Source of the DNA: Rhodanobacter sp. PCA2
GTDB lineage: Bacteria; Pseudomonadota; Gammaproteobacteria; Xanthomonadales; Rhodanobacteraceae
Direction of reading: 5' to 3'
Length of the DNA stretch: 64,000 nt
NCBI RefSeq assembly: GCF_013620825.1
Contig: NZ_NJIC01000009.1
Coordinates: 292,264 to 356,263, forward strand
A program made the position numbers and the translations under genes. The first letter of the stretch is position 1; every line of letters starts with the position of its first letter. The notes below the pieces were generated by a model that was given only the letters and a program-made list of their open reading frames with translations, made no database searches and was not told where the DNA came from. Of the stretch, positions 1-64,000 are shown one piece after another.

Positions 1-1
1 G

Positions 2-160
2 GCCGGCGGCATCGTCGAGCGCGAGGCTTCGATCCATCTCTCCAATGTGCAGCTGTTCAACCCCGCCACGAACAAGGGTGAACGCGTTGGCACCAAGACG
101 CTCGCTGATGGGCGCAAGGTCCGCGTGTTCCGTTCGAATGGCGAGGTCGTGGACGCGTAA
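2..160 (+). CDS. rplX: Ribosomal protein L24, C-terminal part
   Basis: This is the last 52 codons of L24, a 50S assembly-initiator protein, cut by the window edge. In frame 2 it reads through [16 protein letters not shown], the typical L24 segment after the KOW fold, and ends in VVDA and TAA. Position directly before rplE is the universal spc-operon order. The start lies outside the window, so the full length cannot be judged. Confidence 0.93.
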
Positions 161-171
161 GGATTAATGAC

Positions 172-711
172 ATGACGCGCCTTGAGACGTTTTACAAAGA
201 GCAGGTAGTGCCGAAGCTCACCGAGAAGTTCGGCTACCAGAACGTGATGCAGGTTCCCCGCATCACCAAGATCACGCTGAACATGGGCGTGGGCGAAGCC
301 GCGGGCAACAAGAAGATCCTCGAGAACGCCGTGGCCGACATGGCGAAGATCTCGGGCCAGAAGCCGATCACGACCAAGGCGCGCGTTTCCGTGGCCTCGT
401 TCAAGATCCGCGACGGCTGGCCGATCGGCTGCAAGGTCACCCTGCGCCGCGCCCAGATGTTCGAGTTCCTCGACCGCCTGATCAACATCTCGCTGCCCCG
501 TACCCGCGACTTCCGCGGCGTGTCGGGCCGCGCGTTCGACGGCCGCGGCAACTTCAACTTCGGCGTGAGGGAACAGATCATCTTCCCGGAGATCGACTTC
601 GACGCCGTCGACGCGATGCGCGGCATGGACATCGCGATCACCACGACCGCGAAGACCGACGCCGAGGCCAAGGCGTTGCTGGAAGCGTTCAACTTCCCCT
701 TCCGCAATTAA
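172..711 (+). CDS. rplE: 50S ribosomal protein L5
   Basis: L5 is a central-protuberance protein that binds 5S rRNA and contacts the P-site tRNA. The 179-residue product has the family's normal length. It contains the conserved [11 protein letters not shown] stretch near residues 33-43 and the [12 protein letters not shown] and FPEIDFD blocks in the C-terminal half. The ATG lies 11 bases after the rplX stop, with GGA upstream. It is cotranscribed with the surrounding spc genes. Nothing is unusual. Confidence 0.98.
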
Positions 712-745
712 GCGCGCTGCAACTGATAGACGCGAGAGAATAGAT

Positions 746-1051
746 ATGGCAAAGACCTCGATGGTCAACCGCGACATCAAGCGGACCAAGCTCGTCCAGA
801 AGCACGCTGCCAAGCGCGCCGAACTGAAGGCGATCGTGCTGAGCCCCACCGCCTCCTACGAGGAGAAGATGGAAGCCCAGGGCAAGCTGCAGAAGCTGCC
901 GCGCGACGCCAGCCCGGTTCGCCAGCGCACCCGTTGCGCGCTGACCGGCCGTCCGCGCGCCGTGTACGCGAAGTTCAACCTGGGCCGCAACAAGCTGCGC
1001 GAAGCCACCATGCGCGGCGACGTGCCCGGCCTGCGCAAGGCCAGCTGGTAA
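746..1051 (+). CDS. rpsN: 30S ribosomal protein S14
   Basis: S14 is a late-assembling protein of the 30S head. The 101-residue product is the long, zinc-independent form: it lacks the CxxC pairs of the short form and ends in [11 protein letters not shown], as in other Gammaproteobacteria. It sits between rplE and rpsH in standard order. The gap to rpsH (218 bp) is longer than usual for this operon. Confidence 0.98.
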
Positions 1052-1143
1052 GACCCCACAGGGCGCGGCGGGCGCAAGCCCGTCCGGCCCGATGCGGCGG
1101 CCCGCCCCGGGGGCGGCAGCCGTTGGCGCATTCCACGCCGATG

Positions 1144-1172
1144 TTCGCAAAACCGGAAAAAGCTGCTATAGT
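1144..1172 (+). promoter_or_regulatory. Candidate internal promoter upstream of rpsH
   Basis: TTCGCA (1144-1149) and TATAGT (1167-1172) are separated by 17 bp, a good sigma-70 spacing, in the long rpsN-rpsH spacer. The spacer also holds short inverted GC-rich motifs after the -10 (GTCGGCGGTCTGC and GCAGGCCGAC). In E. coli the S8 site for spc autoregulation lies near the start of rplE, so this spacer is not obviously that element. The call is inferred from motif and spacing only. Confidence 0.35.
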
Positions 1173-1269
1173 CGGCGGTCTGCGCAACGCAGGCCGACGA
1201 TCTGTCGGCATCACAATCTAGAAGATTTCCGGTCTTATCGGATATCGGTGCACTCTGAAGGATGTTTTC

Positions 1270-1665
1270 ATGAGCATGACTGATCCCATCGCCGACATGT
1301 TCACGCGTGTCCGCAACGCTCAGCTGATGAGCAAGTCGACGGTACGCATGCCGTCGTCGAAGCTGAAGGTGGCCATCGCCAACCTTCTCAAGAACGAAGG
1401 CTACGTGCTCGACGTGCAGACCTCCCAGGAGGAGGGCAAGCCCGTGCTCGAGATCAAGCTGAAGTATTTCGAGGGCCGTCCGGCCATCGAGGCCATTTCC
1501 CGCGTCAGCCGTTCCGGCCTGCGCATCTACCGCGGCAAGGATGAATTGCCGAAGGTGCTCGGCGGTCTGGGCATCTCGATCATCTCGACGTCCGCCGGTC
1601 TGCTGACCGACGCGCAGGCCCGCGCCAAGGGCCTGGGCGGCGAAGTCATCGGCCAGGTCGCCTAA
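1270..1665 (+). CDS. rpsH: 30S ribosomal protein S8
   Basis: S8 binds helix 21 of 16S rRNA and in E. coli also represses spc-operon translation. The 131-residue product starts [17 protein letters not shown] and ends with the RNA-binding block [21 protein letters not shown], both diagnostic. Length is normal. rplF follows after 10 bp with a GGAG ribosome-binding site. Confidence 0.98.
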
Positions 1666-1675
1666 GGAGCCGACG

Positions 1676-2203
1676 ATGTCACGTGTTGCCAAGAAGACGA
1701 TCAACCTGCCGAAGGGCGTGGAGCTGAAGGCTGCGGCCGACGGCGTTTCCGTGAAGGGCCCGAAGGGCGAGCTGTCGGTCCACGCGCTGCCCGGCGTGTC
1801 CGTCGCGGTGGACGGCTCGGCCGTCAACATCCAGCTGGCCGAGGGCGCCGACGACAAGTTCGGCGGTACCGCCCGCGCGCTGCTGGCGAACATGGTCAAG
1901 GGCGTGTCCGAGGGTTACGAGCGCAAGCTGGAGCTGGTCGGCGTGGGTTACCGCGCATCGATGGCCGGCAAGGCGCTGAACCTGAGCCTGGGCTTCTCGC
2001 ACCCGGTGGTGTTCGAGGCTCCGGCGGGAATCACCCTGGAGACGCCGTCGCAGACCGAGATCCTGGTCAAGGGCGCCGACAAGCAGGCCGTGGGCCAGGT
2101 CGCCGCCAAGATCCGCGCATTCCGCGCGCCGGAGCCCTACAAGGGCAAGGGCGTCCGCTATGCCGGCGAGAAGATCACCCTGAAGGAAGCCAAGAAGGCT
2201 TGA
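1676..2203 (+). CDS. rplF: 50S ribosomal protein L6
   Basis: L6 lies near the L7/L12 stalk base and the sarcin-ricin loop. The 175-residue product has the two duplicated L6 folds. The first opens with [15 protein letters not shown]. The second carries [23 protein letters not shown] and ends in the signature [14 protein letters not shown] followed by [11 protein letters not shown] clear GGAG lies before the ATG. Confidence 0.98.
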
Positions 2204-2224
2204 GTACGCTTTCCCTGCGTGTGG

Positions 2225-2244
2225 AAGCGGCCATCCATGGCCGC
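2225..2244. repeat. Palindromic intergenic repeat, copy 1
   Basis: An 8-bp perfect inverted repeat (GCGGCCAT, CC loop, ATGGCCGC at 2227-2244) sits in the rplF-rplR spacer. The same 18 bp, with the following bases also largely shared (ctcctcac/ctactcac then AGAGC), recurs at 7858-7875 between rpoA and rplQ. A related hairpin is at 63940-63961. It looks like a short REP-type element placed inside a ribosomal operon. Confidence 0.7.
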
Positions 2245-2294
2245 GCTACTCACAAGAGCACTGCGTACCTACCGCCGATCCGCTTTCGAGGAAC

Positions 2295-2654
2295 ATGATG
2301 ATGAACAAGAACGAATCCCGCCTGCGCCGTGCCAAGTCCACGCGTGCGCGCATCCGCAAGCTGGCCGTGGCGCGCCTGTCGGTGCATCGCACCGGCCAGC
2401 ATCTCTACGCCCAGGTGTTCGACGCCTCCGGCGACAAGGTGGTGGCGGCTGCCTCCACCTTGCAGAAGTCGGTGGCCGAAGGCCTGAAGGGCACCAAGAA
2501 CCTGACCGCCGCCGCGGCGGTGGGCAAGGCCGTGGCCGAGCGCGCGCTGGCTGCCGGCGTCGAGTCGGTGGCGTTCGACCGCTCCGGCTTCCGCTACCAC
2601 GGTCGCATCAAGGCGCTGGCCGATGCGGCCCGCGAGGCCGGCCTGAAGTTCTAA
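2295..2654 (+). CDS. rplR: 50S ribosomal protein L18
   Basis: L18 binds 5S rRNA together with L5 in the central protuberance. The 119-residue product has the [20 protein letters not shown] basic N-terminus, the [14 protein letters not shown] strand and the C-terminal [21 protein letters not shown] block. Three in-frame ATGs (2295, 2298, 2301) follow each other. GAGGA at 2288-2292 best serves the second or third, so the true product may be one or two residues shorter. Confidence 0.97.
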
Positions 2655-2764
2655 GCGCAAGGGTCGGGATTCCCTGAATTCCGCCCGGTACCAGCAACAC
2701 ACAACAACAAGCGGCCCAGCCGCAAGCAAAAGCCCCGGATGGTCCGGGCATACGGAATCGATAA

Positions 2765-3274
2765 ATGTCTTCCAACGATCGCGAAAATTCCGACGGCCTG
2801 CTCGAGAAGCTGATTGCCGTCAACCGCGTGGCCAAGACCGTGAAGGGTGGCCGCCAGATGAGCTTCACCGCGCTGACCGTGGTCGGCGACGGCGAGGGCA
2901 AGGTCGGCTTCGGCTATGGCAAGGCGCGTGAAGTGCCGGTGGCCATCTCCAAGGCGATGGAGCGCGCGCGCCGCAACATGGTCAACATCGACCTGAACAA
3001 CGGCACCCTGTGGTACGCCATCAAGGCCAACCACGGCGCGGCCCGCGTCTACATGCAGCCGGCCTCCGAAGGTACCGGCGTGATCGCCGGCGGCGCCATG
3101 CGCGCCGTGCTGGAAGTGGTCGGCGTGAAGAACGTGCTGGCCAAGGCGGTCGGTTCGCGCAACCCGATCAACCTGGTGCGCGCCACCATCAAGGGCCTGC
3201 AGGCGGTCGCCTCGCCGAAGCAGATCGCCGCCAAGCGTGGCAAGACCGTGGAAGAGGTGCTGGGCAATGGCTAA
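2765..3274 (+). CDS. rpsE: 30S ribosomal protein S5
   Basis: S5 supports decoding accuracy and mRNA unwinding at the 30S entry channel. The 169-residue product has the double-stranded-RNA-binding N-terminal half with [20 protein letters not shown] and [14 protein letters not shown]. The C-terminal half has [19 protein letters not shown], as expected. The last bases overlap the rpmD start by 8 bp (ATGGCTAA), implying translational coupling. Confidence 0.98.
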
Positions 3275-3464
3275 GAAGAACGAAACCGCCGGCACCGTGC
3301 GCGTGCGCCTGGTGAAGGGCCTGCGCGGCGTGCAGGCGCGGCATCGTCTCAGCGTCAAGGCGCTGGGCCTGAACAAGACCAACGACGTCCGCGAGCTGAA
3401 GGACAGCCCGCAGGTGCGTGGCCTGATCAACACGGTTTACTACCTGGTGCAGGTCGAGGAGTAA
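3267..3464 (+). CDS. rpmD: 50S ribosomal protein L30
   Basis: L30 is a small 50S protein present in most bacteria. The 65-residue product begins [21 protein letters not shown] and keeps the family core [19 protein letters not shown]. The start at 3267 is chosen because it matches family length. The open frame extends 30 bases further upstream, but only inside rpsE. It overlaps the end of rpsE by 8 bp and is 5 bp before rplO. Confidence 0.96.
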
Positions 3465-3469
3465 TCATC

Positions 3470-3901
3470 ATGCGTCTCAACGACATCAAGCCCGCCGCCG
3501 GTTCGCGCAAGACGCGCCTGCGCGTGGGTCGCGGCATCGGTTCGGGCCTCGGCAAGACGGCCGGCCGCGGCCACAAGGGCCAGCACGCCCGCGCCGGCGG
3601 CACCCACAAGTACGGCTTCGAGGGCGGCCAGATGCCGCTGCAGCGTCGCCTGCCCAAGGTCGGCTTCCGCTCCAAGCTGAAGGCCGAGAGCCAGCAGGTG
3701 TTCCTGTACCAGCTCGCCGGCCTCAAGGCCGACGTGATCGACGCGATCGTGCTGCATCAGGCCGGCCTGATCGACAGCCGCGCGAAGAAGGTCAAGGTGG
3801 TGCTGAAGGGCGAAATCGGTCGTGCGGTGAAGCTGTCGGGCCTGCTGGCCACGGCTGGCGCCAAGGCTGCCATCGAGGCGGCCGGCGGCAGCGTGGAGTA
3901 A
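3470..3901 (+). CDS. rplO: 50S ribosomal protein L15
   Basis: L15 is a late-assembling 50S protein with a long basic N-terminal extension. The 143-residue product starts [20 protein letters not shown] and shows the glycine-rich [20 protein letters not shown] segment, then [17 protein letters not shown]. Both are diagnostic. secY follows after 4 bp. Confidence 0.98.
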
Positions 3902-3905
3902 TCAC

Positions 3906-5228
3906 GTGGCTCAAGCCAAGGGCAACGCACTCGGCAAGCTCGGCAAACTGACCGAACTGCGTCAGCGCATCTTCTTCGTGATCGGTGCGCTGGTGGTGTT
4001 CCGTCTCGGTTCGTTCATCCCCGTGCCGGGGGTGAACCCCGACGCGATGACGAACCTGGTCCAGGGCAACGGCCTGATGGACATGTTCAACATGTTCTCG
4101 GGCGGCGCGCTGGAGCGTTTCTCGGTGTTCGCGCTGGGCGTGATCCCGTACATCTCGGCGTCCATCGTGGTGCAGATGATGGGTTCGGTGATCCCGAGCC
4201 TGCAGGCGCTGCGCAAGGAAGGCGAGTCCGGCAAGCGCAAGATGACGATGTATACGCGCATCGGCACCGTGGGCCTGGCGCTGTTCCAGTCCTTCGGCAT
4301 CGCGGTGGCGTTGCAGAAGCAGGTCGCGGCCGGCGGCGCGCCGGTGGTGTACACCCCGGGCTTCGGCTTCGTGCTGGCCTCGGTGGTGGGCCTCACCGCC
4401 GGCACCATGTTCCTGATGTGGCTGGGCGAGCAGATGACCGAGCGCGGCATCGGCAACGGCATCTCGCTGCTGATCTTCGCCGGCATCGTGGCCGGGCTGC
4501 CGGGCGCGGTGGTGCACACCCTGGGCATGTCCAGCAACGGCGAGCTGTCGGTGCTGATGCTGCTGATCGTGTTCGCGATCGTGCTGGGCGTGACCGCGTT
4601 CTGCGTGTTCATGGAGCGCGCGCAACGACGAATAACGGTGAACTACGCGCGGCGTTCCGGTGGCCAGCGGGCCTACCAGAACCAGAGCTCCAGCCTGCCG
4701 CTGAAGATCAACATGTCGGGCGTGATCCCGCCGATCTTCGCGTCCAGCCTGCTGATGTTCCCGGCCACCGCGGTGAGCTGGTTCAGCACGGGCCAGCAGT
4801 CGCGCTGGCTGCAGGACCTGACCCAGGCGCTGAACCCGGGCGAGCCGCTGTACGACATCGTGTATTCGGTGCTGGTGATCGGTTTCGCGTTCTTCTACAC
4901 CGCGATCGTGTTCAACGCGGATGAGACGGCGGACAACCTCAAGCGCTCCGGCGCGCTGATCCCGGGCATCCGTCCGGGTCGCGCCACCGCCAGCTACATC
5001 GACGGCGTGATGACCCGCTTGACCGGCGTCGGCGCGCTGTACCTGGTGCTGGTCTGCCTGGTGCCGTCGTTCATGCAGAAGTTCTGGCATGTTCCGTTCT
5101 ATTTCGGCGGCACCTCGCTGCTGATCGTGGTGGTCGTGGTGATGGATTTCACGGCCCAGGTGCAGGCGCATCTGGTCAGCCATCAGTACGAAAGTCTGCT
5201 CAAGAAGGCCAATCTCCGTCGCAACTAG
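3906..5228 (+). CDS. secY: Protein translocase subunit SecY
   Basis: SecY is the channel-forming subunit of the SecYEG translocon in the inner membrane. The 440-residue product has ten predicted membrane segments. It shows the N-terminal [10 protein letters not shown] motif, the plug/TM2 region [17 protein letters not shown], and the cytosolic ribosome/SecA-binding loops with [14 protein letters not shown] and PGIRPG. It starts with GTG, 4 bp after rplO. No rpmJ follows it. Confidence 0.98.
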
Positions 5229-5364
5229 TGGCTGCTGGTGCGTACGGAGGGGTCGAAAAACCGGAAGGTTGGCGGCGTTGAGCGCCGCGGGGCTTTCCTG
5301 TCAAGGTAATTCAGGTTAAAATTGCGCGTTTACCGCGCACGAAAGCACTCGGAGAAAGCACATC
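5229..5364 (+). promoter_or_regulatory. secY-rpsM spacer: alpha-operon leader candidate
   Basis: The 136-bp spacer contains an inverted repeat (GCGGCG, 5-base loop, CGCCGC near 5272-5288) and a -10-like TAAAAT at 5317-5322 with only a weak -35 (TTTCCT at 5294-5299, 17 bp away). This is where the alpha-operon leader, the S4 autoregulatory target in E. coli, would lie. A pseudoknot cannot be proved by eye. No reading frame resembling L36 is present. Confidence 0.3.
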
Positions 5365-5721
5365 ATGGCGCGCATCGCAGGTGTCAATTTGCCGGTCCAG
5401 AAGCATGTCTGGGTTGGCCTGCAGAGCATTTACGGCATTGGCCGCAGCCGGGCCAAGAAGGTCTGCGCGGACGCTGGCGTGGTTCCCACCACCCAGATCA
5501 AGTCGCTCAGTGAGGGCGAAGTGGAAAAGCTTCGCGCGGAAATCGCCAAGTACGTCGTGGAGGGCGATCTGCGCCGCGAAGTGGGCATGGCCATCAAGCG
5601 CCTGATGGATCTGGGCTGCTATCGCGGCCTGCGCCATCGTCGCGGCCTGCCGGTGCGCGGCCAGCGCACGCGTACCAACGCACGCACCCGCAAGGGCCCG
5701 CGTCGCGCCATCAAGAAGTAA
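5365..5721 (+). CDS. rpsM: 30S ribosomal protein S13
   Basis: S13 lies at the top of the 30S head, forms bridge B1 and contacts P-site tRNA. The 118-residue product has the helix-two-turns-helix segment [16 protein letters not shown] and the basic C-terminal block [20 protein letters not shown] followed by [13 protein letters not shown], as in all S13 proteins. It opens the alpha-operon genes, and rpsK follows after 12 bp. Confidence 0.98.
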
Positions 5722-5733
5722 CGGATCGAGAAT

Positions 5734-6120
5734 ATGGCCAAGCCTGTCAAGACCAAGAAGAAGATCAAGCGCGTTGTCACGGATGCCGTGGCCCACGTGC
5801 AGGCCTCCTTCAACAACACCATCGTCACCATCACCGACCGCCAGGGCAACGCCCTGTCGTGGGCGACTGCCGGCGGCGCGGGTTTCCGCGGTTCGCGCAA
5901 GTCGACCCCGTTCGCTGCCCAGGTCGCCGCCGAAAAGGCTGGCCGTGCCGCCGGCGACTACGGCGTGAAGACCGTGGAAGTGCGCATCAAGGGTCCGGGC
6001 CCGGGTCGCGAGTCGGCCGTGCGTTCGCTGAACGCCTTGGGTTACAAGGTGCTCAACATCATCGACGTCACGCCGATCCCGCACAACGGCTGCCGTCCCC
6101 CCAAGAAGCGTCGAGTCTAA
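5734..6120 (+). CDS. rpsK: 30S ribosomal protein S11
   Basis: S11 lines the platform near the Shine-Dalgarno helix. The 128-residue product contains [39 protein letters not shown] and the C-terminal [17 protein letters not shown], all signatures of the family. rpsD follows after 12 bp with a GGAG site. Confidence 0.98.
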
Positions 6121-6132
6121 GGAGTAGTCACC

Positions 6133-6759
6133 ATGGCCCGTTATCGTGGAGCTACCTGCAAGCTCGCCCGCCGCGAAGGCGCTGATCTCAGCCTGAAGAG
6201 CCCGGCCCGCGCGATCGACTCCAAGTGCAAGCTGGAGAACAAGCCCGGCCAGCATGGCGCCAACAAGCGCATGCGCATGTCCGACTACGCCGTCCAGCTG
6301 CGCGAGAAGCAGAAGGTCAAGCGCATCTACGGCGTGCTCGAGCGTCAGTTCGGCAACTACTACACCAAGGCGTCGACCCTCAAGGGCAACACCGGCGAGA
6401 ACCTGCTGCGCCTGCTCGAGAGCCGCCTGGACAACGTCGTCTACCGCATGGGCTTCGCGGTCACCCGCGCCCAGGCCCGCCAGCTGGTTTCGCACAAGGC
6501 GGTGCTGGTCAACGGCAAGAAGGTCAACATCCCGTCCTACCAGGTCAAGCCTGGCGACGCGATCGCGCTGACCGAGCGCGCCCGCACCCAGCTGCGCGTG
6601 CAGGAAGCGTCGACCGTGTTCGACACCATGGACCTGCGTCCGGGTTGGGTCGAGGTCGACAGCAAGAAGTTCGAAGGCACGTTCAAGGCGGTGCCGGATC
6701 GCGGCGACCTGCCGACCGACATCAACGAAGCGTTGATCGTCGAGCTTTATTCGAAGTAA
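6133..6759 (+). CDS. rpsD: 30S ribosomal protein S4
   Basis: S4 nucleates 30S assembly and in E. coli represses the alpha operon by binding its leader. The 208-residue product begins [19 protein letters not shown] and has the S4 RNA-binding domain near residues 98-160 ([20 protein letters not shown], then [20 protein letters not shown]). The N-terminus has a single Cys rather than a zinc-binding cluster, as in the C-minus forms of the family. Confidence 0.98.
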
Positions 6760-6774
6760 TCACCGGAGCTCTGC

Positions 6775-7773
6775 ATGGCAGTTTCGTCAACTAGCGTGCT
6801 GCGGCCACGCGGCCTCAGCGTCGAACAGCTCGGAGCCAATCGCGCCAAGGTGGTGGTCGAGCCGCTCGAGCGCGGCTTCGGCCACACCCTGGGCAACGCG
6901 CTGCGGCGCGTGCTGCTTTCCTCGATCCCCGGCAGCGCCATCGTCGAGGTCGAGATCGACGGCGTGCTGCACGAATACACCACGCTCGAGGGCCTGCAGG
7001 AGGACGTGATCGAAGTCCTGCTGAACCTCAAGGACGTGGCGATCCGCCAGCACACCGGCGACGAGGTCACCCTGACCCTGTCCAAGAAGGGCAAGGGCGT
7101 GGTCACGGCCGGCGACATCGTCGTCGACCACTCGGTGGAGATCATCAACCCCGAGCACGTGATCTGCCACCTGACCAAGGACATCGCGCTCAACATGCGC
7201 CTCAAGGTGCGTCGCGGCGTGGGTTACCAGCCGGCCAGCTCGCGCGTCCATCCGGACGACGAGGCTCGCCCGATCGGCCGCCTGCAGCTGGACGCGTCGT
7301 TCGCGCCGGTGCTGCGCGTGGCCTACGAAGTGGACGCCGCTCGCGTCGAGCAGCGCACCAACCTCGACAAGCTGGTGCTGGACATCGAGACCAACGGCAC
7401 CATCGGCGCCGAGGATGCGGTGCGCAAGGCGGCCGAGATCATCAACGACCAGCTGTCGGTATTCGGCGATTTCTCGCGTCGCGAGAGCGCCACCGACAAG
7501 GCCGAGAAGAGCGGTTTCGACCCGCTGCTGCTGCGCCCGATCGACGATCTGGAGCTCACCGTGCGTTCGGCGAACTGCCTGAAGGCCGAGAGCATCTACT
7601 ACATCGGCGACCTGGTGCAGAAGACCGAGGTCGAGCTGCTGAAGACCCCGAACCTGGGCAAGAAGTCGCTCACCGAGATCAAGGACGTCCTTGGCTCGCG
7701 CGGCCTGGCCCTGGGCATGAAGCTCGAGAACTGGCCGCCGGCCGGCCTCTCGCACGGCATGCAGCTTGGTTGA
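6775..7773 (+). CDS. rpoA: RNA polymerase alpha subunit
   Basis: RpoA dimerises to seed RNA polymerase assembly, and its C-terminal domain contacts UP elements and activators. The 332-residue product has the N-terminal assembly domain ([20 protein letters not shown] at about residues 24-43) and a C-terminal domain starting near residue 245 ([20 protein letters not shown] and [16 protein letters not shown]). Length is normal. The following gene rplQ is separated by an unusually long 246-bp spacer with palindromes. Confidence 0.98.
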
Positions 7774-7816
7774 TGAGTCACTGGTGCGATCGTCCTTGAT
7801 CGCCGTGTAGCTCAAT

Positions 7817-7849
7817 CTTGGCCAGGGCGTGCATAGCGCCCTGGCCAAG
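7817..7849. repeat. Perfect 13-bp hairpin in rpoA-rplQ spacer
   Basis: CTTGGCCAGGGCG (7817-7829) and CGCCCTGGCCAAG (7837-7849) form a perfect 13-bp stem with a 7-base loop. No T-run follows, so it is not a standard intrinsic terminator. It may act as an RNA-processing or stabilising element, or be a REP-type insertion, since the palindrome repeat of 2227-2244 recurs 8 bp downstream. Confidence 0.7.
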
Positions 7850-7857
7850 CGCCAAAA

Positions 7858-7875
7858 GCGGCCATCCATGGCCGC
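7858..7875. repeat. Palindromic intergenic repeat, copy 2
   Basis: This copy (GCGGCCAT, CC, ATGGCCGC) is identical over 18 bp to the element at 2227-2244 and is followed by a similar tail (actcctcacgagagc). Two copies inside two ribosomal operons of one 64-kb window point to a dispersed family rather than a gene-specific regulator. Confidence 0.7.
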
Positions 7876-8019
7876 ACTCCTCACGAGAGCTGTCGCTCCG
7901 GTGGGGATGCTTAAAAAGAGCCTTGGTTTTGACGAGGCCATAAAAGCGGGCAACCGCGGGGTGTCGGACACAGGTGCCGGCGCTTCATAACAACAGACCC
8001 TTAGAGAGAGTATTCCGCC

Positions 8020-8403
8020 ATGCGCCACATGAAATCCGGTCGCAAGCTCAACCGCACCAGCGCCCACCGCGAAGCGATGTTCAAGAACATGGCTTCCTCG
8101 CTGTTCAAGCACGAGCTGATCCGCACCACCCTGCCCAAGGCCAAGGAACTGCGCCGCGTCGCCGAGCCGCTGATCACCCTGGCCAAGACCGACGGCGTCG
8201 CCAACCGCCGCCTCGCCTTCGCGCGCCTGCGCGACAAGGAAGCGGTGGGCAAGCTGTTCGTGGAGCTGGGCCCGCGTTACCGCGAGCGTCCCGGCGGCTA
8301 CCTGCGCATCCTGAAGTGCGGCTTCCGCGACGGCGACAACGCGCCGATGGCCTATGTCGAGCTGGTCGGCCGTCCGCAGGCCGAAGCGGTCGACGCCGAG
8401 TAA
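8020..8403 (+). CDS. rplQ: 50S ribosomal protein L17
   Basis: L17 is a 50S protein near the exit tunnel. The 127-residue product starts [20 protein letters not shown] and contains [20 protein letters not shown] and [20 protein letters not shown], as in all L17 proteins. It ends the alpha operon, with a terminator 40 bp downstream. The ribosome-binding site is AGAGAG. Confidence 0.98.
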
Positions 8404-8441
8404 GCGTCCGCACATACGGACTTCCAGACGTCCGAACGAGA

Positions 8442-8471
8442 ACCCTGGCCGGGCGACCTGCCGGGGTTTTT
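8442..8471 (+). terminator. Rho-independent terminator after rplQ
   Basis: CCCTGGC (8443-8449) pairs with GCCGGGG (8460-8466, one G-U pair) and is followed directly by five T. It closes the ribosomal transcription unit before dsbB. Confidence 0.75.
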
Positions 8472-8561
8472 CATGTCTGCGTCAAGACGTGCGTTGCCCC
8501 GATGCTGACAGTCAGCCGGCAAGCGGGTAATGTCATGTTTCCGCTCCTTGCCATGCCGTCC

Positions 8562-9083
8562 ATGAACCCCTTGCGTTGCTCGTTTCGCGTCAGCCTGCTG
8601 GCCGGTTTCCTGGTCTGCGCCGCCCTGATCGGTTTTGCGCTGTACGCGCAATACGTGCTGCAGATGGATCCGTGCCCGCTGTGCATCCTGCAGCGCGTGG
8701 TGTTCATGGCGCTGGGCGTGGTGTTCCTGCTGGGCGGCCTGCATGCGCCGCGCGGCGGTGGCCGCTGGGTCTACGTGGGCTTGCTGGTGCTGGTCGCGCT
8801 GGTCGGCATCGGCATCGCCACGCGGCATCTGTGGATACAGTCGCTGCCGCCCGGCCAGGTGCCGAGCTGTGGCGCGCCGCTGGGCTACCTGCTGGAAACC
8901 CGTGCCGGCAACGGCGGCCTGGTCGGCGTGCTGCTCAAGGTGCTCAGCGGCTCCGGCGAGTGCGCCGCGGTGCAGCCCATCCTGGGCCTTTCGATGCCGT
9001 GGTGGTCGCTGATCTGGTTCGTCCTGCTGGGCGCCTGGGCGGTCGTGGCCGGTGCGCGTCGCCCGAAGGGAGCACGTCGATGA
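8562..9083 (+). CDS. dsbB: Disulfide bond formation protein B
   Basis: DsbB is the inner-membrane quinone reductase that reoxidises periplasmic DsbA. The 173-residue product has four membrane segments, the first redox pair CPLC at residues 38-41 and the second pair C103/C134 in the large periplasmic loop, matching E. coli DsbB (176 aa). ATGs at 8535 and 8553 are also in frame; 8562 gives the family-like N-terminus. Its stop overlaps the DAHP synthase start (ATGA). The transport cluster at 37-63 kb contains periplasmic cysteine pairs that could need this pathway. Confidence 0.93.
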   Translation: MNPLRCSFRVSLLAGFLVCAALIGFALYAQYVLQMDPCPLCILQRVVFMALGVVFLLGGLHAPRGGGRWVYVGLLVLVALVGIGIATRHLWIQSLPPGQVPSCGAPLGYLLETRAGNGGLVGVLLKVLSGSGECAAVQPILGLSMPWWSLIWFVLLGAWAVVAGARRPKGARR

Positions 9084-10450
9084 ACGGGATGTCGCCAGCG
9101 GTATTTGCCGCCGACTGGACGCCTGCCTCGTGGCAGGGCCGCACGGCGCTGCAGCAGCCGCAGTACGAGGACGCCGCCGAGCTGGCGCAGGCCACCACGC
9201 AACTGGCGGGGCTGCCCCCGCTGGTGACCTCGTGGGAGGTGCTGGCGCTGAAGCAGGCGTTGGCCGAGGCGCAGGAAGGCCGGCGTTTCCTGCTGCAGGG
9301 CGGCGACTGCGCCGAGAGCTTCGCCGACTGCAGCAGCCCCATCATCTCCAACCGGCTCAAGGTGCTGCTGCAGATGAGCCTGGTGCTGGTGCACGGCCTG
9401 AAGCAGCCGGTGCTGCGGGTGGGGCGGTTCGCGGGGCAGTACGCCAAGCCGCGCTCGGCCGACACCGAGACGCGCGACGGCGTGACCCTGCCCAGCTTCC
9501 GCGGCGACGTGGTCAACAGCCCCGGCTTCACCGCCGCCGCGCGCCGCCCCGATCCGCAGCGGCTGATCCGCGCCCACGCCCATTCCGCGCTGACCATGAA
9601 CTTCGTGCGCGCGCTGATCGACGGCGGCTTCGCCGACCTGCACCACCCCGAGTACTGGGATCTGGCCTGGGTCGAGCACTCGCCGCTGGCCGCCGAGTAC
9701 CGCCGCATGGTGGCCGGCATCGGCGATTCGCTGCGTTTCATGGAAACCCTGGCCGGGCCGATCGCCGGCTTCTCCAAGGTGGACTTCTTCACCTCGCACG
9801 AGGCGCTGCTGCTGCACTACGAGCAGGCGCTGACCCGCCAGGTGCCGCGCCACCCGGGCTGGTTCAACCTCTCCACCCACTTCCCGTGGATCGGCATGCG
9901 CACCGCGGCGCTGGACGGCGCGCACGTGGAGTACTTCCGCGGCATCCGCAACCCGGTCGCGGTGAAGGTCGGCCCCACGGTCACCGCGGAACAGTTGCTG
10001 CCGCTGATCGACGCGCTGAACCCGCACGACGAGCCGGGCCGGCTCAGCCTGATCCACCGCATGGGCAACGCGAAGATCGCCGACGCGCTGCCGCCGCTGC
10101 TGGAGGCGGTGAAGCGCGAGGGGCGGCGCGTGCTGTGGGTGGCCGATCCCATGCACGGCAACACCGAGAGCACGTCCAACGGCTACAAGACGCGTCGCTT
10201 CGACAACATCCGCGGCGAACTGGACCAGGCGCTGGACATCCACGCTGCCGCCGGCACGCGGCTGGGCGGCGTGCACCTGGAACTCACCGGCGAGGACGTC
10301 ACCGAATGCACCGGCGGCGCGCGCGGGCTGGGCGAGGCCGACCTGGAGCGCGCCTACAAGTCCATGGTCGATCCGCGCCTGAACTACGAGCAGTCGCTGG
10401 AACTGGCGATGCTGATCGTGCGCAAGTCGGCGGGCGTGCACGCGGACTGA
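9080..10450 (+). CDS. Class II 3-deoxy-7-phosphoheptulonate synthase
   Basis: This enzyme condenses phosphoenolpyruvate and erythrose 4-phosphate in the first shikimate step. The 456-residue product is of the plant-like class II type. It shows FLLQGGDCAESF near residues 72-83, the GRFAGQYAKPRS motif, HPGWFNLSTHFPWIGMRTA, and the metal-binding/active-site blocks WVADPMHGNTE and GGVHLELTGEDVTEC. The start overlaps the dsbB stop by 4 bp. No chorismate mutase or ACT domain is fused. AroA-II or AroF names are used in different genomes, so no symbol is given. Confidence 0.94.
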   Translation: MNGMSPAVFAADWTPASWQGRTALQQPQYEDAAELAQATTQLAGLPPLVTSWEVLALKQALAEAQEGRRFLLQGGDCAESFADCSSPIISNRLKVLLQMSLVLVHGLKQPVLRVGRFAGQYAKPRSADTETRDGVTLPSFRGDVVNSPGFTAAARRPDPQRLIRAHAHSALTMNFVRALIDGGFADLHHPEYWDLAWVEHSPLAAEYRRMVAGIGDSLRFMETLAGPIAGFSKVDFFTSHEALLLHYEQALTRQVPRHPGWFNLSTHFPWIGMRTAALDGAHVEYFRGIRNPVAVKVGPTVTAEQLLPLIDALNPHDEPGRLSLIHRMGNAKIADALPPLLEAVKREGRRVLWVADPMHGNTESTSNGYKTRRFDNIRGELDQALDIHAAAGTRLGGVHLELTGEDVTECTGGARGLGEADLERAYKSMVDPRLNYEQSLELAMLIVRKSAGVHAD

Positions 10451-10556
10451 TCCCGCGGGCCGCCGGTGCGGGGCGGCGGGGAACCTGTCGGGCGCGGACG
10501 CGGTCATTCTGCGGGATGGCCCGCGTCGCGGGCCCGGGGCAGAGGGGACATCGACC

Positions 10557-11228
10557 ATGCGCTCATTCAAGGCATTCCTGCAGCGCAACCGCGGCTTCAT
10601 CGTGTTCCTGCTGTGCATGTTCATGTTCCGCAGCGCCGTGGCGGACTGGAACGTGGTGCCCAGCGGCTCCATGCTGCCCACCATCCGCATCGGCGACCGC
10701 ATCTTCGTGAACCGCGCCGCCTACGACCTGCGCGTGCCGTTCACGCATCTCTCGCTGTACCACGTCGCCGACCCGCAGCGCGGCGACATCGTGATCGCCG
10801 ATTCCAGCGCCGCCGGCGAGCGGCTGGTGAAGCGGGTGATCGGCGTGCCGGGCGATGTGGTGGCGCTGCGGCAGAACGTGCTGTGGGTGAACGGGCAGCG
10901 CGCGAGCTACCAGCCGGCCATGGTTGCCGGCGTGGCCGCGGACCGCGACAACCCGGCCAGCTACGCCAGCGAGGACCTGGGCCGCCTGCATCACCTGGTG
11001 CGCCTGTCGCGCTGGCCGGGACCGGTCAGCAGCTTCGGCCCGGTCGCGGTGCCGGCCGGGCGCTACCTGCTGATGGGCGACAACCGCGACGACAGCATGG
11101 ATTCGCGCTACTTCGGCTTCGTGCCGCGCGACGAGATCGTGGGGCGCACGCGCTACGTGGCGATCTCGCTGGACCCCGCCCGCCACTACCTCCCGCGCAG
11201 CGGCCGCTTCGGCGCGTCGCTGGATTGA
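10557..11228 (+). CDS. Signal peptidase I (LepB paralogue)
   Basis: Signal peptidase I removes signal peptides from exported proteins on the periplasmic face. The 223-residue product has one N-terminal membrane segment (residues 13-29), catalytic Ser38 in PSGSMLPT, catalytic Lys92 in RLVKRVIG, and the box E motif GDNRDDSMDSRYFG. It is shorter than the two-TM LepB of E. coli (324 aa) and is not next to lepA or rnc, so it is probably a second, specialised enzyme. No target gene is adjacent. Confidence 0.9.
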   Translation: MRSFKAFLQRNRGFIVFLLCMFMFRSAVADWNVVPSGSMLPTIRIGDRIFVNRAAYDLRVPFTHLSLYHVADPQRGDIVIADSSAAGERLVKRVIGVPGDVVALRQNVLWVNGQRASYQPAMVAGVAADRDNPASYASEDLGRLHHLVRLSRWPGPVSSFGPVAVPAGRYLLMGDNRDDSMDSRYFGFVPRDEIVGRTRYVAISLDPARHYLPRSGRFGASLD

Positions 11229-11338
11229 CGCCCGCGCGCCGGCAGCCGGTGACCATCGTCATCGCGGATACCTGATGCGCGCGGCTTGTGCACCGGCCGG
11301 CCATCCCGGAGGATGACCACGCCACCGGGAGTAGCGCC

Positions 11339-12151
11339 ATGTCCACGAACGCCGCCGCGCCGTTGCCGTTGATCGACCGCTGGACCCTGGTCGGGCTGAG
11401 CCTGCTGCTGTTGCCGTTGCTGACCATGGCGCACGAGCTGGGCGGCCATGCGCTCAGCTGCGTCGCGCTGGGCCAGCGACCCAGCGAGCTGGGCGCGTAC
11501 TACATCGAATGTCCCGGTGCGGTCGGCTGGCCCGGGCGGCTGGTGGCGATGGCCGGCACCGGCATGGACGTGCTGCTCGCGGTGCTGGCCTTTCTCGCCT
11601 GGCGCCGCAGCACGCGGCCGTTGCCGCGGCTCGCGCTGTGGATCGTGTTCGTGGTGAAGGGCATGGTGGCGGCCGGCTACTGGCTGTTCTCCGGCGTCAG
11701 CGGTTTCGGCGACTGGGGCCCTGGCGAGGGCGGCGGGATAGGGCCGCTGCCGGCGCCGTGGCTGTGGCGCATCGTGCTGACGGCAGTGGGGCTGGTCGCC
11801 TACATCGGCGTGGTGAAGCTGGCGATCCGCAGCCTGGGCGCGATGCTGGGCGGCGGCGAGCAGGCGGCGCGCACGCGCCGGCAGGTGGCGCTGACCGTGT
11901 ACATCGTGGGCGGCGTCAGCGCGCTGCTGGTGGGGCTGCTGAATCCGCACGGCATCGTGATCACGCTGTTGTCCGCGGTGGCCGCCTCGTTCGGCGGCAC
12001 GGCGGGCCTGTTCAACGTGGCCTATGGGCCGGTGCGGCCGGAAGCGCCCGCCGCGTTCCGCATAGCCCGGCATCCCGCGCTGCTGGTCGCCGGCCTGGCG
12101 ACGACGCTGGCGTTCGCCCTGGTGCTGGGGCCCACGCTGTACCTGCATTGA
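11339..12151 (+). CDS. M50-like integral membrane protein
   Basis: This 270-residue protein has about six hydrophobic segments. Its first segment carries AHELGGHAL (His32, Glu33, His37), which resembles the zinc motif of site-2-type M50 proteases but with one extra glycine, so the spacing is HExxxH. Whether it binds zinc is unknown. The start at 11339 is preferred because GGGAG lies 7 bases upstream; an ATG at 11288 is in frame but lacks such a site. It is convergent with the amidase gene. Function is not assigned. Confidence 0.75.
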   Translation: MSTNAAAPLPLIDRWTLVGLSLLLLPLLTMAHELGGHALSCVALGQRPSELGAYYIECPGAVGWPGRLVAMAGTGMDVLLAVLAFLAWRRSTRPLPRLALWIVFVVKGMVAAGYWLFSGVSGFGDWGPGEGGGIGPLPAPWLWRIVLTAVGLVAYIGVVKLAIRSLGAMLGGGEQAARTRRQVALTVYIVGGVSALLVGLLNPHGIVITLLSAVAASFGGTAGLFNVAYGPVRPEAPAAFRIARHPALLVAGLATTLAFALVLGPTLYLH

Positions 12152-12170
12152 GCCCCGGCGGCGTGCGTGC

Positions 12171-13772
12171 TCAGCGTCCCGGCGCCACCGGCTTGCCGCC
12201 CACGGTGTCGAGGAATTTCGGCGGCTGCCATGCGTGCGTGTGCTGCTCGAAGCCGTAGGCGATGCCGATGAGCGCGGGTTCGCTCCACTTCGCGCCGAAC
12301 AGCACGATGCCTACCGGCAGCCCGTGCGCCCAGCCCGCGGGCACGGTGATCGAGGGATAGCCCGCCACCGCGGCCGGCTGCGACACGCCGCCGATGGTCG
12401 GGTCGCCGCTGACGATGTGGTCGCCCAGCACCGGATCGGTCACGAAGGCCGGGCCCCACGACGGCGCGAGCAGTGCGTCGAGGTGCTGTGCCTTGAGCGC
12501 CGCATCGATGCCCTCGGGGCCGGACAGTCGTTTCGCCTTGGCCAGCGCCTCGCGGTAGGCCGCGTCGCTGAGCGGGCCCTTGGCCTGGGCCTGCTCGAAC
12601 AGCTCCTGCCCGAACCACGGCATCTCCTCCGCGGCGTGCGCCTTGTCGAAGGCGATCAGGTCGGCCAGCGTGTGCACGGCCAGGCCGGTGCGCGTGGCGA
12701 GGTAGGCGTCGATGTCGTGCTTGAAGTCGTACAGCATCACGGTCATCTCGGCGTCGCCGAGTTCGCGCAGGTGCGGCAGCTTCACCGGATCGACGACGAT
12801 CGCGCCCTGCGCCTTCATCGTGGCGATCGCCGCGTCCAGCACGCGGTCGGCATTCGGCTCGTTGCCGGCCAGTTCGCGCACCACGCCGATGCGCTTGCCT
12901 TTCAGGCCGTCGGGGTCGAGGAATTTCGTGTAGTCGGTGGCGTGCCGGTCGGCCTCGGCGGTGGCCGGGTCGCGCGGGTCGCTGCCGGCGATCGCGCCCA
13001 GCAGTGCGGCGGCATCGGCCACGCTGCGCGCGATCGGGCCGGCGGTGTCCTGGTTGTGGCTGATCGGCACGATGCCGGCGCGGCTGACCAGGCCCAGCGT
13101 GGGCTTGATGCCCACCAGCCCGTTCATGGCGGCGGGGCAGATGATCGAGCCGTCGGTCTCGGTGCCGACCGCCGCCGTGGCAAGCCCGGCGGCCACCGCG
13201 GCGGCCGAGCCCGCGCTGGAACCGCAGGGATTGCGGTCCAGCGCGTAGGGGTTCCTGGTCTGGCCGCCCACCGCGCTCCAGCCGCTGGAGGCGTGGCTGG
13301 AGCGGAAGTTCGCCCACTCGCTGAGGTTGGCCTTGCCGAGGATCACGGCGCCGGCGGCGCGCAGCTTCGCCGCCACCGTGGCGTCATGCGGTGCCGGCGC
13401 GGCCTGCAGCGCCAGCGAGCCGGCGGTGGTCGACTCGCGGTCGCCGGTGTCGATGTTGTCCTTCAACAGCACGGGGATGCCGTAGAGCGGGCCGTGCGCC
13501 TTGCTGCGTTTTGCGTCGAGCGCGGCGGCGATCTTCAATGCGTCGGGGTTGGTTTCCAGCACCGCGTGCAGCGCGGGGCCGTTCTGGTCGATCCGGTGGA
13601 TGCGGTCGAGGAATTGCTGCGTCAGCGCGTGGCTGTCCAGTGCGCCGTCGTCCATGCGCTGCTGCAACCGGGCGATGGAGGCCCAGGCATCGTCGTGCTC
13701 CTGCGCGCACAGCGGCATGCCGGCGAGCAGGGTGGTGGCGAGCAGGGTACGGGCGAACAGTCGGCGTGGCAT
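12171..13772 (-). CDS. Secreted amidase-signature enzyme
   Basis: Amidase-signature enzymes hydrolyse amides with a Ser-Ser-Lys triad. The 533-residue product has a Sec-type signal peptide (residues 1-23, ending LCAQ). It has Lys104 in LLKDNID, the cis-Ser in [14 protein letters not shown] (about 183-196) and the nucleophilic Ser209 in [12 protein letters not shown]. The GTETDGSI form is typical of the Xanthomonas-type exported amidases. The substrate is unknown. It is divergent from the cytochrome gene, with 92 bp between starts. Confidence 0.9.
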
Positions 13773-13864
13773 GGCATCCCCCGGGGCGCGAGGCGAGGTG
13801 GCGCGCCAGCCAAAGCATAATCCGCGGCGCCGCGACAGGTGCCGGATTTGCCTATACTCGACCG

Positions 13865-14641
13865 ATGAACCTGCACCTGCGTTGCCTGACACCTGCCGTC
13901 GCCATGCGCGCCTTGCGCTGCGTGTCCCTGCTCGGGTTCGCGCTGCTGCTGGCGCCGGCGTTCGCGGCCGCGCCCGCGGGATCCCCGGTGTCGCCGCCGG
14001 TGCCGGACACCTTGCAGCAACGCATCGCCGCCTGCACCGGCTGCCATGGCGTGCATGGCGAGGGTTCGCCCGACAGCGGCTTCTTTCCCCGCCTGGCCGG
14101 CAAGCCGGCCGTGTACATCGAGCGGCAATTGCAGGATTTCCAGAACGGCCTGCGCAAGTACGCGCCCATGGAATACACGGTGCGCGGGCTGGACCCGGCC
14201 TATCTGCGCGAGATCGCCGGGTACTTCGCCGCGCAGCAGGTGCCGTATGCACGCTCCGCATTGCCGGCGTTGCCCGCCGCCACGCTGCAGCGCGGCGAGC
14301 AGCTGGTGAGCGCGGGCGATCCGGCGCGCCGCATTCCGGCCTGCCAGCAATGCCACGGCAACCAGCTCACCGGCGTCGAACCCGACATCCCCGGCCTGGT
14401 CGGCCTGCCTTACGACTACATCAGCGCCCAGCTCGGCGCCTGGCGCACGCACACCCGCGCCACCGTGGCGCCGGATTGCATGGCCGAAGTGGCCGGACGC
14501 CTCAGCGAGTCCGACATCACCGCGGTGGCGGCATGGCTGGCCAGCCGCGAACTGCCGGCCGACATGCACGCGCAGCCGGCCGGCAGCGTGCAGCCGCCGC
14601 TGCGCTGCGGCGTGCTGGCGGACGGGAAGGCGGGGACGTGA
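13865..14641 (+). CDS. Diheme c-type cytochrome (c4 family)
   Basis: Cytochrome c4 proteins carry electrons in the periplasm, often to terminal oxidases. The 258-residue product has an N-terminal signal and two heme-binding CxxCH motifs (CTGCH at 57-61 and CQQCH at 160-164) in two similar domains, each followed by distal Met-containing segments. The ATG at 13865 is only 6 bases after a TATACT (13853-13858), suggesting a leaderless mRNA. An alternative start at residue 14 (13904) would give a more classical signal peptide. Confidence 0.88.
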   Translation: MNLHLRCLTPAVAMRALRCVSLLGFALLLAPAFAAAPAGSPVSPPVPDTLQQRIAACTGCHGVHGEGSPDSGFFPRLAGKPAVYIERQLQDFQNGLRKYAPMEYTVRGLDPAYLREIAGYFAAQQVPYARSALPALPAATLQRGEQLVSAGDPARRIPACQQCHGNQLTGVEPDIPGLVGLPYDYISAQLGAWRTHTRATVAPDCMAEVAGRLSESDITAVAAWLASRELPADMHAQPAGSVQPPLRCGVLADGKAGT

Positions 14642-14719
14642 GTTTGTCGTGTCGCGCGTGTTTCGACGCGGCACCTGGGCATCGATGTTCGGGTCGCACG
14701 GGGCGCGCCGGGGATGGCC

Positions 14720-14822
14720 TGGTTTTGCTCGTCGTCCCCAAGGCACTGGACGACCAGCTTCGCTGTTGTGAAGCGCCTCCTGCGTTCGCAGGAATGACGG
14801 GCGAGTAGTCGATCAATCAGAC
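14720..14822. repeat. Dispersed intergenic repeat, copy at mug 3' end
   Basis: This segment is the reverse-complement relative of sequences at 23707-23975 and 63563-63790. Shared blocks include the gcaaaac/gttttgc ends, the block from CCAGCTTCGC through tgttgtgaagc, the GCAGGAATGACG block and gatcaatc. The stop codon of the Mug gene (14813-14815) lies inside the repeat. It fills the 171-bp gap after the cytochrome gene. Confidence 0.7.
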
Positions 14823-15337
14823 CTTCCCCGGCGCGTGCGCGTCAGCGCTGCCAGTTCGCGCCATCTACCGATATCCCAATGCCCCCGTGCCTGCCCCGAT
14901 GGCGACGGCAGCACGAATACTTCCGTGTTGCCGATGCCTTCGCTCTGCAGCCCGTAGTCGACGGCGCGGCCCAGCGCGGCGTGTGCCGCGTTCTTGCTGG
15001 TGAAGGCGATCATCCGGGGCGCGTAGCGTCCGATCTTCGCGTGCAGCGCGGGGGCGTCGAAGGCGCCGGGCGGGAGTTCGTCGTCGTTGCCGCTGTGGCG
15101 CTTGGCGAGGTCGGTGAGGCCGATGCCGAATTGCGGCAGCAGCGGAAACTCCGCGGGCGCGAGCAGGCGCGGGGTGAAGCCGGCCTCGTGCAGCGCGCGC
15201 CAGAACAGGTTGCCGGGGTGGGCGTAGTAGGCGCGTTCGGCGGCGGAGCGCTTGCCGGCCGCGGTGCCGCAGAACACCAGGGCGAGGCCGGGCTGCAGCA
15301 CGTCGGGCAGCACATGGGGCTCAGCCTTGCGCGTCAT
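14813..15337 (-). CDS. mug: G/U mismatch-specific DNA glycosylase
   Basis: Mug removes uracil or ethenocytosine opposite guanine in base-excision repair. The 174-residue product starts MTRKAEPHVLPDVLQPGLAL and has the family active-site strand LVFCGTAAGKRS, then the AYYAHPGNLFW block and the C-terminal VLPSPSGQARGHWD, matching Mug/TDG family 2 proteins. The asparagine usual in GINPG is replaced here (GTAAG), as in several Mug homologues. It overlaps the upstream PP-loop gene by 17 bp and is the last gene of a four-gene unit. Confidence 0.85.
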   Translation of the reverse strand: MTRKAEPHVLPDVLQPGLALVFCGTAAGKRSAAERAYYAHPGNLFWRALHEAGFTPRLLAPAEFPLLPQFGIGLTDLAKRHSGNDDELPPGAFDAPALHAKIGRYAPRMIAFTSKNAAHAALGRAVDYGLQSEGIGNTEVFVLPSPSGQARGHWDIGRWRELAALTRTRRGRSD

Positions 15338-16019
15338 CGTCGAGCAGGAAGTCGGTGAACTGGAAGCGGTCGTCGCGCAGCACGGATTCGCCGCGCCTGA
15401 GCTTGAGCGTTCGGCTGAACAGCGGGCCGCCGTAGCTGAGGGTGTGGAACTCGCCGCGTTCGCCGCAGGGGTCGACGCCGGCGGGCAGCGCGTCGAGCAG
15501 GGCCGCGTCGTAGGCGCGGCCGCAACAGCGCGCGTCGAGCTGTTGCGTGTCCACGCAGCACAGCATGGCGCGATGGCCTTCGGCGACGAAGCGCCGCGAC
15601 AGCGCCGTGGTGTCCTCGCCCCATAGCGGAAATATCGCGCGCCAGTTGTCGCGGCCGAGCTGGCGCACGCGATAGTCGCGCACGTCTTCCAGGAACAGGT
15701 CGCCGAACGCGCAGTGGCGGATGCCGGGCCAGCGCATCCGCGCCTCGACCAGCGCCTGCGCGTGCGCGGCTTCGTAGGCCTCGTTGCTGCCGGGCCAGTC
15801 CAGCAGCACTTCGACCAGCGGCAGGCCCAGCGCATCCACCTGGGCCTGCAGCACGTCCTGCCGTACGCCATGCATGGCGATGCGCCGGTAGTTGCGGTTG
15901 ACCGTGGTGAGCAGGCCAACCACCTGCCAGCGCGGATCGGCGCGCAGGCGCTGCAGCGCCATCAGGCAGTCCTTGCCGCCGCTCCATGCGAGCAGGATGG
16001 GTGTGGCGGTGGCGTTCAT
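15321..16019 (-). CDS. PP-loop ATPase, diphthine-ammonia ligase-like
   Basis: This 232-residue protein belongs to the adenine nucleotide alpha-hydrolase (ATP_bind_4, DUF71) family, whose eukaryotic and archaeal members amidate diphthine. It has the PP-loop LLAWSGGKDCLMALQ at residues 9-23 and the C-terminal ERGEFHTLSYGGPLF motif. Bacteria lack diphthamide, so the bacterial role is unknown. The start codon overlaps the histidine kinase stop (ATGA), and its end overlaps Mug by 17 bp. Confidence 0.87.
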   Translation of the reverse strand: MNATATPILLAWSGGKDCLMALQRLRADPRWQVVGLLTTVNRNYRRIAMHGVRQDVLQAQVDALGLPLVEVLLDWPGSNEAYEAAHAQALVEARMRWPGIRHCAFGDLFLEDVRDYRVRQLGRDNWRAIFPLWGEDTTALSRRFVAEGHRAMLCCVDTQQLDARCCGRAYDAALLDALPAGVDPCGERGEFHTLSYGGPLFSRTLKLRRGESVLRDDRFQFTDFLLDDDAQG

Positions 16020-17416
16020 GGCGAGGGGGTTTCCACGGCGATGGCGGTGCGCCAATCCAGTGTGGCGTGCAGGCGCTGCTGCGCATCCAGCCGGAACTCC
16101 AGCGCCAGGCCCAGCGCCTGCGCCGCGGCGGTGGTGAGCGCGAGGCCCAGCCCGGCGTGGCCGGCGTGCGGCAACTGCTTGCGCCAGAAGCGCTGGCCGA
16201 AGCTGGCGAGGTCCGCGTCGGTGAGGCCGGGCGCGGCGTTGTCGATGGCGAGGCCGCGCGCATCGACGCGCAGGTGCACGGTGTCGCCCTCGGGCGCATA
16301 GGCGCAGGCGTTGCCCAGCAGATTGCCCACGATCACTTCCAGCAGCGCGGGGTCGGTGTGCAGCGCTTCCGGCGGCGTGCCTTTGCTCACCAGCGCGAGG
16401 CGGCGCGCCGTGGCCGTGGCCTGCTGGCGTTGCAGCTGGCGCTCCAGCCACGGCGCCAGCGCCAGCGTCTGCCACTGCGGCCGTTCCAGCCCGGATTGCA
16501 GGCGGGTGAGCAGCAGCAGGGCGGTGACGGTGGCTTCCAGCTCGGCGCCGATGCTGCCGATCTCGGCGAGCAGCTCGGGCGTGCTGCGGCCGCTGGGGTA
16601 GCGCGATTCCACCTCGGCCAGCGCGCGCAGTTCGGCGAGCCGGGTGCGTGTCTCGTGGGCGAGGCCGCTGGCGAACTGGCGCTCGCGTGCGAGGCCGTCG
16701 TCCATGCGGCCCAGCACGTCGTTGAAGCGCGTCACCAATGGGTCCAGTTCCTGCAGGCCGATGGGGGCCAGCCGCTGGCCGGGCGCGTTGGGGCCGATGT
16801 CACGCATGCGCTCCACCAGTGCGCCGATCGGGCGCAGGCCGCGCCGCACCACCAGCGGCACCGCGATCAGCGCGATCGCGACGGCGAGCACGGGGCCCAG
16901 CCCGAGCACCCAGTCGATCGCCAGCAGCAACTCGTCGAGCGAATGGCGGTCCTGCATGAACAGCAGCCGGCAGGTGGCGTGTGCGCCCGTGCCGGCGGCG
17001 CGGGCGTCGCCATCCTCGCCAGGAGGGTGCGGGAAACTCAGCCGCACCGATTCCAGGTGGTGGTCGTGGCGACCCAGCCGGGCGAAGCGCGGCTGCGGGC
17101 CGGCGTCTTCGGGCCAGCCCCTGGGGGAGGCGGGCGGCGGCGGGTCGCTGAACTGGGGCGTGGCGCCGTCGCAACGCAGCTCGTACCAGGTGTCGCCGCC
17201 CGCCAGCCCGGGGACGGCCCGGTCGGCGGGGCCGTCCTGTTCCAGCGCGGCCATGTTGCCCACGGCGCGGGCCTGGCTGAGCAGGTCGGCGCGGAATCGG
17301 GTGGCCAGCTCGTGGTCGATGCGCCAGTCCATCAGCCGCGCGCCGCCGCCCAGCACCAGCAGGCAGACCACGGCCAGCAGCAAGGTGACGCGGGCGGAGA
17401 GCGAGCTCGGCTTCAC
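16016..17416 (-). CDS. Sensor histidine kinase
   Basis: This is the membrane kinase partner of the adjacent OmpR-type regulator. The 466-residue product starts with GTG overlapping the regulator stop (GTGA). It has TM1 at about residues 8-27, a periplasmic domain of about 140 residues, TM2 near 175-195, then HAMP. The H-box is FASGLAHETRTRLAEL, unusual in having TRTRL in place of the common LRTPL. The ATP-binding domain shows GNLLGNACAYAPEG and GLGLAL. The signal is unknown. The stop overlaps the PP-loop ATPase start. Confidence 0.9.
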   Translation of the reverse strand: MKPSSLSARVTLLLAVVCLLVLGGGARLMDWRIDHELATRFRADLLSQARAVGNMAALEQDGPADRAVPGLAGGDTWYELRCDGATPQFSDPPPPASPRGWPEDAGPQPRFARLGRHDHHLESVRLSFPHPPGEDGDARAAGTGAHATCRLLFMQDRHSLDELLLAIDWVLGLGPVLAVAIALIAVPLVVRRGLRPIGALVERMRDIGPNAPGQRLAPIGLQELDPLVTRFNDVLGRMDDGLARERQFASGLAHETRTRLAELRALAEVESRYPSGRSTPELLAEIGSIGAELEATVTALLLLTRLQSGLERPQWQTLALAPWLERQLQRQQATATARRLALVSKGTPPEALHTDPALLEVIVGNLLGNACAYAPEGDTVHLRVDARGLAIDNAAPGLTDADLASFGQRFWRKQLPHAGHAGLGLALTTAAAQALGLALEFRLDAQQRLHATLDWRTAIAVETPSP

Positions 17417-18078
17417 GGGATCAGGTAACCCGCGCCGCGCCGCGTCTCGATCAGGCCGGTCACGCCGGCGGCATCCAGCTTGCGGCGCAGGCCGAATACC
17501 AGCACCTCGACGCTGCGGTCCGAGGCTTCGCTGTCGCTGCCCGCGGTGCGTTCGAGGATTTCCTGGCGGCTGAACGCGCGGCCGCGATGGCGCAGCAGCA
17601 GGCCCAGCACCGCGAACTCGCGCGGGGTCAGCGCCAGCGGCTGGCCTTCCACGCTCACGCTGTGCGAGCGCGGGTCCAGCGCCAGCGTGCCGTGGCTGAA
17701 CACCGCGGGCTGCGCCTGCTGCGGGCGGCGCGCCAGCGCATGCAGGCGGGCCACCAGTTCGTCGAACGCGAACGGCTTGACCAGGTAGTCGTCGGCGCCG
17801 GCGTTCAGCGCCTCGATGCGGTCGGGCACCTGGTCGCGGGCGGACAGCACCAGCACGCGCGGCCGCCGGCCGCCGGGGGGCAGGCTGCGCAGCACGCCGA
17901 TGCCGTCCAGCCGGGGCAGCATCAGGTCCAGCACCACCAGGTCGTAGTCGTAACCCGCGAGGAAACCGCAGGCTTCCACGCCGTCGCCGGCCGCGTCCAC
18001 GGTGAAGCCGGCGCCCTGCAAGCCGTGGCGCAGGGTCTGGCGCAAGCGTTCGGAATCCTCCACCAGCAGCAATTTCAT
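17413..18078 (-). CDS. OmpR-family response regulator
   Basis: This DNA-binding regulator is phosphorylated by the downstream kinase. The 221-residue product has a receiver domain with acidic pocket E7/D8, phosphoacceptor Asp51 (VVLDLMLPRLDG), the LSARD switch and the VKPF lysine. The winged-helix C-terminal domain ends RSVEVLVFGLRRKLDA and RRGAGYLI. It heads the four-gene unit (regulator, kinase, PP-loop ATPase, Mug) and is divergent from rng. The ATG at 18078 gives the canonical MKLLLVEDS start. Confidence 0.94.
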   Translation of the reverse strand: MKLLLVEDSERLRQTLRHGLQGAGFTVDAAGDGVEACGFLAGYDYDLVVLDLMLPRLDGIGVLRSLPPGGRRPRVLVLSARDQVPDRIEALNAGADDYLVKPFAFDELVARLHALARRPQQAQPAVFSHGTLALDPRSHSVSVEGQPLALTPREFAVLGLLLRHRGRAFSRQEILERTAGSDSEASDRSVEVLVFGLRRKLDAAGVTGLIETRRGAGYLIP

Positions 18079-18172
18079 GCCGTTTTCCTTGTCCAAGCCA
18101 CGGGCTGGCGCGTTCCATTGTGGCTGGGCTCGCTTAGCAAAGCATTCACCTTTTTGCACCATGCGCCGCGCA

Positions 18173-18202
18173 TCGACAGTGGCGGCGGGCAACGGCTATA
18201 AA
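18173..18202 (+). promoter_or_regulatory. Candidate rng promoter
   Basis: TCGACA (18173-18178) and TATAAA (18197-18202), separated by 18 bp, lie 26 bp before the rng start in the divergent spacer. The motif is good but unproven. No equally clear promoter was seen for the divergent response regulator. Confidence 0.45.
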
Positions 18203-18227
18203 GGTTGTCCATTCGGGGAGTTGCGCA

Positions 18228-19709
18228 GTGAGTGAAGAAATCCTGATCAACGTGACCCCGCGCGAGACGCGGGTGGGCGTGGTCGAAAACGGCATGTTGC
18301 AGGAAGTGCATGTCGAGCGCGCATCGAAGCGCGGTTACGTGGGCAACATCTACAAGGGCCGGGTGCAGCGGGTGATGCCGGGCATGCAGGCCGCGTTCGT
18401 GGAGATCGGGCTGGACCGCGCCGCATTCCTGCACGCCTCCGACATCGTGCGGCCGCCCGTCGCCGAGGGCGCCGAGCCGGCCGCCGGCCACGGCAACGGG
18501 CATACCCCGGCGATCAGCGAGCTGGTGCACGAGGGCCAGGAAATCGTGGTGCAGGTGGTGAAGGACCCGATCGGCAGCAAGGGCGCGCGACTGTCCGCCC
18601 ACCTGTCGATCCCGTCGCGTTACCTGGTGCTGCTGCCGCATGCGCACACCCTGGGCATTTCCGCGCGCATCGAGGACGAACCCGAGCGTACGCGCCTGCG
18701 CGAGGCGATGGGCGCCCTGATCGGCGAGAACCCGCTGGGCTACATCGTGCGCACCAATGCGGAGGGGCAGAGCGGCGAATCGCTGGCCTTCGACGTGACC
18801 TACCTCGGCAAGGTGTGGCGCGTGGTGCAGGAGAACATCGCCAAGGCCAGGGTGGGCGAGCGGGTGTACGAGGAACTCTCGCTGCCGCTGCGCAGCCTGC
18901 GCGACATGCTCACCGACGACATCGAGAAGGTGCGCGTGGACTCGCGCGAGACCTTCGAGAAGGTGGTGAAGTTCGTGCACAAGTTCATGCCCAGCCTGGA
19001 CGACCGGGTGGAGCACTACGACGGCGAGCGGCCGATCTTCGACCTGTACAGCGTGGAGGACGAGATCCAGCACGCGCTGAGGAAGGAGGTGCCGCTGAAG
19101 TCGGGCGGCTATCTGGTGGTGGACCAGACCGAGGCGATGACCACGATCGACGTCAACACCGGCGCCTACCTGGGCACGCGCAACCTGGAGGAGACCGTCT
19201 ACCGCACCAACCTGGAGGCGGCGCAGGCGGCGGCGCGCCAGCTCAGGCTGCGGAATCTGGGCGGCATCATCATCATCGACTTCATCGACATGGTGGACGA
19301 GGAGCACAAGCGCCAGGTGCTGCGCATGCTGGCCAAGGGGCTGGCGCGCGACCACGCCAAGACCACGGTGTACCCGATGTCCTCGCTGGGCCTGGTCGAG
19401 ATGACCCGCAAGCGCACCACCGAGAGCCTGGAGCGTCAGTTGTGCGAACCGTGCCCGGCCTGCGGCGGCCGCGGCACGCTGAAGACCGCCGAAACGGTGA
19501 CCTACGAGATCTTCCGCGAGATCACCCGCGCCGTGCGCCAGTTCGACGCCGAGAAACTGCTGGTGATGGCCAGCCCGTCGGTGGTCGGCCGCATCCTCGA
19601 GGAAGAGTCCGCCGCGGTGGCCGAACTGGAGGAGTTCATCTCCAAGAGCATACGCTTCCAGGCCGAGGAACATTATTCGCAGGAACAGTTTGATGTGGTT
19701 CTGCTTTAA
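18228..19709 (+). CDS. rng: Ribonuclease G
   Basis: RNase G is an endonuclease that matures the 16S rRNA 5' end and turns over some mRNAs. The 493-residue product begins MSEEILINVTPRETRVGVVE and has the S1 domain with KRGYVGNIYKGRVQRVMPGM. The catalytic-site region is VDQTEAMTTIDVNTG and GGIIIIDFIDM, and the zinc-link CPACGGRGT is near residue 409. It lacks the long C-terminal scaffold of RNase E. The start is GTG with GGGGAG upstream. yhdP follows after 27 bp, as in many Gammaproteobacteria. Confidence 0.96.
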   Translation: MSEEILINVTPRETRVGVVENGMLQEVHVERASKRGYVGNIYKGRVQRVMPGMQAAFVEIGLDRAAFLHASDIVRPPVAEGAEPAAGHGNGHTPAISELVHEGQEIVVQVVKDPIGSKGARLSAHLSIPSRYLVLLPHAHTLGISARIEDEPERTRLREAMGALIGENPLGYIVRTNAEGQSGESLAFDVTYLGKVWRVVQENIAKARVGERVYEELSLPLRSLRDMLTDDIEKVRVDSRETFEKVVKFVHKFMPSLDDRVEHYDGERPIFDLYSVEDEIQHALRKEVPLKSGGYLVVDQTEAMTTIDVNTGAYLGTRNLEETVYRTNLEAAQAAARQLRLRNLGGIIIIDFIDMVDEEHKRQVLRMLAKGLARDHAKTTVYPMSSLGLVEMTRKRTTESLERQLCEPCPACGGRGTLKTAETVTYEIFREITRAVRQFDAEKLLVMASPSVVGRILEEESAAVAELEEFISKSIRFQAEEHYSQEQFDVVLL

Positions 19710-19736
19710 GCCGACGCCTGCCGCGGCCGCACGTCG

Positions 19737-22700
19737 ATGAATCCCACGTGGCAGCGACGGCTGCACCTTGGCGCGCGCGCGCTGGGCTGGGTGGCCGGCA
19801 GCGGCGTGATCGCGCTGGCGGTGCTGATGGCGCTGGCGCAGCTGCTGCTGCCGCTGCTGGCGCGGCATCCCGAGTGGGTGGCGCGGGAACTCTCCGCGAA
19901 GCTGCAGCGCCCGGTGAGCTTCGCCTCGCTGGAGGGCAGGTGGACCGGTTCCGGCCCGCTGTTCGTGCTGCACGACGTCACCGTGGGCGTGCCGCCGGGC
20001 GTCAAGGGCACGCCGATCAAGGTGCCCGAATCCGAGCTGCGGCTGGATTTCGGCGGCTGGCTGCCCTCGCGGCACCTGGTGAACCTGCGCACGCGCGACC
20101 TGCAACTGGACCTCAGCCGCGACGCCGACGGCCGCTGGCACGTCAACGGCCTGGGCACGGGCGGCGACGCCGAGCAGCAGCCCGGCTTCAGCCAGCTCTC
20201 GGTGGCGCTGTGGCTGGACAACCTGCGCCTGAACATCGCCGACGCCGCCAACGACAAGCACTACAGCCTGGTGGTCGACCAGTTGCGGTTGAGCCGCCAG
20301 GGCAACCACATCCGCGTGGGCGCGCTGCTGCACCGTGCAGGCGTGGGGGGCGTGGTGCGCGGCGCGGGCCGCTTCCGCGACGACGGCAGCGACGGGCGGC
20401 TGTGGCTGTCCGGGCAGCAGGTCGACCTGGCGCGCATGCTGGCCGGCGTGGACCTGAGCGGCTACACCGTGCAGGGCGGCCACGGCAACGTGGCGTCCTG
20501 GCTGGACTGGCAGCACGGCAAGGTGGTGCGCAACTTCACCCGCCTCGACCTCGACGACCTGCGCATCGCCGGCGCCAATGGCGCGGTCGCGGTGCCGGGT
20601 CTGCACGGCGACGCCGAGCTGGGCCGCAGCGCCGACGGCTACGAATTGCGCTGGGCCGGCGACGACCAGGGCGCGCTGGCGGTGTGGCTGCACCATCCGG
20701 GCACGCCGCAACTGGCCGTGCAGGCGGCGGCGCGCGACCTGCAACTGGCGCCGCTGCTGCCCTGGCTGGGGCTGGCGCCGAACATGTCGCCCGGGCTGGC
20801 GAAGTGGCTGGGCGAGGGCCATCCGCGCGGCAAGCTGGACAGCGTGGCGCTGGGCTGGACCCGGGCCGGCGGCCTGGACCGGCTGGCCGCCACGTTCAGC
20901 GGACTGGCCATCGACCCGGCGGGCAAGCTGCCCGGCGTGGATCATCTCGGCGGCACGCTGCGCGGCGATGGCGAGGCGGTGTCGCTGGAACTGCCTGCGC
21001 AGGGCGCCACGGTGAACCTGCCGCACACCTTCCGCCAGCCGTTCGCGATGGCCAAGCTGGGCGGCACGCTGGCGTTCTGGCATGCGGACGGCGACTGGCA
21101 CCTGGGCATCGATCCGCTGGATTTCGAGGGCCGCGGCTACGGCGGCCAGCTGCGCGGGGAGATCGCCCTGCACGACGCCGGCGGCCCGCCGTTCCTTGAC
21201 CTCTACGTCGCGCTGGCGCACGCCGACGTGGCTGCCGCCAAGCTGTTCTGGCCGATCGATTCGATGCCGGCGGCCACCGTGTCGTGGCTGGACCAGGCGC
21301 TGGTCGGCGGCCGCATCGACCATGGCGACGTGGTGGTGCGCGGCGACCTCAGGGACTGGCCGTTCCACCACAACGAGGGGCGTTTCGAGGCGCGCGCCGA
21401 GATCAGCGACCTCACCTTCCACTACGGCAAGGACTGGCCCGAGGCCACCGGCGTCCACGCCGTCGCCAGCTTCGTCAACAGCGGCATGCTGGTGCAGGCC
21501 GACGCCGGCTCCTCGCTGGGCGTGAAGGTCGACAAGGCGACGGCGCTGATCCCGGAATTCGGCGACGGCACGCTGGACCTCAACGTGAGCGGCGGCGGCA
21601 GCGGCGCCAGCCTGCTCGGCTTCGTGTTCAAGAGCCCGATCGCCAGCCACCAGGCCGACGCCCTGGCGAAGCTGAAACTGGGCGGCAGCGGCAGCTTCGA
21701 TTTCCACCTCTCGCTGCCGCTGGCGCATGCGGAGGATTTCACCCTCGCCGGCACCGCCCAGCTCAAGAACGTGGACGTGGGCAATCCCGACTGGCAACTG
21801 CAGTTGGACAAGCTCAGCGGCCCGGCCACCTTCGACGGCCATGGCTTCCATGCCGGTCCGCTGAGCGGCATCGCGCACGGCGAGCCTTCCACGCTGGACC
21901 TGGCGATTGCCGGCGCCACCGGCGACCCCGCCACGGCGCTGACGGCCAAACTGAGCGGCAGCTACAGCTTCGCCGAACTCACCGCGGGTTATCCCTCGCT
22001 GGATTGGCTGAATCCGCTGGGCAGCGGGCGCAGTCCTTTCGACATCGGTTTCAGCCTCACCAAGCCGGCGAACGACGGCCCGCTGGTCCAGACCCTGACC
22101 CTGGACTCCACCCTGGCCGGTATCGCACTGGACGTGCCCGTGCCGCTGAAGAAGACCGCCGCGACCGAGCTGCCGCTCCATCTCGTGATGACCCTGCCGA
22201 TGCAGGGCGCCGACCTGAAGATCGCCCTCGGCGAGCAGGCGCGCGGCCACCTGCGCCTCGGCGACGGCAACAAGCCGCTGGCCGGCACGCTGGCGTTCGG
22301 CACGCAGATGCCGATGGACCTGCCGGCGCAGGGGCTGCGCATCCGCGGCCACGCGGCGAAGCTGGATGTCACCGGCTGGGTGCAGCAGGCGATCGCGCTG
22401 ACCGCGGGCGGGCATGCCGCCCCGACCAACATCACCGGCACGGCGAGCGCGCCCGGCGCAGCCAGTCCAGTGACCGCCAGCGGCGGGCCGGCGCTGGAAA
22501 GCGTGGACGTGGGCACCGACCATGCCGAATGGTTCGGCCATCCGCTGGGCGCGATGACGCTGCAGGCCACGCCCACCGCGGACAACCTGCAGGTGGACGT
22601 GACCGGCCCAGCGATGACCGGGCGCTACACCGTGCCCACCAGGGAACTGGACAAGCGCGGCATCACCGCGCGCCTCACCCACCTGCACTGGCCCGGCAGT

Positions 22701-23717
22701 CCGCCGCCGCCCCCTGGCAAGGCGGCCGCCAGCCAGCCCGAGGAAAACCCCGCCAACACCGGCATCGACCCCGCCTCGCTGCCGCCGTTCCACCTGTGGG
22801 TGGGCGAGCTGAGCTTCGGCGACGCCAAGCTGGGCGAGGCGCGGCTGGAAAGCTGGCCCACCGCGCAAGGCATGCGCATCGACCAGTTGCGCGCGCTGTC
22901 GCCCAGCGTGCAGATCACCGGCAGCGGCGACTGGAACGGCACGCCCACCGACAGCCATACCCGCATGCGCATCAGCTTCGCCGCCGACGACCTCGGCAAG
23001 ATGCTCACCGCGTTCGGCTTCACCGGCCTGGTCAACGGCGGCAAGACCCAGGACCAGCTCGACGCGAGCTGGCCCGGCGCGCCCTCGTCCTTCAGCCTCG
23101 CCAATGCCACCGGCACGCTGGCGATCCAGGTCAGCGACGGCCGCATTCCCGAAGTGGGGCCCGGCGTGGGGCGCCTGTTCGGGCTGGTCTCGCTGGCCGA
23201 GCTGCCGCGCCGGCTCACCCTGGATTTCGGCGACGTGTTCGGCAAGGGCCTGGGCTTCGACTCGATCAAGGGCGATTTCCAGCTCGCCAACGGCAGCGCC
23301 ACCACCGGCAACCTGGTGATCAAGGGGCCGGCCGCGCAGATCGGCATCACCGGCCGCACCGGCCTGCGCGCCAAGGACTACGACCAGCAGGTGACCGTGG
23401 TGCCGCACATCGGCAACAGCCTGCCGGTGATCGGCGCGGTGGTGGGCGGCCCGGTCGGCGTCGCCGCCGGCCTCGCCGTGCAAGGCCTGCTGGGCCACGG
23501 CCTCAACAAGACCGCCGGCGCGCGCTACCACGTCACCGGAAGCTGGGACAAACCGGTGATGACCCTGGTCGAGAAGCGCTCGCTGCCCGCTGCGCCCGCC
23601 GCCCCGGCCACCATCGAGCCGCCGCTGCTGCCGGCCGCGCCCTCGTCCAGCCCGGCCATCACGATACCGTTGCTCGACGTGTCGCCGGCGCTACCGGCAT
23701 CGTCGTCCAGCCGTTGA
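19737..23717 (+). CDS. yhdP: YhdP-family AsmA-like protein
   Basis: YhdP is a long inner-membrane-anchored, AsmA/VPS13-like protein implicated in moving phospholipid from inner to outer membrane. The 1326-residue product has one N-terminal membrane segment (about residues 18-42), the family-typical RPVSFASLEGRWTG after it, and a long beta-rich region. Its C-terminal AsmA-like part contains VGPGVGRLFGLVSLAELPRR-type sequence and KDYDQQVTVVPHIG. The length fits the family (about 1270). The last codons lie in a dispersed repeat, so the C-terminus is probably lineage-specific. Confidence 0.92.
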   Translation: MNPTWQRRLHLGARALGWVAGSGVIALAVLMALAQLLLPLLARHPEWVARELSAKLQRPVSFASLEGRWTGSGPLFVLHDVTVGVPPGVKGTPIKVPESELRLDFGGWLPSRHLVNLRTRDLQLDLSRDADGRWHVNGLGTGGDAEQQPGFSQLSVALWLDNLRLNIADAANDKHYSLVVDQLRLSRQGNHIRVGALLHRAGVGGVVRGAGRFRDDGSDGRLWLSGQQVDLARMLAGVDLSGYTVQGGHGNVASWLDWQHGKVVRNFTRLDLDDLRIAGANGAVAVPGLHGDAELGRSADGYELRWAGDDQGALAVWLHHPGTPQLAVQAAARDLQLAPLLPWLGLAPNMSPGLAKWLGEGHPRGKLDSVALGWTRAGGLDRLAATFSGLAIDPAGKLPGVDHLGGTLRGDGEAVSLELPAQGATVNLPHTFRQPFAMAKLGGTLAFWHADGDWHLGIDPLDFEGRGYGGQLRGEIALHDAGGPPFLDLYVALAHADVAAAKLFWPIDSMPAATVSWLDQALVGGRIDHGDVVVRGDLRDWPFHHNEGRFEARAEISDLTFHYGKDWPEATGVHAVASFVNSGMLVQADAGSSLGVKVDKATALIPEFGDGTLDLNVSGGGSGASLLGFVFKSPIASHQADALAKLKLGGSGSFDFHLSLPLAHAEDFTLAGTAQLKNVDVGNPDWQLQLDKLSGPATFDGHGFHAGPLSGIAHGEPSTLDLAIAGATGDPATALTAKLSGSYSFAELTAGYPSLDWLNPLGSGRSPFDIGFSLTKPANDGPLVQTLTLDSTLAGIALDVPVPLKKTAATELPLHLVMTLPMQGADLKIALGEQARGHLRLGDGNKPLAGTLAFGTQMPMDLPAQGLRIRGHAAKLDVTGWVQQAIALTAGGHAAPTNITGTASAPGAASPVTASGGPALESVDVGTDHAEWFGHPLGAMTLQATPTADNLQVDVTGPAMTGRYTVPTRELDKRGITARLTHLHWPGSPPPPPGKAAASQPEENPANTGIDPASLPPFHLWVGELSFGDAKLGEARLESWPTAQGMRIDQLRALSPSVQITGSGDWNGTPTDSHTRMRISFAADDLGKMLTAFGFTGLVNGGKTQDQLDASWPGAPSSFSLANATGTLAIQVSDGRIPEVGPGVGRLFGLVSLAELPRRLTLDFGDVFGKGLGFDSIKGDFQLANGSATTGNLVIKGPAAQIGITGRTGLRAKDYDQQVTVVPHIGNSLPVIGAVVGGPVGVAAGLAVQGLLGHGLNKTAGARYHVTGSWDKPVMTLVEKRSLPAAPAAPATIEPPLLPAAPSSSPAITIPLLDVSPALPASSSSR

Positions 23718-23985
23718 GGATGGCCTGGTCAATCGACCGCCTGCTTGTCATCCCTGCGGCTTGCTCGTCATCCCTGTGAAAGCGGGGTCCAGCCGTTAAG
23801 GATGGCCTGATCAATCGACCGCCTGCTCGTCATTCCTGCGGCCTGCTCGTCATTCCTGCGAAAGCAGGAATCCAGTGCCTTGGCGTTCCGTGGCTTGCAG
23901 TCACCGGACCACCAGCTGCGCTGTTGTGAAGCACCTCCCGCCTTCGCCGGGACGACGAGCAAAACAAGACCTTCCTTAACCGCGC
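23707..23985. repeat. Dispersed repeat block with 82-bp tandem duplication
   Basis: Two near-identical tandem units start at 23707 and 23789. Each runs from CCAGCCGTT through gatggcctg, tcaatcgac, cgcctgct and gtcat-cctgcggc to a final g-tccag. The block continues with GCGAAAGCAGGAATCCAG, ctgttgtgaagc and gacgagcaaaac, all shared with 14720-14822 and 63563-63790. The first unit includes the yhdP stop codon, and the block ends at the sterol desaturase stop. No gene is seen in it. Confidence 0.75.
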
Positions 23986-25190
23986 GGCCTGGTCGAGCCG
24001 TTGAACGGGAACATCTGCTGCCGGACGAAGCCGTCCGGCACGTAGTCGCCGACCACGCCGTACTTTTCCGGGAACTTGTTGCTGGATTTCACCGCGGTGC
24101 CGAACAGGTAATCGAGGAATGCGTAGTGCGCCGCGTAGTTCCTGTCGATCGCCTCGTCGTCGGAGGCGTGGTGCCAGTGATGGAAGTTCGGCGTCACCAG
24201 CACGTACTTCAGCGGCCCCCACGGCAGGTGCACGTTGGCGTGGTTGAACACGGCCTGGAAGCCGACCACCAGGATGTAGGCGGCCATCACGCCTTCGCTG
24301 AAACCGAGCACGTACAGCGGCGCCAGCACGCAGACGCGCGTGGCGACCAGCTCCAGCATGTGCTGGCGCGAGCCGGCCAGCCAATCCATGGTCTTCACGC
24401 TGTGGTGCACGGCGTGGAAGCGCCACAGCAGCGGCACCTCGTGATAGGCGCGGTGCGCCCAGTACTGCGCGAGGTCGGCGGCGAGTATGCACAGCAGCAG
24501 CTGCGGCACGAACGGGATGTGCTGCACGGACTGCTGGAAGCTGCTGCTGACCAGCCAGCCGAAGCCGTGGTGCAGCACCAGGTTCACGATCAGCAGGATC
24601 AGCCCCACGACGAAGTGGTTCGCCGCGAAATGCTTCAGGTCGGTCTGCCACTCGGCGCGGAAGATCGCCTGCCCCTTGTAGAGCGGGAACAGCTTCTCGA
24701 TCACCACGAAGATCAGGGTCGAGCCGAGCAGGTCCAGCACGAACCAGTCCAGCCCGATGTACGGCGTGTGGTCGGGGAACGTGCCCACCGGCACGCGCGA
24801 ACCGCCCAGCGCCACGGCCAGCACCACGATCGCGAACGCGGCGACGTTGAGCTTGCGCTGGCGGTTGAGGATCACGTTCGCGAGCGACAGACCGCCGGAA
24901 ACCAGCAGCGCGACGAACATCGCCTGGCGCAGCACGTCCACCGAATACTGGTGGCGCAGCTCCGGCGTGGTCAGGTATTGCGGGAAATGGAACGCCACCA
25001 CGCCCAGCAGGCACAGGATGCCCAGCGCCATCGCCAGCGCCGTGCTGATCATCGCCTTGCCGGGCTTCAGCTCGCCGCTGCGGTGGAACAGGTCGCGCGT
25101 TTCGTCGATCACCGCGCCGATCTTTTCCGCCGGTTTCTGCACCGCCGCGTCAAGCGCCTTCCGGGTGCCGTTGCGCCTGGATTCGGACAT
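23976..25190 (-). CDS. Sterol desaturase / fatty acid hydroxylase family membrane protein
   Basis: These di-iron enzymes hydroxylate or desaturate lipids in the membrane. The 404-residue product has several membrane segments and the histidine clusters HRAYHE, HAVHHS and NFHHWHH with a downstream [15 protein letters not shown], the full motif set of the family. The lipid substrate is unknown. The start at 25190 has GGAAG upstream; the frame continues 17 codons further without a better site. It is inserted between yhdP and tldD on the opposite strand. Confidence 0.88.
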
Positions 25191-25332
25191 GCCCACTTCC
25201 CTATGTATGCCGCTCCATCGCCGGCGGCCAGCGGCGCGCATGATACCGCGGCGCTTGCCGCCGGGGGCTTTAAGCCGCAGGATTCGGCCTCATCTTGGTT
25301 CTTTCCGATACTTCGCGCACGGCGGATTTTTC

Positions 25333-26772
25333 ATGGGCTCACTGCTTGCCAAGGCCGAACGACAGCTGCTGGCGCCCGGTGGCCTGGCGTCCGCCGATCT
25401 GGAGCGCGTGTTCGCGCAGCTGATGGGCCCGTCCATCGACGCGGCCGACCTGTACTTCCAGCATTCGCGCAGCGAGTCGTGGATGCTGGAAGAGGGCATC
25501 GTCAAGGACGGCAGCCATTCCATCGAGCAGGGCGTGGGCGTGCGCGCGATCTCCGGCGAGAAGACCGGCTTTGCCTACTCCGACGAGATCGTGCTGCCGC
25601 AGCTTCTGGAAGCCTCGAAGGCCGCGCGCGCCATCGCCCGGGACGGTCGCGGCGCCGGCCGGCCGCTGGCGCTGGGCGACACGCGGCAGCTCTATCCCGC
25701 CATCGACCCGGTGGAGAGCCTACCCAACCCCGACAAGATCGCCTTGCTGCGCGAAGTGGACGCCTACGCGCGCTCGCGCGACCCGCGCATCACCCAGGTC
25801 ATCGTGAGCATCGCCGCCACCATCGACACCGTGCTGATCGCCGCCTCCGACGGCACGCTCGCCGCCGACGTGCGTCCGCTGGTGCGCCTCAACGTGCAGG
25901 TGATCGCCGAGGCCAACGGCCGCCGCGAGCAGGGTTACGCGGGCGGCGGCGGCCGCTACGGCTACCGCGAGCTGGTCGAGAACGGCCGCGCGCTCGCCTT
26001 CGCCGACGAGGCGGTGCGCCAGGCGCTGGTGAACCTGGATTCCGTCGCCGCGCCCGCCGGCCAGATGACCGTGGTGCTCGGCCCCGGCTGGCCTGGCGTG
26101 CTGCTGCACGAGGCGATCGGCCACGGCCTGGAAGGCGACTTCAACCGCAAGGGCAGCTCCGCCTTCGCCGGCCGCCTCGGCCAGCGCGTGGCCGCGCCCG
26201 GCGTCACCGTGGTGGACGACGGCACGCTGCCCGGCCGCCGCGGCTCGCTCAGCGTGGACGACGAAGGCACGCCGACCAATTGCACCGTGCTGATCGAGGA
26301 CGGCATCCTCAAGGGCTACATGCAGGACAAGCTCAACGCGCGCCTGATGGGCATGGCGCCCACCGGCAACGGCCGCCGCGAATCCTTCACCGCGCTGCCG
26401 ATGCCGCGCATGACCAACACCTACATGCGCAGCGGCAGCCACGACCCCGACGAAATCATCCGCTCGGTGAAGAAGGGCCTGTACGCGCCGAACTTCGGCG
26501 GCGGCCAGGTCGACATCACCAACGGCAAGTTCGTGTTCTCCGCCAGCGAGGCCTACCTGATCGAGGACGGCAGGATCACCGCCCCAGTGAAGGGCGCCAC
26601 CCTGATCGGCAGTGGCCCCGACGTGCTCACCCGCGTCTCCATGATCGGCAACGACATGAAGCTGGACGAAGGCGTGGGCGTCTGCGGCAAGGACGGCCAG
26701 AGCGTCCCGGTAGGCGTGGGCCAGCCCACGCTGAAGATCGATGCGATGACGGTGGGTGGGACTGCGGCGTAA
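25333..26772 (+). CDS. tldD: Metalloprotease TldD
   Basis: TldD forms a heterodimeric zinc protease with TldE/PmbA that degrades unfolded peptides, processes microcin B17 and affects gyrase-toxin sensitivity. The 479-residue product matches E. coli TldD (481). It carries the metal motif [20 protein letters not shown], then [12 protein letters not shown] and the C-terminal [20 protein letters not shown]. tldE is not in the window. No operon partner is adjacent. Confidence 0.96.
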
Positions 26773-26845
26773 TGCTGGGGCAGGGCGGCGGCGGAACCGC
26801 CCGCCCTGTGACGGTGCTGCTGGGTTCTCGTCCCGCGAGGTTGTG

Positions 26846-27030
26846 CTATTCCCCTATCTCAACCGCAAGGATGTGGAGCACCTCGCTGCCGACATTCTTG
26901 ACATGGTGCGGCCCGATCAGGCCGCTCCAAATCGCCTGACCCGCCGCTGGCCGCGCAGGAAACGTTCTCGAATCCGCCAGCACGTGGCCGTCCATGTCAT
27001 ACCGGACGAAACCGCTACAGATCAGCACAA
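26846..27030 (-). pseudogene. Cupin-type protein remnant
   Basis: The translated fragment contains GHVLADSRTFPARPAAGQAI followed by WSGLIGPHHVKNVGSEVLHI and LAVEI. This resembles the C-terminal half of a small cupin (glycine turn, GPH metal-ligand type motif, final strand). The N-terminal half is missing: upstream sequence switches frame into a transposase fragment. It is therefore read as a truncated gene joined to IS debris. Identification rests on motif memory, not a search. Confidence 0.45.
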
Positions 27031-27180
27031 GTGAGCGCGCACCTCTCAGCACCTTGATAACCGGTATCGGCGCACACCGTCTTTTCCTTGCCGCGTAATA
27101 GCTTGGCCACTTTCATCACGTCCCTGACAATGCCGTCGCGACGGTTGTAGAAGATCGTGCAAAGCGTGTAGAGTAAATTC
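27025..27180 (-). pseudogene. IS5-type transposase remnant
   Basis: On the minus strand the segment reads VRDVMKVAKLLRGKEKTVC then ADTGYQGAER, matching the conserved internal block of IS5-family DDE transposases (the GDAGYQG-ERR type, around the second catalytic Asp). Only about 50 codons remain; no terminal inverted repeats or complete frame are visible. It abuts the cupin remnant, marking an old insertion and deletion. Confidence 0.55.
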
Positions 27181-27426
27181 ATGCGGGAGTCAACTTTTGC
27201 AGCCGTCGACAGATTTTTTTATCTTGCCGCAGTGATTTTTGCGGCCTTCTGTCTGTGGAATATCTGCAAATCCCTCAGGCGAGGATTTGTTTTCATAAAC
27301 GGAAGGAAAGCCTTTAGGTCAAAAGATCGACTTGGGTTTTGGTTGGTGATCACTGGATGGATTGGCGTGGCGGTATTCTTCGGGTGTCTGGTGATGTCTG
27401 CGTTTAATATAGGATCGTTGCCTTGA
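27181..27426 (+). CDS. Small hypothetical membrane protein
   Basis: The 81-residue ORF has two clear hydrophobic segments (about residues 12-30 and 52-74) separated by a basic loop (KSLRRGFVF ... KAFRSKDR). Composition is AT-richer than its neighbours, fitting a mobile or cassette origin. No strong ribosome-binding site is seen. It is convergent with the next gene, and its stop is at the far edge of the attC-like site. No function is recognised; it could be spurious. Confidence 0.45.
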   Translation: MRESTFAAVDRFFYLAAVIFAAFCLWNICKSLRRGFVFINGRKAFRSKDRLGFWLVITGWIGVAVFFGCLVMSAFNIGSLP

Positions 27427-27485
27427 TTGCCAGCGCTTGAGTTAAGCGGCAGCGAAGTCGTCTGCCTCGAACGAACTGTTAGCCC
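27425..27485 (-). repeat. Integron attC-like site (59-base element)
   Basis: Read on the minus strand, the site starts GGCTAACAGTTCGTTCGAGG and ends GCCGCTTAACTCAAGCGCTG. This closely follows the classical attC layout (R'' box, TTCRTTC left arm, internal GGCAG/CTGCC stem with a CTTCG loop region, CTTAACTCAAGCG arm, R' box). The R' core is degenerate (GCTGGCA instead of GTTRRRY). The stop codon of the upstream minus-strand gene lies inside R'', as is typical of gene cassettes. No integrase gene is in the window. Confidence 0.75.
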
Positions 27486-27922
27486 GCACCTAGAAGGCGA
27501 GAAACAACCGCCCCTATAGATTCGGCAGCTACAGCCTTGGCTCCGGAGATCGTTGCTGATTTTAGCCGTTCAAAGTAGCTTCGCCGGTCGACAGTACAGT
27601 CAACTGCCTCGGGAGTTTTTTGTAGCAGAGCGAAACCTTTACTGGTGAGCACAATGTTTTGGAAGCCGCGCACCTCAAGGTACTGCGGGCCATTCGCAAC
27701 TCTAATAAAACCCTCGTCGATAAGGAACTGCGCGGTTGCCTCTGCGCCCGTGATTAGGTGGTTGTACTGCGGACTATCCGTTTCGTAATTCTCGCCGAAA
27801 AGGATATCTAGCCCAACCGCAAGGGGGTCAACATTCGTGGGAGTTGGAAACGACTCATAGAGCAAAACAAGAACCTTGGCGGCAACCACGTTGAAGACTT
27901 CAATGTTTGCGGGAGTGCTCAT
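27479..27922 (-). CDS. Hypothetical cassette-borne protein
   Basis: The 147-residue product (MSTPANIEVFNVVAAKVLVL ...) is mostly helical with a conserved-looking core ATAQFLIDEGFIRVANGP, YLEVRGFQNIVLTSKGFALL. That core resembles a winged-helix or repressor-like fold, but no family is recognised. A glycine/alanine-rich tail (SATISGAKAVAAESIGAVVS) could form an amphipathic helix. Lower GC and an attC-like site exactly at the stop mark it as an integron gene cassette. Confidence 0.7.
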   Translation of the reverse strand: MSTPANIEVFNVVAAKVLVLLYESFPTPTNVDPLAVGLDILFGENYETDSPQYNHLITGAEATAQFLIDEGFIRVANGPQYLEVRGFQNIVLTSKGFALLQKTPEAVDCTVDRRSYFERLKSATISGAKAVAAESIGAVVSRLLGAG

Positions 27923-28340
27923 GTGCGTCCGTTGTGGCGGATAATTTAAAATCGATTGTTTAATTAAGGCTAATCCCGTGGCCTAATTTGATAAATCAGG
28001 CCGGGGCTGGCGGAAATTTTTCACACGAATTAACAAGTTTCCCTGGTCGCGCCGCCTATATTCGCAGTCTAATCTTGCAGCCTTCCCAAGGGGCTGCGGC
28101 GATCCTCTCACTCGGAGTTGGCGCCAGCAAGCGCATGGATGGATTTGGTGTGGTGGGATGGATCGTGGCGGCCCCCATGTGGCTTGAGCGAGGCCCGACG
28201 TCCCTAAGGTTCGCGCCGTGCACACTCTGGCAGCGGCGGTAATGCCTCCGATCTTCTGTGGAATACAAGCGGGTATGGCCCCAAGCCTGTAAAATACCCG
28301 CTTCGCACGGGCGCCCAGCCCGTCCAGGGATGCACCGAAC
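27923..28340. other. 418-bp spacer before ribH
   Basis: No convincing gene is seen. The first part is AT-rich (possible promoter for the minus-strand cassette gene) and holds an imperfect hairpin (GGCCTAATTT / AAATCAGGCC near 27981-28003). The 84-codon ORF at 27988-28242 has no family features. The last part carries the ribH promoter/hairpin described separately. Confidence 0.5.
28267..28303 (+). promoter_or_regulatory. ribH upstream hairpin with embedded -10
   Basis: AAGCGGGTAT (28267-28276) and ATACCCGCTT (28294-28303) form a perfect 10-bp inverted repeat around a 17-base loop containing TAAAAT (28290-28295), a plausible -10. The element could be an operator overlapping the promoter. It does not resemble an FMN riboswitch. 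The ribH ATG is 37 bp downstream. Confidence 0.45.
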
Positions 28341-28802
28341 ATGAAGACCATCGAAGGCGATTTCGCCACGCCCAAGGGCCGCTTCGCCATCGTGGCGGGC
28401 CGTTTCAACGGTTTCGTCGTGGAGCCGCTGGTGGCCGGGGCGCGCGACGCGCTGCTGCGGCACGGCGTGAAGGACGACGGCATCGAGCTGGTGCGGGTGC
28501 CGGGGGCGTGGGAGATCGCGCTGGCGGCGCACAAGTTGGCGGCGTCGGGCAAGTACGCGGCGGTGATCGCGCTGGGTGCGGTGATCCGCGGCTCCACGCC
28601 GCATTTCGATTACGTGGCCGGCGAGTGTGCCAAGGGCCTGGCGAAGGCGGCGCTGGATTCGGGCGTGCCGGTGGCGTTCGGGGTGCTCACCACCGATTCC
28701 ATCGAGCAGGCGATCGAGCGTGCCGGCACCAAGGCCGGCAACAAGGGCGCGGACGCGGCGATGGCCGCGCTGGAAATGGTCAACCTGTACGGCAAGCTGT
28801 GA
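28341..28802 (+). CDS. ribH: 6,7-dimethyl-8-ribityllumazine synthase
   Basis: RibH makes lumazine, the riboflavin precursor, in an oligomeric shell. The 153-residue product has the [20 protein letters not shown]-terminal active-site loop, [35 protein letters not shown] with the catalytic His, and [20 protein letters not shown]. nusB overlaps its stop by one base. The usual upstream ribE/ribBA genes are absent here; a scrap region precedes it instead. Confidence 0.97.
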
Positions 28803-29248
28803 TGCACACGCGTCCCGAAGGCATCGACCTCGCCGCGCGCTCGCGCGCCCGTCGCCGCGCGCTGCAGGCGCTGTACGCGTGGCAGCTTTCCGGCAGCCAC
28901 ATGAACGCGGTGATCGAGCAGTTCCGCCACGAGCAGGACATGGAAGTGGCCGACCTGGACTACTTCGAGGACTTGCTGCGCGGCGTGGAGATGCACGTCG
29001 ACGCGCTGGACGCCGCGCTGCGCCCCTACCTGGACCGCGAGGTGGCCGAGGTCGATCCCATCGAGCGCGCCGCGCTGCGCCTCGCCGCCTACGAACTGAA
29101 GTACCGGCTGGACGTGCCGTACCGCGTGGTCATCAACGAGGCGATCGAGGTCACCAAGCGCTTCGGCGCCGACCACGGCCACAGCTACGTCAACGGCGTG
29201 CTGGACAAGCTGGCCGCGCAACTGCGCAGCGCCGAGAAGAAGGCTTGA
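28802..29248 (+). CDS. nusB: Transcription antitermination factor NusB
   Basis: NusB binds boxA RNA with NusE to prevent termination in rRNA operons. The 148-residue product is helical throughout, with ARSRARRRALQALYAWQLSG at the N-terminus and the C-terminal YRVVINEAIEVTKRFGADHG, then YVNGVLDKLA, the NusB signature. The start overlaps the ribH stop (TGATG), and the conserved ribH-nusB coupling supports it. Confidence 0.96.
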   Translation: MHTRPEGIDLAARSRARRRALQALYAWQLSGSHMNAVIEQFRHEQDMEVADLDYFEDLLRGVEMHVDALDAALRPYLDREVAEVDPIERAALRLAAYELKYRLDVPYRVVINEAIEVTKRFGADHGHSYVNGVLDKLAAQLRSAEKKA

Positions 29249-29790
29249 CGCCGCCGGCCGGCACCACGGCGCGCACGGCGCCCGTGCTGGAAACGGAGCG
29301 CCTGCGCCTGCGCGCGCATCGCGCCGACGACCTGGATGCGTTCGCGGCGATCTGGTCCGATCCGGTGGTCACCCGCTACCTGGGCCGCGCGGCTTCGCCC
29401 ACGCGGCAGGATGCGTGGATGCGCATGCTGCGTTATCCCGGCCTGTGGGCGCTGCTGGGCTACGGTTTCTGGGCGGTGGAGGAGAAGGCCAGCGGTCGCT
29501 GCATCGGCGACATCGGCTTCGCCGACTTCAAGCGCGAGATCGACCCGCCGCTGGACGGCATGCTGGAAACCGGCTGGGTGCTGGCCGCGGATGCGCACGG
29601 CAAAGGCTACGCCAGCGAAGGGCTGGCCGCGGCGCTGGCCTGGAGCGAGGCCGAGCTGCCCGGCCGCACCGCGGCGTGCATCATCGAGCCGGAGAACGCG
29701 GCCTCCATCCGCGTTGCGGTGAAGGCCGGCTTCCGCGAATGGAGGCGCACCGTGTACCACGGCGACTCCATCCTCGTGTTCACCCGCTGA
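29245..29790 (+). CDS. GNAT-family N-acetyltransferase (RimJ/RimL type)
   Basis: The product (about 181 aa) has the Acetyltransf_3 pattern: LETERLRLRAHRADDLDAFA at the start, strand GCIGDIGFADF, the acetyl-CoA loop DAHGKGYASEGLAAALAW and PENAASIRVAVKAGF. Such enzymes acetylate protein N-termini or small molecules; the substrate is unknown. The start is uncertain: TTG at 29245 overlaps the nusB stop, while GTG at 29284 is an alternative just before the domain. Confidence 0.85.
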   Translation: MTPPAGTTARTAPVLETERLRLRAHRADDLDAFAAIWSDPVVTRYLGRAASPTRQDAWMRMLRYPGLWALLGYGFWAVEEKASGRCIGDIGFADFKREIDPPLDGMLETGWVLAADAHGKGYASEGLAAALAWSEAELPGRTAACIIEPENAASIRVAVKAGFREWRRTVYHGDSILVFTR

Positions 29791-29799
29791 GCGGGCCGC

Positions 29800-30261
29800 T
29801 CACTTCGCCGGGCAATCGCGGCTGTTGTCGGCGATGCCGGCGATCAGCCAGCGGCCGTCCACGCGCGCCAGGTTGAACACGTCGGTGCCGCAATGGTGCG
29901 GCTTGCCGTCGAGCAGGAATTCGTAGGGCGCCCACACCACCGCGATGTTGTCGTCCACGCGTACCTGCGGATCGCGGATGCGCTCCTCGATGCGGGCCTT
30001 GCCCGGTTTCACGTGGTCCACGAACTCGCCCAGCGCGAGCTGCACCGGCTTGCCCTGGCGCATCAGCGTGGCCATGCCGGTGGGCAGCACCAGCGCACGC
30101 ATGCCGGCCTGGTCGTAGCGGGACATCGCCGAAAAAAACGCACGGACCGGCGCCAGCACGGCCGCGTCCGTGCTCGCGGCGAGCGACGGTGCAGCCATTG
30201 CCGGCGGGCCGGCCAGCAGGGCGAGCGACAAGGTGGCGGCAGGGAAACGGATGCGGCGCAT
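29800..30261 (-). CDS. Secreted SnoaL/NTF2-like protein
   Basis: The 153-residue product has a Sec signal peptide (residues 1-23, PPAMA-AP). The rest reads like an NTF2-like fold: VRAFFSAMSRYDQAGMRALV helix, then beta strands with VDDNIAVVWAPYEFLLDGKP and VDGRWLIAGIADNSRDC. No catalytic residues of a known enzyme can be assigned. It lies opposite to and between the GNAT and thiL genes, interrupting the nusB-thiL order. Confidence 0.72.
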   Translation of the reverse strand: MRRIRFPAATLSLALLAGPPAMAAPSLAASTDAAVLAPVRAFFSAMSRYDQAGMRALVLPTGMATLMRQGKPVQLALGEFVDHVKPGKARIEERIRDPQVRVDDNIAVVWAPYEFLLDGKPHHCGTDVFNLARVDGRWLIAGIADNSRDCPAK

Positions 30262-30393
30262 GGCGGCGACTCGGGCGGGGGATGGTCGCCAGCCTCGCAC
30301 GCCCGTGGCCGCCGTGCATGCGCCGCAGGTCACGGGCTTGCGCCGCGTGCGTGCGGATGCTCTGCTCTGGAGTCGCCGCCACCCGGGATCGCC

Positions 30394-31362
30394 ATGGAAT
30401 TCAGCCTGATCGACCGCATCCGCGAGCGCACCGAGCAGGGGCGCGAGGACGTGCGCCTGGGTATCGGCGACGACGCCGCACTGCTGGCGGTGCCGCCGGG
30501 GCAGGAACTGGCGGTGGCGATCGACACCCTGGTGGAGGGCGTGCATTTCCCGCTGGGCACCGCGCCGGCCGACATCGGCTGGAAGGCGCTGGCGGTGAAC
30601 CTGTCCGATCTCGCCGCGATGGGCGCCGTGCCGGCCTGGGCCTTGCTCGCGCTGACGCTGCCGCAGGCGGACGCCGCCTTCATCGACGGCCTGGCCGACG
30701 GTTTCGCGCAGCTCGCGCGGCAGCACCGGCTGGCCCTGGTGGGCGGCGACACCACGCGCGGCCCGCTCACGCTCAGCGTGGCGGTGCACGGCTTCGTGCC
30801 GCCGGAGCAGGCGCTGACGCGCGCGGGTGCGCGGGTGGGCGATGCGGTGCTGGTCACCGGCACGCTGGGCGATGCGGCCGCGGGCCTGCACTGCCTGCAG
30901 ACGGCGATGCAGGTGGACAGCCGTACGGCCATGCGCGATGCGCTGGTGGAACGCCTGAACCGGCCGGTGCCGCGGCTGGCCGCGGGGCTGGCGCTGCGCG
31001 GGCGCGCCAGCGCCTGCCTGGACGTGTCCGACGGCCTGCTCGCCGACCTGGGCCACCTGTGCGCGGCCAGCGGCGTGGGGGCGGAAATCGACGCGGCGCT
31101 GCTGCCGTGTTCGTCCGCGCTGCTGGGCCTGTTCGACGACGGCGCCGCGCGCGACTTCGCGCTGTCCGGCGGCGACGACTACGAGCTGTGCTTCACCGTG
31201 CCCGCCGCGCGCGTGGGCGAGGTGCAGGCCGACCTGGCGCGGCTGGGCGGCGGCGCCACGCGCATCGGCCGCATCGTGGCGGGCGAGGGCGTGCGCGTGC
31301 GCGATGCGGGCGGCGATTGGCTGGAACCGGAGCGCGCGGGCTGGGATCATTTCGCCGCATGA
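30394..31362 (+). CDS. thiL: Thiamine-monophosphate kinase
   Basis: ThiL phosphorylates thiamine monophosphate to the active pyrophosphate. The 322-residue product starts MEFSLIDRIRERTEQGREDV and shows GIGDDAALLAVPPG, TLVEGVHFPLGTAPADIGWK, NLSDLAAMGAVPAW, VGGDTTRGPLTLSV, CLDVSDGLLADLGHL and SGGDDYELCF, covering all PurM-like metal and substrate motifs. pgpA overlaps its stop (ATGA). Confidence 0.96.
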   Translation: MEFSLIDRIRERTEQGREDVRLGIGDDAALLAVPPGQELAVAIDTLVEGVHFPLGTAPADIGWKALAVNLSDLAAMGAVPAWALLALTLPQADAAFIDGLADGFAQLARQHRLALVGGDTTRGPLTLSVAVHGFVPPEQALTRAGARVGDAVLVTGTLGDAAAGLHCLQTAMQVDSRTAMRDALVERLNRPVPRLAAGLALRGRASACLDVSDGLLADLGHLCAASGVGAEIDAALLPCSSALLGLFDDGAARDFALSGGDDYELCFTVPAARVGEVQADLARLGGGATRIGRIVAGEGVRVRDAGGDWLEPERAGWDHFAA

Positions 31363-31868
31363 ACGCTCCCGTCGAACGCAAGACGCTCACCGCAGCGCAA
31401 CGCCGCGCCCTGCTCGCCACGCCCGCGGGCTGGATCGCCTGCGGCCTCGGTTCCGGCCTCGCGCCGGTGGCGCAGGGCACGTTCGGCTCGCTGGCGGCGC
31501 TGCTGCCGTGGCTGCTGCTGCGCGGGCTGTCGCTGCCGCTCAACCTGCTGGTCATCGGGCTGGGTTTCGTCTTGGGCGTGTGGGCCTGCGAACGCGCCGG
31601 CCGCGCGCTCGGCGTGGACGATCACCGCGCGCTGGTGTGGGACGAGTTCGTCGGCTTGTGGATCGCGTTGCTGCCCGCGCTGCTGGCGCCGTGGTGGGCG
31701 GTGTTGGCCAGCTTCGCGCTGTTCCGCCTGTTCGACGTGTGGAAGCCGTGGCCGATACGCGTGTTCGACCGCCGCCTCAAGGGCGGCCTCGGCGTGATGG
31801 TGGACGACGTGGTGGCCGGCGCGTTCGCCGCGGTGGTGCTGGGAATCGCGCTGCACTTCCTCCGCTGA
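31359..31868 (+). CDS. pgpA: Phosphatidylglycerophosphatase A
   Basis: PgpA dephosphorylates phosphatidylglycerol phosphate in the inner membrane. The 169-residue product has the family motifs GLGSGLAPVAQGTFGSLAAL, DDHRALVWDEFVGLWIAL, FRLFDVWKPWPIRVFDRRLK and GGLGVMVDDVVAGAFAAVV, with about four membrane segments. It is translationally coupled to thiL, the usual pairing in Gammaproteobacteria. Confidence 0.96.
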   Translation: MNAPVERKTLTAAQRRALLATPAGWIACGLGSGLAPVAQGTFGSLAALLPWLLLRGLSLPLNLLVIGLGFVLGVWACERAGRALGVDDHRALVWDEFVGLWIALLPALLAPWWAVLASFALFRLFDVWKPWPIRVFDRRLKGGLGVMVDDVVAGAFAAVVLGIALHFLR

Positions 31869-31872
31869 GCGT

Positions 31873-32817
31873 TCACGGCAGGCAGCCGAAGCCGCGCAGG
31901 GTCGCGGCGACCGCCTGGTCCAGCGGGGTGTGCGGTTCCTCGCCCAGCCGCGCCAGCAGCTTGCGGTTGTCCAGTTGCAGCGGTTCGCGCCACAGGTGGC
32001 GCATCTCGCGCACTTCGCGCAGCAGCACCACGAACGGCCCGGCCAGCCAGGTCAGCCACCACGGAAACGCGCGCAGCCGCAGCGCCGGGTTGCCGGTGGC
32101 GCGGCGCGTGGCGGCGAGCAGGGCGTCGCCATCCACGTAGTGGCCGGCGAAGTGGTAGCGGGCGAAGCGTTCCAGTTCGCCCTCGCGCTCCAGCAGGCGC
32201 GCCACCGTTTCGCCCACGTCGGGCAGGTAGGCCCAGGCATGGCCCAGGTCGTGGCGCGCCGGGTACAGCAGCGAGCGCACCGGGCGGCCGGGCTTGATCA
32301 TCTCCGCGAACCAGTTGTTGCGCGCGCCCGGCCCGAAGAAGTCGCCGCAGCGCAGGATCAGGCTGCGCACGTCGGTGGCCTCCGCCAGGCGCCGCTCCAT
32401 CGCGACGCGGATCGCGCCCTTGCGGGTCAGCGGCCGCTGCGGATCGTCCTCGGCGAGCAGGGGAAACGCGTCGGGGCCGTAGTTGTAGATCGAACCCGGC
32501 AGCACCAGGCGCGCCCCGTTGGCGCGGGCGGCGGCGAGGCTGTTGTCCAGCATCGGCAGCGCCAGCGTGTCCCAGTCGCGGTAGCCCGGCGGGTTCACCG
32601 CGTGGACCAGCACGTCCACGCCGGCCGCGGCCTGCAGCACGTCGCCGGCCTGCAGGGCGTCGCCGGTGCGCCAGTCGATGCGTGGGTCCAGGCCGGGACG
32701 CACGGCGTTGCGCACCAGCGCGCGTACCGTCCAGCCGCGCCGCAGCAGGGCCGCGGCGATCTCGCCGCCCGCGCCGCCGGTGGCGCCGAGAATCAGGGCT
32801 GTCTTCGATGCGTTCAT
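31873..32817 (-). CDS. NAD-dependent epimerase/dehydratase-like protein
   Basis: This 314-residue extended-SDR protein has the nucleotide-binding motif LILGATGGAGGEIAAALLRR at residues 8-27 and NPPGYRDWDTL after the second strand. The usual YxxxK catalytic pair is not obvious (SIYNYG, then TRKGAIRVAMERR), so it may be an atypical, reductase-like or regulatory SDR. It is divergent from a LysR regulator across 90 bp, the typical arrangement of a regulator and its target. Confidence 0.8.
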   Translation of the reverse strand: MNASKTALILGATGGAGGEIAAALLRRGWTVRALVRNAVRPGLDPRIDWRTGDALQAGDVLQAAAGVDVLVHAVNPPGYRDWDTLALPMLDNSLAAARANGARLVLPGSIYNYGPDAFPLLAEDDPQRPLTRKGAIRVAMERRLAEATDVRSLILRCGDFFGPGARNNWFAEMIKPGRPVRSLLYPARHDLGHAWAYLPDVGETVARLLEREGELERFARYHFAGHYVDGDALLAATRRATGNPALRLRAFPWWLTWLAGPFVVLLREVREMRHLWREPLQLDNRKLLARLGEEPHTPLDQAVAATLRGFGCLP

Positions 32818-32865
32818 GGTCGTGCTCCGGGAGGGATGGGGCCAGTTTCGCGCGGGAATGGGTAG

Positions 32866-32900
32866 TTGAAAATTGCCCAATGTCAAACATTTGCTATAAA
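32866..32900 (+). promoter_or_regulatory. LysR promoter and candidate LysR-binding site
   Basis: TTGCCC (32873-32878) and TATAAA (32895-32900) are 16 bp apart and 7 bp before the LysR start. Overlapping them, TTGA (32866-32869) and TCAA (32883-32886) form an inverted repeat with 13 bp between. Inside it lies the ATTGCCCAAT palindrome (32872-32881), fitting a LysR-type site controlling both divergent genes. Confidence 0.5.
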
Positions 32901-32907
32901 TAAATGC

Positions 32908-33816
32908 ATGGATACCGACGAGCTCGGCTGGGATCTCTATCGTTCCTTCCTCGCGGTGGCGGACGAAGGCAGCCTGTCCGCGGCGGCCCGCATGCTGGGC
33001 ATGACCCAGCCCAGTCTCGGGCGGCATGTGCGGCAGCTGGAGACGCGGCTGGGCGTGGCCTTGTTCACGCGTTCGCCGCAGGGCCTGGCGCTGACCGAGG
33101 TGGGCGCCGAGCTGGCCGAGCATGCGCGCGGCATGGCCGCGGCCTCGGCCGCGCTGCGGCGCGCGGCTTCCGGCAGCCGGCAGGAGGTGCGCGGCGCGGT
33201 GCGCATCACCTGCAGCGAGATGGTCGGCGGCGGGGTGTTGCCCGCCATGCTGGCCGAGCTGCGGCGGCGGCAGCCGGGCATCGTGATCGAGCTGTCGCTG
33301 TCCGATGCGATCGAGGACCTGCTGCGCAAGGACGCCGACATCGCGGTGCGCATGCTGCGGCCCAGCCAGGTCGCGCTGGTGGCGCGGCGCGTGGGAGCGA
33401 TCGGGATGGGGCTGTACGCCCATCGACGCTACCTGAAGGCGCATGGCGTGCCGCGCACGCTGGCCGAGCTGCGGCAGCACGCGCTGATCGGCTTCGACCG
33501 CGAGACGCCGGCGCTGCGCGCGATGATCGCCCGCGTGCCGGGCGGCGAGATGTACGCACGCGCCAACTTCGCGTTGCGCACGGACAGCGCGTGGGCGCAA
33601 CTGGCGGCGCTGCGTGCGGGCTTCGGCATCGGCGTGTGCCAGCACGCGCTGGCGCGCCGCGAACGGTCGCTGCTGCCGGTGCTCCCGGGCGCCATCACGC
33701 TGGAGCTGGATACCTGGCTGGTGATGCACGAGGACCAGCGCGCGAACCGCCGCGTGCGGCTGGTGTTCGACTACCTGTCCGAGGCGTTGGCGGCGTTCGC
33801 GGCCGCGGGCGCCTGA
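32908..33816 (+). CDS. LysR-family transcriptional regulator
   Basis: The 302-residue product has the N-terminal HTH (LYRSFLAVADEGSLSAAARM, then LGMTQPSLGRHVRQLETRLG, about residues 9-50) and a C-terminal co-inducer domain with VRITCSEMVGGGVLPAMLAE and DIAVRMLRPSQ. The ATG at 32908 is preferred over 32866 because the upstream codons overlap the promoter and add non-family sequence. It is divergent from the epimerase-like gene, its likely target. Confidence 0.9.
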   Translation: MDTDELGWDLYRSFLAVADEGSLSAAARMLGMTQPSLGRHVRQLETRLGVALFTRSPQGLALTEVGAELAEHARGMAAASAALRRAASGSRQEVRGAVRITCSEMVGGGVLPAMLAELRRRQPGIVIELSLSDAIEDLLRKDADIAVRMLRPSQVALVARRVGAIGMGLYAHRRYLKAHGVPRTLAELRQHALIGFDRETPALRAMIARVPGGEMYARANFALRTDSAWAQLAALRAGFGIGVCQHALARRERSLLPVLPGAITLELDTWLVMHEDQRANRRVRLVFDYLSEALAAFAAAGA

Positions 33817-33823
33817 GGCGACG

Positions 33824-35314
33824 TCACTTCTCGTCGTGGCCCGGGCCGTAGCGGCGGTCCGGGCCGCGGTAGGCCGCGACCCGCGCCAGCCGCGGCGTGC
33901 CGTAGCCGAATTCCAGCGCCACGCGCAGCTTGCCCGCGCGCACCGGGTCGAAGCGCGCGAGCTTCCGGTTGCCGATGGTGGTGCCCCAGGCGAATTGCCG
34001 CCACGCGCCCTGGTCCCAGAGTTCCACGCGGTAATTCGCGATGTTCTGGCCCAGCGCGATCGCCTCGCCCAGTTCCAGCGTGTCGAACTCGATCTCCTGC
34101 GGCAGCTCGAATTCCAGCCAGCCGTCGCGGGCGTTCGGCGGCGCGCTCCAGTACGTGTCCGGATCGGCCTCCAGCACCTTCGCCGGCAGGTGCGGCGCAT
34201 CGCTGCCGCTGGCGCGCACCCTGGCACCTTGCAGCAGGTCGCTGGCGAACAGCGCCGTGCGCTTCGCCGCGAAGCCCTGCAGCGAGGCGATGTCGGTGGC
34301 GTCGAACAGGCCGTCGCGGTTCGGCGGCAGGCTGAGCGTCAGCTTGCCGTTGCGGCCCACCGAGCTGAAATACAGGTCCAGCAGGTCGTCCGCCGTGCGC
34401 ACCTTGTCGTTTTCCGCGGGGTGCCAGAACCAGCCGGGGCGTATCGACACGTCCGCTTCGGTGGGGCGCCACACGCTGCCGTGGGGATCGCCGTGGCCCA
34501 GCAGCTCGCCCACCCACGGCCGGTCGTAGCCGGCGTAGGGCACGCTGGCCGGATCGATGCTGGTCCAGCAGGTGCTGCCGGCCACGCCTTTCTCGTTGCC
34601 GACCCAGCGCACGTCGGGGCCGGCGTCGGAGTAGATGATGGCGTCCGGCTGCAGGCGGCGCACCGTGGCGTGGATGCGCGGCCAGTCGTAGGCCTGCCTG
34701 CGGCCGTCCGGGCCTTCGCCGTTGGCGCCGTCGAACCACACTTCCACGATCCGGCCGTAGTGCGTGAGCAGTTCGGTGAGCTGGGCGATGTAGAAATCGT
34801 TGTAGGCCTCGCCGCTGCCGTAGACCTTCGCGTTGCGGTCCCATGGCGACAGGTACAGGCCCGCGCCCAGGCCCTCGGCGCGGCAGGCGTCGGTGTATTC
34901 GCGCACCACGTCGCCGTGGCCGTCCTTCCATGGGCTGTTCTTCACCGAATGCGCCGTGGTGGCGGTGGGCCACAGGCAGAAGCCGTCGTGGTGCTTGGCG
35001 GTGAGGATCATGCTGCGGAAACCCGCCTGCTTCGCCGCGCGCGCCCATTGCCCGGCATCCAGCTTGCGCGGGTTGAAGATGGACGGCGACTCGGCGCCGT
35101 CGCCCCATTCCTTGTCGGTGAACGTGTTCACCGTGAGGTGCACGAACATCGCGAGTTCCTCGCGCTGCCAGCGCAACTGCTGCACCGTCGGGCGCGGCCG
35201 CGGCGCGGTGGGCGTGGCGGTGGCGGCGGCGTCCGCACGGACCAGGCGGGGCAGGCCCAGCGCGCCCAGCGAGGCGGCGGCCGAACCGGCGAGCAGGAAA
35301 CGACGACGATCCAT
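33824..35314 (-). CDS. Tat-exported alpha-L-fucosidase (GH29)
   Basis: GH29 enzymes release alpha-L-fucose from glycans. The 496-residue product starts with a twin-arginine signal (MDRRRFLLAGSAAAS). The catalytic domain has LTAKHHDGFCLWPTATTAHS, the nucleophile region VEVWFDGANGEG and IYSDAGPDVRWVGNE. The C-terminal part (residues about 360-490) reads like a discoidin-type carbohydrate-binding fold. Start 35314 is chosen for the Tat motif; the frame continues 15 codons upstream. It is divergent from the aldo/keto reductase gene. Confidence 0.9.
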   Translation of the reverse strand: MDRRRFLLAGSAAASLGALGLPRLVRADAAATATPTAPRPRPTVQQLRWQREELAMFVHLTVNTFTDKEWGDGAESPSIFNPRKLDAGQWARAAKQAGFRSMILTAKHHDGFCLWPTATTAHSVKNSPWKDGHGDVVREYTDACRAEGLGAGLYLSPWDRNAKVYGSGEAYNDFYIAQLTELLTHYGRIVEVWFDGANGEGPDGRRQAYDWPRIHATVRRLQPDAIIYSDAGPDVRWVGNEKGVAGSTCWTSIDPASVPYAGYDRPWVGELLGHGDPHGSVWRPTEADVSIRPGWFWHPAENDKVRTADDLLDLYFSSVGRNGKLTLSLPPNRDGLFDATDIASLQGFAAKRTALFASDLLQGARVRASGSDAPHLPAKVLEADPDTYWSAPPNARDGWLEFELPQEIEFDTLELGEAIALGQNIANYRVELWDQGAWRQFAWGTTIGNRKLARFDPVRAGKLRVALEFGYGTPRLARVAAYRGPDRRYGPGHDEK

Positions 35315-35360
35315 GGGGTGAGTCTCCACGAGCAGCTGCGGTGATGTGGTCCGGGTCACT

Positions 35361-35396
35361 ATATTTCAAATATGACGATCATGTTCATACATGATC
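35361..35396. promoter_or_regulatory. Twin palindromes between fucosidase and reductase genes
   Basis: ATATTTCAAATAT (35361-35373) is a perfect 13-bp palindrome. Next to it, GATCATGT (35377-35384) and ACATGATC (35389-35396) form a perfect 8-bp inverted repeat with a 4-base spacer. They are AT-rich against a GC-rich background and lie 47 bp upstream of the fucosidase start, so they look like operator/promoter elements for a sugar-responsive regulator. Confidence 0.5.
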
Positions 35397-35543
35397 ATGT
35401 CGGCGATCGCCTGCCGATTCCGCGACGATCGGCGTGCATGCTGCAGCCAGTGGGTGCAAAAGCTTGCATCGGGCCGACGCGCGGACGCAGCATGCGGAAG
35501 GGGGCGGCATCGGTCGGTCGCCCGTCAGTCGATGGAGTTTCCC

Positions 35544-36512
35544 ATGCAGTATCGCCGCCTCGGCCATTCCGGCCTGCCGCTTTCCGTCCTTTCCCTGGGC
35601 ACCTGGGCCACGTTCGGCAAGAGCGTGGGACGCTCGCTGGCGCGCAACATGCTGGCGCTGGCCTGGGACCGCGGGGTGAACTTCTTCGACAGCGCCGAGA
35701 CCTACGGCAACGGCGTGGCCGAGGCGCTGATGGGCGACGTGCTGGCCGACCTGCGGTTTCCGCGCGACAGCTGGTGCGTGTCCAGCAAGGTGTTCTTCGG
35801 CGCGCAGGACCATCCCCGGCCCACGCAGCGCGGCCTGTCGCGCAAACACGTGATCGAGGCCTGCGAGCAGGCGCTGCAGCGCCTGCGCGTGGACTACCTC
35901 GACCTGTACTTCTGCCATCGCCCCGATCCGGATACGCCGGTGGCGGAAACGGTGGCGGCGATGGACTTCCTGGTGCGCCAGGGCAAGGTGCTGTACTGGG
36001 GCACCAGCGAGTGGCCGGCCGAAGGGATCCGCGAGGCGTTCCGGGTCGCCCGCGAGAATCACCTCACCGCACCGACGATGGAGCAGCCGCAGTACAACCT
36101 GCTGCACCGCGAGCGGGTCGAGCTGGAATACGCGCCGCTGTACGAGGACTACGGGCTGGGCACCACCACCTGGTCGCCGCTGGCCTCGGGACTGCTCAGC
36201 GGCAAGTACGACGGCGGCGTGCCCGCCGATTCGCGGCTGGCGCAACCCGACTACGCCTGGCTGCACGACAAGGTGCTGGGCGAGCGCGGCGAGCAGGTGG
36301 CGAAGGTGCGCCGGCTGCGGCCGCTGGCCGACGAACTGGGCTGCAGCACCGCGCAACTCGCGATCGCCTGGTGCCTCGCCAACCCGCACGTGTCCACGGT
36401 GATGCTGGGGGCGAGCCGGACGGAACAGCTCGAACACAACCTGGCCGCGCTGGATGTGTTGCCGAGGCTGGACGAGGCGATGCGCCAGCGCGTGGCGCAG
36501 GCCGTCGCGTGA
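35544..36512 (+). CDS. Aldo/keto reductase (Kv-beta/AKR6-like)
   Basis: This NADPH-dependent oxidoreductase of 322 residues begins MQYRRLGHSGLPLSVLSLGT. It carries the catalytic tetrad region NFFDSAETYGNG (Asp and Tyr), VSSKVFFG (Lys) and DLYFCHRPDPDTP (His), and ends with VMLGASRTEQLEHNL, the coenzyme-binding block typical of potassium-channel beta-subunit homologues. GGAG 6 bases before 35544 fixes this start; an ATG at 35532 is in frame. The substrate is unknown. Confidence 0.92.
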   Translation: MQYRRLGHSGLPLSVLSLGTWATFGKSVGRSLARNMLALAWDRGVNFFDSAETYGNGVAEALMGDVLADLRFPRDSWCVSSKVFFGAQDHPRPTQRGLSRKHVIEACEQALQRLRVDYLDLYFCHRPDPDTPVAETVAAMDFLVRQGKVLYWGTSEWPAEGIREAFRVARENHLTAPTMEQPQYNLLHRERVELEYAPLYEDYGLGTTTWSPLASGLLSGKYDGGVPADSRLAQPDYAWLHDKVLGERGEQVAKVRRLRPLADELGCSTAQLAIAWCLANPHVSTVMLGASRTEQLEHNLAALDVLPRLDEAMRQRVAQAVA

Positions 36513-36535
36513 GGCCGTGTCGGCCGTCGCGCCAG

Positions 36536-36563
36536 TTGACACATTAATGAGAATCATTATCAT
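36536..36563 (+). promoter_or_regulatory. Fur-box-overlapped promoter of hemP
   Basis: A perfect -35 TTGACA (36536-36541) and -10 TATCAT (36558-36563) are 16 bp apart. The 19-bp stretch ATTAATGAGAATCATTATC (36543-36561) matches 16 of 19 positions of the Fur consensus and covers the spacer and -10. Iron-dependent repression of hemP is the direct inference. Confidence 0.82.
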
Positions 36564-36596
36564 CAACTCCGCCTGAAACCCACCGCGGAGTCGTCC

Positions 36597-36821
36597 ATGT
36601 CGATCGCCACCCCCTTGAGTCTGCCGGTTGCCGCCAGCCGGCTTGCCCATTCGTTGCCGCTTGCTTCCCCGCGCACCCGGCCCGTGGAAATGCGCGCGGC
36701 CGTGCGCCGGGTCAGCAGCCTGTCGCTGCTGGAGGGCGAGCGCGAGCTGGTGATCCAGCACCAGGGCAGCGAGTACCACCTGCGGCTCACCCGCAACGAC
36801 AAGCTCATCCTCACCAAGTGA
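36597..36821 (+). CDS. hemP: Hemin uptake protein HemP/HmuP family
   Basis: HemP/HmuP are small proteins found with heme-uptake genes; some act as activators of the heme-receptor gene. The 74-residue product ends with the family signature ELVIQHQGSEYHLRLTRNDK followed by LILTK. The N-terminal half (SLPVAASRLAHSLPLAS) is variable. It is directly controlled by a Fur-type promoter. No heme receptor gene is in the window. Confidence 0.88.
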   Translation: MSIATPLSLPVAASRLAHSLPLASPRTRPVEMRAAVRRVSSLSLLEGERELVIQHQGSEYHLRLTRNDKLILTK

Positions 36822-36832
36822 TGCCCCCCGGC

Positions 36833-36856
36833 GCCGGGCCGTGCGAACGGCCCGGC
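36833..36856 (+). other. Strong hairpin between hemP and next gene
   Basis: GCCGGGCCG (36833-36841) and CGGCCCGGC (36848-36856) form a perfect 9-bp GC stem with a 6-base loop, 12 bp after the hemP stop. No T-run follows. It may reduce read-through into the downstream gene or protect the short hemP mRNA. Confidence 0.5.
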
Positions 36857-36931
36857 CCCCGCAACCACCCGCCAGCACGGCGCGGCGCCCGAAGCGCGGC
36901 ACGGCCAGCCAATCCAGCAAAGGAGACGGCG

Positions 36932-37492
36932 ATGTTCGGCTGGCTGGCTACCCATGTTGCCCATGTCTGTCCGCACGCCACCGGCGTGGCGGTGGAGCGG
37001 CGCTGGCTGCGGATCGCGCCGCAGCGGTTGGCGCGCTGCCTGCCGGCGACCGGCTGCGTGTTGTACCTGCCGTGCGCCTCGTCCGCGCTGGCGGAACGGA
37101 TCGTGCCCGGCCTGCTGGCGGGCAGCCGCGAGCTGGCGCCGCTGCTGTGCGTGCACTGGCTGGTCGCCGCCAGCGCGATCGGCAGCGACGGGCCGCACGA
37201 ATGGCTGGAATGCCGGGGCCGCGACGGCCGCTTGTGCGCCCGCCTGCATCTGCTGCCTGACAGCGACTATCTGGGCTGGGATGCCTTGCTGACGGCGGGC
37301 CTGCCGGTACACGCCGCGGCTGGCCAGCGCCCCGACGACGAACGCATCGCGGCGGCCCGGCTGCTGGACTTCCGCTGCGGCCGGCTGGCGGGGTTCGAAG
37401 TGCTGGATGCGCGGCCCGCGGCGCAGGTATCCACGCTCAGCGGCAGGATCGCGCGCGGCATCGCGCAGGCCGAGGGACTGGCCCTGCACTGA
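36932..37492 (+). CDS. Hypothetical protein downstream of hemP
   Basis: The 186-residue product (MFGWLATHVAHVCPHATGVA ...) has no recognised domain. It has four Cys in the first 85 residues and His near the N-terminus (HVAHVCPH), a pattern that could bind heme or metal, but this is speculative. AGGAG 8 bases before 36932 fixes the start. It is in the same orientation as Fur-controlled hemP, so a role in heme or iron handling is inferred from position only. Confidence 0.65.
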   Translation: MFGWLATHVAHVCPHATGVAVERRWLRIAPQRLARCLPATGCVLYLPCASSALAERIVPGLLAGSRELAPLLCVHWLVAASAIGSDGPHEWLECRGRDGRLCARLHLLPDSDYLGWDALLTAGLPVHAAAGQRPDDERIAAARLLDFRCGRLAGFEVLDARPAAQVSTLSGRIARGIAQAEGLALH

Positions 37493-37522
37493 GCGGCGCC
37501 CCGGCTTGTCCACTGTCCGCAT

Positions 37523-37538
37523 GGTGTCCGCGGACACC
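37523..37538. promoter_or_regulatory. 16-bp palindrome: candidate activator (UAS) site
   Basis: GGTGTCCGCGGACACC is a perfect 16-bp palindrome about 80 bp upstream of a consensus sigma-54 promoter, the normal distance for an NtrC-type enhancer. A related half-site (TGTCCGC) is at 37514-37520. The likely ligand is the sigma-54 activator encoded at 59799-61133. Confidence 0.7.
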
Positions 37539-37602
37539 GAGTCCGTTGCGCTCGGTCAGTACAAGCATTTGATGTATGGAATGTTTTTCGTGCACCGACG
37601 CT

Positions 37603-37619
37603 TGGCACGCGGATTGCTG
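37603..37619 (+). promoter_or_regulatory. Sigma-54 promoter of the exporter cluster
   Basis: TTGGCAC at 37603-37609 and TTGCT at 37615-37619, with exact GG-N10-GC spacing (GG 37605-37606, GC 37617-37618), match the sigma-54 consensus TGGCAC-N5-TTGCW. Transcription would start near 37630, giving a leader of about 34 bases before the adaptor ATG at 37664. Confidence 0.85.
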
Positions 37620-37663
37620 AGCACAGGTCGGGGGCCGCACTGTCCGCGGCCAGGGAATGCACG

Positions 37664-38935
37664 ATGATCCGCGACACTTCCGCTCAAGACCGCATCGTTG
37701 AAGCCAAGCCCAACCGCAAGCGCCGCATGATGTTCGTCGGCGGCGGCGTGGCCTTGCTGGTGGTGCTGGCGTTCGCGCTGCCCGGCATCCTCCGCCTGTT
37801 CTCGGCCGACGCTTCGGTGAGCGCGTCGCGGCTGGCCTTCGCCACCGTCGAGCGCGGCCCGTTCGTGCGCGACATCGCCGCCGAGGGCAAGGTGGTGGCG
37901 GCGAACAGCCCCACGCTCTACGCCACCTACGGCGGCGCCGCGGTGCTGAAGGTGCGCGCCGGCGACGCGGTGAAGAAGGGCCAGGTGCTCGCCGTGATCG
38001 ACAGCCCCGAGCTGCGCAACAAGCTGGCGCAGGAGCAGTCCAAGGCCGATGCGATGCAGGTGGACTACCTGCAGTCGCAGGTCGACGCGCGCACCAAGCG
38101 CGGCGAACTGCAGAAGGCCTACGACAACGCGCAGATCGACGAGAAGAGCGCCGCCAACAACCTCGACCGCGAGCAGAAGGCCTACACCGCCGGCGCCTCC
38201 ACCGGCGTGGCGGTCGACAAGGCCAAGGACGACCTGGAGAAGGCGAAGATCACCCTCGCGCATGCCAAGGCCGACCTCGGCATGAGCAACGACAGCCTGA
38301 ACTTCAACATCCAGTCGAAGAAGCTGGCGCACGACAACCAGATGCTGGCGGTGCAGGACCTGAAGCGCCAGGTGGACGACCTCAACGTGAAGTCGCCGGT
38401 GGACGGCCAGGTCGGCCAGCTCTTCATCGCGCCCGTCGCCACCGTGGCGAAGGACGCGCAACTGCTCAGCGTGATCGACCTCACCGCGCTGGAAGTGGAA
38501 GTGAAGGTGCCCGAGAGCTTCGCCCGCGACCTCGCGATCGGCATGACCGGCGAGATCAGCGGCAACGGCAACACCTGGAAGGGCCTGGTCAGCGCGATCT
38601 CGCCCGAAGTGGTGAACGGCGAAGTGGCCGCCCGCGTGCGCTTCGAAGGCGCCACGCCGCAGCAGCTGCGCCAGAACCAGCGCCTGTCCGTGCGCATCCT
38701 GCTCGACAAGCGCGACAACGTGCTCACCGTGCAGCGCGGCTCCTTCGTCGACGAATCCGGCGGCAGCTACGCCTACCTGGTCAAGGACGGCATCGCCACC
38801 AAGACGCCGATCCGCGTGGGCGTCAGCAGCATCGACAAGGTCGAGATCCTGCAAGGCCTGAAGGAGGGCGACCGCATCGTGATCTCCGGCACCGACAGCT
38901 TCAAGGGCGCGCAGCGCGTGGCGATCAGTCGATAA
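37664..38935 (+). CDS. Periplasmic adaptor (HlyD/MacA-type membrane fusion protein)
   Basis: Adaptors of this family bridge an inner-membrane ABC or RND pump to a TolC channel. The 423-residue product has one N-terminal membrane anchor (about residues 23-45) and a split lipoyl domain (VLKVRAGDAVKKGQVLAVID near 90-109 and DLNVKSPVDGQVGQLF near 242-257). Between them is a long coiled-coil hairpin (about 115-235), followed by beta-barrel and membrane-proximal domains. It is the first gene of the exporter cluster, behind a sigma-54 promoter, and the only adaptor for all seven permease pairs. Confidence 0.92.
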   Translation: MIRDTSAQDRIVEAKPNRKRRMMFVGGGVALLVVLAFALPGILRLFSADASVSASRLAFATVERGPFVRDIAAEGKVVAANSPTLYATYGGAAVLKVRAGDAVKKGQVLAVIDSPELRNKLAQEQSKADAMQVDYLQSQVDARTKRGELQKAYDNAQIDEKSAANNLDREQKAYTAGASTGVAVDKAKDDLEKAKITLAHAKADLGMSNDSLNFNIQSKKLAHDNQMLAVQDLKRQVDDLNVKSPVDGQVGQLFIAPVATVAKDAQLLSVIDLTALEVEVKVPESFARDLAIGMTGEISGNGNTWKGLVSAISPEVVNGEVAARVRFEGATPQQLRQNQRLSVRILLDKRDNVLTVQRGSFVDESGGSYAYLVKDGIATKTPIRVGVSSIDKVEILQGLKEGDRIVISGTDSFKGAQRVAISR

Positions 38936-38954
38936 GGGCAGTACCCCCTCCCGA

Positions 38955-38978
38955 CCTCCCCCTGCGGGCAGGGGGAGG
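38955..38978. repeat. GC hairpin between adaptor and ATPase genes
   Basis: CCTCCCCCTG (38955-38964) and CAGGGGGAGG (38969-38978) form a perfect 10-bp stem. It belongs to the CCCTCTCCC/GGGAGAGGG type of intergenic repeat also seen at 41152-41240, 46598-46690 and 63330-63390. Four of these lie within or at the end of the exporter cluster. Confidence 0.65.
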
Positions 38979-39018
38979 AGAAGAACGAAGAACCATCCAC
39001 CACCGAGGAACGTGAACC

Positions 39019-39744
39019 ATGCTCAAGATGACCCACCTGTCCAAGGTCTACCGCACCGAAGTGGTGGAGACCTACGCGCTGCGCGACTTCAACATCGACG
39101 TGAAGGAAGGCGAGTTCGTCGCCGTCACCGGTCCGTCCGGTTCGGGCAAGACCACCTTCCTCACCATCGCCGGCCTGCTGGAAACCTTCACCGGCGGCGA
39201 GTACCACCTCGACGGCAGCGAAGTGAGCCAGCTCAACGACAACGCGCGCTCGAAGATCCGCAACGAGAAGATCGGCTTCATCTTCCAGGCGTTCAACCTG
39301 ATTCCCGACCTCAACGTGTTCGACAACGTGGAAGTGCCGCTGCGCTACCGCGGCATGAAGGCGCCGGAGCGCAAGCAGCGCATCATGGACGCGCTGGAGC
39401 GCGTGGGTCTGGCCTCGCGCTTCAAGCACTACCCGGCCGAACTCTCCGGCGGCCAGCAGCAGCGCGTGGCGATCGCCCGCGCGCTGGCCGGCTCGCCGCG
39501 CCTGCTGCTCGCCGACGAACCCACCGGCAACCTGGACACGCAGATGGCCCGCGGCGTGCTGGAGCTGCTGGAGGAGATCCACCGCGACGGCGCCACCATC
39601 GTGATGGTGACCCACGATCCCGAACTGGCCGCGCGCGCGCAGCGCAACGTGCACATCATCGACGGCCAGGTGGTGGACCTGTCCGAGGACCCGCGCTTCC
39701 ACGCCAGCGTGGCCGCCGCGCGCGGCAACGCCAATCCGGCCTGA
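39019..39744 (+). CDS. ABC transporter ATPase (MacB/LolD type)
   Basis: This 241-residue ATPase has Walker A GPSGSGKTT (residues 38-46), a Q-loop (GFIFQAFNLIPDLNVFDNVE), the signature LSGGQQQRVAIARAL and Walker B LLLADEPTGNLD, followed by the H-loop VTHD. The LNVFDNVE and PLRYRGM segments are typical of the MacB/LolD/FtsE group, which powers FtsX-fold permeases by mechanotransmission. It is the only ATPase in the cluster, so it must serve all 14 permeases if they are active. Confidence 0.95.
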   Translation: MLKMTHLSKVYRTEVVETYALRDFNIDVKEGEFVAVTGPSGSGKTTFLTIAGLLETFTGGEYHLDGSEVSQLNDNARSKIRNEKIGFIFQAFNLIPDLNVFDNVEVPLRYRGMKAPERKQRIMDALERVGLASRFKHYPAELSGGQQQRVAIARALAGSPRLLLADEPTGNLDTQMARGVLELLEEIHRDGATIVMVTHDPELAARAQRNVHIIDGQVVDLSEDPRFHASVAAARGNANPA

Positions 39745-39779
39745 AGCCCCCGTCGACCACCATCCTGCGAGTCCCGTCC

Positions 39780-41126
39780 ATGCGTCTGAAGTTGCTGCCC
39801 GTGCTGCTCCTGCTCGCCGTCGCCCCGCTGCCGGGGCGCGCCGAGGACTTGATGGACGCCTACCGGCAGGCCGTCGCCAACGATCCCGTCCTCGCCACCG
39901 CCGACGCGCAGCGCCTGATGGTGGCCGAGGGCGTGCCGATCGCGCGGTCGGCGCTGTTGCCGCAACTGTCCGCGGGCCTGCAGCTGAACCAGATCCACAG
40001 CGGCGGCAACGGCCAGACCACCAACAGCAGCGGCAACATCATCAGCACCGCGGGCGGCGGCCACACGCGCGACCGCAACTTCACCGGCAACCTGAGCCAG
40101 TCCATCATCGACCTGTCCGCGATCGCGAACCTGCGCGCCGCGCACGCGGCCGACGATGCGCAGGAGCAGACCTACCAGGCCGCGTTGCAGAACCTGTACG
40201 TCCGTGTCGCCAACGCGTACTTCAACGTCCTGGTGTCGGAGGACATGGTGGGCATCAACCGCGCCTACGAGGACGCCTACAAGCAGGAGTACGACCAGAC
40301 CTCCACGCGCTTCAAGAACGGCCTGTCGATGGCGGCGGACGTCAGCCAGTCCAAGGCGCTGTACCTGTACATCAAGGCGCAGCGGATCGGCGCGGAGGAC
40401 AGCCTCAAGGACGCGCGCCGCGCGCTGCAGCAGATCACCGGCAAGCCGGTCGGCACGCTGTTGAAGCTGCGCGACGACCTGCCCACGGAGGCGCCGCAGC
40501 CGAACGACGAGAAGGCCTGGGTGGATGCGGCGCTGAAGACCAACCCCGCCGTGCTCGCCGCGCGCTACGCCGTCAGCAGCGACGAGCACAAGGTGTCGGC
40601 GGCGCGCGCCGGCCACCTGCCCACGCTCACCGCGGGCGTGGGCTACAACAAGTTCGGCCAGTGGTCGAACACGGCGCCGGGCACGGGCGCCTACGGACCG
40701 GCCACCACCACGGTCGGCCTCACGCTCACCGTCCCGCTGTTCAGCGGCGGGCTCACGCATGCGCGGGTGAAGCAGGCGCTCTATCAGCGCGACGCGGACG
40801 AGGGCGTGCTGGAAAGCCAGCGCCGCCAGGCCGCGCGCGACGCCGCCAACTACTTCAACCTGGTGCAGGACGGCATCGAGCAGGTAGCCAGCGCACGCGA
40901 CTCGGTGGAGGCCGCGGAGAAGACCGTGACCTCGATGCGCGCGGGCTACTCCATCGGCACGCAGTCGCTGACCAGCGTGGTGATCGCCATCCAGTACCTC
41001 GCCAACATGCAGAGCGAATACACGGTGGTGCGCCACCAGTTCATCCTCAACAAGCTGCTGCTCAAGCAGGCCGCCGGCACCATCGACATGTCCGACCTGC
41101 AGGCGGTCAACGGGTTGCTGAAATGA
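39780..41126 (+). CDS. TolC-family outer-membrane channel protein
   Basis: The 448-residue product has a Sec signal peptide (MRLKLLPVLLLLAVAPLPGR-A) and the two-fold TolC repeat of long helices and beta strands (EDLMDAYRQAVANDPVLATA ... and KTNPAVLAARYAVSSDEHKV ...). A YNKFGQWS beta segment and the conserved VTVPLFSGG-like TLTVPLFSGGLTHARVKQA follow. It forms the outer-membrane duct for the adaptor/ATPase/permease assembly. It starts 36 bp after the ATPase gene. Confidence 0.92.
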   Translation: MRLKLLPVLLLLAVAPLPGRAEDLMDAYRQAVANDPVLATADAQRLMVAEGVPIARSALLPQLSAGLQLNQIHSGGNGQTTNSSGNIISTAGGGHTRDRNFTGNLSQSIIDLSAIANLRAAHAADDAQEQTYQAALQNLYVRVANAYFNVLVSEDMVGINRAYEDAYKQEYDQTSTRFKNGLSMAADVSQSKALYLYIKAQRIGAEDSLKDARRALQQITGKPVGTLLKLRDDLPTEAPQPNDEKAWVDAALKTNPAVLAARYAVSSDEHKVSAARAGHLPTLTAGVGYNKFGQWSNTAPGTGAYGPATTTVGLTLTVPLFSGGLTHARVKQALYQRDADEGVLESQRRQAARDAANYFNLVQDGIEQVASARDSVEAAEKTVTSMRAGYSIGTQSLTSVVIAIQYLANMQSEYTVVRHQFILNKLLLKQAAGTIDMSDLQAVNGLLK

Positions 41127-41151
41127 GCGCGAATCTTGCCATGCGCTTTTC

Positions 41152-41240
41152 CCCTCTCCCCCAGGGAGAGGGTGCGGGCAGGGCGTGGCGCCCCGCTTCG
41201 GCCGAACCCTCGCCACAATCCCTCTCCCATGGGGAGAGGG
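41152..41240. repeat. Double GC-hairpin repeat before permease pair 1
   Basis: Two copies of CCCTCTCCC / GGGAGAGGG hairpins (41152-41172 and 41220-41240) flank a GC-rich centre in the 137-bp spacer between the outer-membrane protein gene and the first permease. The element type is common between genes in Xanthomonadales. It could modulate expression of the permease array relative to the shared chassis genes. Confidence 0.65.
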
Positions 41241-41263
41241 GCTCAAGTGCGGAGGACTGAGCG

Positions 41264-42574
41264 GTGTTCGCCTACTACCTCCAGCTCGGCATGCGCAGCC
41301 TGCGCCGCAACCCGGCGCTCACCACGCTGATGGTGATGGCGATCGGCTTCGGCGTGGCGGCGTCGATGATCACGTATTCGGTGTTCCGCGCGGTGTCCGG
41401 CAACCCCATCCCCGACAAGTCGGGGCAGTTGTTCACGCCGCAGGTCGACGCCTGGGGGCCGCAGCAGAACCTGAAGGGCGAGCCGGCCGAGGCGCTGGGC
41501 TACGTGGACGCGATGGCGCTGATGCGCACCCTGCACGCGAAGCGCCAGACCCTGCTGTACATGGTGCAGATGTCGGTGATGCCGGACGGCGAGCGCGACC
41601 TGCCGCTGAACGCGAACGGCTACGCCGTCGGCGGCGATTTCTTCCCGATGTTCGAGGTGCCGTTCCAGTACGGCGCGGCCTGGAGCCGGCAGGACGACCA
41701 GTCCCGCGCGGCGGTGGTGGTGATCAGCGCCGAGCTCAACCAGAAGCTGTTCGGCGGCGCCGACAGCGTGGGCCGCAGCGTCGACTTCGGCGGACACGAT
41801 TACCGCATCGTGGGTGTGACCCGCCCGTGGAATCCGCGCCCGCGCTTCTTCGACCTGTTCAGCACCCAGGGCTTCGAGGAGCCCTCGGACTTCTACATGC
41901 CGTTCAACCGCGCGCTGGACCTGCAGATGCGCACCGGCGGCCGCAACAGCTGCCGCGGCAAGCTGGATTTCACCACCTGGGACGGCTGGCTGCAGAGCAA
42001 CTGCGTGTGGGTCACGCCGTGGGTGGAACTGGACAGCGCCGCGGACGTCGCGAGCTATCGCCGCTTCCTGGAAAGCTACGCCGCCGACCAGCAGAAGGCC
42101 GGCCGCTTCGACTGGGCGCCCAACGTGCGCCTGCGCAACGTGACGGAGTGGCTGGACTACGAGCACGTGGTGCCGCCGGAGAGCCGCATGTCGCTGCTGG
42201 TGTCGCTGGGCTTCTTCCTGATCTGCCTGATCAACACCGTGGGCCTGCTGCTGGCCAAGTTCCTGCGCCGCAGCGGCGAGATCGGCGTGCGCCGCGCGCT
42301 GGGCGCCACGCGGCGGGAGATCTACACGCAATACCTGATCGAGGCGGCCGCGGTGGGCCTGGCCGGCGGCCTGGTGGGCCTGCTGCTCACCGCCGCGGGC
42401 GTGTCGGGCGTGGGCCTGCTGTTCCCGCCCAAGATCGCGCAGCTGGCGGAGCTGGATTTCTCGCTGGTGGGGCTGACCCTGCTGGTGGCGGTCGTGGCGA
42501 CCCTGCTCGCGGCGTTCTATCCGGCCTGGCGCGCGGCGCGCGTGCAGCCGGCCTGGCAACTGAAGTCGAACTGA
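41264..42574 (+). CDS. FtsX/MacB-type permease, pair 1 A subunit
   Basis: The 436-residue protein has the MacB fold: TM1 (about 20-42), a periplasmic domain of some 260 residues, then TM2-TM4 (about 308-424). The MFAYYLQLGMRSLRR start and FLRRSGEIGVRRALGATRRE coupling segment define class A. The periplasmic domain has the motif DFFPMFEVPFQYGAAW and a cysteine pair C230/C247. With pair 2 it forms a sub-group (GFGVAASM in TM1, SVFRAVSGNPIP). Pair 1 B follows after 10 bp. The likely role is one half of a heterodimeric mechanotransmission exporter. Confidence 0.9.
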   Translation: MFAYYLQLGMRSLRRNPALTTLMVMAIGFGVAASMITYSVFRAVSGNPIPDKSGQLFTPQVDAWGPQQNLKGEPAEALGYVDAMALMRTLHAKRQTLLYMVQMSVMPDGERDLPLNANGYAVGGDFFPMFEVPFQYGAAWSRQDDQSRAAVVVISAELNQKLFGGADSVGRSVDFGGHDYRIVGVTRPWNPRPRFFDLFSTQGFEEPSDFYMPFNRALDLQMRTGGRNSCRGKLDFTTWDGWLQSNCVWVTPWVELDSAADVASYRRFLESYAADQQKAGRFDWAPNVRLRNVTEWLDYEHVVPPESRMSLLVSLGFFLICLINTVGLLLAKFLRRSGEIGVRRALGATRREIYTQYLIEAAAVGLAGGLVGLLLTAAGVSGVGLLFPPKIAQLAELDFSLVGLTLLVAVVATLLAAFYPAWRAARVQPAWQLKSN

Positions 42575-42584
42575 GGCGACGGCG

Positions 42585-43826
42585 ATGAGCCTGCACGTCA
42601 AACCCATCCTCGTCGCGCTGCGCCGGCACAAGGCGGGCACGCTGCTGATCGCGCTGCAGATCGCGCTGACCCTGGCGATCGTCTGCAACGCGCTGTTCAT
42701 CATCCACCAGCGCCTGTCCAGCATGGCCGAGGTCAGCGGCGTGGACGAGGCCAACGTGTTCGTGATCCGCAACCAGTGGGCGGTGATCGACCGCACCACG
42801 CAGCAGGTCGACGCCCAGGTGCGGGCCGACCTGCTCGCGCTGCGGCAGCTGCCCGGCGTGCAGGACGCCAGCGCCGCCACCGGCTATCCGCTGCAGGGCG
42901 GCGGCTGGGACAACTACGTGATGATGACGCCGGACCAGGTGGAGCCCACCACCGATTCCGCGGTGTACGTGGGCGACGAGCATTTCATCGGCACGCTGGG
43001 CCTGCGCCTGGTCGCCGGGCGCAACTTCCGTCCCGACGAAGTCGGCGTGATGGGCACCCAGGAAGCGGTCGCCCCGCCGGTGACCGTCGTGAGCAAGGCG
43101 CTGGCCGACCGGCTGTTCCCCGGCGGCGATGCGCTGGGCAAGAACATCTACGCGATGAGCGCGAAGCCCAGCACCATCATCGGCATCGTCGATCCGCTGC
43201 ACCGGCAGGGCACGTCCTCGTGGAACAAGGCCTATGCCGGGCAGTCGCTGATCTGGCCGGCGCGCCCCGACGATGCGCGCGGCGTGTTCTACATCGTGCG
43301 CGCGAAGCCGGGCCAGCTCGCCGACGCCATGCGCGAGGCGCCCAAGGCGCTGTACGCACAGAGCCGCATGCGCATCATCGACGCCAAGGACGGCATCCAG
43401 GATTACGCCGAAGTCCGTCGGCGCGCCTACGACAGCGACCGCGGCACGGCGATCCTGATGGGCATCATCTGCACCGCGCTGCTCGCGATCACCGCCGCCG
43501 GCATCGTGGGCCTCACCAGTTTCTGGGTCGGCCAGCGCCGCCGGCAGATCGGCATCCGTCGTGCGCTGGGCGCCACCCGCCACGACATCCTGGGCTACTT
43601 CCTCACCGAGAACTTCCTGATCGGCGTGGCCGGCGCGCTGGTCGGCGTGGTGCTCGCCGTGGCGATGAACCTCTGGATGATCACCCACGCCGAAATGGAA
43701 CGGATGCCGACGGTCTACGTGCTGGCCGGCGTGATCGTGCTGCTTCTGCTGGGCCAGGGCGCGACGTTCGCGCCGGCGCTGCGCGCCTCGCGCGTGCCGC
43801 CGGTGGAGGCGACGCGCCCCGTTTGA
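42585..43826 (+). CDS. FtsX/MacB-type permease, pair 1 B subunit
   Basis: Class B permease of 413 residues: short basic N-terminus with LVALRRHKAGTLLIALQIAL, TM1 near 18-38, and a periplasmic domain with LPGVQDASAATGYPL and LGLRLVAGRNFRPDE. The TM2-TM4 block contains GLTSFWVGQRRRQIGIRRAL and GATRHDILGYFLTENFLIGV. It has no periplasmic cysteine. The conserved tail is PPVEATRPV. It is probably the obligate partner of the preceding A subunit. Confidence 0.9.
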   Translation: MSLHVKPILVALRRHKAGTLLIALQIALTLAIVCNALFIIHQRLSSMAEVSGVDEANVFVIRNQWAVIDRTTQQVDAQVRADLLALRQLPGVQDASAATGYPLQGGGWDNYVMMTPDQVEPTTDSAVYVGDEHFIGTLGLRLVAGRNFRPDEVGVMGTQEAVAPPVTVVSKALADRLFPGGDALGKNIYAMSAKPSTIIGIVDPLHRQGTSSWNKAYAGQSLIWPARPDDARGVFYIVRAKPGQLADAMREAPKALYAQSRMRIIDAKDGIQDYAEVRRRAYDSDRGTAILMGIICTALLAITAAGIVGLTSFWVGQRRRQIGIRRALGATRHDILGYFLTENFLIGVAGALVGVVLAVAMNLWMITHAEMERMPTVYVLAGVIVLLLLGQGATFAPALRASRVPPVEATRPV

Positions 43827-43865
43827 CGCACCCCGCATTCCCCATTTCCTTCCCGAGGACCGACC

Positions 43866-45182
43866 ATGTTCGCCTACTACCTCGACCTGGCACTGCGCAG
43901 CCTCAAGCGCAGCCCCGGCCTCACCGCGCTGATGGTGCTGGCGATCGGCTTCGGCGTGGCCGCGTCGATGACCTCGTGGTCGGTGTTCCGCGCCGTGTCG
44001 GGCGACCCGATTCCGTGGAAGTCCGCGCAGCTGTTCGTGCCGCAGATCGACAACTGGGGCCCGAACGGCCGCAGCGCCGACGGCGACCCGCCGAACGCGA
44101 TGGACTACACCGATGCGACCGCGCTGATGCGCGACCACCGCGCCCGGCTGCAGTCGGCGATGTACCAGATCTCGCCCTCGGTGGTGCCGGCGGAGGCCAG
44201 CAAGCACCCGATCAACGTCAGCGGCCATGCGGTGTTCGGCGAGTTCTTCCCGATGCTGGACGTGCCGTTCCTGTACGGCAGCGGCTGGAGCGCCAGCGAC
44301 GATGCGAACCGCGCCCAGGTGGTGGTGATCAGCAGCAAGCTCAACGAGAAGCTGTTCGGCGGCACCAACAGCGTGGGCAAGAGCGTCAACATCGAGCGCG
44401 CCGACTACCGCGTGGTCGGCGTGCTGGACAACTGGAACCCGCAGCCGCGCTTCTACGACGTGGTCAATTCCGGCGGTTTCGACAGCGGCACCGAGGACGT
44501 GTTCCTGCCGTTCCAGACCGCGATCCAGGCGAACATCCCGAACGACGGCAACACCAACTGCAACGCGGTGCCCAAGGAACCCGGCTTCGCCGGCCTGCAG
44601 CATTCCGAGTGCGTGTGGATCGCCTTCATGGCCGAGCTGGACGACGCGGCGGCGGTGACGACCTACCGCGACTACCTGCAGGGCTACGCGCGCGAGCAGC
44701 AGCAGGCCGGGCGCTTCGCCTGGGCGCCGAACAACCGCCTGCGCAGCCTGCCGGAGTGGCTGGACAACCAGCACGTGGTGCCCAGCGACACCAAGGTCTC
44801 GCTGCTGGTGGCGCTGGGCCTGCTGCTGGTGTGCCTGGTCAACACCATCGGCCTGCTGCTGGCGAAGTTCCTGCGCCGCAGCAGCGAGATCGGCGTGCGC
44901 CGCGCGCTGGGCGCACCGCGTTCGGCGATCTACGCGCAGTTCCTCACCGAGGCCGGCATCGTCGGCGTGGCCGGCGGCGTGCTCGGCCTGCTGCTCACCT
45001 GCGCGGGCGTGGCCAGCGTGGGCTGGGTGATGCCGAAGGACATCGCCAGCCTTGCACGGCTGGACGTCTCGCTGCTGCTGCTGACCCTGCTGGTGGCCGT
45101 GGTCGCCACGATGCTGGCGGGCCTGTATCCCACCTACCGCGCCTCGCGGGTGCAGCCCGCGTGGCAACTGAAATCGAACTGA
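43866..45182 (+). CDS. FtsX/MacB-type permease, pair 2 A subunit
   Basis: Class A permease of 438 residues, closest in style to pair 1 A (MFAYYLDLALRSLKRSPGLT, GFGVAASMTSWSVFRAVSGD). The periplasmic domain has EFFPMLDVPFLYGSGW, LNEKLFGGTNSVGKSV and the cysteine pair C232/C249. The C-terminal core reads LLLAKFLRRSSEIGVRRALG and ends QPAWQLKSN, identical to pair 1 A. The gene starts 39 bp after pair 1 B. Confidence 0.9.
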   Translation: MFAYYLDLALRSLKRSPGLTALMVLAIGFGVAASMTSWSVFRAVSGDPIPWKSAQLFVPQIDNWGPNGRSADGDPPNAMDYTDATALMRDHRARLQSAMYQISPSVVPAEASKHPINVSGHAVFGEFFPMLDVPFLYGSGWSASDDANRAQVVVISSKLNEKLFGGTNSVGKSVNIERADYRVVGVLDNWNPQPRFYDVVNSGGFDSGTEDVFLPFQTAIQANIPNDGNTNCNAVPKEPGFAGLQHSECVWIAFMAELDDAAAVTTYRDYLQGYAREQQQAGRFAWAPNNRLRSLPEWLDNQHVVPSDTKVSLLVALGLLLVCLVNTIGLLLAKFLRRSSEIGVRRALGAPRSAIYAQFLTEAGIVGVAGGVLGLLLTCAGVASVGWVMPKDIASLARLDVSLLLLTLLVAVVATMLAGLYPTYRASRVQPAWQLKSN

Positions 45183-45186
45183 CCGG

Positions 45187-45284
45187 TCGTCACCCCGGCG
45201 CAGGCCGGGGCGCAGCGACTTCCAACCATCGCCACGGCACTGGGTTCCGGCGTGCGCCGGAACGACGAGCAGAGAGGATTCCGC
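45187..45284. repeat. Repeat between pair 2 A and B
   Basis: The 103-bp spacer holds GTCACCCCGGCGCAGGCCGG (hairpin CCCCGGC / GCCGGGG), then ccatcgccacggcactgggt, a second stem TTCCGGCG / CGCCGGAA and acgacgagcag. The cgtcac-ccgg ... actgg ... gacgag layout resembles the dispersed repeats at 14.7, 23.7 and 63.6 kb. It splits the only A/B pair with a long internal gap. Confidence 0.55.
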
Positions 45285-45285
45285 C

Positions 45286-46545
45286 ATGAAACTGCACCCC
45301 ATGATCGCGGCGCTGCGCAAGCACAAGGCGGGCGTGGTGCTGATCGCGCTGCAGATCGCGCTGACCCTGGCGATCGTGTGCAACGCGATCTTCATCATCG
45401 GCCAGCGCATCGACCGCGTGAACCGGCCGACCGGGCTGGACGAGGGCAACCTCTTCCTGGCCACCCAGCAGTGGGTGGGCGCGCCCAGCGCCGACACGCC
45501 CGATGGCGTGGCCAGGCTGGACGCCATGCTGAAGGAAGACCTGGCCGCACTGCGCAACCTGCCCGGCGTGGCCTCGGTGGCGCCGATCAACTCGGTGCCG
45601 CTGCTCAATTCGTCGTGGAACGGCTCGGTCTCGACCAAGCCGGACAGGAAGTTCAGCGACAAGGGCGACAACGTGCGCACCACCTACTACTTCAGCGACG
45701 AGAACGTACTTCCCGTGCTGGGCCTGCGCCTGGTGGCCGGCCGCAACTTCACCGCGGCCGACGTGCAGCACCAGGGCTTTCGCGACAACCCGCCACGCCC
45801 CATCGTCATCCTCACCAAGGACCTGGCGGACAAGCTGTACCCGAAAGGCGACGCGGTGGGCAAGGCGGTCTACATCGACGGCAGCGGCTCGCCCAGCACC
45901 ATCATCGGCGTGGTGGCGCGCCTGCAGGTGCCGGGCAGCGGCACCTGGACCAACAACTTCGCCTGGAATTCCACCCTCGTCCCGACCCGCCTGAACGCGA
46001 ACTTCTCCCGCTACGCCGTGCGCACCAAGCCCGGCCAACTGGATGCGGTGATGCGCACGGTGGCGCCCACGCTGTACAAGGTGAATCCGCTGCGCGTGCT
46101 CGACGACGACAGCGTGAAGTCGTTCGGCGACATCCGCGCCAAGGCGTACCGCGCCGACGTGGGCATGGCGATACTGATGGGCGTGATCTGCCTGGTCCTG
46201 CTCAGCGTCACCGCCGCAGGCATCGTGGGCCTCACCAGCTTCTGGGTCGGCCAGCGGCACCGCCAGATCGGCGTGCGCCGCGCGCTGGGCGCGCGCAAGG
46301 TCGACATCCTGCACTACTTCCAGCTGGAAAACCTGCTGATCGCGGGCAGCGGCGCGCTGATCGGCATCGGCATGGCGGTGGGCCTCAACCTGGCCTTGAT
46401 GCGCTACTACGAGATGGACCGCCTGCCGGTGCTCTACACCTTGATCGGCGTGATCGCGGTGCTGGTGCTGGGCCAGTGCGCCGTGTTCGTGCCCGCGCGG
46501 CGCGCGTCCAACGTGCCGCCGGTGACGGCCACCCGCGCAGTGTGA
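45286..46545 (+). CDS. FtsX/MacB-type permease, pair 2 B subunit
   Basis: Class B permease of 419 residues (MKLHPMIAALRKHKAGVVLI, ALQIALTLAIVCNAIFIIG). The periplasmic domain includes LPGVASVAPINSVPLLNSSW and LGLRLVAGRNFTAADV and has no cysteine. The coupling block is GLTSFWVGQRHRQIGVRRAL. The tail is PPVTATRAV, and a second, orphan copy of this tail follows immediately (46559-46596). It is separated from its A partner by a repeat of about 100 bp. Confidence 0.9.
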   Translation: MKLHPMIAALRKHKAGVVLIALQIALTLAIVCNAIFIIGQRIDRVNRPTGLDEGNLFLATQQWVGAPSADTPDGVARLDAMLKEDLAALRNLPGVASVAPINSVPLLNSSWNGSVSTKPDRKFSDKGDNVRTTYYFSDENVLPVLGLRLVAGRNFTAADVQHQGFRDNPPRPIVILTKDLADKLYPKGDAVGKAVYIDGSGSPSTIIGVVARLQVPGSGTWTNNFAWNSTLVPTRLNANFSRYAVRTKPGQLDAVMRTVAPTLYKVNPLRVLDDDSVKSFGDIRAKAYRADVGMAILMGVICLVLLSVTAAGIVGLTSFWVGQRHRQIGVRRALGARKVDILHYFQLENLLIAGSGALIGIGMAVGLNLALMRYYEMDRLPVLYTLIGVIAVLVLGQCAVFVPARRASNVPPVTATRAV

Positions 46546-46558
46546 GATTGCTTCACCA

Positions 46559-46596
46559 CCGGTGACGGCCATCCGTCCGGTGTGAGGTTGCTTCAC
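46559..46596 (+). pseudogene. Relic C-terminus of a class B permease
   Basis: This 38-bp segment duplicates 46519-46556 with a few changes and encodes PVTAIRPV then TGA, the invariant tail of class B permeases (PPVxATRxV-stop), plus the shared gttgcttcac that follows. It is either a tandem duplication of the pair 2 B end or the last trace of a lost permease gene. Confidence 0.7.
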
Positions 46597-46597
46597 G

Positions 46598-46690
46598 CCC
46601 TCCCCTGCATGCAGGGGAGGGTTGGGGTGGGGTGCTTTTGGTTTGAGAACGCGGCCCCTCCCGACATCCCCCGCAAGCAGGGGGAGGGGA
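46598..46690. repeat. GC palindromes between pairs 2 and 3
   Basis: A perfect 24-bp palindrome (arms CCCTCCCCTGCA and TGCAGGGGAGGG, 46598-46621) is followed by gttggggtggggtg and a second hairpin near 46659-46690 (CCCCTCCC ... GGGAGGGG). Together with the relic tail it fills the 164-bp spacer, the longest in the permease array, exactly where the two sub-groups of pairs meet. Confidence 0.65.
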
Positions 46691-46709
46691 CGATTCAAGG
46701 AGACGTGGA

Positions 46710-48035
46710 ATGTTCGGTTACTACCTCGACCTCGCGCTGCGCAGCCTGAAGCGCAACCGCGTGCTCACCGTGCTGATGGTGCTGGCGATCGCGGTGGGCA
46801 TCGGCGCGTCCATGACCACGTTGACGGTGATGCACCTGCTTTCCGGCGATCCGTTGCCCGGGCGCAGCGCGCACCTGTTCTATGCGCAGGTGGATGCGGA
46901 TCCCACGCCGCACGGCGGCGACCACCGCGAGCCGTCCGACAAGCTCGACTACCGGTCGGCGGTGGATCTGTGGAGCGCGCATCGTGCGGATCGCCAGACG
47001 CTGATCGTGGACAGCCAGCTCAAGGCCACGGCGCCGAAGGCGAACATGCCGGCCCTGATGCTCACCATGCTGGCGACCACCACGGATTTCTTTCCGATGT
47101 TCGCGGTGCCGTTCCAGTACGGCGGAGCGTGGACGGCGCAGGACGATGCCCAGCGCGCGCGCGTCGCGGTGATCTCCGCCGATCTCAACGACAAGCTTTT
47201 CGGCGGTGAGAACAGCGTGGGTCGCACCCTGCGCCTCAGGGACAGCGACGTGCGCATCGTCGGCGTGCTCAAGCCGTGGCGACCCGCGCCGCAGTTCTAC
47301 ACCGTTGCCGGCGGCCGTTTCGCCAACGGCGACACGGCCGGCTACTTCGGCAAGCCGGAGGACGTGTTCGTGCCGTTCCAGAGTGCGCTGGAGATCAATC
47401 AGGGCGCGTTCCAGCAGTTCAATTGCTGGGCGGCCCCGGCCACGCCCGGCCATCTGGAGAACGCGCCCTGCAACTGGGTCGGCTTGTGGGTGGAGCTGGA
47501 CAGTGCGGCCAAGACCGCCGCGTACCGCGGTTTCCTCGACAACTACGCGCAGCAGCAGAAGGCACTGGGGCGCTTCAATTACACGGGGACGCGCCTGCGC
47601 GACCTGATGGGCTGGCTGGATTTCAACCGTGCCATTCCGCGCGACGTGAAGCTGCAGACCTGGCTGGCGTTCGCCTTTCTCGGCATCTGCCTGTTCAACA
47701 CGGTGGGCCTGCTGCTGGCCAAGTTCCTGCGCCGCGCCGGCGAGTTCGGCGTACGCCGCGCACTGGGCGCCTCGCGGCGTGCGGTGTTCGCGCAGTGCCT
47801 GACCGAGGCCGCGCTGATCGGCTTCATCGGCGGCGTGGGAGGCTGGTTGCTCAGCCTGCTCGGATTGTGGCTGGTGCGTCGCCAGCCCACGCCGTATGCC
47901 GACCTGGCGCATCTGGACGGGGGCATGTTCCTTATCACCTTCGTGTTGGCGGTGGTGGTGAGCGTGCTCGCAGGCTCCTTGCCGGCGCTACGCGCCAGTC
48001 GGGTTCCTCCAGCGTTGCAACTCAAGATCCTGTGA
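46710..48035 (+). CDS. FtsX/MacB-type permease, pair 3 A subunit
   Basis: Class A permease of 441 residues with the MFGYYLDLALRSLKRNRVLT start shared by pairs 3-7. TM1 reads LMVLAIAVGIGASMTTLTVM, followed by HLLSGDPLPGRSAHLF. The periplasmic domain has TTDFFPMFAVPFQYGGAW, LNDKLFGGENSVGRTL and the cysteine pair C239/C254 (NCW ... APCNW). The coupling block is FLRRAGEFGVRRALGASRRA, with a slightly deviant AGEF. The last residues are PPALQLKIL. It starts after a GC-palindrome spacer. Confidence 0.9.
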   Translation: MFGYYLDLALRSLKRNRVLTVLMVLAIAVGIGASMTTLTVMHLLSGDPLPGRSAHLFYAQVDADPTPHGGDHREPSDKLDYRSAVDLWSAHRADRQTLIVDSQLKATAPKANMPALMLTMLATTTDFFPMFAVPFQYGGAWTAQDDAQRARVAVISADLNDKLFGGENSVGRTLRLRDSDVRIVGVLKPWRPAPQFYTVAGGRFANGDTAGYFGKPEDVFVPFQSALEINQGAFQQFNCWAAPATPGHLENAPCNWVGLWVELDSAAKTAAYRGFLDNYAQQQKALGRFNYTGTRLRDLMGWLDFNRAIPRDVKLQTWLAFAFLGICLFNTVGLLLAKFLRRAGEFGVRRALGASRRAVFAQCLTEAALIGFIGGVGGWLLSLLGLWLVRRQPTPYADLAHLDGGMFLITFVLAVVVSVLAGSLPALRASRVPPALQLKIL

Positions 48036-48046
48036 GGAATCGCGCC

Positions 48047-49264
48047 ATGCAGATCAAACCCGTCCTCGTGGCCCTGAAGAAGCACCGGCTTGCGACCCTG
48101 CTGATTGCGCTTGAGATCGCTTTGGCGTGTGCGGTGTTGTGCAACGCCGTGTTCATGATCGCCAGCCGGTTGTCGGCGATGCAGCTTGTCAGCGGCGTGG
48201 ACGAGTCGTCGCTGGGTTTCATCCAGCTCGGGGGCTTCGATCCGAAGTCCGCCCACGATCTCAACGCACGGGTGGTCGCCGGCCTGGGCGCCATCCCGGG
48301 CGTGCAAGCCGTGCGCGTCATCAACTCGGTGCCGTTCGGGCCGGCGGCCGGCGCCTTCGGCGTCACGCTGGATCAGGCGGGCAAGCAATTCCGCGGCGTT
48401 CCCGAACTGTACCTCGGCGCACCGGGCACGCCGGAAGCCCTTGGACTGAAGCTGGTCGCGGGCCGCATGCCGGGTGCGGAGGATTACCAGACCGTGCTGG
48501 AAGGCTATTTGCCGGCCAATTCGAATGTGTTGGTCACGCGCGTGTTCGCGGAGCACCTGTGGCCCGGCGAGGACGCACTCGGCAAGACGTTCTGGACCGG
48601 GCGGAACCAGTTCCGCGTGATCGGCGTGGTAGCGCAGCTTTCGGTGCAGCAATACGACGAGGAAGGCGAGCGCGGGGCGCAATGGACCGTGTTCGTGCCC
48701 GTGCAGCCGGGTCCGCAGCTTGCCGGTACGTACCTGGTCCGCGCCGATCCACGCGAGCTGGACCGCGTGATGGTCGATGCCAGGACCGCGTTGGCCAAGA
48801 TCGCACCCGACGCCGTGGTCGACCACCAGCAGAGCGACACGCTGCCGGCGCTGCGCACACGTTTCTTCCAGGCCGATCGCGCCTTGACCGGCATGCTGGT
48901 GGGCGTGATCGTCTCGTTGCTCGGCGTCACCGCGCTCGGCATCGTAGGCCTGGCGAGCTTCTGGGTGGCGCAGCGCCGCAAGCAGATCGGCATACGCCGC
49001 GCGATCGGCGCCACGCGCGGCGACATCCTGCGCTACTTCCAGACCGAGAACTTCCTGATCGTCACGTTCGGCATCGCGCTGGGCATGTTGCTGGCCTTCG
49101 TGCTCAACGCGTTGCTGATGAAGTTCTACGAGCTGCCGCACCTGCCGCTGTACTACCTGCCGCTGGGCGCGATTGCGCTGTGGGTGCTGGGCCAGCTCGC
49201 CGTGCTGGGCCCCGCGCTGCGCGCGGCCCGGGTGCCGCCGGTGGTGGCGACGAGGACGGCATGA
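48047..49264 (+). CDS. FtsX/MacB-type permease, pair 3 B subunit
   Basis: Class B permease of 405 residues (MQIKPVLVALKKHRLATLLI). Its periplasmic domain is distinctive (GFIQLGGFDPKSAHDLNARV, LGAPGTPEALGLKLVAGRMP), without cysteine. The C-terminal block QIGIRRAIGATRGDILRYFQ and TENFLIVTFG is nearly identical at DNA level to pair 4 B. It starts 11 bp after its partner. The tail is PPVVATRTA. Confidence 0.9.
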   Translation: MQIKPVLVALKKHRLATLLIALEIALACAVLCNAVFMIASRLSAMQLVSGVDESSLGFIQLGGFDPKSAHDLNARVVAGLGAIPGVQAVRVINSVPFGPAAGAFGVTLDQAGKQFRGVPELYLGAPGTPEALGLKLVAGRMPGAEDYQTVLEGYLPANSNVLVTRVFAEHLWPGEDALGKTFWTGRNQFRVIGVVAQLSVQQYDEEGERGAQWTVFVPVQPGPQLAGTYLVRADPRELDRVMVDARTALAKIAPDAVVDHQQSDTLPALRTRFFQADRALTGMLVGVIVSLLGVTALGIVGLASFWVAQRRKQIGIRRAIGATRGDILRYFQTENFLIVTFGIALGMLLAFVLNALLMKFYELPHLPLYYLPLGAIALWVLGQLAVLGPALRAARVPPVVATRTA

Positions 49265-49310
49265 GCACCGATTGCATGGCGGCAGCGTACGGACAAGGGG
49301 AGAAGTGAGG

Positions 49311-50603
49311 ATGTTCGGTTATTACCTCGACCTGGCGCTGCGCAGCCTGAAGCGCAACCGGGTACTCACCGCGCTGATGGTGCTGGCGATCGCGCTGGGC
49401 ATCGGCACCAGCATGACCACCCTGACGGTGATGCACGTGTTGTCGGGCGACCCGATTCCGCAGAAGAGCGCGCAGCTGTTCCGCGTGCGCATGGATGTGT
49501 CACCGGACGACCACTTTCGCCAGGGCGACAAGGTGCCGGACAACCTGACCCGGCGCGATGCCGAGGCGCTGCTGCGCGACGGCAAGGCGGACCACCAGGC
49601 GGCGATGTCGGCGGGCGCGATGGTGGTGGTATCCGCGCAGGGCGAGCCGCTGCGCGTGGCGACGCGTTACACGGGCGCGGATTTCTTCCCCATGTTCGAC
49701 GTGCCGATGCGTTACGGCCAAGCATGGCGGCCGGAAGACGATGCGGCACGCGCGCGCGTGGCGGTGATTTCGGGCGACTTGAACGAACAGCTCTTCGGCG
49801 GCAAGGACAGCGTGGGCAAGACGCTGCAGGTGGGCGGCCAGTCCCTGCGCATCGTCGGCGTGCTGGGCGACTGGGCCATGAACCCGCGCTTCTACGACCT
49901 CAGCAACGGCCAGTTCGGCAACAGCGAACAGGTGTTCCTGCCACTGTCGACGGCGCTGGACCTGAAGCTTTCCACCAGCGGCTCGTTGACTTGCTGGGGC
50001 AGTGCGCCCGACTCCCGCGCCCCCGAAGCGCCCTGCATCTGGCTGCAGTACTGGGCGGAACTGGACACGCCGGCAAAGGCGGCGGCCTATCGCCAGTACC
50101 TGCAGAACTACATCGCGCTGCAGCAGCAGGGCGGCCGTTTCAGCCATCCCGGCCTGGCCGAGGAGCTGGACGTGATGCAATGGCTGGACGCCAAGGGCGT
50201 GGTGCCCTCCGACGTGCGGCTGCAGACCTGGCTGGCGCTGGGGTTCCTGGGCATCTGCCTGCTCAACACGGTGGGCCTGCTGCTGGCGAAGTTCCTGCGC
50301 CGCAGCGGCGAGATCGGCGTGCGCCGTGCGCTGGGCGCCTCGCGCCGCGCGATCTTCCTGCAATGCCTGGTCGAAGCCGGCGTGGTGGGGCTGGCCGGTG
50401 GCGTGCTCGGCCTGGCGCTGGCTGCGCTGGGCCTGGTGCTGGTGCGGCACCAGCCGACCGATTACGCGGCATACATCCACATGGACCTGAGCATGCTGCT
50501 GCTCACGTTCGCGCTGGCGCTGGCGAGCAGCCTGCTGGCCGGCCTGCTGCCGGCGTGGCGGGCGATGCAGGTGGCGCCGGCGGTGGCGCTCAAGTCGAAC
50601 TAG
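49311..50603 (+). CDS. FtsX/MacB-type permease, pair 4 A subunit
   Basis: Class A permease of 430 residues, the shortest A subunit. The first ten codons match pair 3 A closely. The periplasmic domain has a unique RVRMDVSPDDHFRQGDKVPD segment, TGADFFPMFDVPMRYGQAW and the cysteine pair C228/C242 (TCW ... APCIW). The coupling block is FLRRSGEIGVRRALGASRRA. The start at 49311 follows AGTGAGG. Upstream, a 15-codon ORF (49261-49308) overlaps the pair 3 B stop and is probably not a gene. Confidence 0.9.
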   Translation: MFGYYLDLALRSLKRNRVLTALMVLAIALGIGTSMTTLTVMHVLSGDPIPQKSAQLFRVRMDVSPDDHFRQGDKVPDNLTRRDAEALLRDGKADHQAAMSAGAMVVVSAQGEPLRVATRYTGADFFPMFDVPMRYGQAWRPEDDAARARVAVISGDLNEQLFGGKDSVGKTLQVGGQSLRIVGVLGDWAMNPRFYDLSNGQFGNSEQVFLPLSTALDLKLSTSGSLTCWGSAPDSRAPEAPCIWLQYWAELDTPAKAAAYRQYLQNYIALQQQGGRFSHPGLAEELDVMQWLDAKGVVPSDVRLQTWLALGFLGICLLNTVGLLLAKFLRRSGEIGVRRALGASRRAIFLQCLVEAGVVGLAGGVLGLALAALGLVLVRHQPTDYAAYIHMDLSMLLLTFALALASSLLAGLLPAWRAMQVAPAVALKSN

Positions 50604-50622
50604 CGGGCGAGGGGACTCTCCA

Positions 50623-51846
50623 ATGCACTTCCGTCACATCCTCAATGCGCTGGGCCGCCACCGTATCGCCGTGGCGCTGCTGGTGCTGGAGATCGCGTTC
50701 TCCTGCGCGGTGGTCTGCAACGCGCTGTTCCTCATCGGCAACCGGCTGGAGCGCATGCAGCGGCCCACCGGCGTGGACGAGGCGCACGTGGTCGAGATGT
50801 TCATCGGCAGCGTCACGCCCGGTTCGGCCGAGGCCGTGATGGCGCAGACGCGCACCGACATCGCCGCACTGCGCGCGATCCCCGGCGTAGCGAACGTGGC
50901 CGTCGTCAACCAGACGCTGTTCGGCAACTCGTTCAGCGCCAGCGGCGTGGGCCTGAGCGACGATGCGAAGGCGCCGCGCATCTCGGTCACGCAGTACATG
51001 GGCGACGCGAACCTGGCCGACACGCTGGGCCTGAAACTCGCGGAGGGCCAGTGGTTCAAGCCCGACGAGTTCATCACTGAAGAACAGCTCGAGGCCGGCC
51101 GCTCCGGTCTGCCCGTGATCATCACCAAGGCTCTGGCGGAGCATCTTTTCCCGGGCGAGTCGGCGGTCGGCAGGACGATCTACGCGTTCGGCGCCAACCG
51201 CGTGGTGGGCGTGCTGGACCGCCTCGTGCAGCCGCGCGACTCCGGTCCCACGGAGAGTTACGGCTACGCCATGCTGTTCCCGGTGACGCTGCCGTACACC
51301 GAAGGCGCCTACGTGATCCGGGTCAAGGATGCGATGCGGCGCGATGCGGTGATCCAGGACGTGCTGCGCACGCTGAAGGCCAGCGGCCCATTGCGGCTGA
51401 TCTCGCCGAAGTACGCGTTCACCCTGGAATCGCAGCGCGCGAAGTACTACCGCAACGACCGCGCCATGGCCTGGATGCTGGTGGGCGTGTGCGTGCTGCT
51501 GCTGGTGGTCACCGCGGTGGGCATCGTCGGCCTCACCAGTTTCTGGGTGGCGCAGCGGCGCCGGCAGATCGGCATACGCCGGGCCATCGGCGCCACGCGC
51601 GGCGACATCCTGCGCTACTTCCAGACCGAGAACTTCCTGATCGCCTCGCTGGGCATCGCGCTCGGCATGGTGCTGACCTACGGTCTCAATCTGCTGCTGA
51701 TGGCGCATTACGAACTGGCCCGGTTGCCCGGCTACTACCTGCCGGTGGGCGCGCTGGTGCTGTGGGTGCTGGGCCAGCTCGCCGTGCTGGGGCCTGCGCT
51801 GCGCGCGGCCCGGGTGCCGCCGGTGGTGGCGACACGGAGCGCGTGA
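50623..51846 (+). CDS. FtsX/MacB-type permease, pair 4 B subunit
   Basis: Class B permease of 407 residues (MHFRHILNALGRHRIAVALL). TM1 is LEIAFSCAVVCNALFLIG. The periplasmic domain (VVEMFIGSVTPGSAEAVMAQ, LGLKLAEGQWFKPDEFITEE) is unlike the other B subunits and has no cysteine. The core GLTSFWVAQRRRQIGIRRAI and RGDILRYFQTENFLIASLG matches pairs 3 and 6. It starts 19 bp after its A partner; the tail is PPVVATRSA. Confidence 0.9.
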   Translation: MHFRHILNALGRHRIAVALLVLEIAFSCAVVCNALFLIGNRLERMQRPTGVDEAHVVEMFIGSVTPGSAEAVMAQTRTDIAALRAIPGVANVAVVNQTLFGNSFSASGVGLSDDAKAPRISVTQYMGDANLADTLGLKLAEGQWFKPDEFITEEQLEAGRSGLPVIITKALAEHLFPGESAVGRTIYAFGANRVVGVLDRLVQPRDSGPTESYGYAMLFPVTLPYTEGAYVIRVKDAMRRDAVIQDVLRTLKASGPLRLISPKYAFTLESQRAKYYRNDRAMAWMLVGVCVLLLVVTAVGIVGLTSFWVAQRRRQIGIRRAIGATRGDILRYFQTENFLIASLGIALGMVLTYGLNLLLMAHYELARLPGYYLPVGALVLWVLGQLAVLGPALRAARVPPVVATRSA

Positions 51847-51910
51847 CGGTTGCACCGGCCCGTTTCCGGGCATGGGTACGGGTACGGATTTCATCAACAC
51901 AAGGGTGGAC

Positions 51911-53221
51911 ATGTTCGGTTATTACCTGGATCTCGCATGGCGCAGCCTCAGGCACCACCAGGTGCTTGCGGCGCTGATGGTGCTGGCGATCGCGCTGGGC
52001 ATCGGCGCCTCAGTGACCATGCTGGCGGTGCTGCACAACCTCTCGGGCAATCCGCTGCCGGGGCGCAGCGGCGTGCTGTTCCATCCGCAGGTGGACCCGC
52101 GTCCGGCGAAGTTGTCCGGCGCCGACGTGGAGCCGCCGGACGACCTCACCTACATCGACGCGGTGAACCTGTACCAGTTGGGCATTGCGCCGCGCCGCGC
52201 TGTGATGAGCTCCAACTGGCTGCCCGTGCGGGCCGATGCGCCGGACAGCCCGCTGGCGATGTACACCGACCGCGCCACCACCGCCGACTTCTTCGCGATG
52301 TTCGGCGTGCCCTTCCTGTACGGCGCCGCGTGGTCCGCGCAGGACGATGCCAGCCATGCGCAGGTGGTGGTGCTGTCGCGGGCGATGAACCAGAAACTGT
52401 TCGGCGGCGGGAACAGCGTGGGCAGGACCCTGGTGATCGCCACCAAGACCTTCCGCGTGGCGGGCGTGATCGACGACTGGAACCCGCAACCGCGCTTCTA
52501 CGACGTCAACGGCGGCGCGTTCGGCAAGCCCGAGCAGATGTACCTGCCGTTCTTCGCCTGGCTGGACCTGCCGCAGGACTACGGCTACGGCCCGATGAAC
52601 TGCTGGGGCAACGATCCGAACGCCGGCACGCATGATCCCAGGGTGCAGCAGTGCACCTGGGCGCAGTTCTGGGTGCAGCTGGACACGCCCGCGCAGGCGG
52701 CGGACTACCGCGCCGCGCTCGTGCAGTACAGCGCGCAGCAGCACCAGCTTGGCCGCTTCCAGCGCGATCCGGACGTGCGCCTGCGCGGCCTGCTCGACTG
52801 GCTGGACTACAAGCGCGTGATCCCGGTGACGGTGCGCATGCAGACCTGGATCGCGTTCGGCGTGCTGCTGATCTGCCTGGTCAACACGGTCGGCCTGATG
52901 GTGGCGAAGTTCCTGCGCAAGTCCGGCGAGATCGGCGTGCGCCGCGCGCTGGGCGCCTCGCGCCGCGACGTGTTCGCGCAATGCCTGATCGAGGCCGGCG
53001 TGGTCGGCCTGGCCGGCGGCCTGCTCGGCCTGCCGCTGGCGTGGCTGGGCCTGTGGATGGTGCGGCAGCAGCCGGTGAGCTTCGCCGCTTCCGCGCATTT
53101 CGATCCGTCCATGCTGGGCGTGGCGCTGCTGCTGGCGGTGCTGTCGTCCCTGCTCGCGGGCGTGTGGCCGGCCTGGCGCGCATCGCGCGTGGCGCCCGCC
53201 CTGCAGGTGAAGTCGCTATGA
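51911..53221 (+). CDS. FtsX/MacB-type permease, pair 5 A subunit
   Basis: Class A permease of 436 residues from the ATG at 51911, chosen because it gives the conserved MFGYYLDLAWRSLRHHQVLA start; the frame is open from 51872. The periplasmic domain has TTADFFAMFGVPFLYGAAW, MNQKLFGGGNSVGRTL and the cysteine pair C231/C248 (NCWGND ... QQCTW). The coupling block is FLRKSGEIGVRRALGASRRD. The stop overlaps the pair 5 B start (ATGA), the tightest A/B coupling in the array. Confidence 0.9.
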   Translation: MFGYYLDLAWRSLRHHQVLAALMVLAIALGIGASVTMLAVLHNLSGNPLPGRSGVLFHPQVDPRPAKLSGADVEPPDDLTYIDAVNLYQLGIAPRRAVMSSNWLPVRADAPDSPLAMYTDRATTADFFAMFGVPFLYGAAWSAQDDASHAQVVVLSRAMNQKLFGGGNSVGRTLVIATKTFRVAGVIDDWNPQPRFYDVNGGAFGKPEQMYLPFFAWLDLPQDYGYGPMNCWGNDPNAGTHDPRVQQCTWAQFWVQLDTPAQAADYRAALVQYSAQQHQLGRFQRDPDVRLRGLLDWLDYKRVIPVTVRMQTWIAFGVLLICLVNTVGLMVAKFLRKSGEIGVRRALGASRRDVFAQCLIEAGVVGLAGGLLGLPLAWLGLWMVRQQPVSFAASAHFDPSMLGVALLLAVLSSLLAGVWPAWRASRVAPALQVKSL

Positions 53222-54435
53222 GAATCCATCTGCAAGTACGGCCCATCCTCGCCGCGCTGCACAGCCACAAGGCCGCCGTGGTCCTGCTGGTGCTGGAGAT
53301 CGCGCTGACCATGGCGGTGCTCGGCAACCTGGTGTTCATCGTCTACGGCAACATCCAGCGCGCGCACGTGCCTACCGGCGTGGCGGAAAGCGGGATCGGG
53401 CTGATCCAGAGCATAGGCGTGATCGGGCAGGACAATCCCGGGACGGCGGCCGGAAACATCGCCGTACTGCGCGCCGTTCCCGGCGTGGCGGATGCGGCTT
53501 ACGGCGGTCCGCCGCTCTGGTTCGTGCAGAGCAATCCGGTCTTTGTCGATCCTTCGCGCAAGCAGGCACTGGCGAAGGTGTACGAATTCCAGGGCAGCCA
53601 GGGGTTGGTGAGTACCTTGGGCCTGCGCGTCATCCAGGGGAGGGCGCCCGCGCGCGACGAGTTGCCGGTGGCGGAAAACGCCACCAAGGACACCGAGGTT
53701 CCGGTACTGGCGACCCAGGCGCTGGCATCCCGTTTGTTCGCCGACGGCCACGCGCTGGGCAAGGTGATCTACGACGGCGGTTCCAATCCGATGCGCATCG
53801 TCGGCATCGTGGACCACCTGCGCGGCGGCATCACCGGACGCGCCGACGACGACTACGCGCTGGTCGCCGAATTCCTTCTCGGGAACCAGAATGTCGGCGG
53901 CGGTTTCATGATACGCGCCGGCGATCCCGCGCACCTGCCCGAGGTGCTGGCCGCCGCTGCCGCCGCCCTGCAGAAGGCCAACCCCGGCCACGTGCAGAGC
54001 AAGCTGTACACCATGGCCGAGCTGCGCGAGAACTATTTCCGCAGCGACCTCGCCGCCGGCCGCATGCTGGTGGCGATCATGCTGATCCTGCTGGTGGTCA
54101 CCGCGCTGGGCGTGAGCGGGCTGGCCAGCTTCTGGGTGCAGCAGCGGCGTCGCCAGATCGGCATGCGCCGCGCGCTGGGCGCCACACGCGGCGACATCCT
54201 GCATTACTTCCAGGTCGAGAATTTCCTCATCGTCAGTGCCGGCGTGCTGCTGGGCGCGCTGTTCGCGTATGCGCTGAACCTGTTCCTGATGCATCGCTTC
54301 GAGCTGGCCCACCTGCCGGCGCATTACCTGCTGGTCGGCGCACTGGCGCTGTGGGTGCTTGGCCAGCTCGCCGTGCTGGGCCCCGCGCTGCGGGCGGCGG
54401 CGGTGCCGCCGGTGGTGGCGACGCGCAGCGTGTGA
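53218..54435 (+). CDS. FtsX/MacB-type permease, pair 5 B subunit
   Basis: Class B permease of 405 residues (MRIHLQVRPILAALHSHKAA). TM1 lacks the usual AIVCN and reads ALTMAVLGNLVFIVYG. The periplasmic domain is divergent (GLIQSIGVIGQDNPGTAAGN, GLRVIQGRAPARDELPVAEN) without cysteine. The core has VSGLASFWVQQRRRQIGMRR and ALGATRGDILHYFQVENFLI. It overlaps its A partner by 4 bp, strong evidence that A and B are made in equal amounts. Confidence 0.9.
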   Translation: MRIHLQVRPILAALHSHKAAVVLLVLEIALTMAVLGNLVFIVYGNIQRAHVPTGVAESGIGLIQSIGVIGQDNPGTAAGNIAVLRAVPGVADAAYGGPPLWFVQSNPVFVDPSRKQALAKVYEFQGSQGLVSTLGLRVIQGRAPARDELPVAENATKDTEVPVLATQALASRLFADGHALGKVIYDGGSNPMRIVGIVDHLRGGITGRADDDYALVAEFLLGNQNVGGGFMIRAGDPAHLPEVLAAAAAALQKANPGHVQSKLYTMAELRENYFRSDLAAGRMLVAIMLILLVVTALGVSGLASFWVQQRRRQIGMRRALGATRGDILHYFQVENFLIVSAGVLLGALFAYALNLFLMHRFELAHLPAHYLLVGALALWVLGQLAVLGPALRAAAVPPVVATRSV

Positions 54436-54499
54436 GTTTCCTTCCGCCGGAACGGCGGGAGTGCGGGTGCGGGGCGGGTTTCGCAATGAGGACGATCGC

Positions 54500-55807
54500 A
54501 TGTTCGGCTACTACCTCGATCTGGCGCTGCACGGCCTGAAGCGCAACCGGGCGCTCACCGCACTGATGGTGCTGGCGATTGCGCTGGGCATCGGCGCGTC
54601 CATGACCACGCTCACCGTGTTGCACGTGCTGGCGGGCGATCCGTTGCCGGGGCGCAGCGGATCGCTCTACTACCCGCAGATCGACCCGCGCGACAGCCTG
54701 GGTTACGTGCCGGGCAAGACGGAGCCGCTGGACCAGCTGAGCTGGATCGACGGCATGAACCTGCTGCAGGCGAGGCGGGCGGACCGCCAGGCGCTGATGA
54801 CCGGCGGCAACGTGGCTATCCAGCCGGACCACAGCACGCTCGACCCGTTCTACGAGAGTGCGCGCTACACCACGGTCGATTTCTTCGCCATGTTCGGCGT
54901 GCCGTTCAAGTACGGGCATGCATGGGGCGAGGCGGACGACGCGGCGCATGCGCGCGTGGCGGTGATCAGCAGCCAGCTCAACGACAAGCTGTTCGGAGGC
55001 GGGGACAGCACGGGCAAGCCGCTGCGGCTGTCCGGTGCGATGTTTCGCGTCGTCGGAGTGATCGGCGACTGGAACCCGAATCCGCACTTCTACGACTTGA
55101 ATCGCAAGAGCTACAACGAGAATGAAGGCGTTTACCTGCCGCTGTCCACGTCGCAGGATCTTGGCATGACCCACGACGGCGGCGTCGATTGCTGGGGCAA
55201 TGGCGGCGGCGGAAATACGCCCGACCACAACTCGCCGTGCGTGTGGCTGCAGTTCTGGGTGCAGTTGGACAGTCCGGCCAAGGTCGCGGCGTACGAGGCT
55301 TTCCTCGTCGGCTACTCCAGGCAGCAGAAGGAGCTGGGGCGCTTCGGTCGGCCGCCGAACATCAAGCTGCGCGACGTCATGCAATGGCTGGATTACAACC
55401 AGGTCGTGCCGGACGACGTACGCCTGCAGAACGGCCTTGCCTTCGGCTTCCTGCTGGTGTGCCTGGTCAACACGGTGGGCCTGATGCTGGCGAAGTTCCT
55501 GCGCCGTTCCGGTGAGCTGGGCGTGCGCCGTGCGCTTGGCGCATCGAAGCGCTCGTTGTTCGCGCAATTGCTCATCGAGGCCGGCGTGGTGGGCCTGGTC
55601 GGCGGCATCGGTGGCCTGCTGCTGGCGCTGGTCGGCTTGTGGCTGGTGCGGCGGCAGCCGGCCAGCTATGCCGCATTGGCGCATCTCGACCCCACGATGC
55701 TGCTGGCCACGTTCCTGCTGGCGCTGGGCGCGAGCCTGCTGGCCGGCCTGCTGCCGGCCTGGCGCGCGTGCCAGATCGCGCCGGCGCTCCAGCTCAAGAG
55801 CAATTGA
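54500..55807 (+). CDS. FtsX/MacB-type permease, pair 6 A subunit
   Basis: Class A permease of 435 residues (MFGYYLDLALHGLKRNRALT). The periplasmic domain contains TTVDFFAMFGVPFKYGHAW, LNDKLFGGGDSTGKPL and the cysteine pair C231/C247 (DCWGNG ... SPCVW) around a glycine-rich insert. The coupling block is FLRRSGELGVRRALGASKRS. The start at 54500 gives the conserved N-terminus. The gene is 64 bp after pair 5 B and 14 bp before pair 6 B. Confidence 0.9.
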   Translation: MFGYYLDLALHGLKRNRALTALMVLAIALGIGASMTTLTVLHVLAGDPLPGRSGSLYYPQIDPRDSLGYVPGKTEPLDQLSWIDGMNLLQARRADRQALMTGGNVAIQPDHSTLDPFYESARYTTVDFFAMFGVPFKYGHAWGEADDAAHARVAVISSQLNDKLFGGGDSTGKPLRLSGAMFRVVGVIGDWNPNPHFYDLNRKSYNENEGVYLPLSTSQDLGMTHDGGVDCWGNGGGGNTPDHNSPCVWLQFWVQLDSPAKVAAYEAFLVGYSRQQKELGRFGRPPNIKLRDVMQWLDYNQVVPDDVRLQNGLAFGFLLVCLVNTVGLMLAKFLRRSGELGVRRALGASKRSLFAQLLIEAGVVGLVGGIGGLLLALVGLWLVRRQPASYAALAHLDPTMLLATFLLALGASLLAGLLPAWRACQIAPALQLKSN

Positions 55808-55821
55808 AGGAGGGCGCCATC

Positions 55822-57054
55822 ATGGAACTGCGACCGATTCTTTCCACGCTGCGCCGGCACAAGTTCACCGCGTGGCTGCTGGTGCTGGAGATCGCGCTCA
55901 CCTGCGCCATCGTGTGCAATGCCGTGTTCCTGATCAGCCAGCGGCTTCACCGCATGGACCTGCCCAGCGGCATCGCCGAGCGCGAACTGGTGCAGATCCA
56001 GCTGGGCCACATCGGCAAGAACCCCGATGCGAAGGCGCAGACCGAAACGGACCTGGCCGCGCTGCGGCAGATCGCCGGCGTGAAACAGGCGGGGCTGACG
56101 GAGGAGCTCCCGTTCAGCTTCGGCGGTTCGTCGAACAGCGGCCTGATGCTGGAACCGCGACAGCAGCAGCCCACCGTCACCGTGTCGCAGTACATGGGGC
56201 AGAACATCCTGCCCACGCTCGGGTTGCGGCTGGTGGCCGGGCGGGACTTCCAGCCGGGTGAATACGTCGACCTGGACATCGCCCTCGCGGCCCTGAAAAC
56301 CGGCGACACCAAAGGCCTGCCGCAATCCATGATCGTGACGCGGGCGCTGGCCGATCGGCTGTGGCCGGGCAAGGCCCCGCTGGGCCAGACGGCGTACGTG
56401 GGGAAAGGCATACCGCTGCGCGTCATCGGCGTGGTGGAGTCCCTGGCGCGGCCCAACATGCTGAACAAGGGGCCGCAATACACCGTGGTGTGGCCGATCC
56501 ACATGACTTCGGCCGACGGCGCGGACTACGTGCTGCGCACGGCACCGCAGGACCGCGCAGCGGTGCTGGAAGCCGCCGTGGCGAAGCTGAAGCAGATCGA
56601 CCCCAACCGGGTGGTGCTGGTGAAGCGCACCTACGACCAGGCGCGCCGCGAGTTCTTCGCCAACGACCGCGCGATGGCCGGCATCCTGGTCGGCGTGATC
56701 GTGGCGCTGCTCACGGTGACCGCGCTGGGCATCGTGGGCCTGGCCAGCTTCTGGGTGGGCCAGCGCCGCCGCAGCATCGGCGTGCGCCGTGCGCTGGGCG
56801 CCACGCGCGGCGACATCCTGCGCTACTTCCAGACCGAGAACTTCCTGCTCGCCACGCTCGGCATCGTGCTGGGCATGGTGCTCGCCTACGGCATCAACCT
56901 GTTCCTGATGCTGCATTACGAATTGCCGCGGTTGCCGGGCATCTACCTGCCGGTGGGTGCGCTGGTGCTGTGGGCGATCGGCCAACTCGCCGTGCTGGGC
57001 CCCGCGCTGCGGGCCGCGGCGGTGCCGCCGGTGGTGGCGACGCGCAGCGTGTGA
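55822..57054 (+). CDS. FtsX/MacB-type permease, pair 6 B subunit
   Basis: Class B permease of 410 residues (MELRPILSTLRRHKFTAWLL, VLEIALTCAIVCNAVFLIS). The periplasmic domain has LPSGIAERELVQIQLGHIGK and LGLRLVAGRDFQPGEYVDLD and no cysteine. The core reads GLASFWVGQRRRSIGVRRAL and GATRGDILRYFQTENFLLAT. A GGAGGG ribosome-binding site precedes the ATG. The tail is PPVVATRSV, identical to pairs 5 and 7. Confidence 0.9.
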   Translation: MELRPILSTLRRHKFTAWLLVLEIALTCAIVCNAVFLISQRLHRMDLPSGIAERELVQIQLGHIGKNPDAKAQTETDLAALRQIAGVKQAGLTEELPFSFGGSSNSGLMLEPRQQQPTVTVSQYMGQNILPTLGLRLVAGRDFQPGEYVDLDIALAALKTGDTKGLPQSMIVTRALADRLWPGKAPLGQTAYVGKGIPLRVIGVVESLARPNMLNKGPQYTVVWPIHMTSADGADYVLRTAPQDRAAVLEAAVAKLKQIDPNRVVLVKRTYDQARREFFANDRAMAGILVGVIVALLTVTALGIVGLASFWVGQRRRSIGVRRALGATRGDILRYFQTENFLLATLGIVLGMVLAYGINLFLMLHYELPRLPGIYLPVGALVLWAIGQLAVLGPALRAAAVPPVVATRSV

Positions 57055-57101
57055 GGCTCGGTCCGCTGTCCGCGGGACGGAATTCTTCAAGGAGAAACGG
57101 G

Positions 57102-58415
57102 ATGTTCGGCTACTACCTCGACCTGGCATGGCGCAGCCTGAAGCGCTCGCCGATCCTCACCGGCCTGATGGTGCTGGCGATCGGCCTTGGCATCGGCGCG
57201 TCGATGACCATGCTCACGGTGCTGCACGTGATGACGGACGATCCGCTGCCGGGGCGCAGCGCGCAGTTGTACACGCCGCATCTCGATCCGTTGCCGCTGG
57301 ATCACAAGCGTCGCGGCGACGGGCCCGATGCCAGCGACAACCTCACCTGGCCCGATGCCATGGCCTTGCTGAAGGCGCATCGCGCCACGCGACAGGCGGC
57401 GATGGCGGGCGGCTCCATGCTGGTACGCCCGGCGCGCGCCGACGTGCGACCGTTCGACGTGGATGGCCGCTACACCACGGCGGATTTCTTCCCGATGTTC
57501 GGCGTGCCGTTCCTGCGGGGCAGTGCCTGGGGCGCGGCGGACGATGCGGTCGGCGCGCGGGTGGTGGTGCTGGCCGAGAGCCTGTCGCGCAAGCTGTTCG
57601 GCGCGGACGATGCGGTGGGACGCATGGTGCGGCTTGGCGAGCACGACTACCGCGTGGTCGGCGTGACGCGGGACTGGCAGCCGTCGCCGCTGTTCTATGC
57701 CGACGCCTCGGCCAAGCGCTACAGCGATGGCGACCGGTTCTTCCTGCCGCTGTCGACCGCGGTCGACCAGAAGCTGGACGTCAACGGCAACTTCAGCAGT
57801 TGGGAAAAGAATGACGCCGACTCGCGCATGGTCAGCCCGACCACCAGCTGGCTGCAGTTCTGGGTGCAGTTGGACACCCCGCCGCAGGTGGCGGCCTATC
57901 GCCAGTACCTGGTCGATTATTCCGCGCAGCAGAAGGCGCTGGGCCGTTTCCAGCGCCCGCCAGCGAACGCGAAGCTGTACGGGCTGATGGGCTGGTTGGC
58001 GCACGAGGACCTGGTGCCGAACGACGTGCGCCTGCAACTGTGGCTGGCGCTGGGCTTCCTGTTCGTGTGCATGCTGAACATCGTGGCCCTGCTGCTGGCG
58101 AAGTTCTTGCGTCGCAGCGGCGAGATCAGCGTGCGCCGCGCGCTGGGCGCCAGGCGGCGCGACATCTTCGTGCAGCTGGGCATCGAGTCCGCGCTGATCG
58201 GCGTGGCCGGCGGCGCGCTGGGCCTGGCCATCGCCCAGCTCGGCCTGTGGAGCATCCGCCAGCGCCCCGACGACTACGCCAGGATCGCGCAAATGGACGT
58301 CCAGATGTTGTTCGGGACGCTGGCGCTGGCCATCGCCGCCAGCGTGCTTGCCGGCCTGCTGCCGGCGTGGCGCGCCTGCCGTGTGGCGCCCGCGCTGCAG
58401 TTGAAAACCATGTAG
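57102..58415 (+). CDS. FtsX/MacB-type permease, pair 7 A subunit (cysteine-less)
   Basis: Class A permease of 437 residues (MFGYYLDLAWRSLKRSPILT). It aligns with the other A subunits through TTADFFPMFGVPFLRGSAW and LQFWVQLDTPPQVAAYRQYL. At the two cysteine positions it has Ser (NFSSWEK) and Thr (SPTTSWLQ), so the putative disulfide is absent. It also departs from the consensus in TM2 (CMLNIVALLLAKF instead of C-NTVGLLLAKF) and in the coupling block (GEISVRRALGARRRD). It is the most divergent A subunit. Confidence 0.9.
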   Translation: MFGYYLDLAWRSLKRSPILTGLMVLAIGLGIGASMTMLTVLHVMTDDPLPGRSAQLYTPHLDPLPLDHKRRGDGPDASDNLTWPDAMALLKAHRATRQAAMAGGSMLVRPARADVRPFDVDGRYTTADFFPMFGVPFLRGSAWGAADDAVGARVVVLAESLSRKLFGADDAVGRMVRLGEHDYRVVGVTRDWQPSPLFYADASAKRYSDGDRFFLPLSTAVDQKLDVNGNFSSWEKNDADSRMVSPTTSWLQFWVQLDTPPQVAAYRQYLVDYSAQQKALGRFQRPPANAKLYGLMGWLAHEDLVPNDVRLQLWLALGFLFVCMLNIVALLLAKFLRRSGEISVRRALGARRRDIFVQLGIESALIGVAGGALGLAIAQLGLWSIRQRPDDYARIAQMDVQMLFGTLALAIAASVLAGLLPAWRACRVAPALQLKTM

Positions 58416-58477
58416 GAACGCGGCCTGCACGCGATGGAGCCCGCGTCGCCGGTTACGGTTACGGAGAAGACACGATC

Positions 58478-59710
58478 ATGCAAACAAGACCGATTCTTTC
58501 CACTTTGCGCCACCACAAGCTGACCGCCGGCCTGCTGATGCTGCAGGTGGCCTTCACCCTCGCCATCGTGTGCAACGTGATGCACATGATCGTCGGTCGC
58601 ATCGAGCGGATCGGCGTGCCGACCGGCATTGCCGAGAACGAGCTTGCGACGATTCCCAGCACGGCCATCGACAAGGCGGCAAACCATCGCGCGCAGCTCG
58701 CCGCCGATCTCGCCACGTTGCGCGCCGTCCCCGGCGTGCGTGCGGCGGCGGCGGTCAGCTATTCGCTGCCGCTCAACCGCAACGAAGATACCCAAGGCAT
58801 CTGCCCAAGCAAGGAGGCGCTGGATCGCGCGATCCAGCGCAATTCGATCGACGGCAGCGGCTGCATGGAACCCAGCATCTACGACGGCACCCTTGGCCTG
58901 GTCGATACCCTGGGCCTGCATCTGGTCGAAGGCCGCGATTTCCAGCAGGGAGACTACGTGGCCGACGGCAAACCGGTCGTGGCGATCGTCACCCGCGCGC
59001 TGGCGCAACACCTGTACCCCGGAAAGCCGGCGCTGGGGCAGAGCATGTACGACGGCGACCGGTTCATTCGCGTGGTCGGCATCGTCGATTCGCTGCTGCG
59101 CCCGGAGCTGCGCACGCCTGGCGTCGACAACGACAGCATGATCCTGCCGCAGGCGCCGGACGGCGCCAGCGCGCGCTATGTGTTGCGCAGCGCGCCGCAG
59201 GATCGCCAGCGCGTGCTTGCGGCGGCGACCGCCGCACTGTGGAAGGTCAACCCGAACCGCATCATCAACCCCGCGCGGGTGCAAACCTACAGCCAGATCC
59301 GCGCCGCCTACTTCCAGCGCGACACCACCATGATCGGCCTGCTCATCGCCTCCGCGCTGGGCCTGTTGTTCGTCACCGCGCTTGGCATCGCCGGGCTGGC
59401 CAACTTCTGGGTGCAGCAGCGTACGCGCAGCATCGGCATCCGCCGAGCCATCGGCGCCACGCACCACGACATCCTGCGCTACTTTCAGGACGAGAACTTC
59501 CTGATCGTCACGGCAGGCGTGGTGCCGGGCGTGCTGCTGGCCATCGGCCTGAACCTGCTGCTGATGACGCGCTACGAGTTGCCGCGCCTGCCGCTGTGGT
59601 ACCTGCCGATCGGCGCGCTGGTGCTGTGGGTGCTCGGCCAGCTTTCGGTGCTGTCGCCCGCGCTGCGCGCCGCGGCCGTGCCGCCGGTGGTGGCGACGCG
59701 CAGCGTGTGA
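58478..59710 (+). CDS. FtsX/MacB-type permease, pair 7 B subunit (with cysteine pair)
   Basis: Class B permease of 410 residues (MQTRPILSTLRHHKLTAGLL). Uniquely among the seven B subunits, its periplasmic domain has two cysteines, C109 (QGICPSKEA) and C129 (GSGCMEPS), in an insert before the LGLHLVEGRDFQQGD motif. The core is GLANFWVQQRTRSIGIRRAI and GATHHDILRYFQDENFLIVT. It closes the array 88 bp before the sigma-54 activator gene. Confidence 0.9.
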   Translation: MQTRPILSTLRHHKLTAGLLMLQVAFTLAIVCNVMHMIVGRIERIGVPTGIAENELATIPSTAIDKAANHRAQLAADLATLRAVPGVRAAAAVSYSLPLNRNEDTQGICPSKEALDRAIQRNSIDGSGCMEPSIYDGTLGLVDTLGLHLVEGRDFQQGDYVADGKPVVAIVTRALAQHLYPGKPALGQSMYDGDRFIRVVGIVDSLLRPELRTPGVDNDSMILPQAPDGASARYVLRSAPQDRQRVLAAATAALWKVNPNRIINPARVQTYSQIRAAYFQRDTTMIGLLIASALGLLFVTALGIAGLANFWVQQRTRSIGIRRAIGATHHDILRYFQDENFLIVTAGVVPGVLLAIGLNLLLMTRYELPRLPLWYLPIGALVLWVLGQLSVLSPALRAAAVPPVVATRSV

Positions 59711-59798
59711 TGCGCAGAAATTTTCGTGTACGTAGGCCAGTGGTCATGGCAACCTTTTCGACCGGAGCCGCATCCATGCGGACATGTGCAGGAAAACG

Positions 59799-61133
<1,335 letters not shown>

Positions 61134-61193
61134 TTGCGGTATAACTGCGGTCGGTCGTGGGCGGGATTTTCGCGGGCCGCCAGAGGAGCGGAC

Positions 61194-61502
61194 ATGAATC
61201 ATCGGATGTTGCCGGCGTGGTTCCTCTCGCTGTTTTGCGCGGGCGTTTGCGCCCAGTCCGCGGTGGCGCCGGCCGGGCAGCCTCCGCGGCTGCCGGGAGA
61301 CACGGCGTACGCGACGCCGCCCAGGGTGCAGTTCCGGTTCGGCGATGGGAACCGGGCGGACACGCGTTGGGCGCGGCAGATGGGGCAGGGCGCGGTGCGC
61401 ATGCTGGCGCAGGAGCACCGGATGGCCAACCATGCGCTGGTGCGTTACGCGCGGCCCGGCGTGGAGTGCATGGTCTCGGCCATGAAGCCCGAGTGCCCAT
61501 AG
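61194..61502 (+). CDS. Small secreted protein with C-terminal Cys pair
   Basis: The 102-residue product has a signal peptide (cleavage near GVCA-QS, residue 20) and a mature part of about 80 residues with RVQFRFGDGNRADTRWARQM. It ends in VECMVSAMKPECP, with two cysteines 9 residues apart. AGGAG lies 6 bases before the ATG. It sits between the activator and kinase genes, so it could be a signal-sensing accessory or a substrate. No family is recognised. Confidence 0.65.
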   Translation: MNHRMLPAWFLSLFCAGVCAQSAVAPAGQPPRLPGDTAYATPPRVQFRFGDGNRADTRWARQMGQGAVRMLAQEHRMANHALVRYARPGVECMVSAMKPECP

Positions 61503-61576
61503 GCGCGGGGCGCCGAGGCTGCAGGCAGCAAGTTCCGAAATCATTTCGACGCCCGATGGGCCGTCCTGGGACCGAC

Positions 61577-61903
61577 ATGCGAACACGAATCCTGGTTTCC
61601 CTTCCGCTTTGCCTGCTGGCCTTCGCGGCCGTGGCGCAGACGCCGCCCGCGTCCGACCAGTGGACGCGCCCCGCACCGGCCGGCAGCGTCACCTTCGCGA
61701 AGGACCATGTGCCGCGCAGCGACGATGCGACGGCGAAGCCCTCGCCGTTCAAGTTCAAGAGCGAGCGCAAGGCCTGGCGGGACGAACCGCCGCCGCCGCG
61801 GGCCAACGACAAGAGCGCGGTGATGGGTACCGATCGTCCGTGGCAGAACGGCCAGCCGCCGGTGAGCTGCGCGCAGACCCCGCACGATCCCGCGTGCCGC
61901 TGA
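61577..61903 (+). CDS. Small secreted proline-rich protein
   Basis: The 108-residue product has a signal peptide (MRTRILVSLPLCLLAFAAVA-Q). The charged, proline-rich mature part (SPFKFKSERKAWRDEPPPPR) looks disordered. It ends with a cysteine pair (PVSCAQTPHDPACR). It lies 10 bp before the kinase gene and is probably cotranscribed with it. No family is recognised. Like the preceding small protein it is exported and ends in two cysteines. Confidence 0.65.
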   Translation: MRTRILVSLPLCLLAFAAVAQTPPASDQWTRPAPAGSVTFAKDHVPRSDDATAKPSPFKFKSERKAWRDEPPPPRANDKSAVMGTDRPWQNGQPPVSCAQTPHDPACR

Positions 61904-61913
61904 GCCGCCGCCG

Positions 61914-63311
61914 ATGTGGCGCCGCCTGAATTCGCTGCAGGGTCGGCTCACGCTGCTGCTCGCGGTGGCCGCGGTGGCCGGCGTGCTGGTCTACGTGGGC
62001 CTGACCCAGTGGCCGCTGCCGCAGCTGATCGAGTGGTTGCACAAGGATCTGTCGATGCCGATCCGCGCGCCGGCGCAGTTCGGCATCTACGGCGCCCTCG
62101 CGCTGAGCGCGCTGGTGCTGCTGCCGCTGGCATGGTGGCTGGCGCACCTGGTGATGGCGCCGGTGAGCCGCCTGCTGCGCGCGCTGGAAGGCGCGGTGGC
62201 GAGCTACCGCGACGGCGATTTCAGCTTCTCCATCGCCGCCAACCGGCGCGACGAGCTGGGTGAGCTGATCCGCATGCACAACGCGCTGGGCCAGACCCTG
62301 CGCGAGCAGCGCCAGCACCTGGTGCAGCGCGAGTTGTTGCTGGAAACCGTGGTGCAGAACACGCCGGTGGCCCTGGTGCTCACCGACGGCAGCGGCCGCG
62401 TGGCCTATTCCAACATCGCCTCGCGCCACCTGTTCAACGAGGGCAGGAGCCTCAACGGGCAGGACTTCGCCAAAATGCTTGCCGCGGCGCCCGAGGCGCT
62501 GTCCCGCGCGGTGGAGAGCGGCGAGGATGCCTTGCTCAGCGTGGAGATGGACGGCAGCGAGGAAACCTTCCACCTGTCGCAACGCGCGTTCCGCCTGCAG
62601 GGCCGCCCGCATCGCCTGCACCTGTTCCGGCGCATGACGCGCGAGCTGTCGCGGCAGGAAGTGGCGACCTGGAAGCGGGTGATCCGCGTGATCAGCCACG
62701 AACTCAACAACTCGCTGGCGCCGATTTCCTCGCTGGCGCATTCCGGCGCCGAGCTGGCGCGCCGCGGCAACCTGGATCGGCTGCCCGGCGTGTTCGCCAC
62801 CATCAGCGAGCGCGCCAGGCACCTGCATGGTTTCATAGCCGGCTACGCCAGCTTCGCCAAGCTGCCGGCGCCGCAGCCGCATACGGTGGAATGGGAGCCG
62901 TTCCTCGCCTCGCTGGCGCTGCATTGCCATTACCGGCTTGCCGCGCCGGCGCCCACGCATCCCGCCCGCTTCGATCCGGTGCAGATCGAGCAGGTGCTGA
63001 TCAACCTGATCAAGAACGCCCACGAATCCGGCAGCCCGGAAGACGAGGTCAGCCTGGCCCTGCTGGAGGTCGGCAACGAACTGCGCATCGAAGTGGCCGA
63101 CCGCGGCCCCGGCATGAGCGAAACCGTGCTGGCGCAGGCGCTGCTGCCGTTCTATTCCACCAAGCGCTCCGGCACCGGCCTCGGCCTCGCGCTCGCGCGC
63201 GAGATCGCGGAGGCGCATGGCGGGCGGGTGCTGCTGGCCAATCGCGAGGGCGGTGGTTTGCGGGTGAGTTTGCGGTTGCCGCAGGTGGGGGACGCCAGAC
63301 GTCCTCTTTGA
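61914..63311 (+). CDS. Membrane sensor histidine kinase (NtrY/NtrB-like)
   Basis: The 465-residue kinase has two membrane segments (about 10-30 and 58-82) with only a short periplasmic loop, then HAMP and a PAS domain (LLETVVQNTPVALVLTDGSG). The H-box is RVISHELNNSLAPISSLAHS with His262, and the ATP domain has QVLINLIKNAHESG, DRGPGMSE and STKRSGTGLGLALAREIAEA. NtrB/NtrY-type kinases pair with NtrC-type regulators, so it is the partner of the activator two genes upstream. Confidence 0.93.
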   Translation: MWRRLNSLQGRLTLLLAVAAVAGVLVYVGLTQWPLPQLIEWLHKDLSMPIRAPAQFGIYGALALSALVLLPLAWWLAHLVMAPVSRLLRALEGAVASYRDGDFSFSIAANRRDELGELIRMHNALGQTLREQRQHLVQRELLLETVVQNTPVALVLTDGSGRVAYSNIASRHLFNEGRSLNGQDFAKMLAAAPEALSRAVESGEDALLSVEMDGSEETFHLSQRAFRLQGRPHRLHLFRRMTRELSRQEVATWKRVIRVISHELNNSLAPISSLAHSGAELARRGNLDRLPGVFATISERARHLHGFIAGYASFAKLPAPQPHTVEWEPFLASLALHCHYRLAAPAPTHPARFDPVQIEQVLINLIKNAHESGSPEDEVSLALLEVGNELRIEVADRGPGMSETVLAQALLPFYSTKRSGTGLGLALAREIAEAHGGRVLLANREGGGLRVSLRLPQVGDARRPL

Positions 63312-63324
63312 TCCTCCCGAGGTG

Positions 63325-63390
63325 CGCCTTGCTCCCTCTTCCCTTCGGGGAGAGGGTTGGGGTGAGGGGTCGCGCTTGCCGTGTAGCCCG
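63325..63390. repeat. GC-hairpin repeat after the kinase gene
   Basis: The segment contains CTCCCTCTTCCC paired with GGGGAGAGGG followed by ttggggtgaggggtcgcg, the same element type as at 41152-41240 and 46598-46690. It starts within 20 bp of the kinase stop and may serve as a transcription or mRNA 3' end. Confidence 0.6.
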
Positions 63391-63510
63391 CATTCATGCC
63401 GGCCATCCTGCGGACTTTCCTCCACCCGCCCGCCGCGCCATAGGGGCCCCGATAGAGCAGCGCGCTCCCGGCGCGCAGAAGCAACAGCAGGGCACAGCCA
63501 GAGCCAGGGC

Positions 63511-63558
63511 CAAAGCCAAAGCCAAAGCCAAAGCCAAAGCCAAAGCCAAAGCCAAAGC
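63511..63558. repeat. Hexanucleotide tandem repeat (CAAAGC)8
   Basis: Eight perfect copies of CAAAGC (48 bp) with partial copies on both sides (gccaga-gccagg-gc before, caagg after). Read as protein on the plus strand it would give alternating Lys-Ala, but no gene is supported. Perfect short repeats of this length are prone to slippage. The array runs directly into the dispersed repeat. Confidence 0.85.
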
Positions 63559-63860
63559 CAAGGATGGCCTGATCAATCGACTGCCTGCTCGTCATTCCTG
63601 CGGCTTTCAACGGCCGAAGGGCCGGTCAAGCAGGAGGCGCTTCACAACAGCGAAGCTGGTCATCCAGCGCCTTGGCGTTCCGCGGCGTACAGGCACTGGA
63701 TGACTCGCCGCACTCGCCCTTTCGGGGTCGCCCTGCAGGCGTTCTGCGCGCTTTGCGCTTGTCCAGCCTTCGCCGTGATGACGAGCAAAATCAAAAGCGA
63801 TGCGCCGCGAACTCGCGGAGCTTCGCTTTTGCCGTTGCTTTTGATGTAGCCGTTGCTTCT
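63559..63860. repeat. Dispersed intergenic repeat, third locus
   Basis: The block contains aggatggcctgatcaatcga, CTGCCTGCTCGTCATTCCTG, gcaggaggcgcttcacaaca, gcgaagctggtcatccagcg and ccttggcgttccgcgg, matching 23798-23900 in the same orientation and 14722-14822 in the other. It ends with related pieces gatgacgagcaaaatcaaaa and the inverted cttcgcttttgccgttgctt. No gene is seen; the 689 bp from 63312 to the window end are repeats and spacer. Confidence 0.7.
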
Positions 63861-63937
63861 GGCGCGCACGATGCGCGCCTGCTCTTCGGGGGCCCCTCGG
63901 CGGTGGTGAGTCGTGGACGATCAGGCCGCGCAGCGGG

Positions 63938-63984
63938 CGAGGCCATGGATGGCCTCGCCTTTTCGCGCGGGCAGGATGCCCGCT
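63938..63984. repeat. Two adjacent hairpins at the window end
   Basis: GCGAGGCCAT and ATGGCCTCGC (around a GG, 63938-63959) form a 10-bp stem followed by CTTTT. GCGGGCA and TGCCCGC (63968-63984, GGA loop) form a second. The first is a relative of the 18-bp palindrome in the ribosomal operons. It could act as a terminator on the plus strand. Confidence 0.5.
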
Positions 63985-64000
63985 CGAAAAGCCCGGCCGC

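Follow-up and report, generated by a model that had tools for sequence, protein, structure and literature searches.

Several described ABC systems come close to the locus reported here, each in a different respect. MacAB-TolC combines an adaptor, an ABC ATPase and a TolC-type channel with a four-helix permease bearing the MacB-type periplasmic core, and MacB itself is a homodimer in which ATPase and permease are fused. LolCDE joins two different permeases to one separate ATPase, comprises a single permease pair and is not known to have an adaptor or TolC, and ADOP permeases (TIGR03434) are by definition without an ATPase gene nearby. In the darobactin exporter, the proteins to be compared are DarC and DarD. 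An ATPase that serves more than one transporter is also on record: according to the accessible part of PMC4519317, the sugar-importer ATPase MsmK is common to several ABC transporters.

The window analysed here, a 64,000-nucleotide stretch of Rhodanobacter sp. PCA2 DNA, contains a permease array that resembles MacAB-TolC in all of these components, but its ATPase and permeases are separate genes and its permeases form A/B pairs, with up to 12 pairs per ATPase in such arrays. Like LolCDE, it has two kinds of permease and an unfused ATPase; the array proteins scanned score below the curated LolC/LolE and LolD cut-offs, and LolCDE differs in its single pair. The N half of the NCBIfam ADOP profile is matched by 7/7 A proteins and the C half by 7/7 B proteins, and dispersed pairs in relatives may be alike in lacking a nearby ATPase, since none of chassis type (defined as a score of 300 or more) lies close, though a few have weaker ATPase matches; here, however, the halves are separate genes, their scores are 106-189 (best 189.3) against a cut-off of 622.3, and the arrays do contain an ATPase. 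DarD is the best NCBIfam match of the ATPase (256.2 bits) and DarC the third of the adaptor (78.8 bits), but both fall below their cut-offs (375 and 450), the cluster genes include no peptide-modifying enzyme, and a literature search on darobactin-type RiPP export gave nothing on arrays; we rejected that candidate. MsmK, as far as the accessible account goes, offers the likeness of one ATPase serving several ABC transporters, although it acts in sugar uptake (PMC4519317), whereas the array is predicted to encode a tripartite exporter with linked permeases and a common promoter signature. Searches of an open-access library for permeases in tandem, for permease paralogues and for ATPase sharing found no described (AB)n permease array, and the ADOP name yielded no relevant paper there; the original prediction, too, knew of no described system with this layout. 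We think it probable that the cluster encodes a MacB/LolCDE-like tripartite exporter whose single ATPase, adaptor and channel are common to many interchangeable A/B heterodimers, in cis and, in relatives, also in trans.

Layout of the cluster

All features lie on the forward strand. Upstream of the genes stand a 12-bp palindrome, TGTCCGCGGACA (37525..37536), the predicted regulator binding site (UAS) and sole perfect copy in the window, and a predicted sigma-54 promoter of the -24/-12 type, TGGCACGCGGATTGCT (37603..37618), without mismatch and likewise the sole match in the window. There follow a periplasmic adaptor of the HlyD/MacA type (37664..38935), the only ABC ATPase in the array (39019..39744) and a TolC-type outer-membrane channel (39780..41126; TIGR01844 above cut-off, PF02321). 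Seven A/B permease pairs then occupy 41264-59710: A1 (41264..42574, GTG start) and B1 (42585..43826), A2 (43866..45182) and B2 (45286..46545), A3 (46710..48035) and B3 (48047..49264), A4 (49311..50603) and B4 (50623..51846), A5 (51911..53221) and B5 (53218..54435, overlapping the end of A5), A6 (54500..55807) and B6 (55822..57054), and A7 (57102..58415) and B7 (58478..59710). The cluster closes with an NtrC-type, sigma-54 activating response regulator with a GAYTGA loop (59799..61133, alternative start 59784; PF00072, PF00158, PF02954), a small, probably secreted protein of no family whose C-terminal C-x8-C tail resembles tails in relatives (61577..61903), and a sensor kinase with HAMP and HATPase domains (61914..63311). 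Rfam and tRNA scans of the whole window gave no matches.

Gene set, place and order are thus as the original prediction had them, from adaptor, ATPase and TolC through the seven pairs to activator and kinase; the promoter, the palindrome and the small secreted protein go beyond it. NCBIfam and Pfam scans bear out its count of one adaptor, one ATPase and one TolC-type channel in the array. Its 14 FtsX/MacB-type permeases correspond to 14 of the 24 FtsX-domain matches (23 above cut-off) that a genome-wide scan finds in the source genome, and the genome scan places 12 MacB_PCD matches inside the array.

The neighbourhood survey that had been proposed as a check found 31 arrays, the source array included, with n from 1 to 12 pairs; bacteria of the Rhodanobacter family carry such rows behind the predicted exporter base. 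A separate survey of the family scored seven candidates per genome, so that its counts end at seven, and is used for presence only. Because the same layout recurs in 31 arrays, it is not due to chance. With permeases ordered by domain start, A and B alternate strictly in 52/56 named loci, whereas in the other four a B gene stands alone or a unit is interrupted. By a single-sequence profile, a TolC-type channel gene stands beside the chassis in 12/21 arrays of one set and 1/10 of another.

Permease pairs and the ATPase

All four permeases scanned with Pfam carry MacB_PCD and FtsX domains, and by this domain content the permeases belong to the type VII ABC (MacB/FtsX/LolCE) superfamily. Their best sequence matches are MacB chains. 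Structures predicted for A6 and B6 have the four-helix permease fold with a periplasmic alpha/beta domain and coupling helix, and their best fold match is the MacB structure 5gko (TM-score by query 0.65 for B6 and 0.55 for A6). FtsX- and BceB-type folds are weaker matches of the same predictions, and together with the superfamily membership and the kinase and regulator in the cluster they would suit permeases that act as mechanotransmitters on envelope enzymes or in signalling, in the manner of FtsEX or BceAB, rather than in transport; the adaptor and the TolC-type channel point to export instead, and we hold a non-transport role to be quite improbable.

Tandem layout could also reflect dosage, with many copies giving more of the same pump. 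The other A proteins are only 43-58% identical to A1, however, and the other B proteins 38-49% to B1 (B proteins are 16-20% identical to A1), and for 142/143 pairs the nearest relative lies outside their own array, the exception being a single pair (1/143). This last result marks the pairs as old, distinct types and not dosage copies, and with the divergence of the copies it contradicts dosage amplification, which we rejected. Over the same 143 pairs, the distances of A and B of one pair correlate at r = 0.90, against at most 0.14 in within-array shuffles, and those of each B with the following A at 0.21; the gap between matched domains has a median of 17 bp from A to B and 88.5 bp from B to A. 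Judged by these sequence distances, A and B of one pair evolve as a unit.

A conservation profile of the permeases shows a conserved coupling, ATPase-facing region and a variable periplasmic region, a division that could be general across this superfamily. Along with the old types kept apart, it speaks for specialised pairs, which may, as the original prediction inferred, set substrate specificity. In the exporter that we favour, A and B would dock on the common ATPase through their conserved cytoplasmic faces, the variable periplasmic domain of each pair would pick out a client, either hydrophobic or a peptide, on the outer side of the inner membrane, and ATP-powered mechanotransmission would drive that client through adaptor and channel. 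We infer both the sharing of ATPase and adaptor and the substrates of the exporter.

Do the pairs really draw on one ATPase? The source genome has 32 other ATPase matches, nine of them at 40-47% identity to the array ATPase, and most pairs might instead be driven by such MacB/LolD-type ATPases, the array being a permease store united by common regulation alone. Six of the nine adjoin an FtsX-type permease of their own, however, and every array read with its adaptor keeps a chassis-type ATPase next to its pairs (one in each of 30 arrays, the copy in genome G001 being split over two frames). The other three of at least 40% identity, C17, C19 and C33, have no FtsX-type neighbour. We regard this alternative as unlikely. 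The shared chassis of the original prediction, against which additional dedicated ATPases would have counted, is partly supported; the pairs may bind this ATPase and compete for it, as that prediction supposed, and C17, C19 and C33 remain candidate ATPases against it.

Permeases outside the arrays bear on the same issue. Many Rhodanobacter-family genomes have further pairs away from the array. Among relatives, 53 dispersed A/B blocks, 58 pairs in all, have neither an adaptor nor a chassis-type ATPase in the stretch examined; weaker ATPase matches lie near a few of them. The composite of palindrome and sigma-54 site is present at 18/53 of these blocks and absent at 35/53. That some such pairs carry the chassis promoter signature is a further point for a shared chassis: the seven pairs of the source array would be served in cis, and in relatives the dispersed pairs are probably served in trans by the chassis ATPase and adaptor.

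A common promoter signature

The single sigma-54 promoter match in the window compares with about three expected at up to one mismatch and is not significant alone; its weight comes from its conservation, a sigma-54-type promoter being found at 28/30 chassis. The source genome has a sigma-54 gene, and the palindrome precedes most relatives' chassis. The composite site occurs at 26/30 chassis, 18/60 non-chassis A genes and 0/173 in-array A genes. A genome-wide scan for it gave 59 matches in 22/41 genomes and none with a reversed-pattern control: 22 precede chassis, two precede dispersed pairs and 31 precede tiny hydrophobic peptides, matched 40-61 bp downstream. The three sites of the source genome are those of the array and of two peptide loci. 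This common promoter signature links the exporter with some of the dispersed pairs and with the peptides in one predicted regulon, which the regulator-kinase pair would turn on.

The peptides, 28-72 residues long, have no credible match in Pfam or NCBIfam. They are probably membrane-bound and are likely partners or cargo of the exporter; as small membrane partners or as clients, they would meet it at the permeases. Across the 20 family genomes that have two or more pairs, their number correlates with pair number at rho 0.08, and across all 25 family genomes at rho 0.39 (p 0.053), and one pair per peptide is unsupported by the former counts. Peptide matches are absent in three array genomes, G004 (n 5), G020 (n 2) and G036 (n 4, from another family).

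In relatives, the same site also precedes three enzymes named from reading their sequences: two secreted hydrolases resembling prolyl aminopeptidases, and a trypsin-like protease. These enzymes suit a different explanation, in which the regulon is an envelope defence that responds to external membrane-active peptides, with the kinase sensing membrane damage, the pairs extruding many different peptides or shielding against them, and the tiny peptides and peptidases protective. The predicted topology of the kinase, two hydrophobic helices with just a short loop between them exposed outside the membrane, would fit such a sensor, as would the higher colistin and bacitracin resistance that the accessible part of PMC5985334 attributes to MacAB expression. 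Peptidases stand at only 3/59 sites, however, and at 0/3 in the source genome. We hold envelope defence to be less likely than our preferred reading.

Significance for Rhodanobacter

The accessible part of PMC11928319 places dssA of Rhodanobacter R179, which codes for an ABC permease, in an operon of 17 genes, and reports that an R179 mutant partly loses suppression of a plant immune response and that supernatant of a dssAB mutant keeps its suppressive activity. The array belongs to the same genus, and ahead of its regulator gene it counts 3 + 14 = 17 genes; the accessible account in PMC11928319 differs in mentioning no permease array, common ATPase or promoter signature. The array may be the dssA operon of R179, a guess from gene count and genus. 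A bolder version, a genome-wide, sigma-54-wired plug-in exporter with about 15 pairs at most per base, whose peptide cargo would be the dss system with which these root commensals calm plant immunity, we consider doubtful; export of peptides as the dss activity is made less probable by the activity kept in the dssAB mutant supernatant (PMC11928319, accessible part).

If our preferred reading is true, the plug-in exporter would show how a permease can function when it has no ATPase gene of its own, and its common promoter signature would make cargo and partners testable by simple gene removal. Among type VII exporters it would, to our knowledge, be the first whose permease is a plug-in component. 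Should the array prove to be the dssA operon, it would also offer a candidate mechanism for the published plant-immunity phenotype.

Array architecture and the A/B pair

The cluster (37664-63311, forward strand) follows the original prediction, with every gene named there present and in the same order. Its adaptor, ABC ATPase and TolC-type channel are followed by seven A/B permease pairs over 18.4 kb (41264-59710, forward strand). Behind these come a response regulator of the NtrC type and a sensor kinase, and a small, probably secreted protein is encoded between the two. Each of the 14 permeases matches the duplicated-permease profile ADOP (TIGR03434, NCBIfam), at scores far below its cut-off of 622.3; A matches its N half and B its C half, so a pair is equivalent to a single duplicated permease divided between two genes. 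In the predicted models of A6 (mean pLDDT 80.5, pTM 0.65) and B6 (89.3, 0.76), four long hydrophobic helices come with an N-terminal helix, a coupling helix and an alpha/beta domain of periplasmic type. The nearest solved folds are MacB (5gko; TM-score by query 0.55 for A6 and 0.65 for B6), LolC/E and a MacAB-like pump from Streptococcus.

What is the unit of such an array? It is the A/B pair: in a set of 143, of which 141 belong to arrays and two are dispersed, A and B tree distances correlate at 0.90, against at most 0.14 when partners are shuffled within arrays and 0.21 between each B and the next A. Matched domains are separated by a median of 17 bp within a pair (A to B) and of 88.5 bp between one B and the following A. 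The pairs are old types kept apart, with the nearest relative lying in the same array for only one of the 143 (a pair of genome G036). Window pair 1 has only first pairs among its eight nearest relatives, and for pair 2 seven of the eight are second pairs. Scored as mean majority frequency over 20-position blocks, conservation across these pairs is high in the coupling-helix region (0.78-0.84 in A, 0.83-0.84 in B) and reaches 0.92 in the last ten residues of B; its minima, 0.33 for A and 0.32 for B, fall in periplasmic stretches. This pattern agrees with one common ATPase and diverse clients, but it may hold for the whole superfamily.

Arrays, dispersed pairs and ATPases

Of the 233 genomes of the family, 217 contain A-type permeases. 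They are also present in 35 of 41 sampled genomes and in 6 of 185 taken from across the class, two counts that include the own genome; the three positives outside the order have one match each. A survey of gene neighbourhoods recovered 31 arrays, own included, of one to nine, 11 or 12 pairs, with A preceding B throughout (matches scoring above 60). Strict alternation holds in 52 of 56 named permease-holding loci, most of them read in part only; the exceptions are one broken unit and three loci with a lone B inside the array (L020, L023, L067). The arrays were read in two sets, of 21 and 10; a gene for the TolC-type channel turned up in 12 of the first and 1 of the second. Mirrored, identically scoring array copies on one contig (L082 and L083, G006:C44:55000-94999) are likely an assembly artefact and were counted once; the adaptor of that genome lies on another contig (C42). 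The array ATPase of the nine-pair array in G001 is split in two frames (L072, about 3624-4400), by frameshift or sequencing error.

Many genomes carry additional pairs away from the array. Within fetched stretches of 13-30 kb, 53 such blocks (58 pairs) have neither adaptor nor chassis-type ATPase (score 300 or more), and two more have the ATPase and no adaptor; weaker ATPase matches (score 44-149) are present in a few of the stretches. The one-contig genome G108 combines a six-pair array, whose last B shows extra fragments, with six dispersed pairs.

ATPases elsewhere dedicated to individual pairs would weaken the idea of a shared chassis, as the original prediction recognised. A genome-wide profile scan found 24 FtsX-domain matches in the own genome, 14 of them in the array. 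The genome also encodes nine other ATPases at least 40% identical to that of the array. The concern recedes for six of these, which lie within 3 kb of an FtsX-type permease of their own, and persists for three (C17, C19 and C33), which have none within 3 kb and remain candidates. In relatives, two loci (L043, L055) show an extra ATPase match of lower score, located some 5 kb upstream of the adaptor.

A predicted composite sigma-54 site and the genes behind it

A predicted sigma-54 -24/-12 promoter without mismatch lies upstream of the adaptor (37603-37618, forward strand), and a palindrome, TGTCCGCGGACA, the predicted regulator site, lies 78 bp further upstream; the genome has a sigma-54 gene. 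A second palindrome copy with one mismatch (37641-37652) immediately precedes the adaptor start, and many relatives have a TGTCCGCGG half at about -23. Within the window alone the promoter match lacks significance; it draws its weight from conservation, being present at 28 of 30 chassis. Palindrome and promoter together, allowing at most three mismatches over both, precede 26 of 30 chassis. Among non-chassis A genes 18 of 60 have the composite, each in a different orphan block, and none of the 173 in-array A genes does. Letter-shuffled controls for these three classes gave 1/600, 0/1200 and 1/3460, respectively, and random segments drawn from these loci, with true sites among them, gave 32/5160. 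Genome-wide, a pattern for the composite yields 59 sites in 22 of the 41 genomes, and the reversed pattern none across the same 41. Only one site is outside the family: it lies in G027, which belongs to another family of the order, upstream of a chassis-type adaptor (L259/L293).

Behind 31 of the 59 sites, 40-61 bp downstream, lies a match to one family of tiny peptides; the other 28 precede 22 chassis adaptors (17 read directly, five placed by coordinates), two dispersed pairs, two secreted hydrolases, one trypsin-like protease (hydrolases and protease named by reading sequence) and one unclear frame. The secreted protease/hydrolase genes directly under a site are in other genera (L266, L281, L289). 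The peptides have 28-72 residues and a conserved N-terminal hydrophobic helix, to which most longer members add a tail with two cysteines; the shortest end after the helix. The small protein between regulator and kinase (61577-61903, forward strand), with a signal-like start, ends in a C-x8-C tail, present also in many relatives, whose spacing resembles that of the longer peptides, perhaps by coincidence. For the 15 peptides scanned, no match in Pfam (best E 0.046) or NCBIfam (best E 0.065) is credible. A protein search yielded 495 relatives; among the 120 listed, the named ones are all hypothetical proteins and most come from Rhodanobacter, Dyella, Frateuria and Fulvimonas.

At E 0.01 the peptides occur in 20 of the 41 genomes and in none of the 16 that lie outside the family, with no match in two array-bearing genomes (G004, G020), and 44 of 53 matches lie under a composite site. 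Among the 24 genomes with two or more A matches, 18 have them, versus 2 of 17 others, relatedness ignored. Their number does not track pair number among 20 family genomes with at least two pairs (rho 0.08); over all 25 family genomes rho is 0.39 (p 0.053). The three composite sites of the own genome precede the array, a peptide pair (C61) outside the window that adjoins trmL (named by reading sequence) and a 29-residue peptide (C59). Downstream of the last (L239:2968-3402) is a short protein that by eye resembles a TonB-dependent receptor N-terminal domain; the peptide in L245 has a similar frame behind it.

Proposed mechanism and relation to known systems

The original prediction knew of no described system with this layout, and our open-access literature search likewise found no described (AB)n exporter array. 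An ATPase common to several ABC transporters is already reported (MsmK, PMC4519317). In Rhodanobacter R179, the ABC permease gene dssA is reported to lie in a 17-gene operon, and its loss to weaken suppression of a plant immune response, with the supernatant of the dssAB mutant still reported as suppressive (PMC11928319); the window array also has 17 genes ahead of its regulator, a tentative match by gene number and genus only.

MacB-type pumps are described as moving no client across the inner membrane, instead driving periplasmic clients out via adaptor and TolC (PMC5985334), and LolCDE and YbbAP as pulling molecules out of the membrane (PMC8333309, PMC12646458). We propose that the conserved cytoplasmic face of any A/B pair would dock on the shared ATPase, while the periplasmic domain of each pair would select its client. 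For the tiny peptides, a role as partner or client of the exporter is likely: the conserved helix and dispensable tail favour a membrane partner, and the exporter setting favours cargo.
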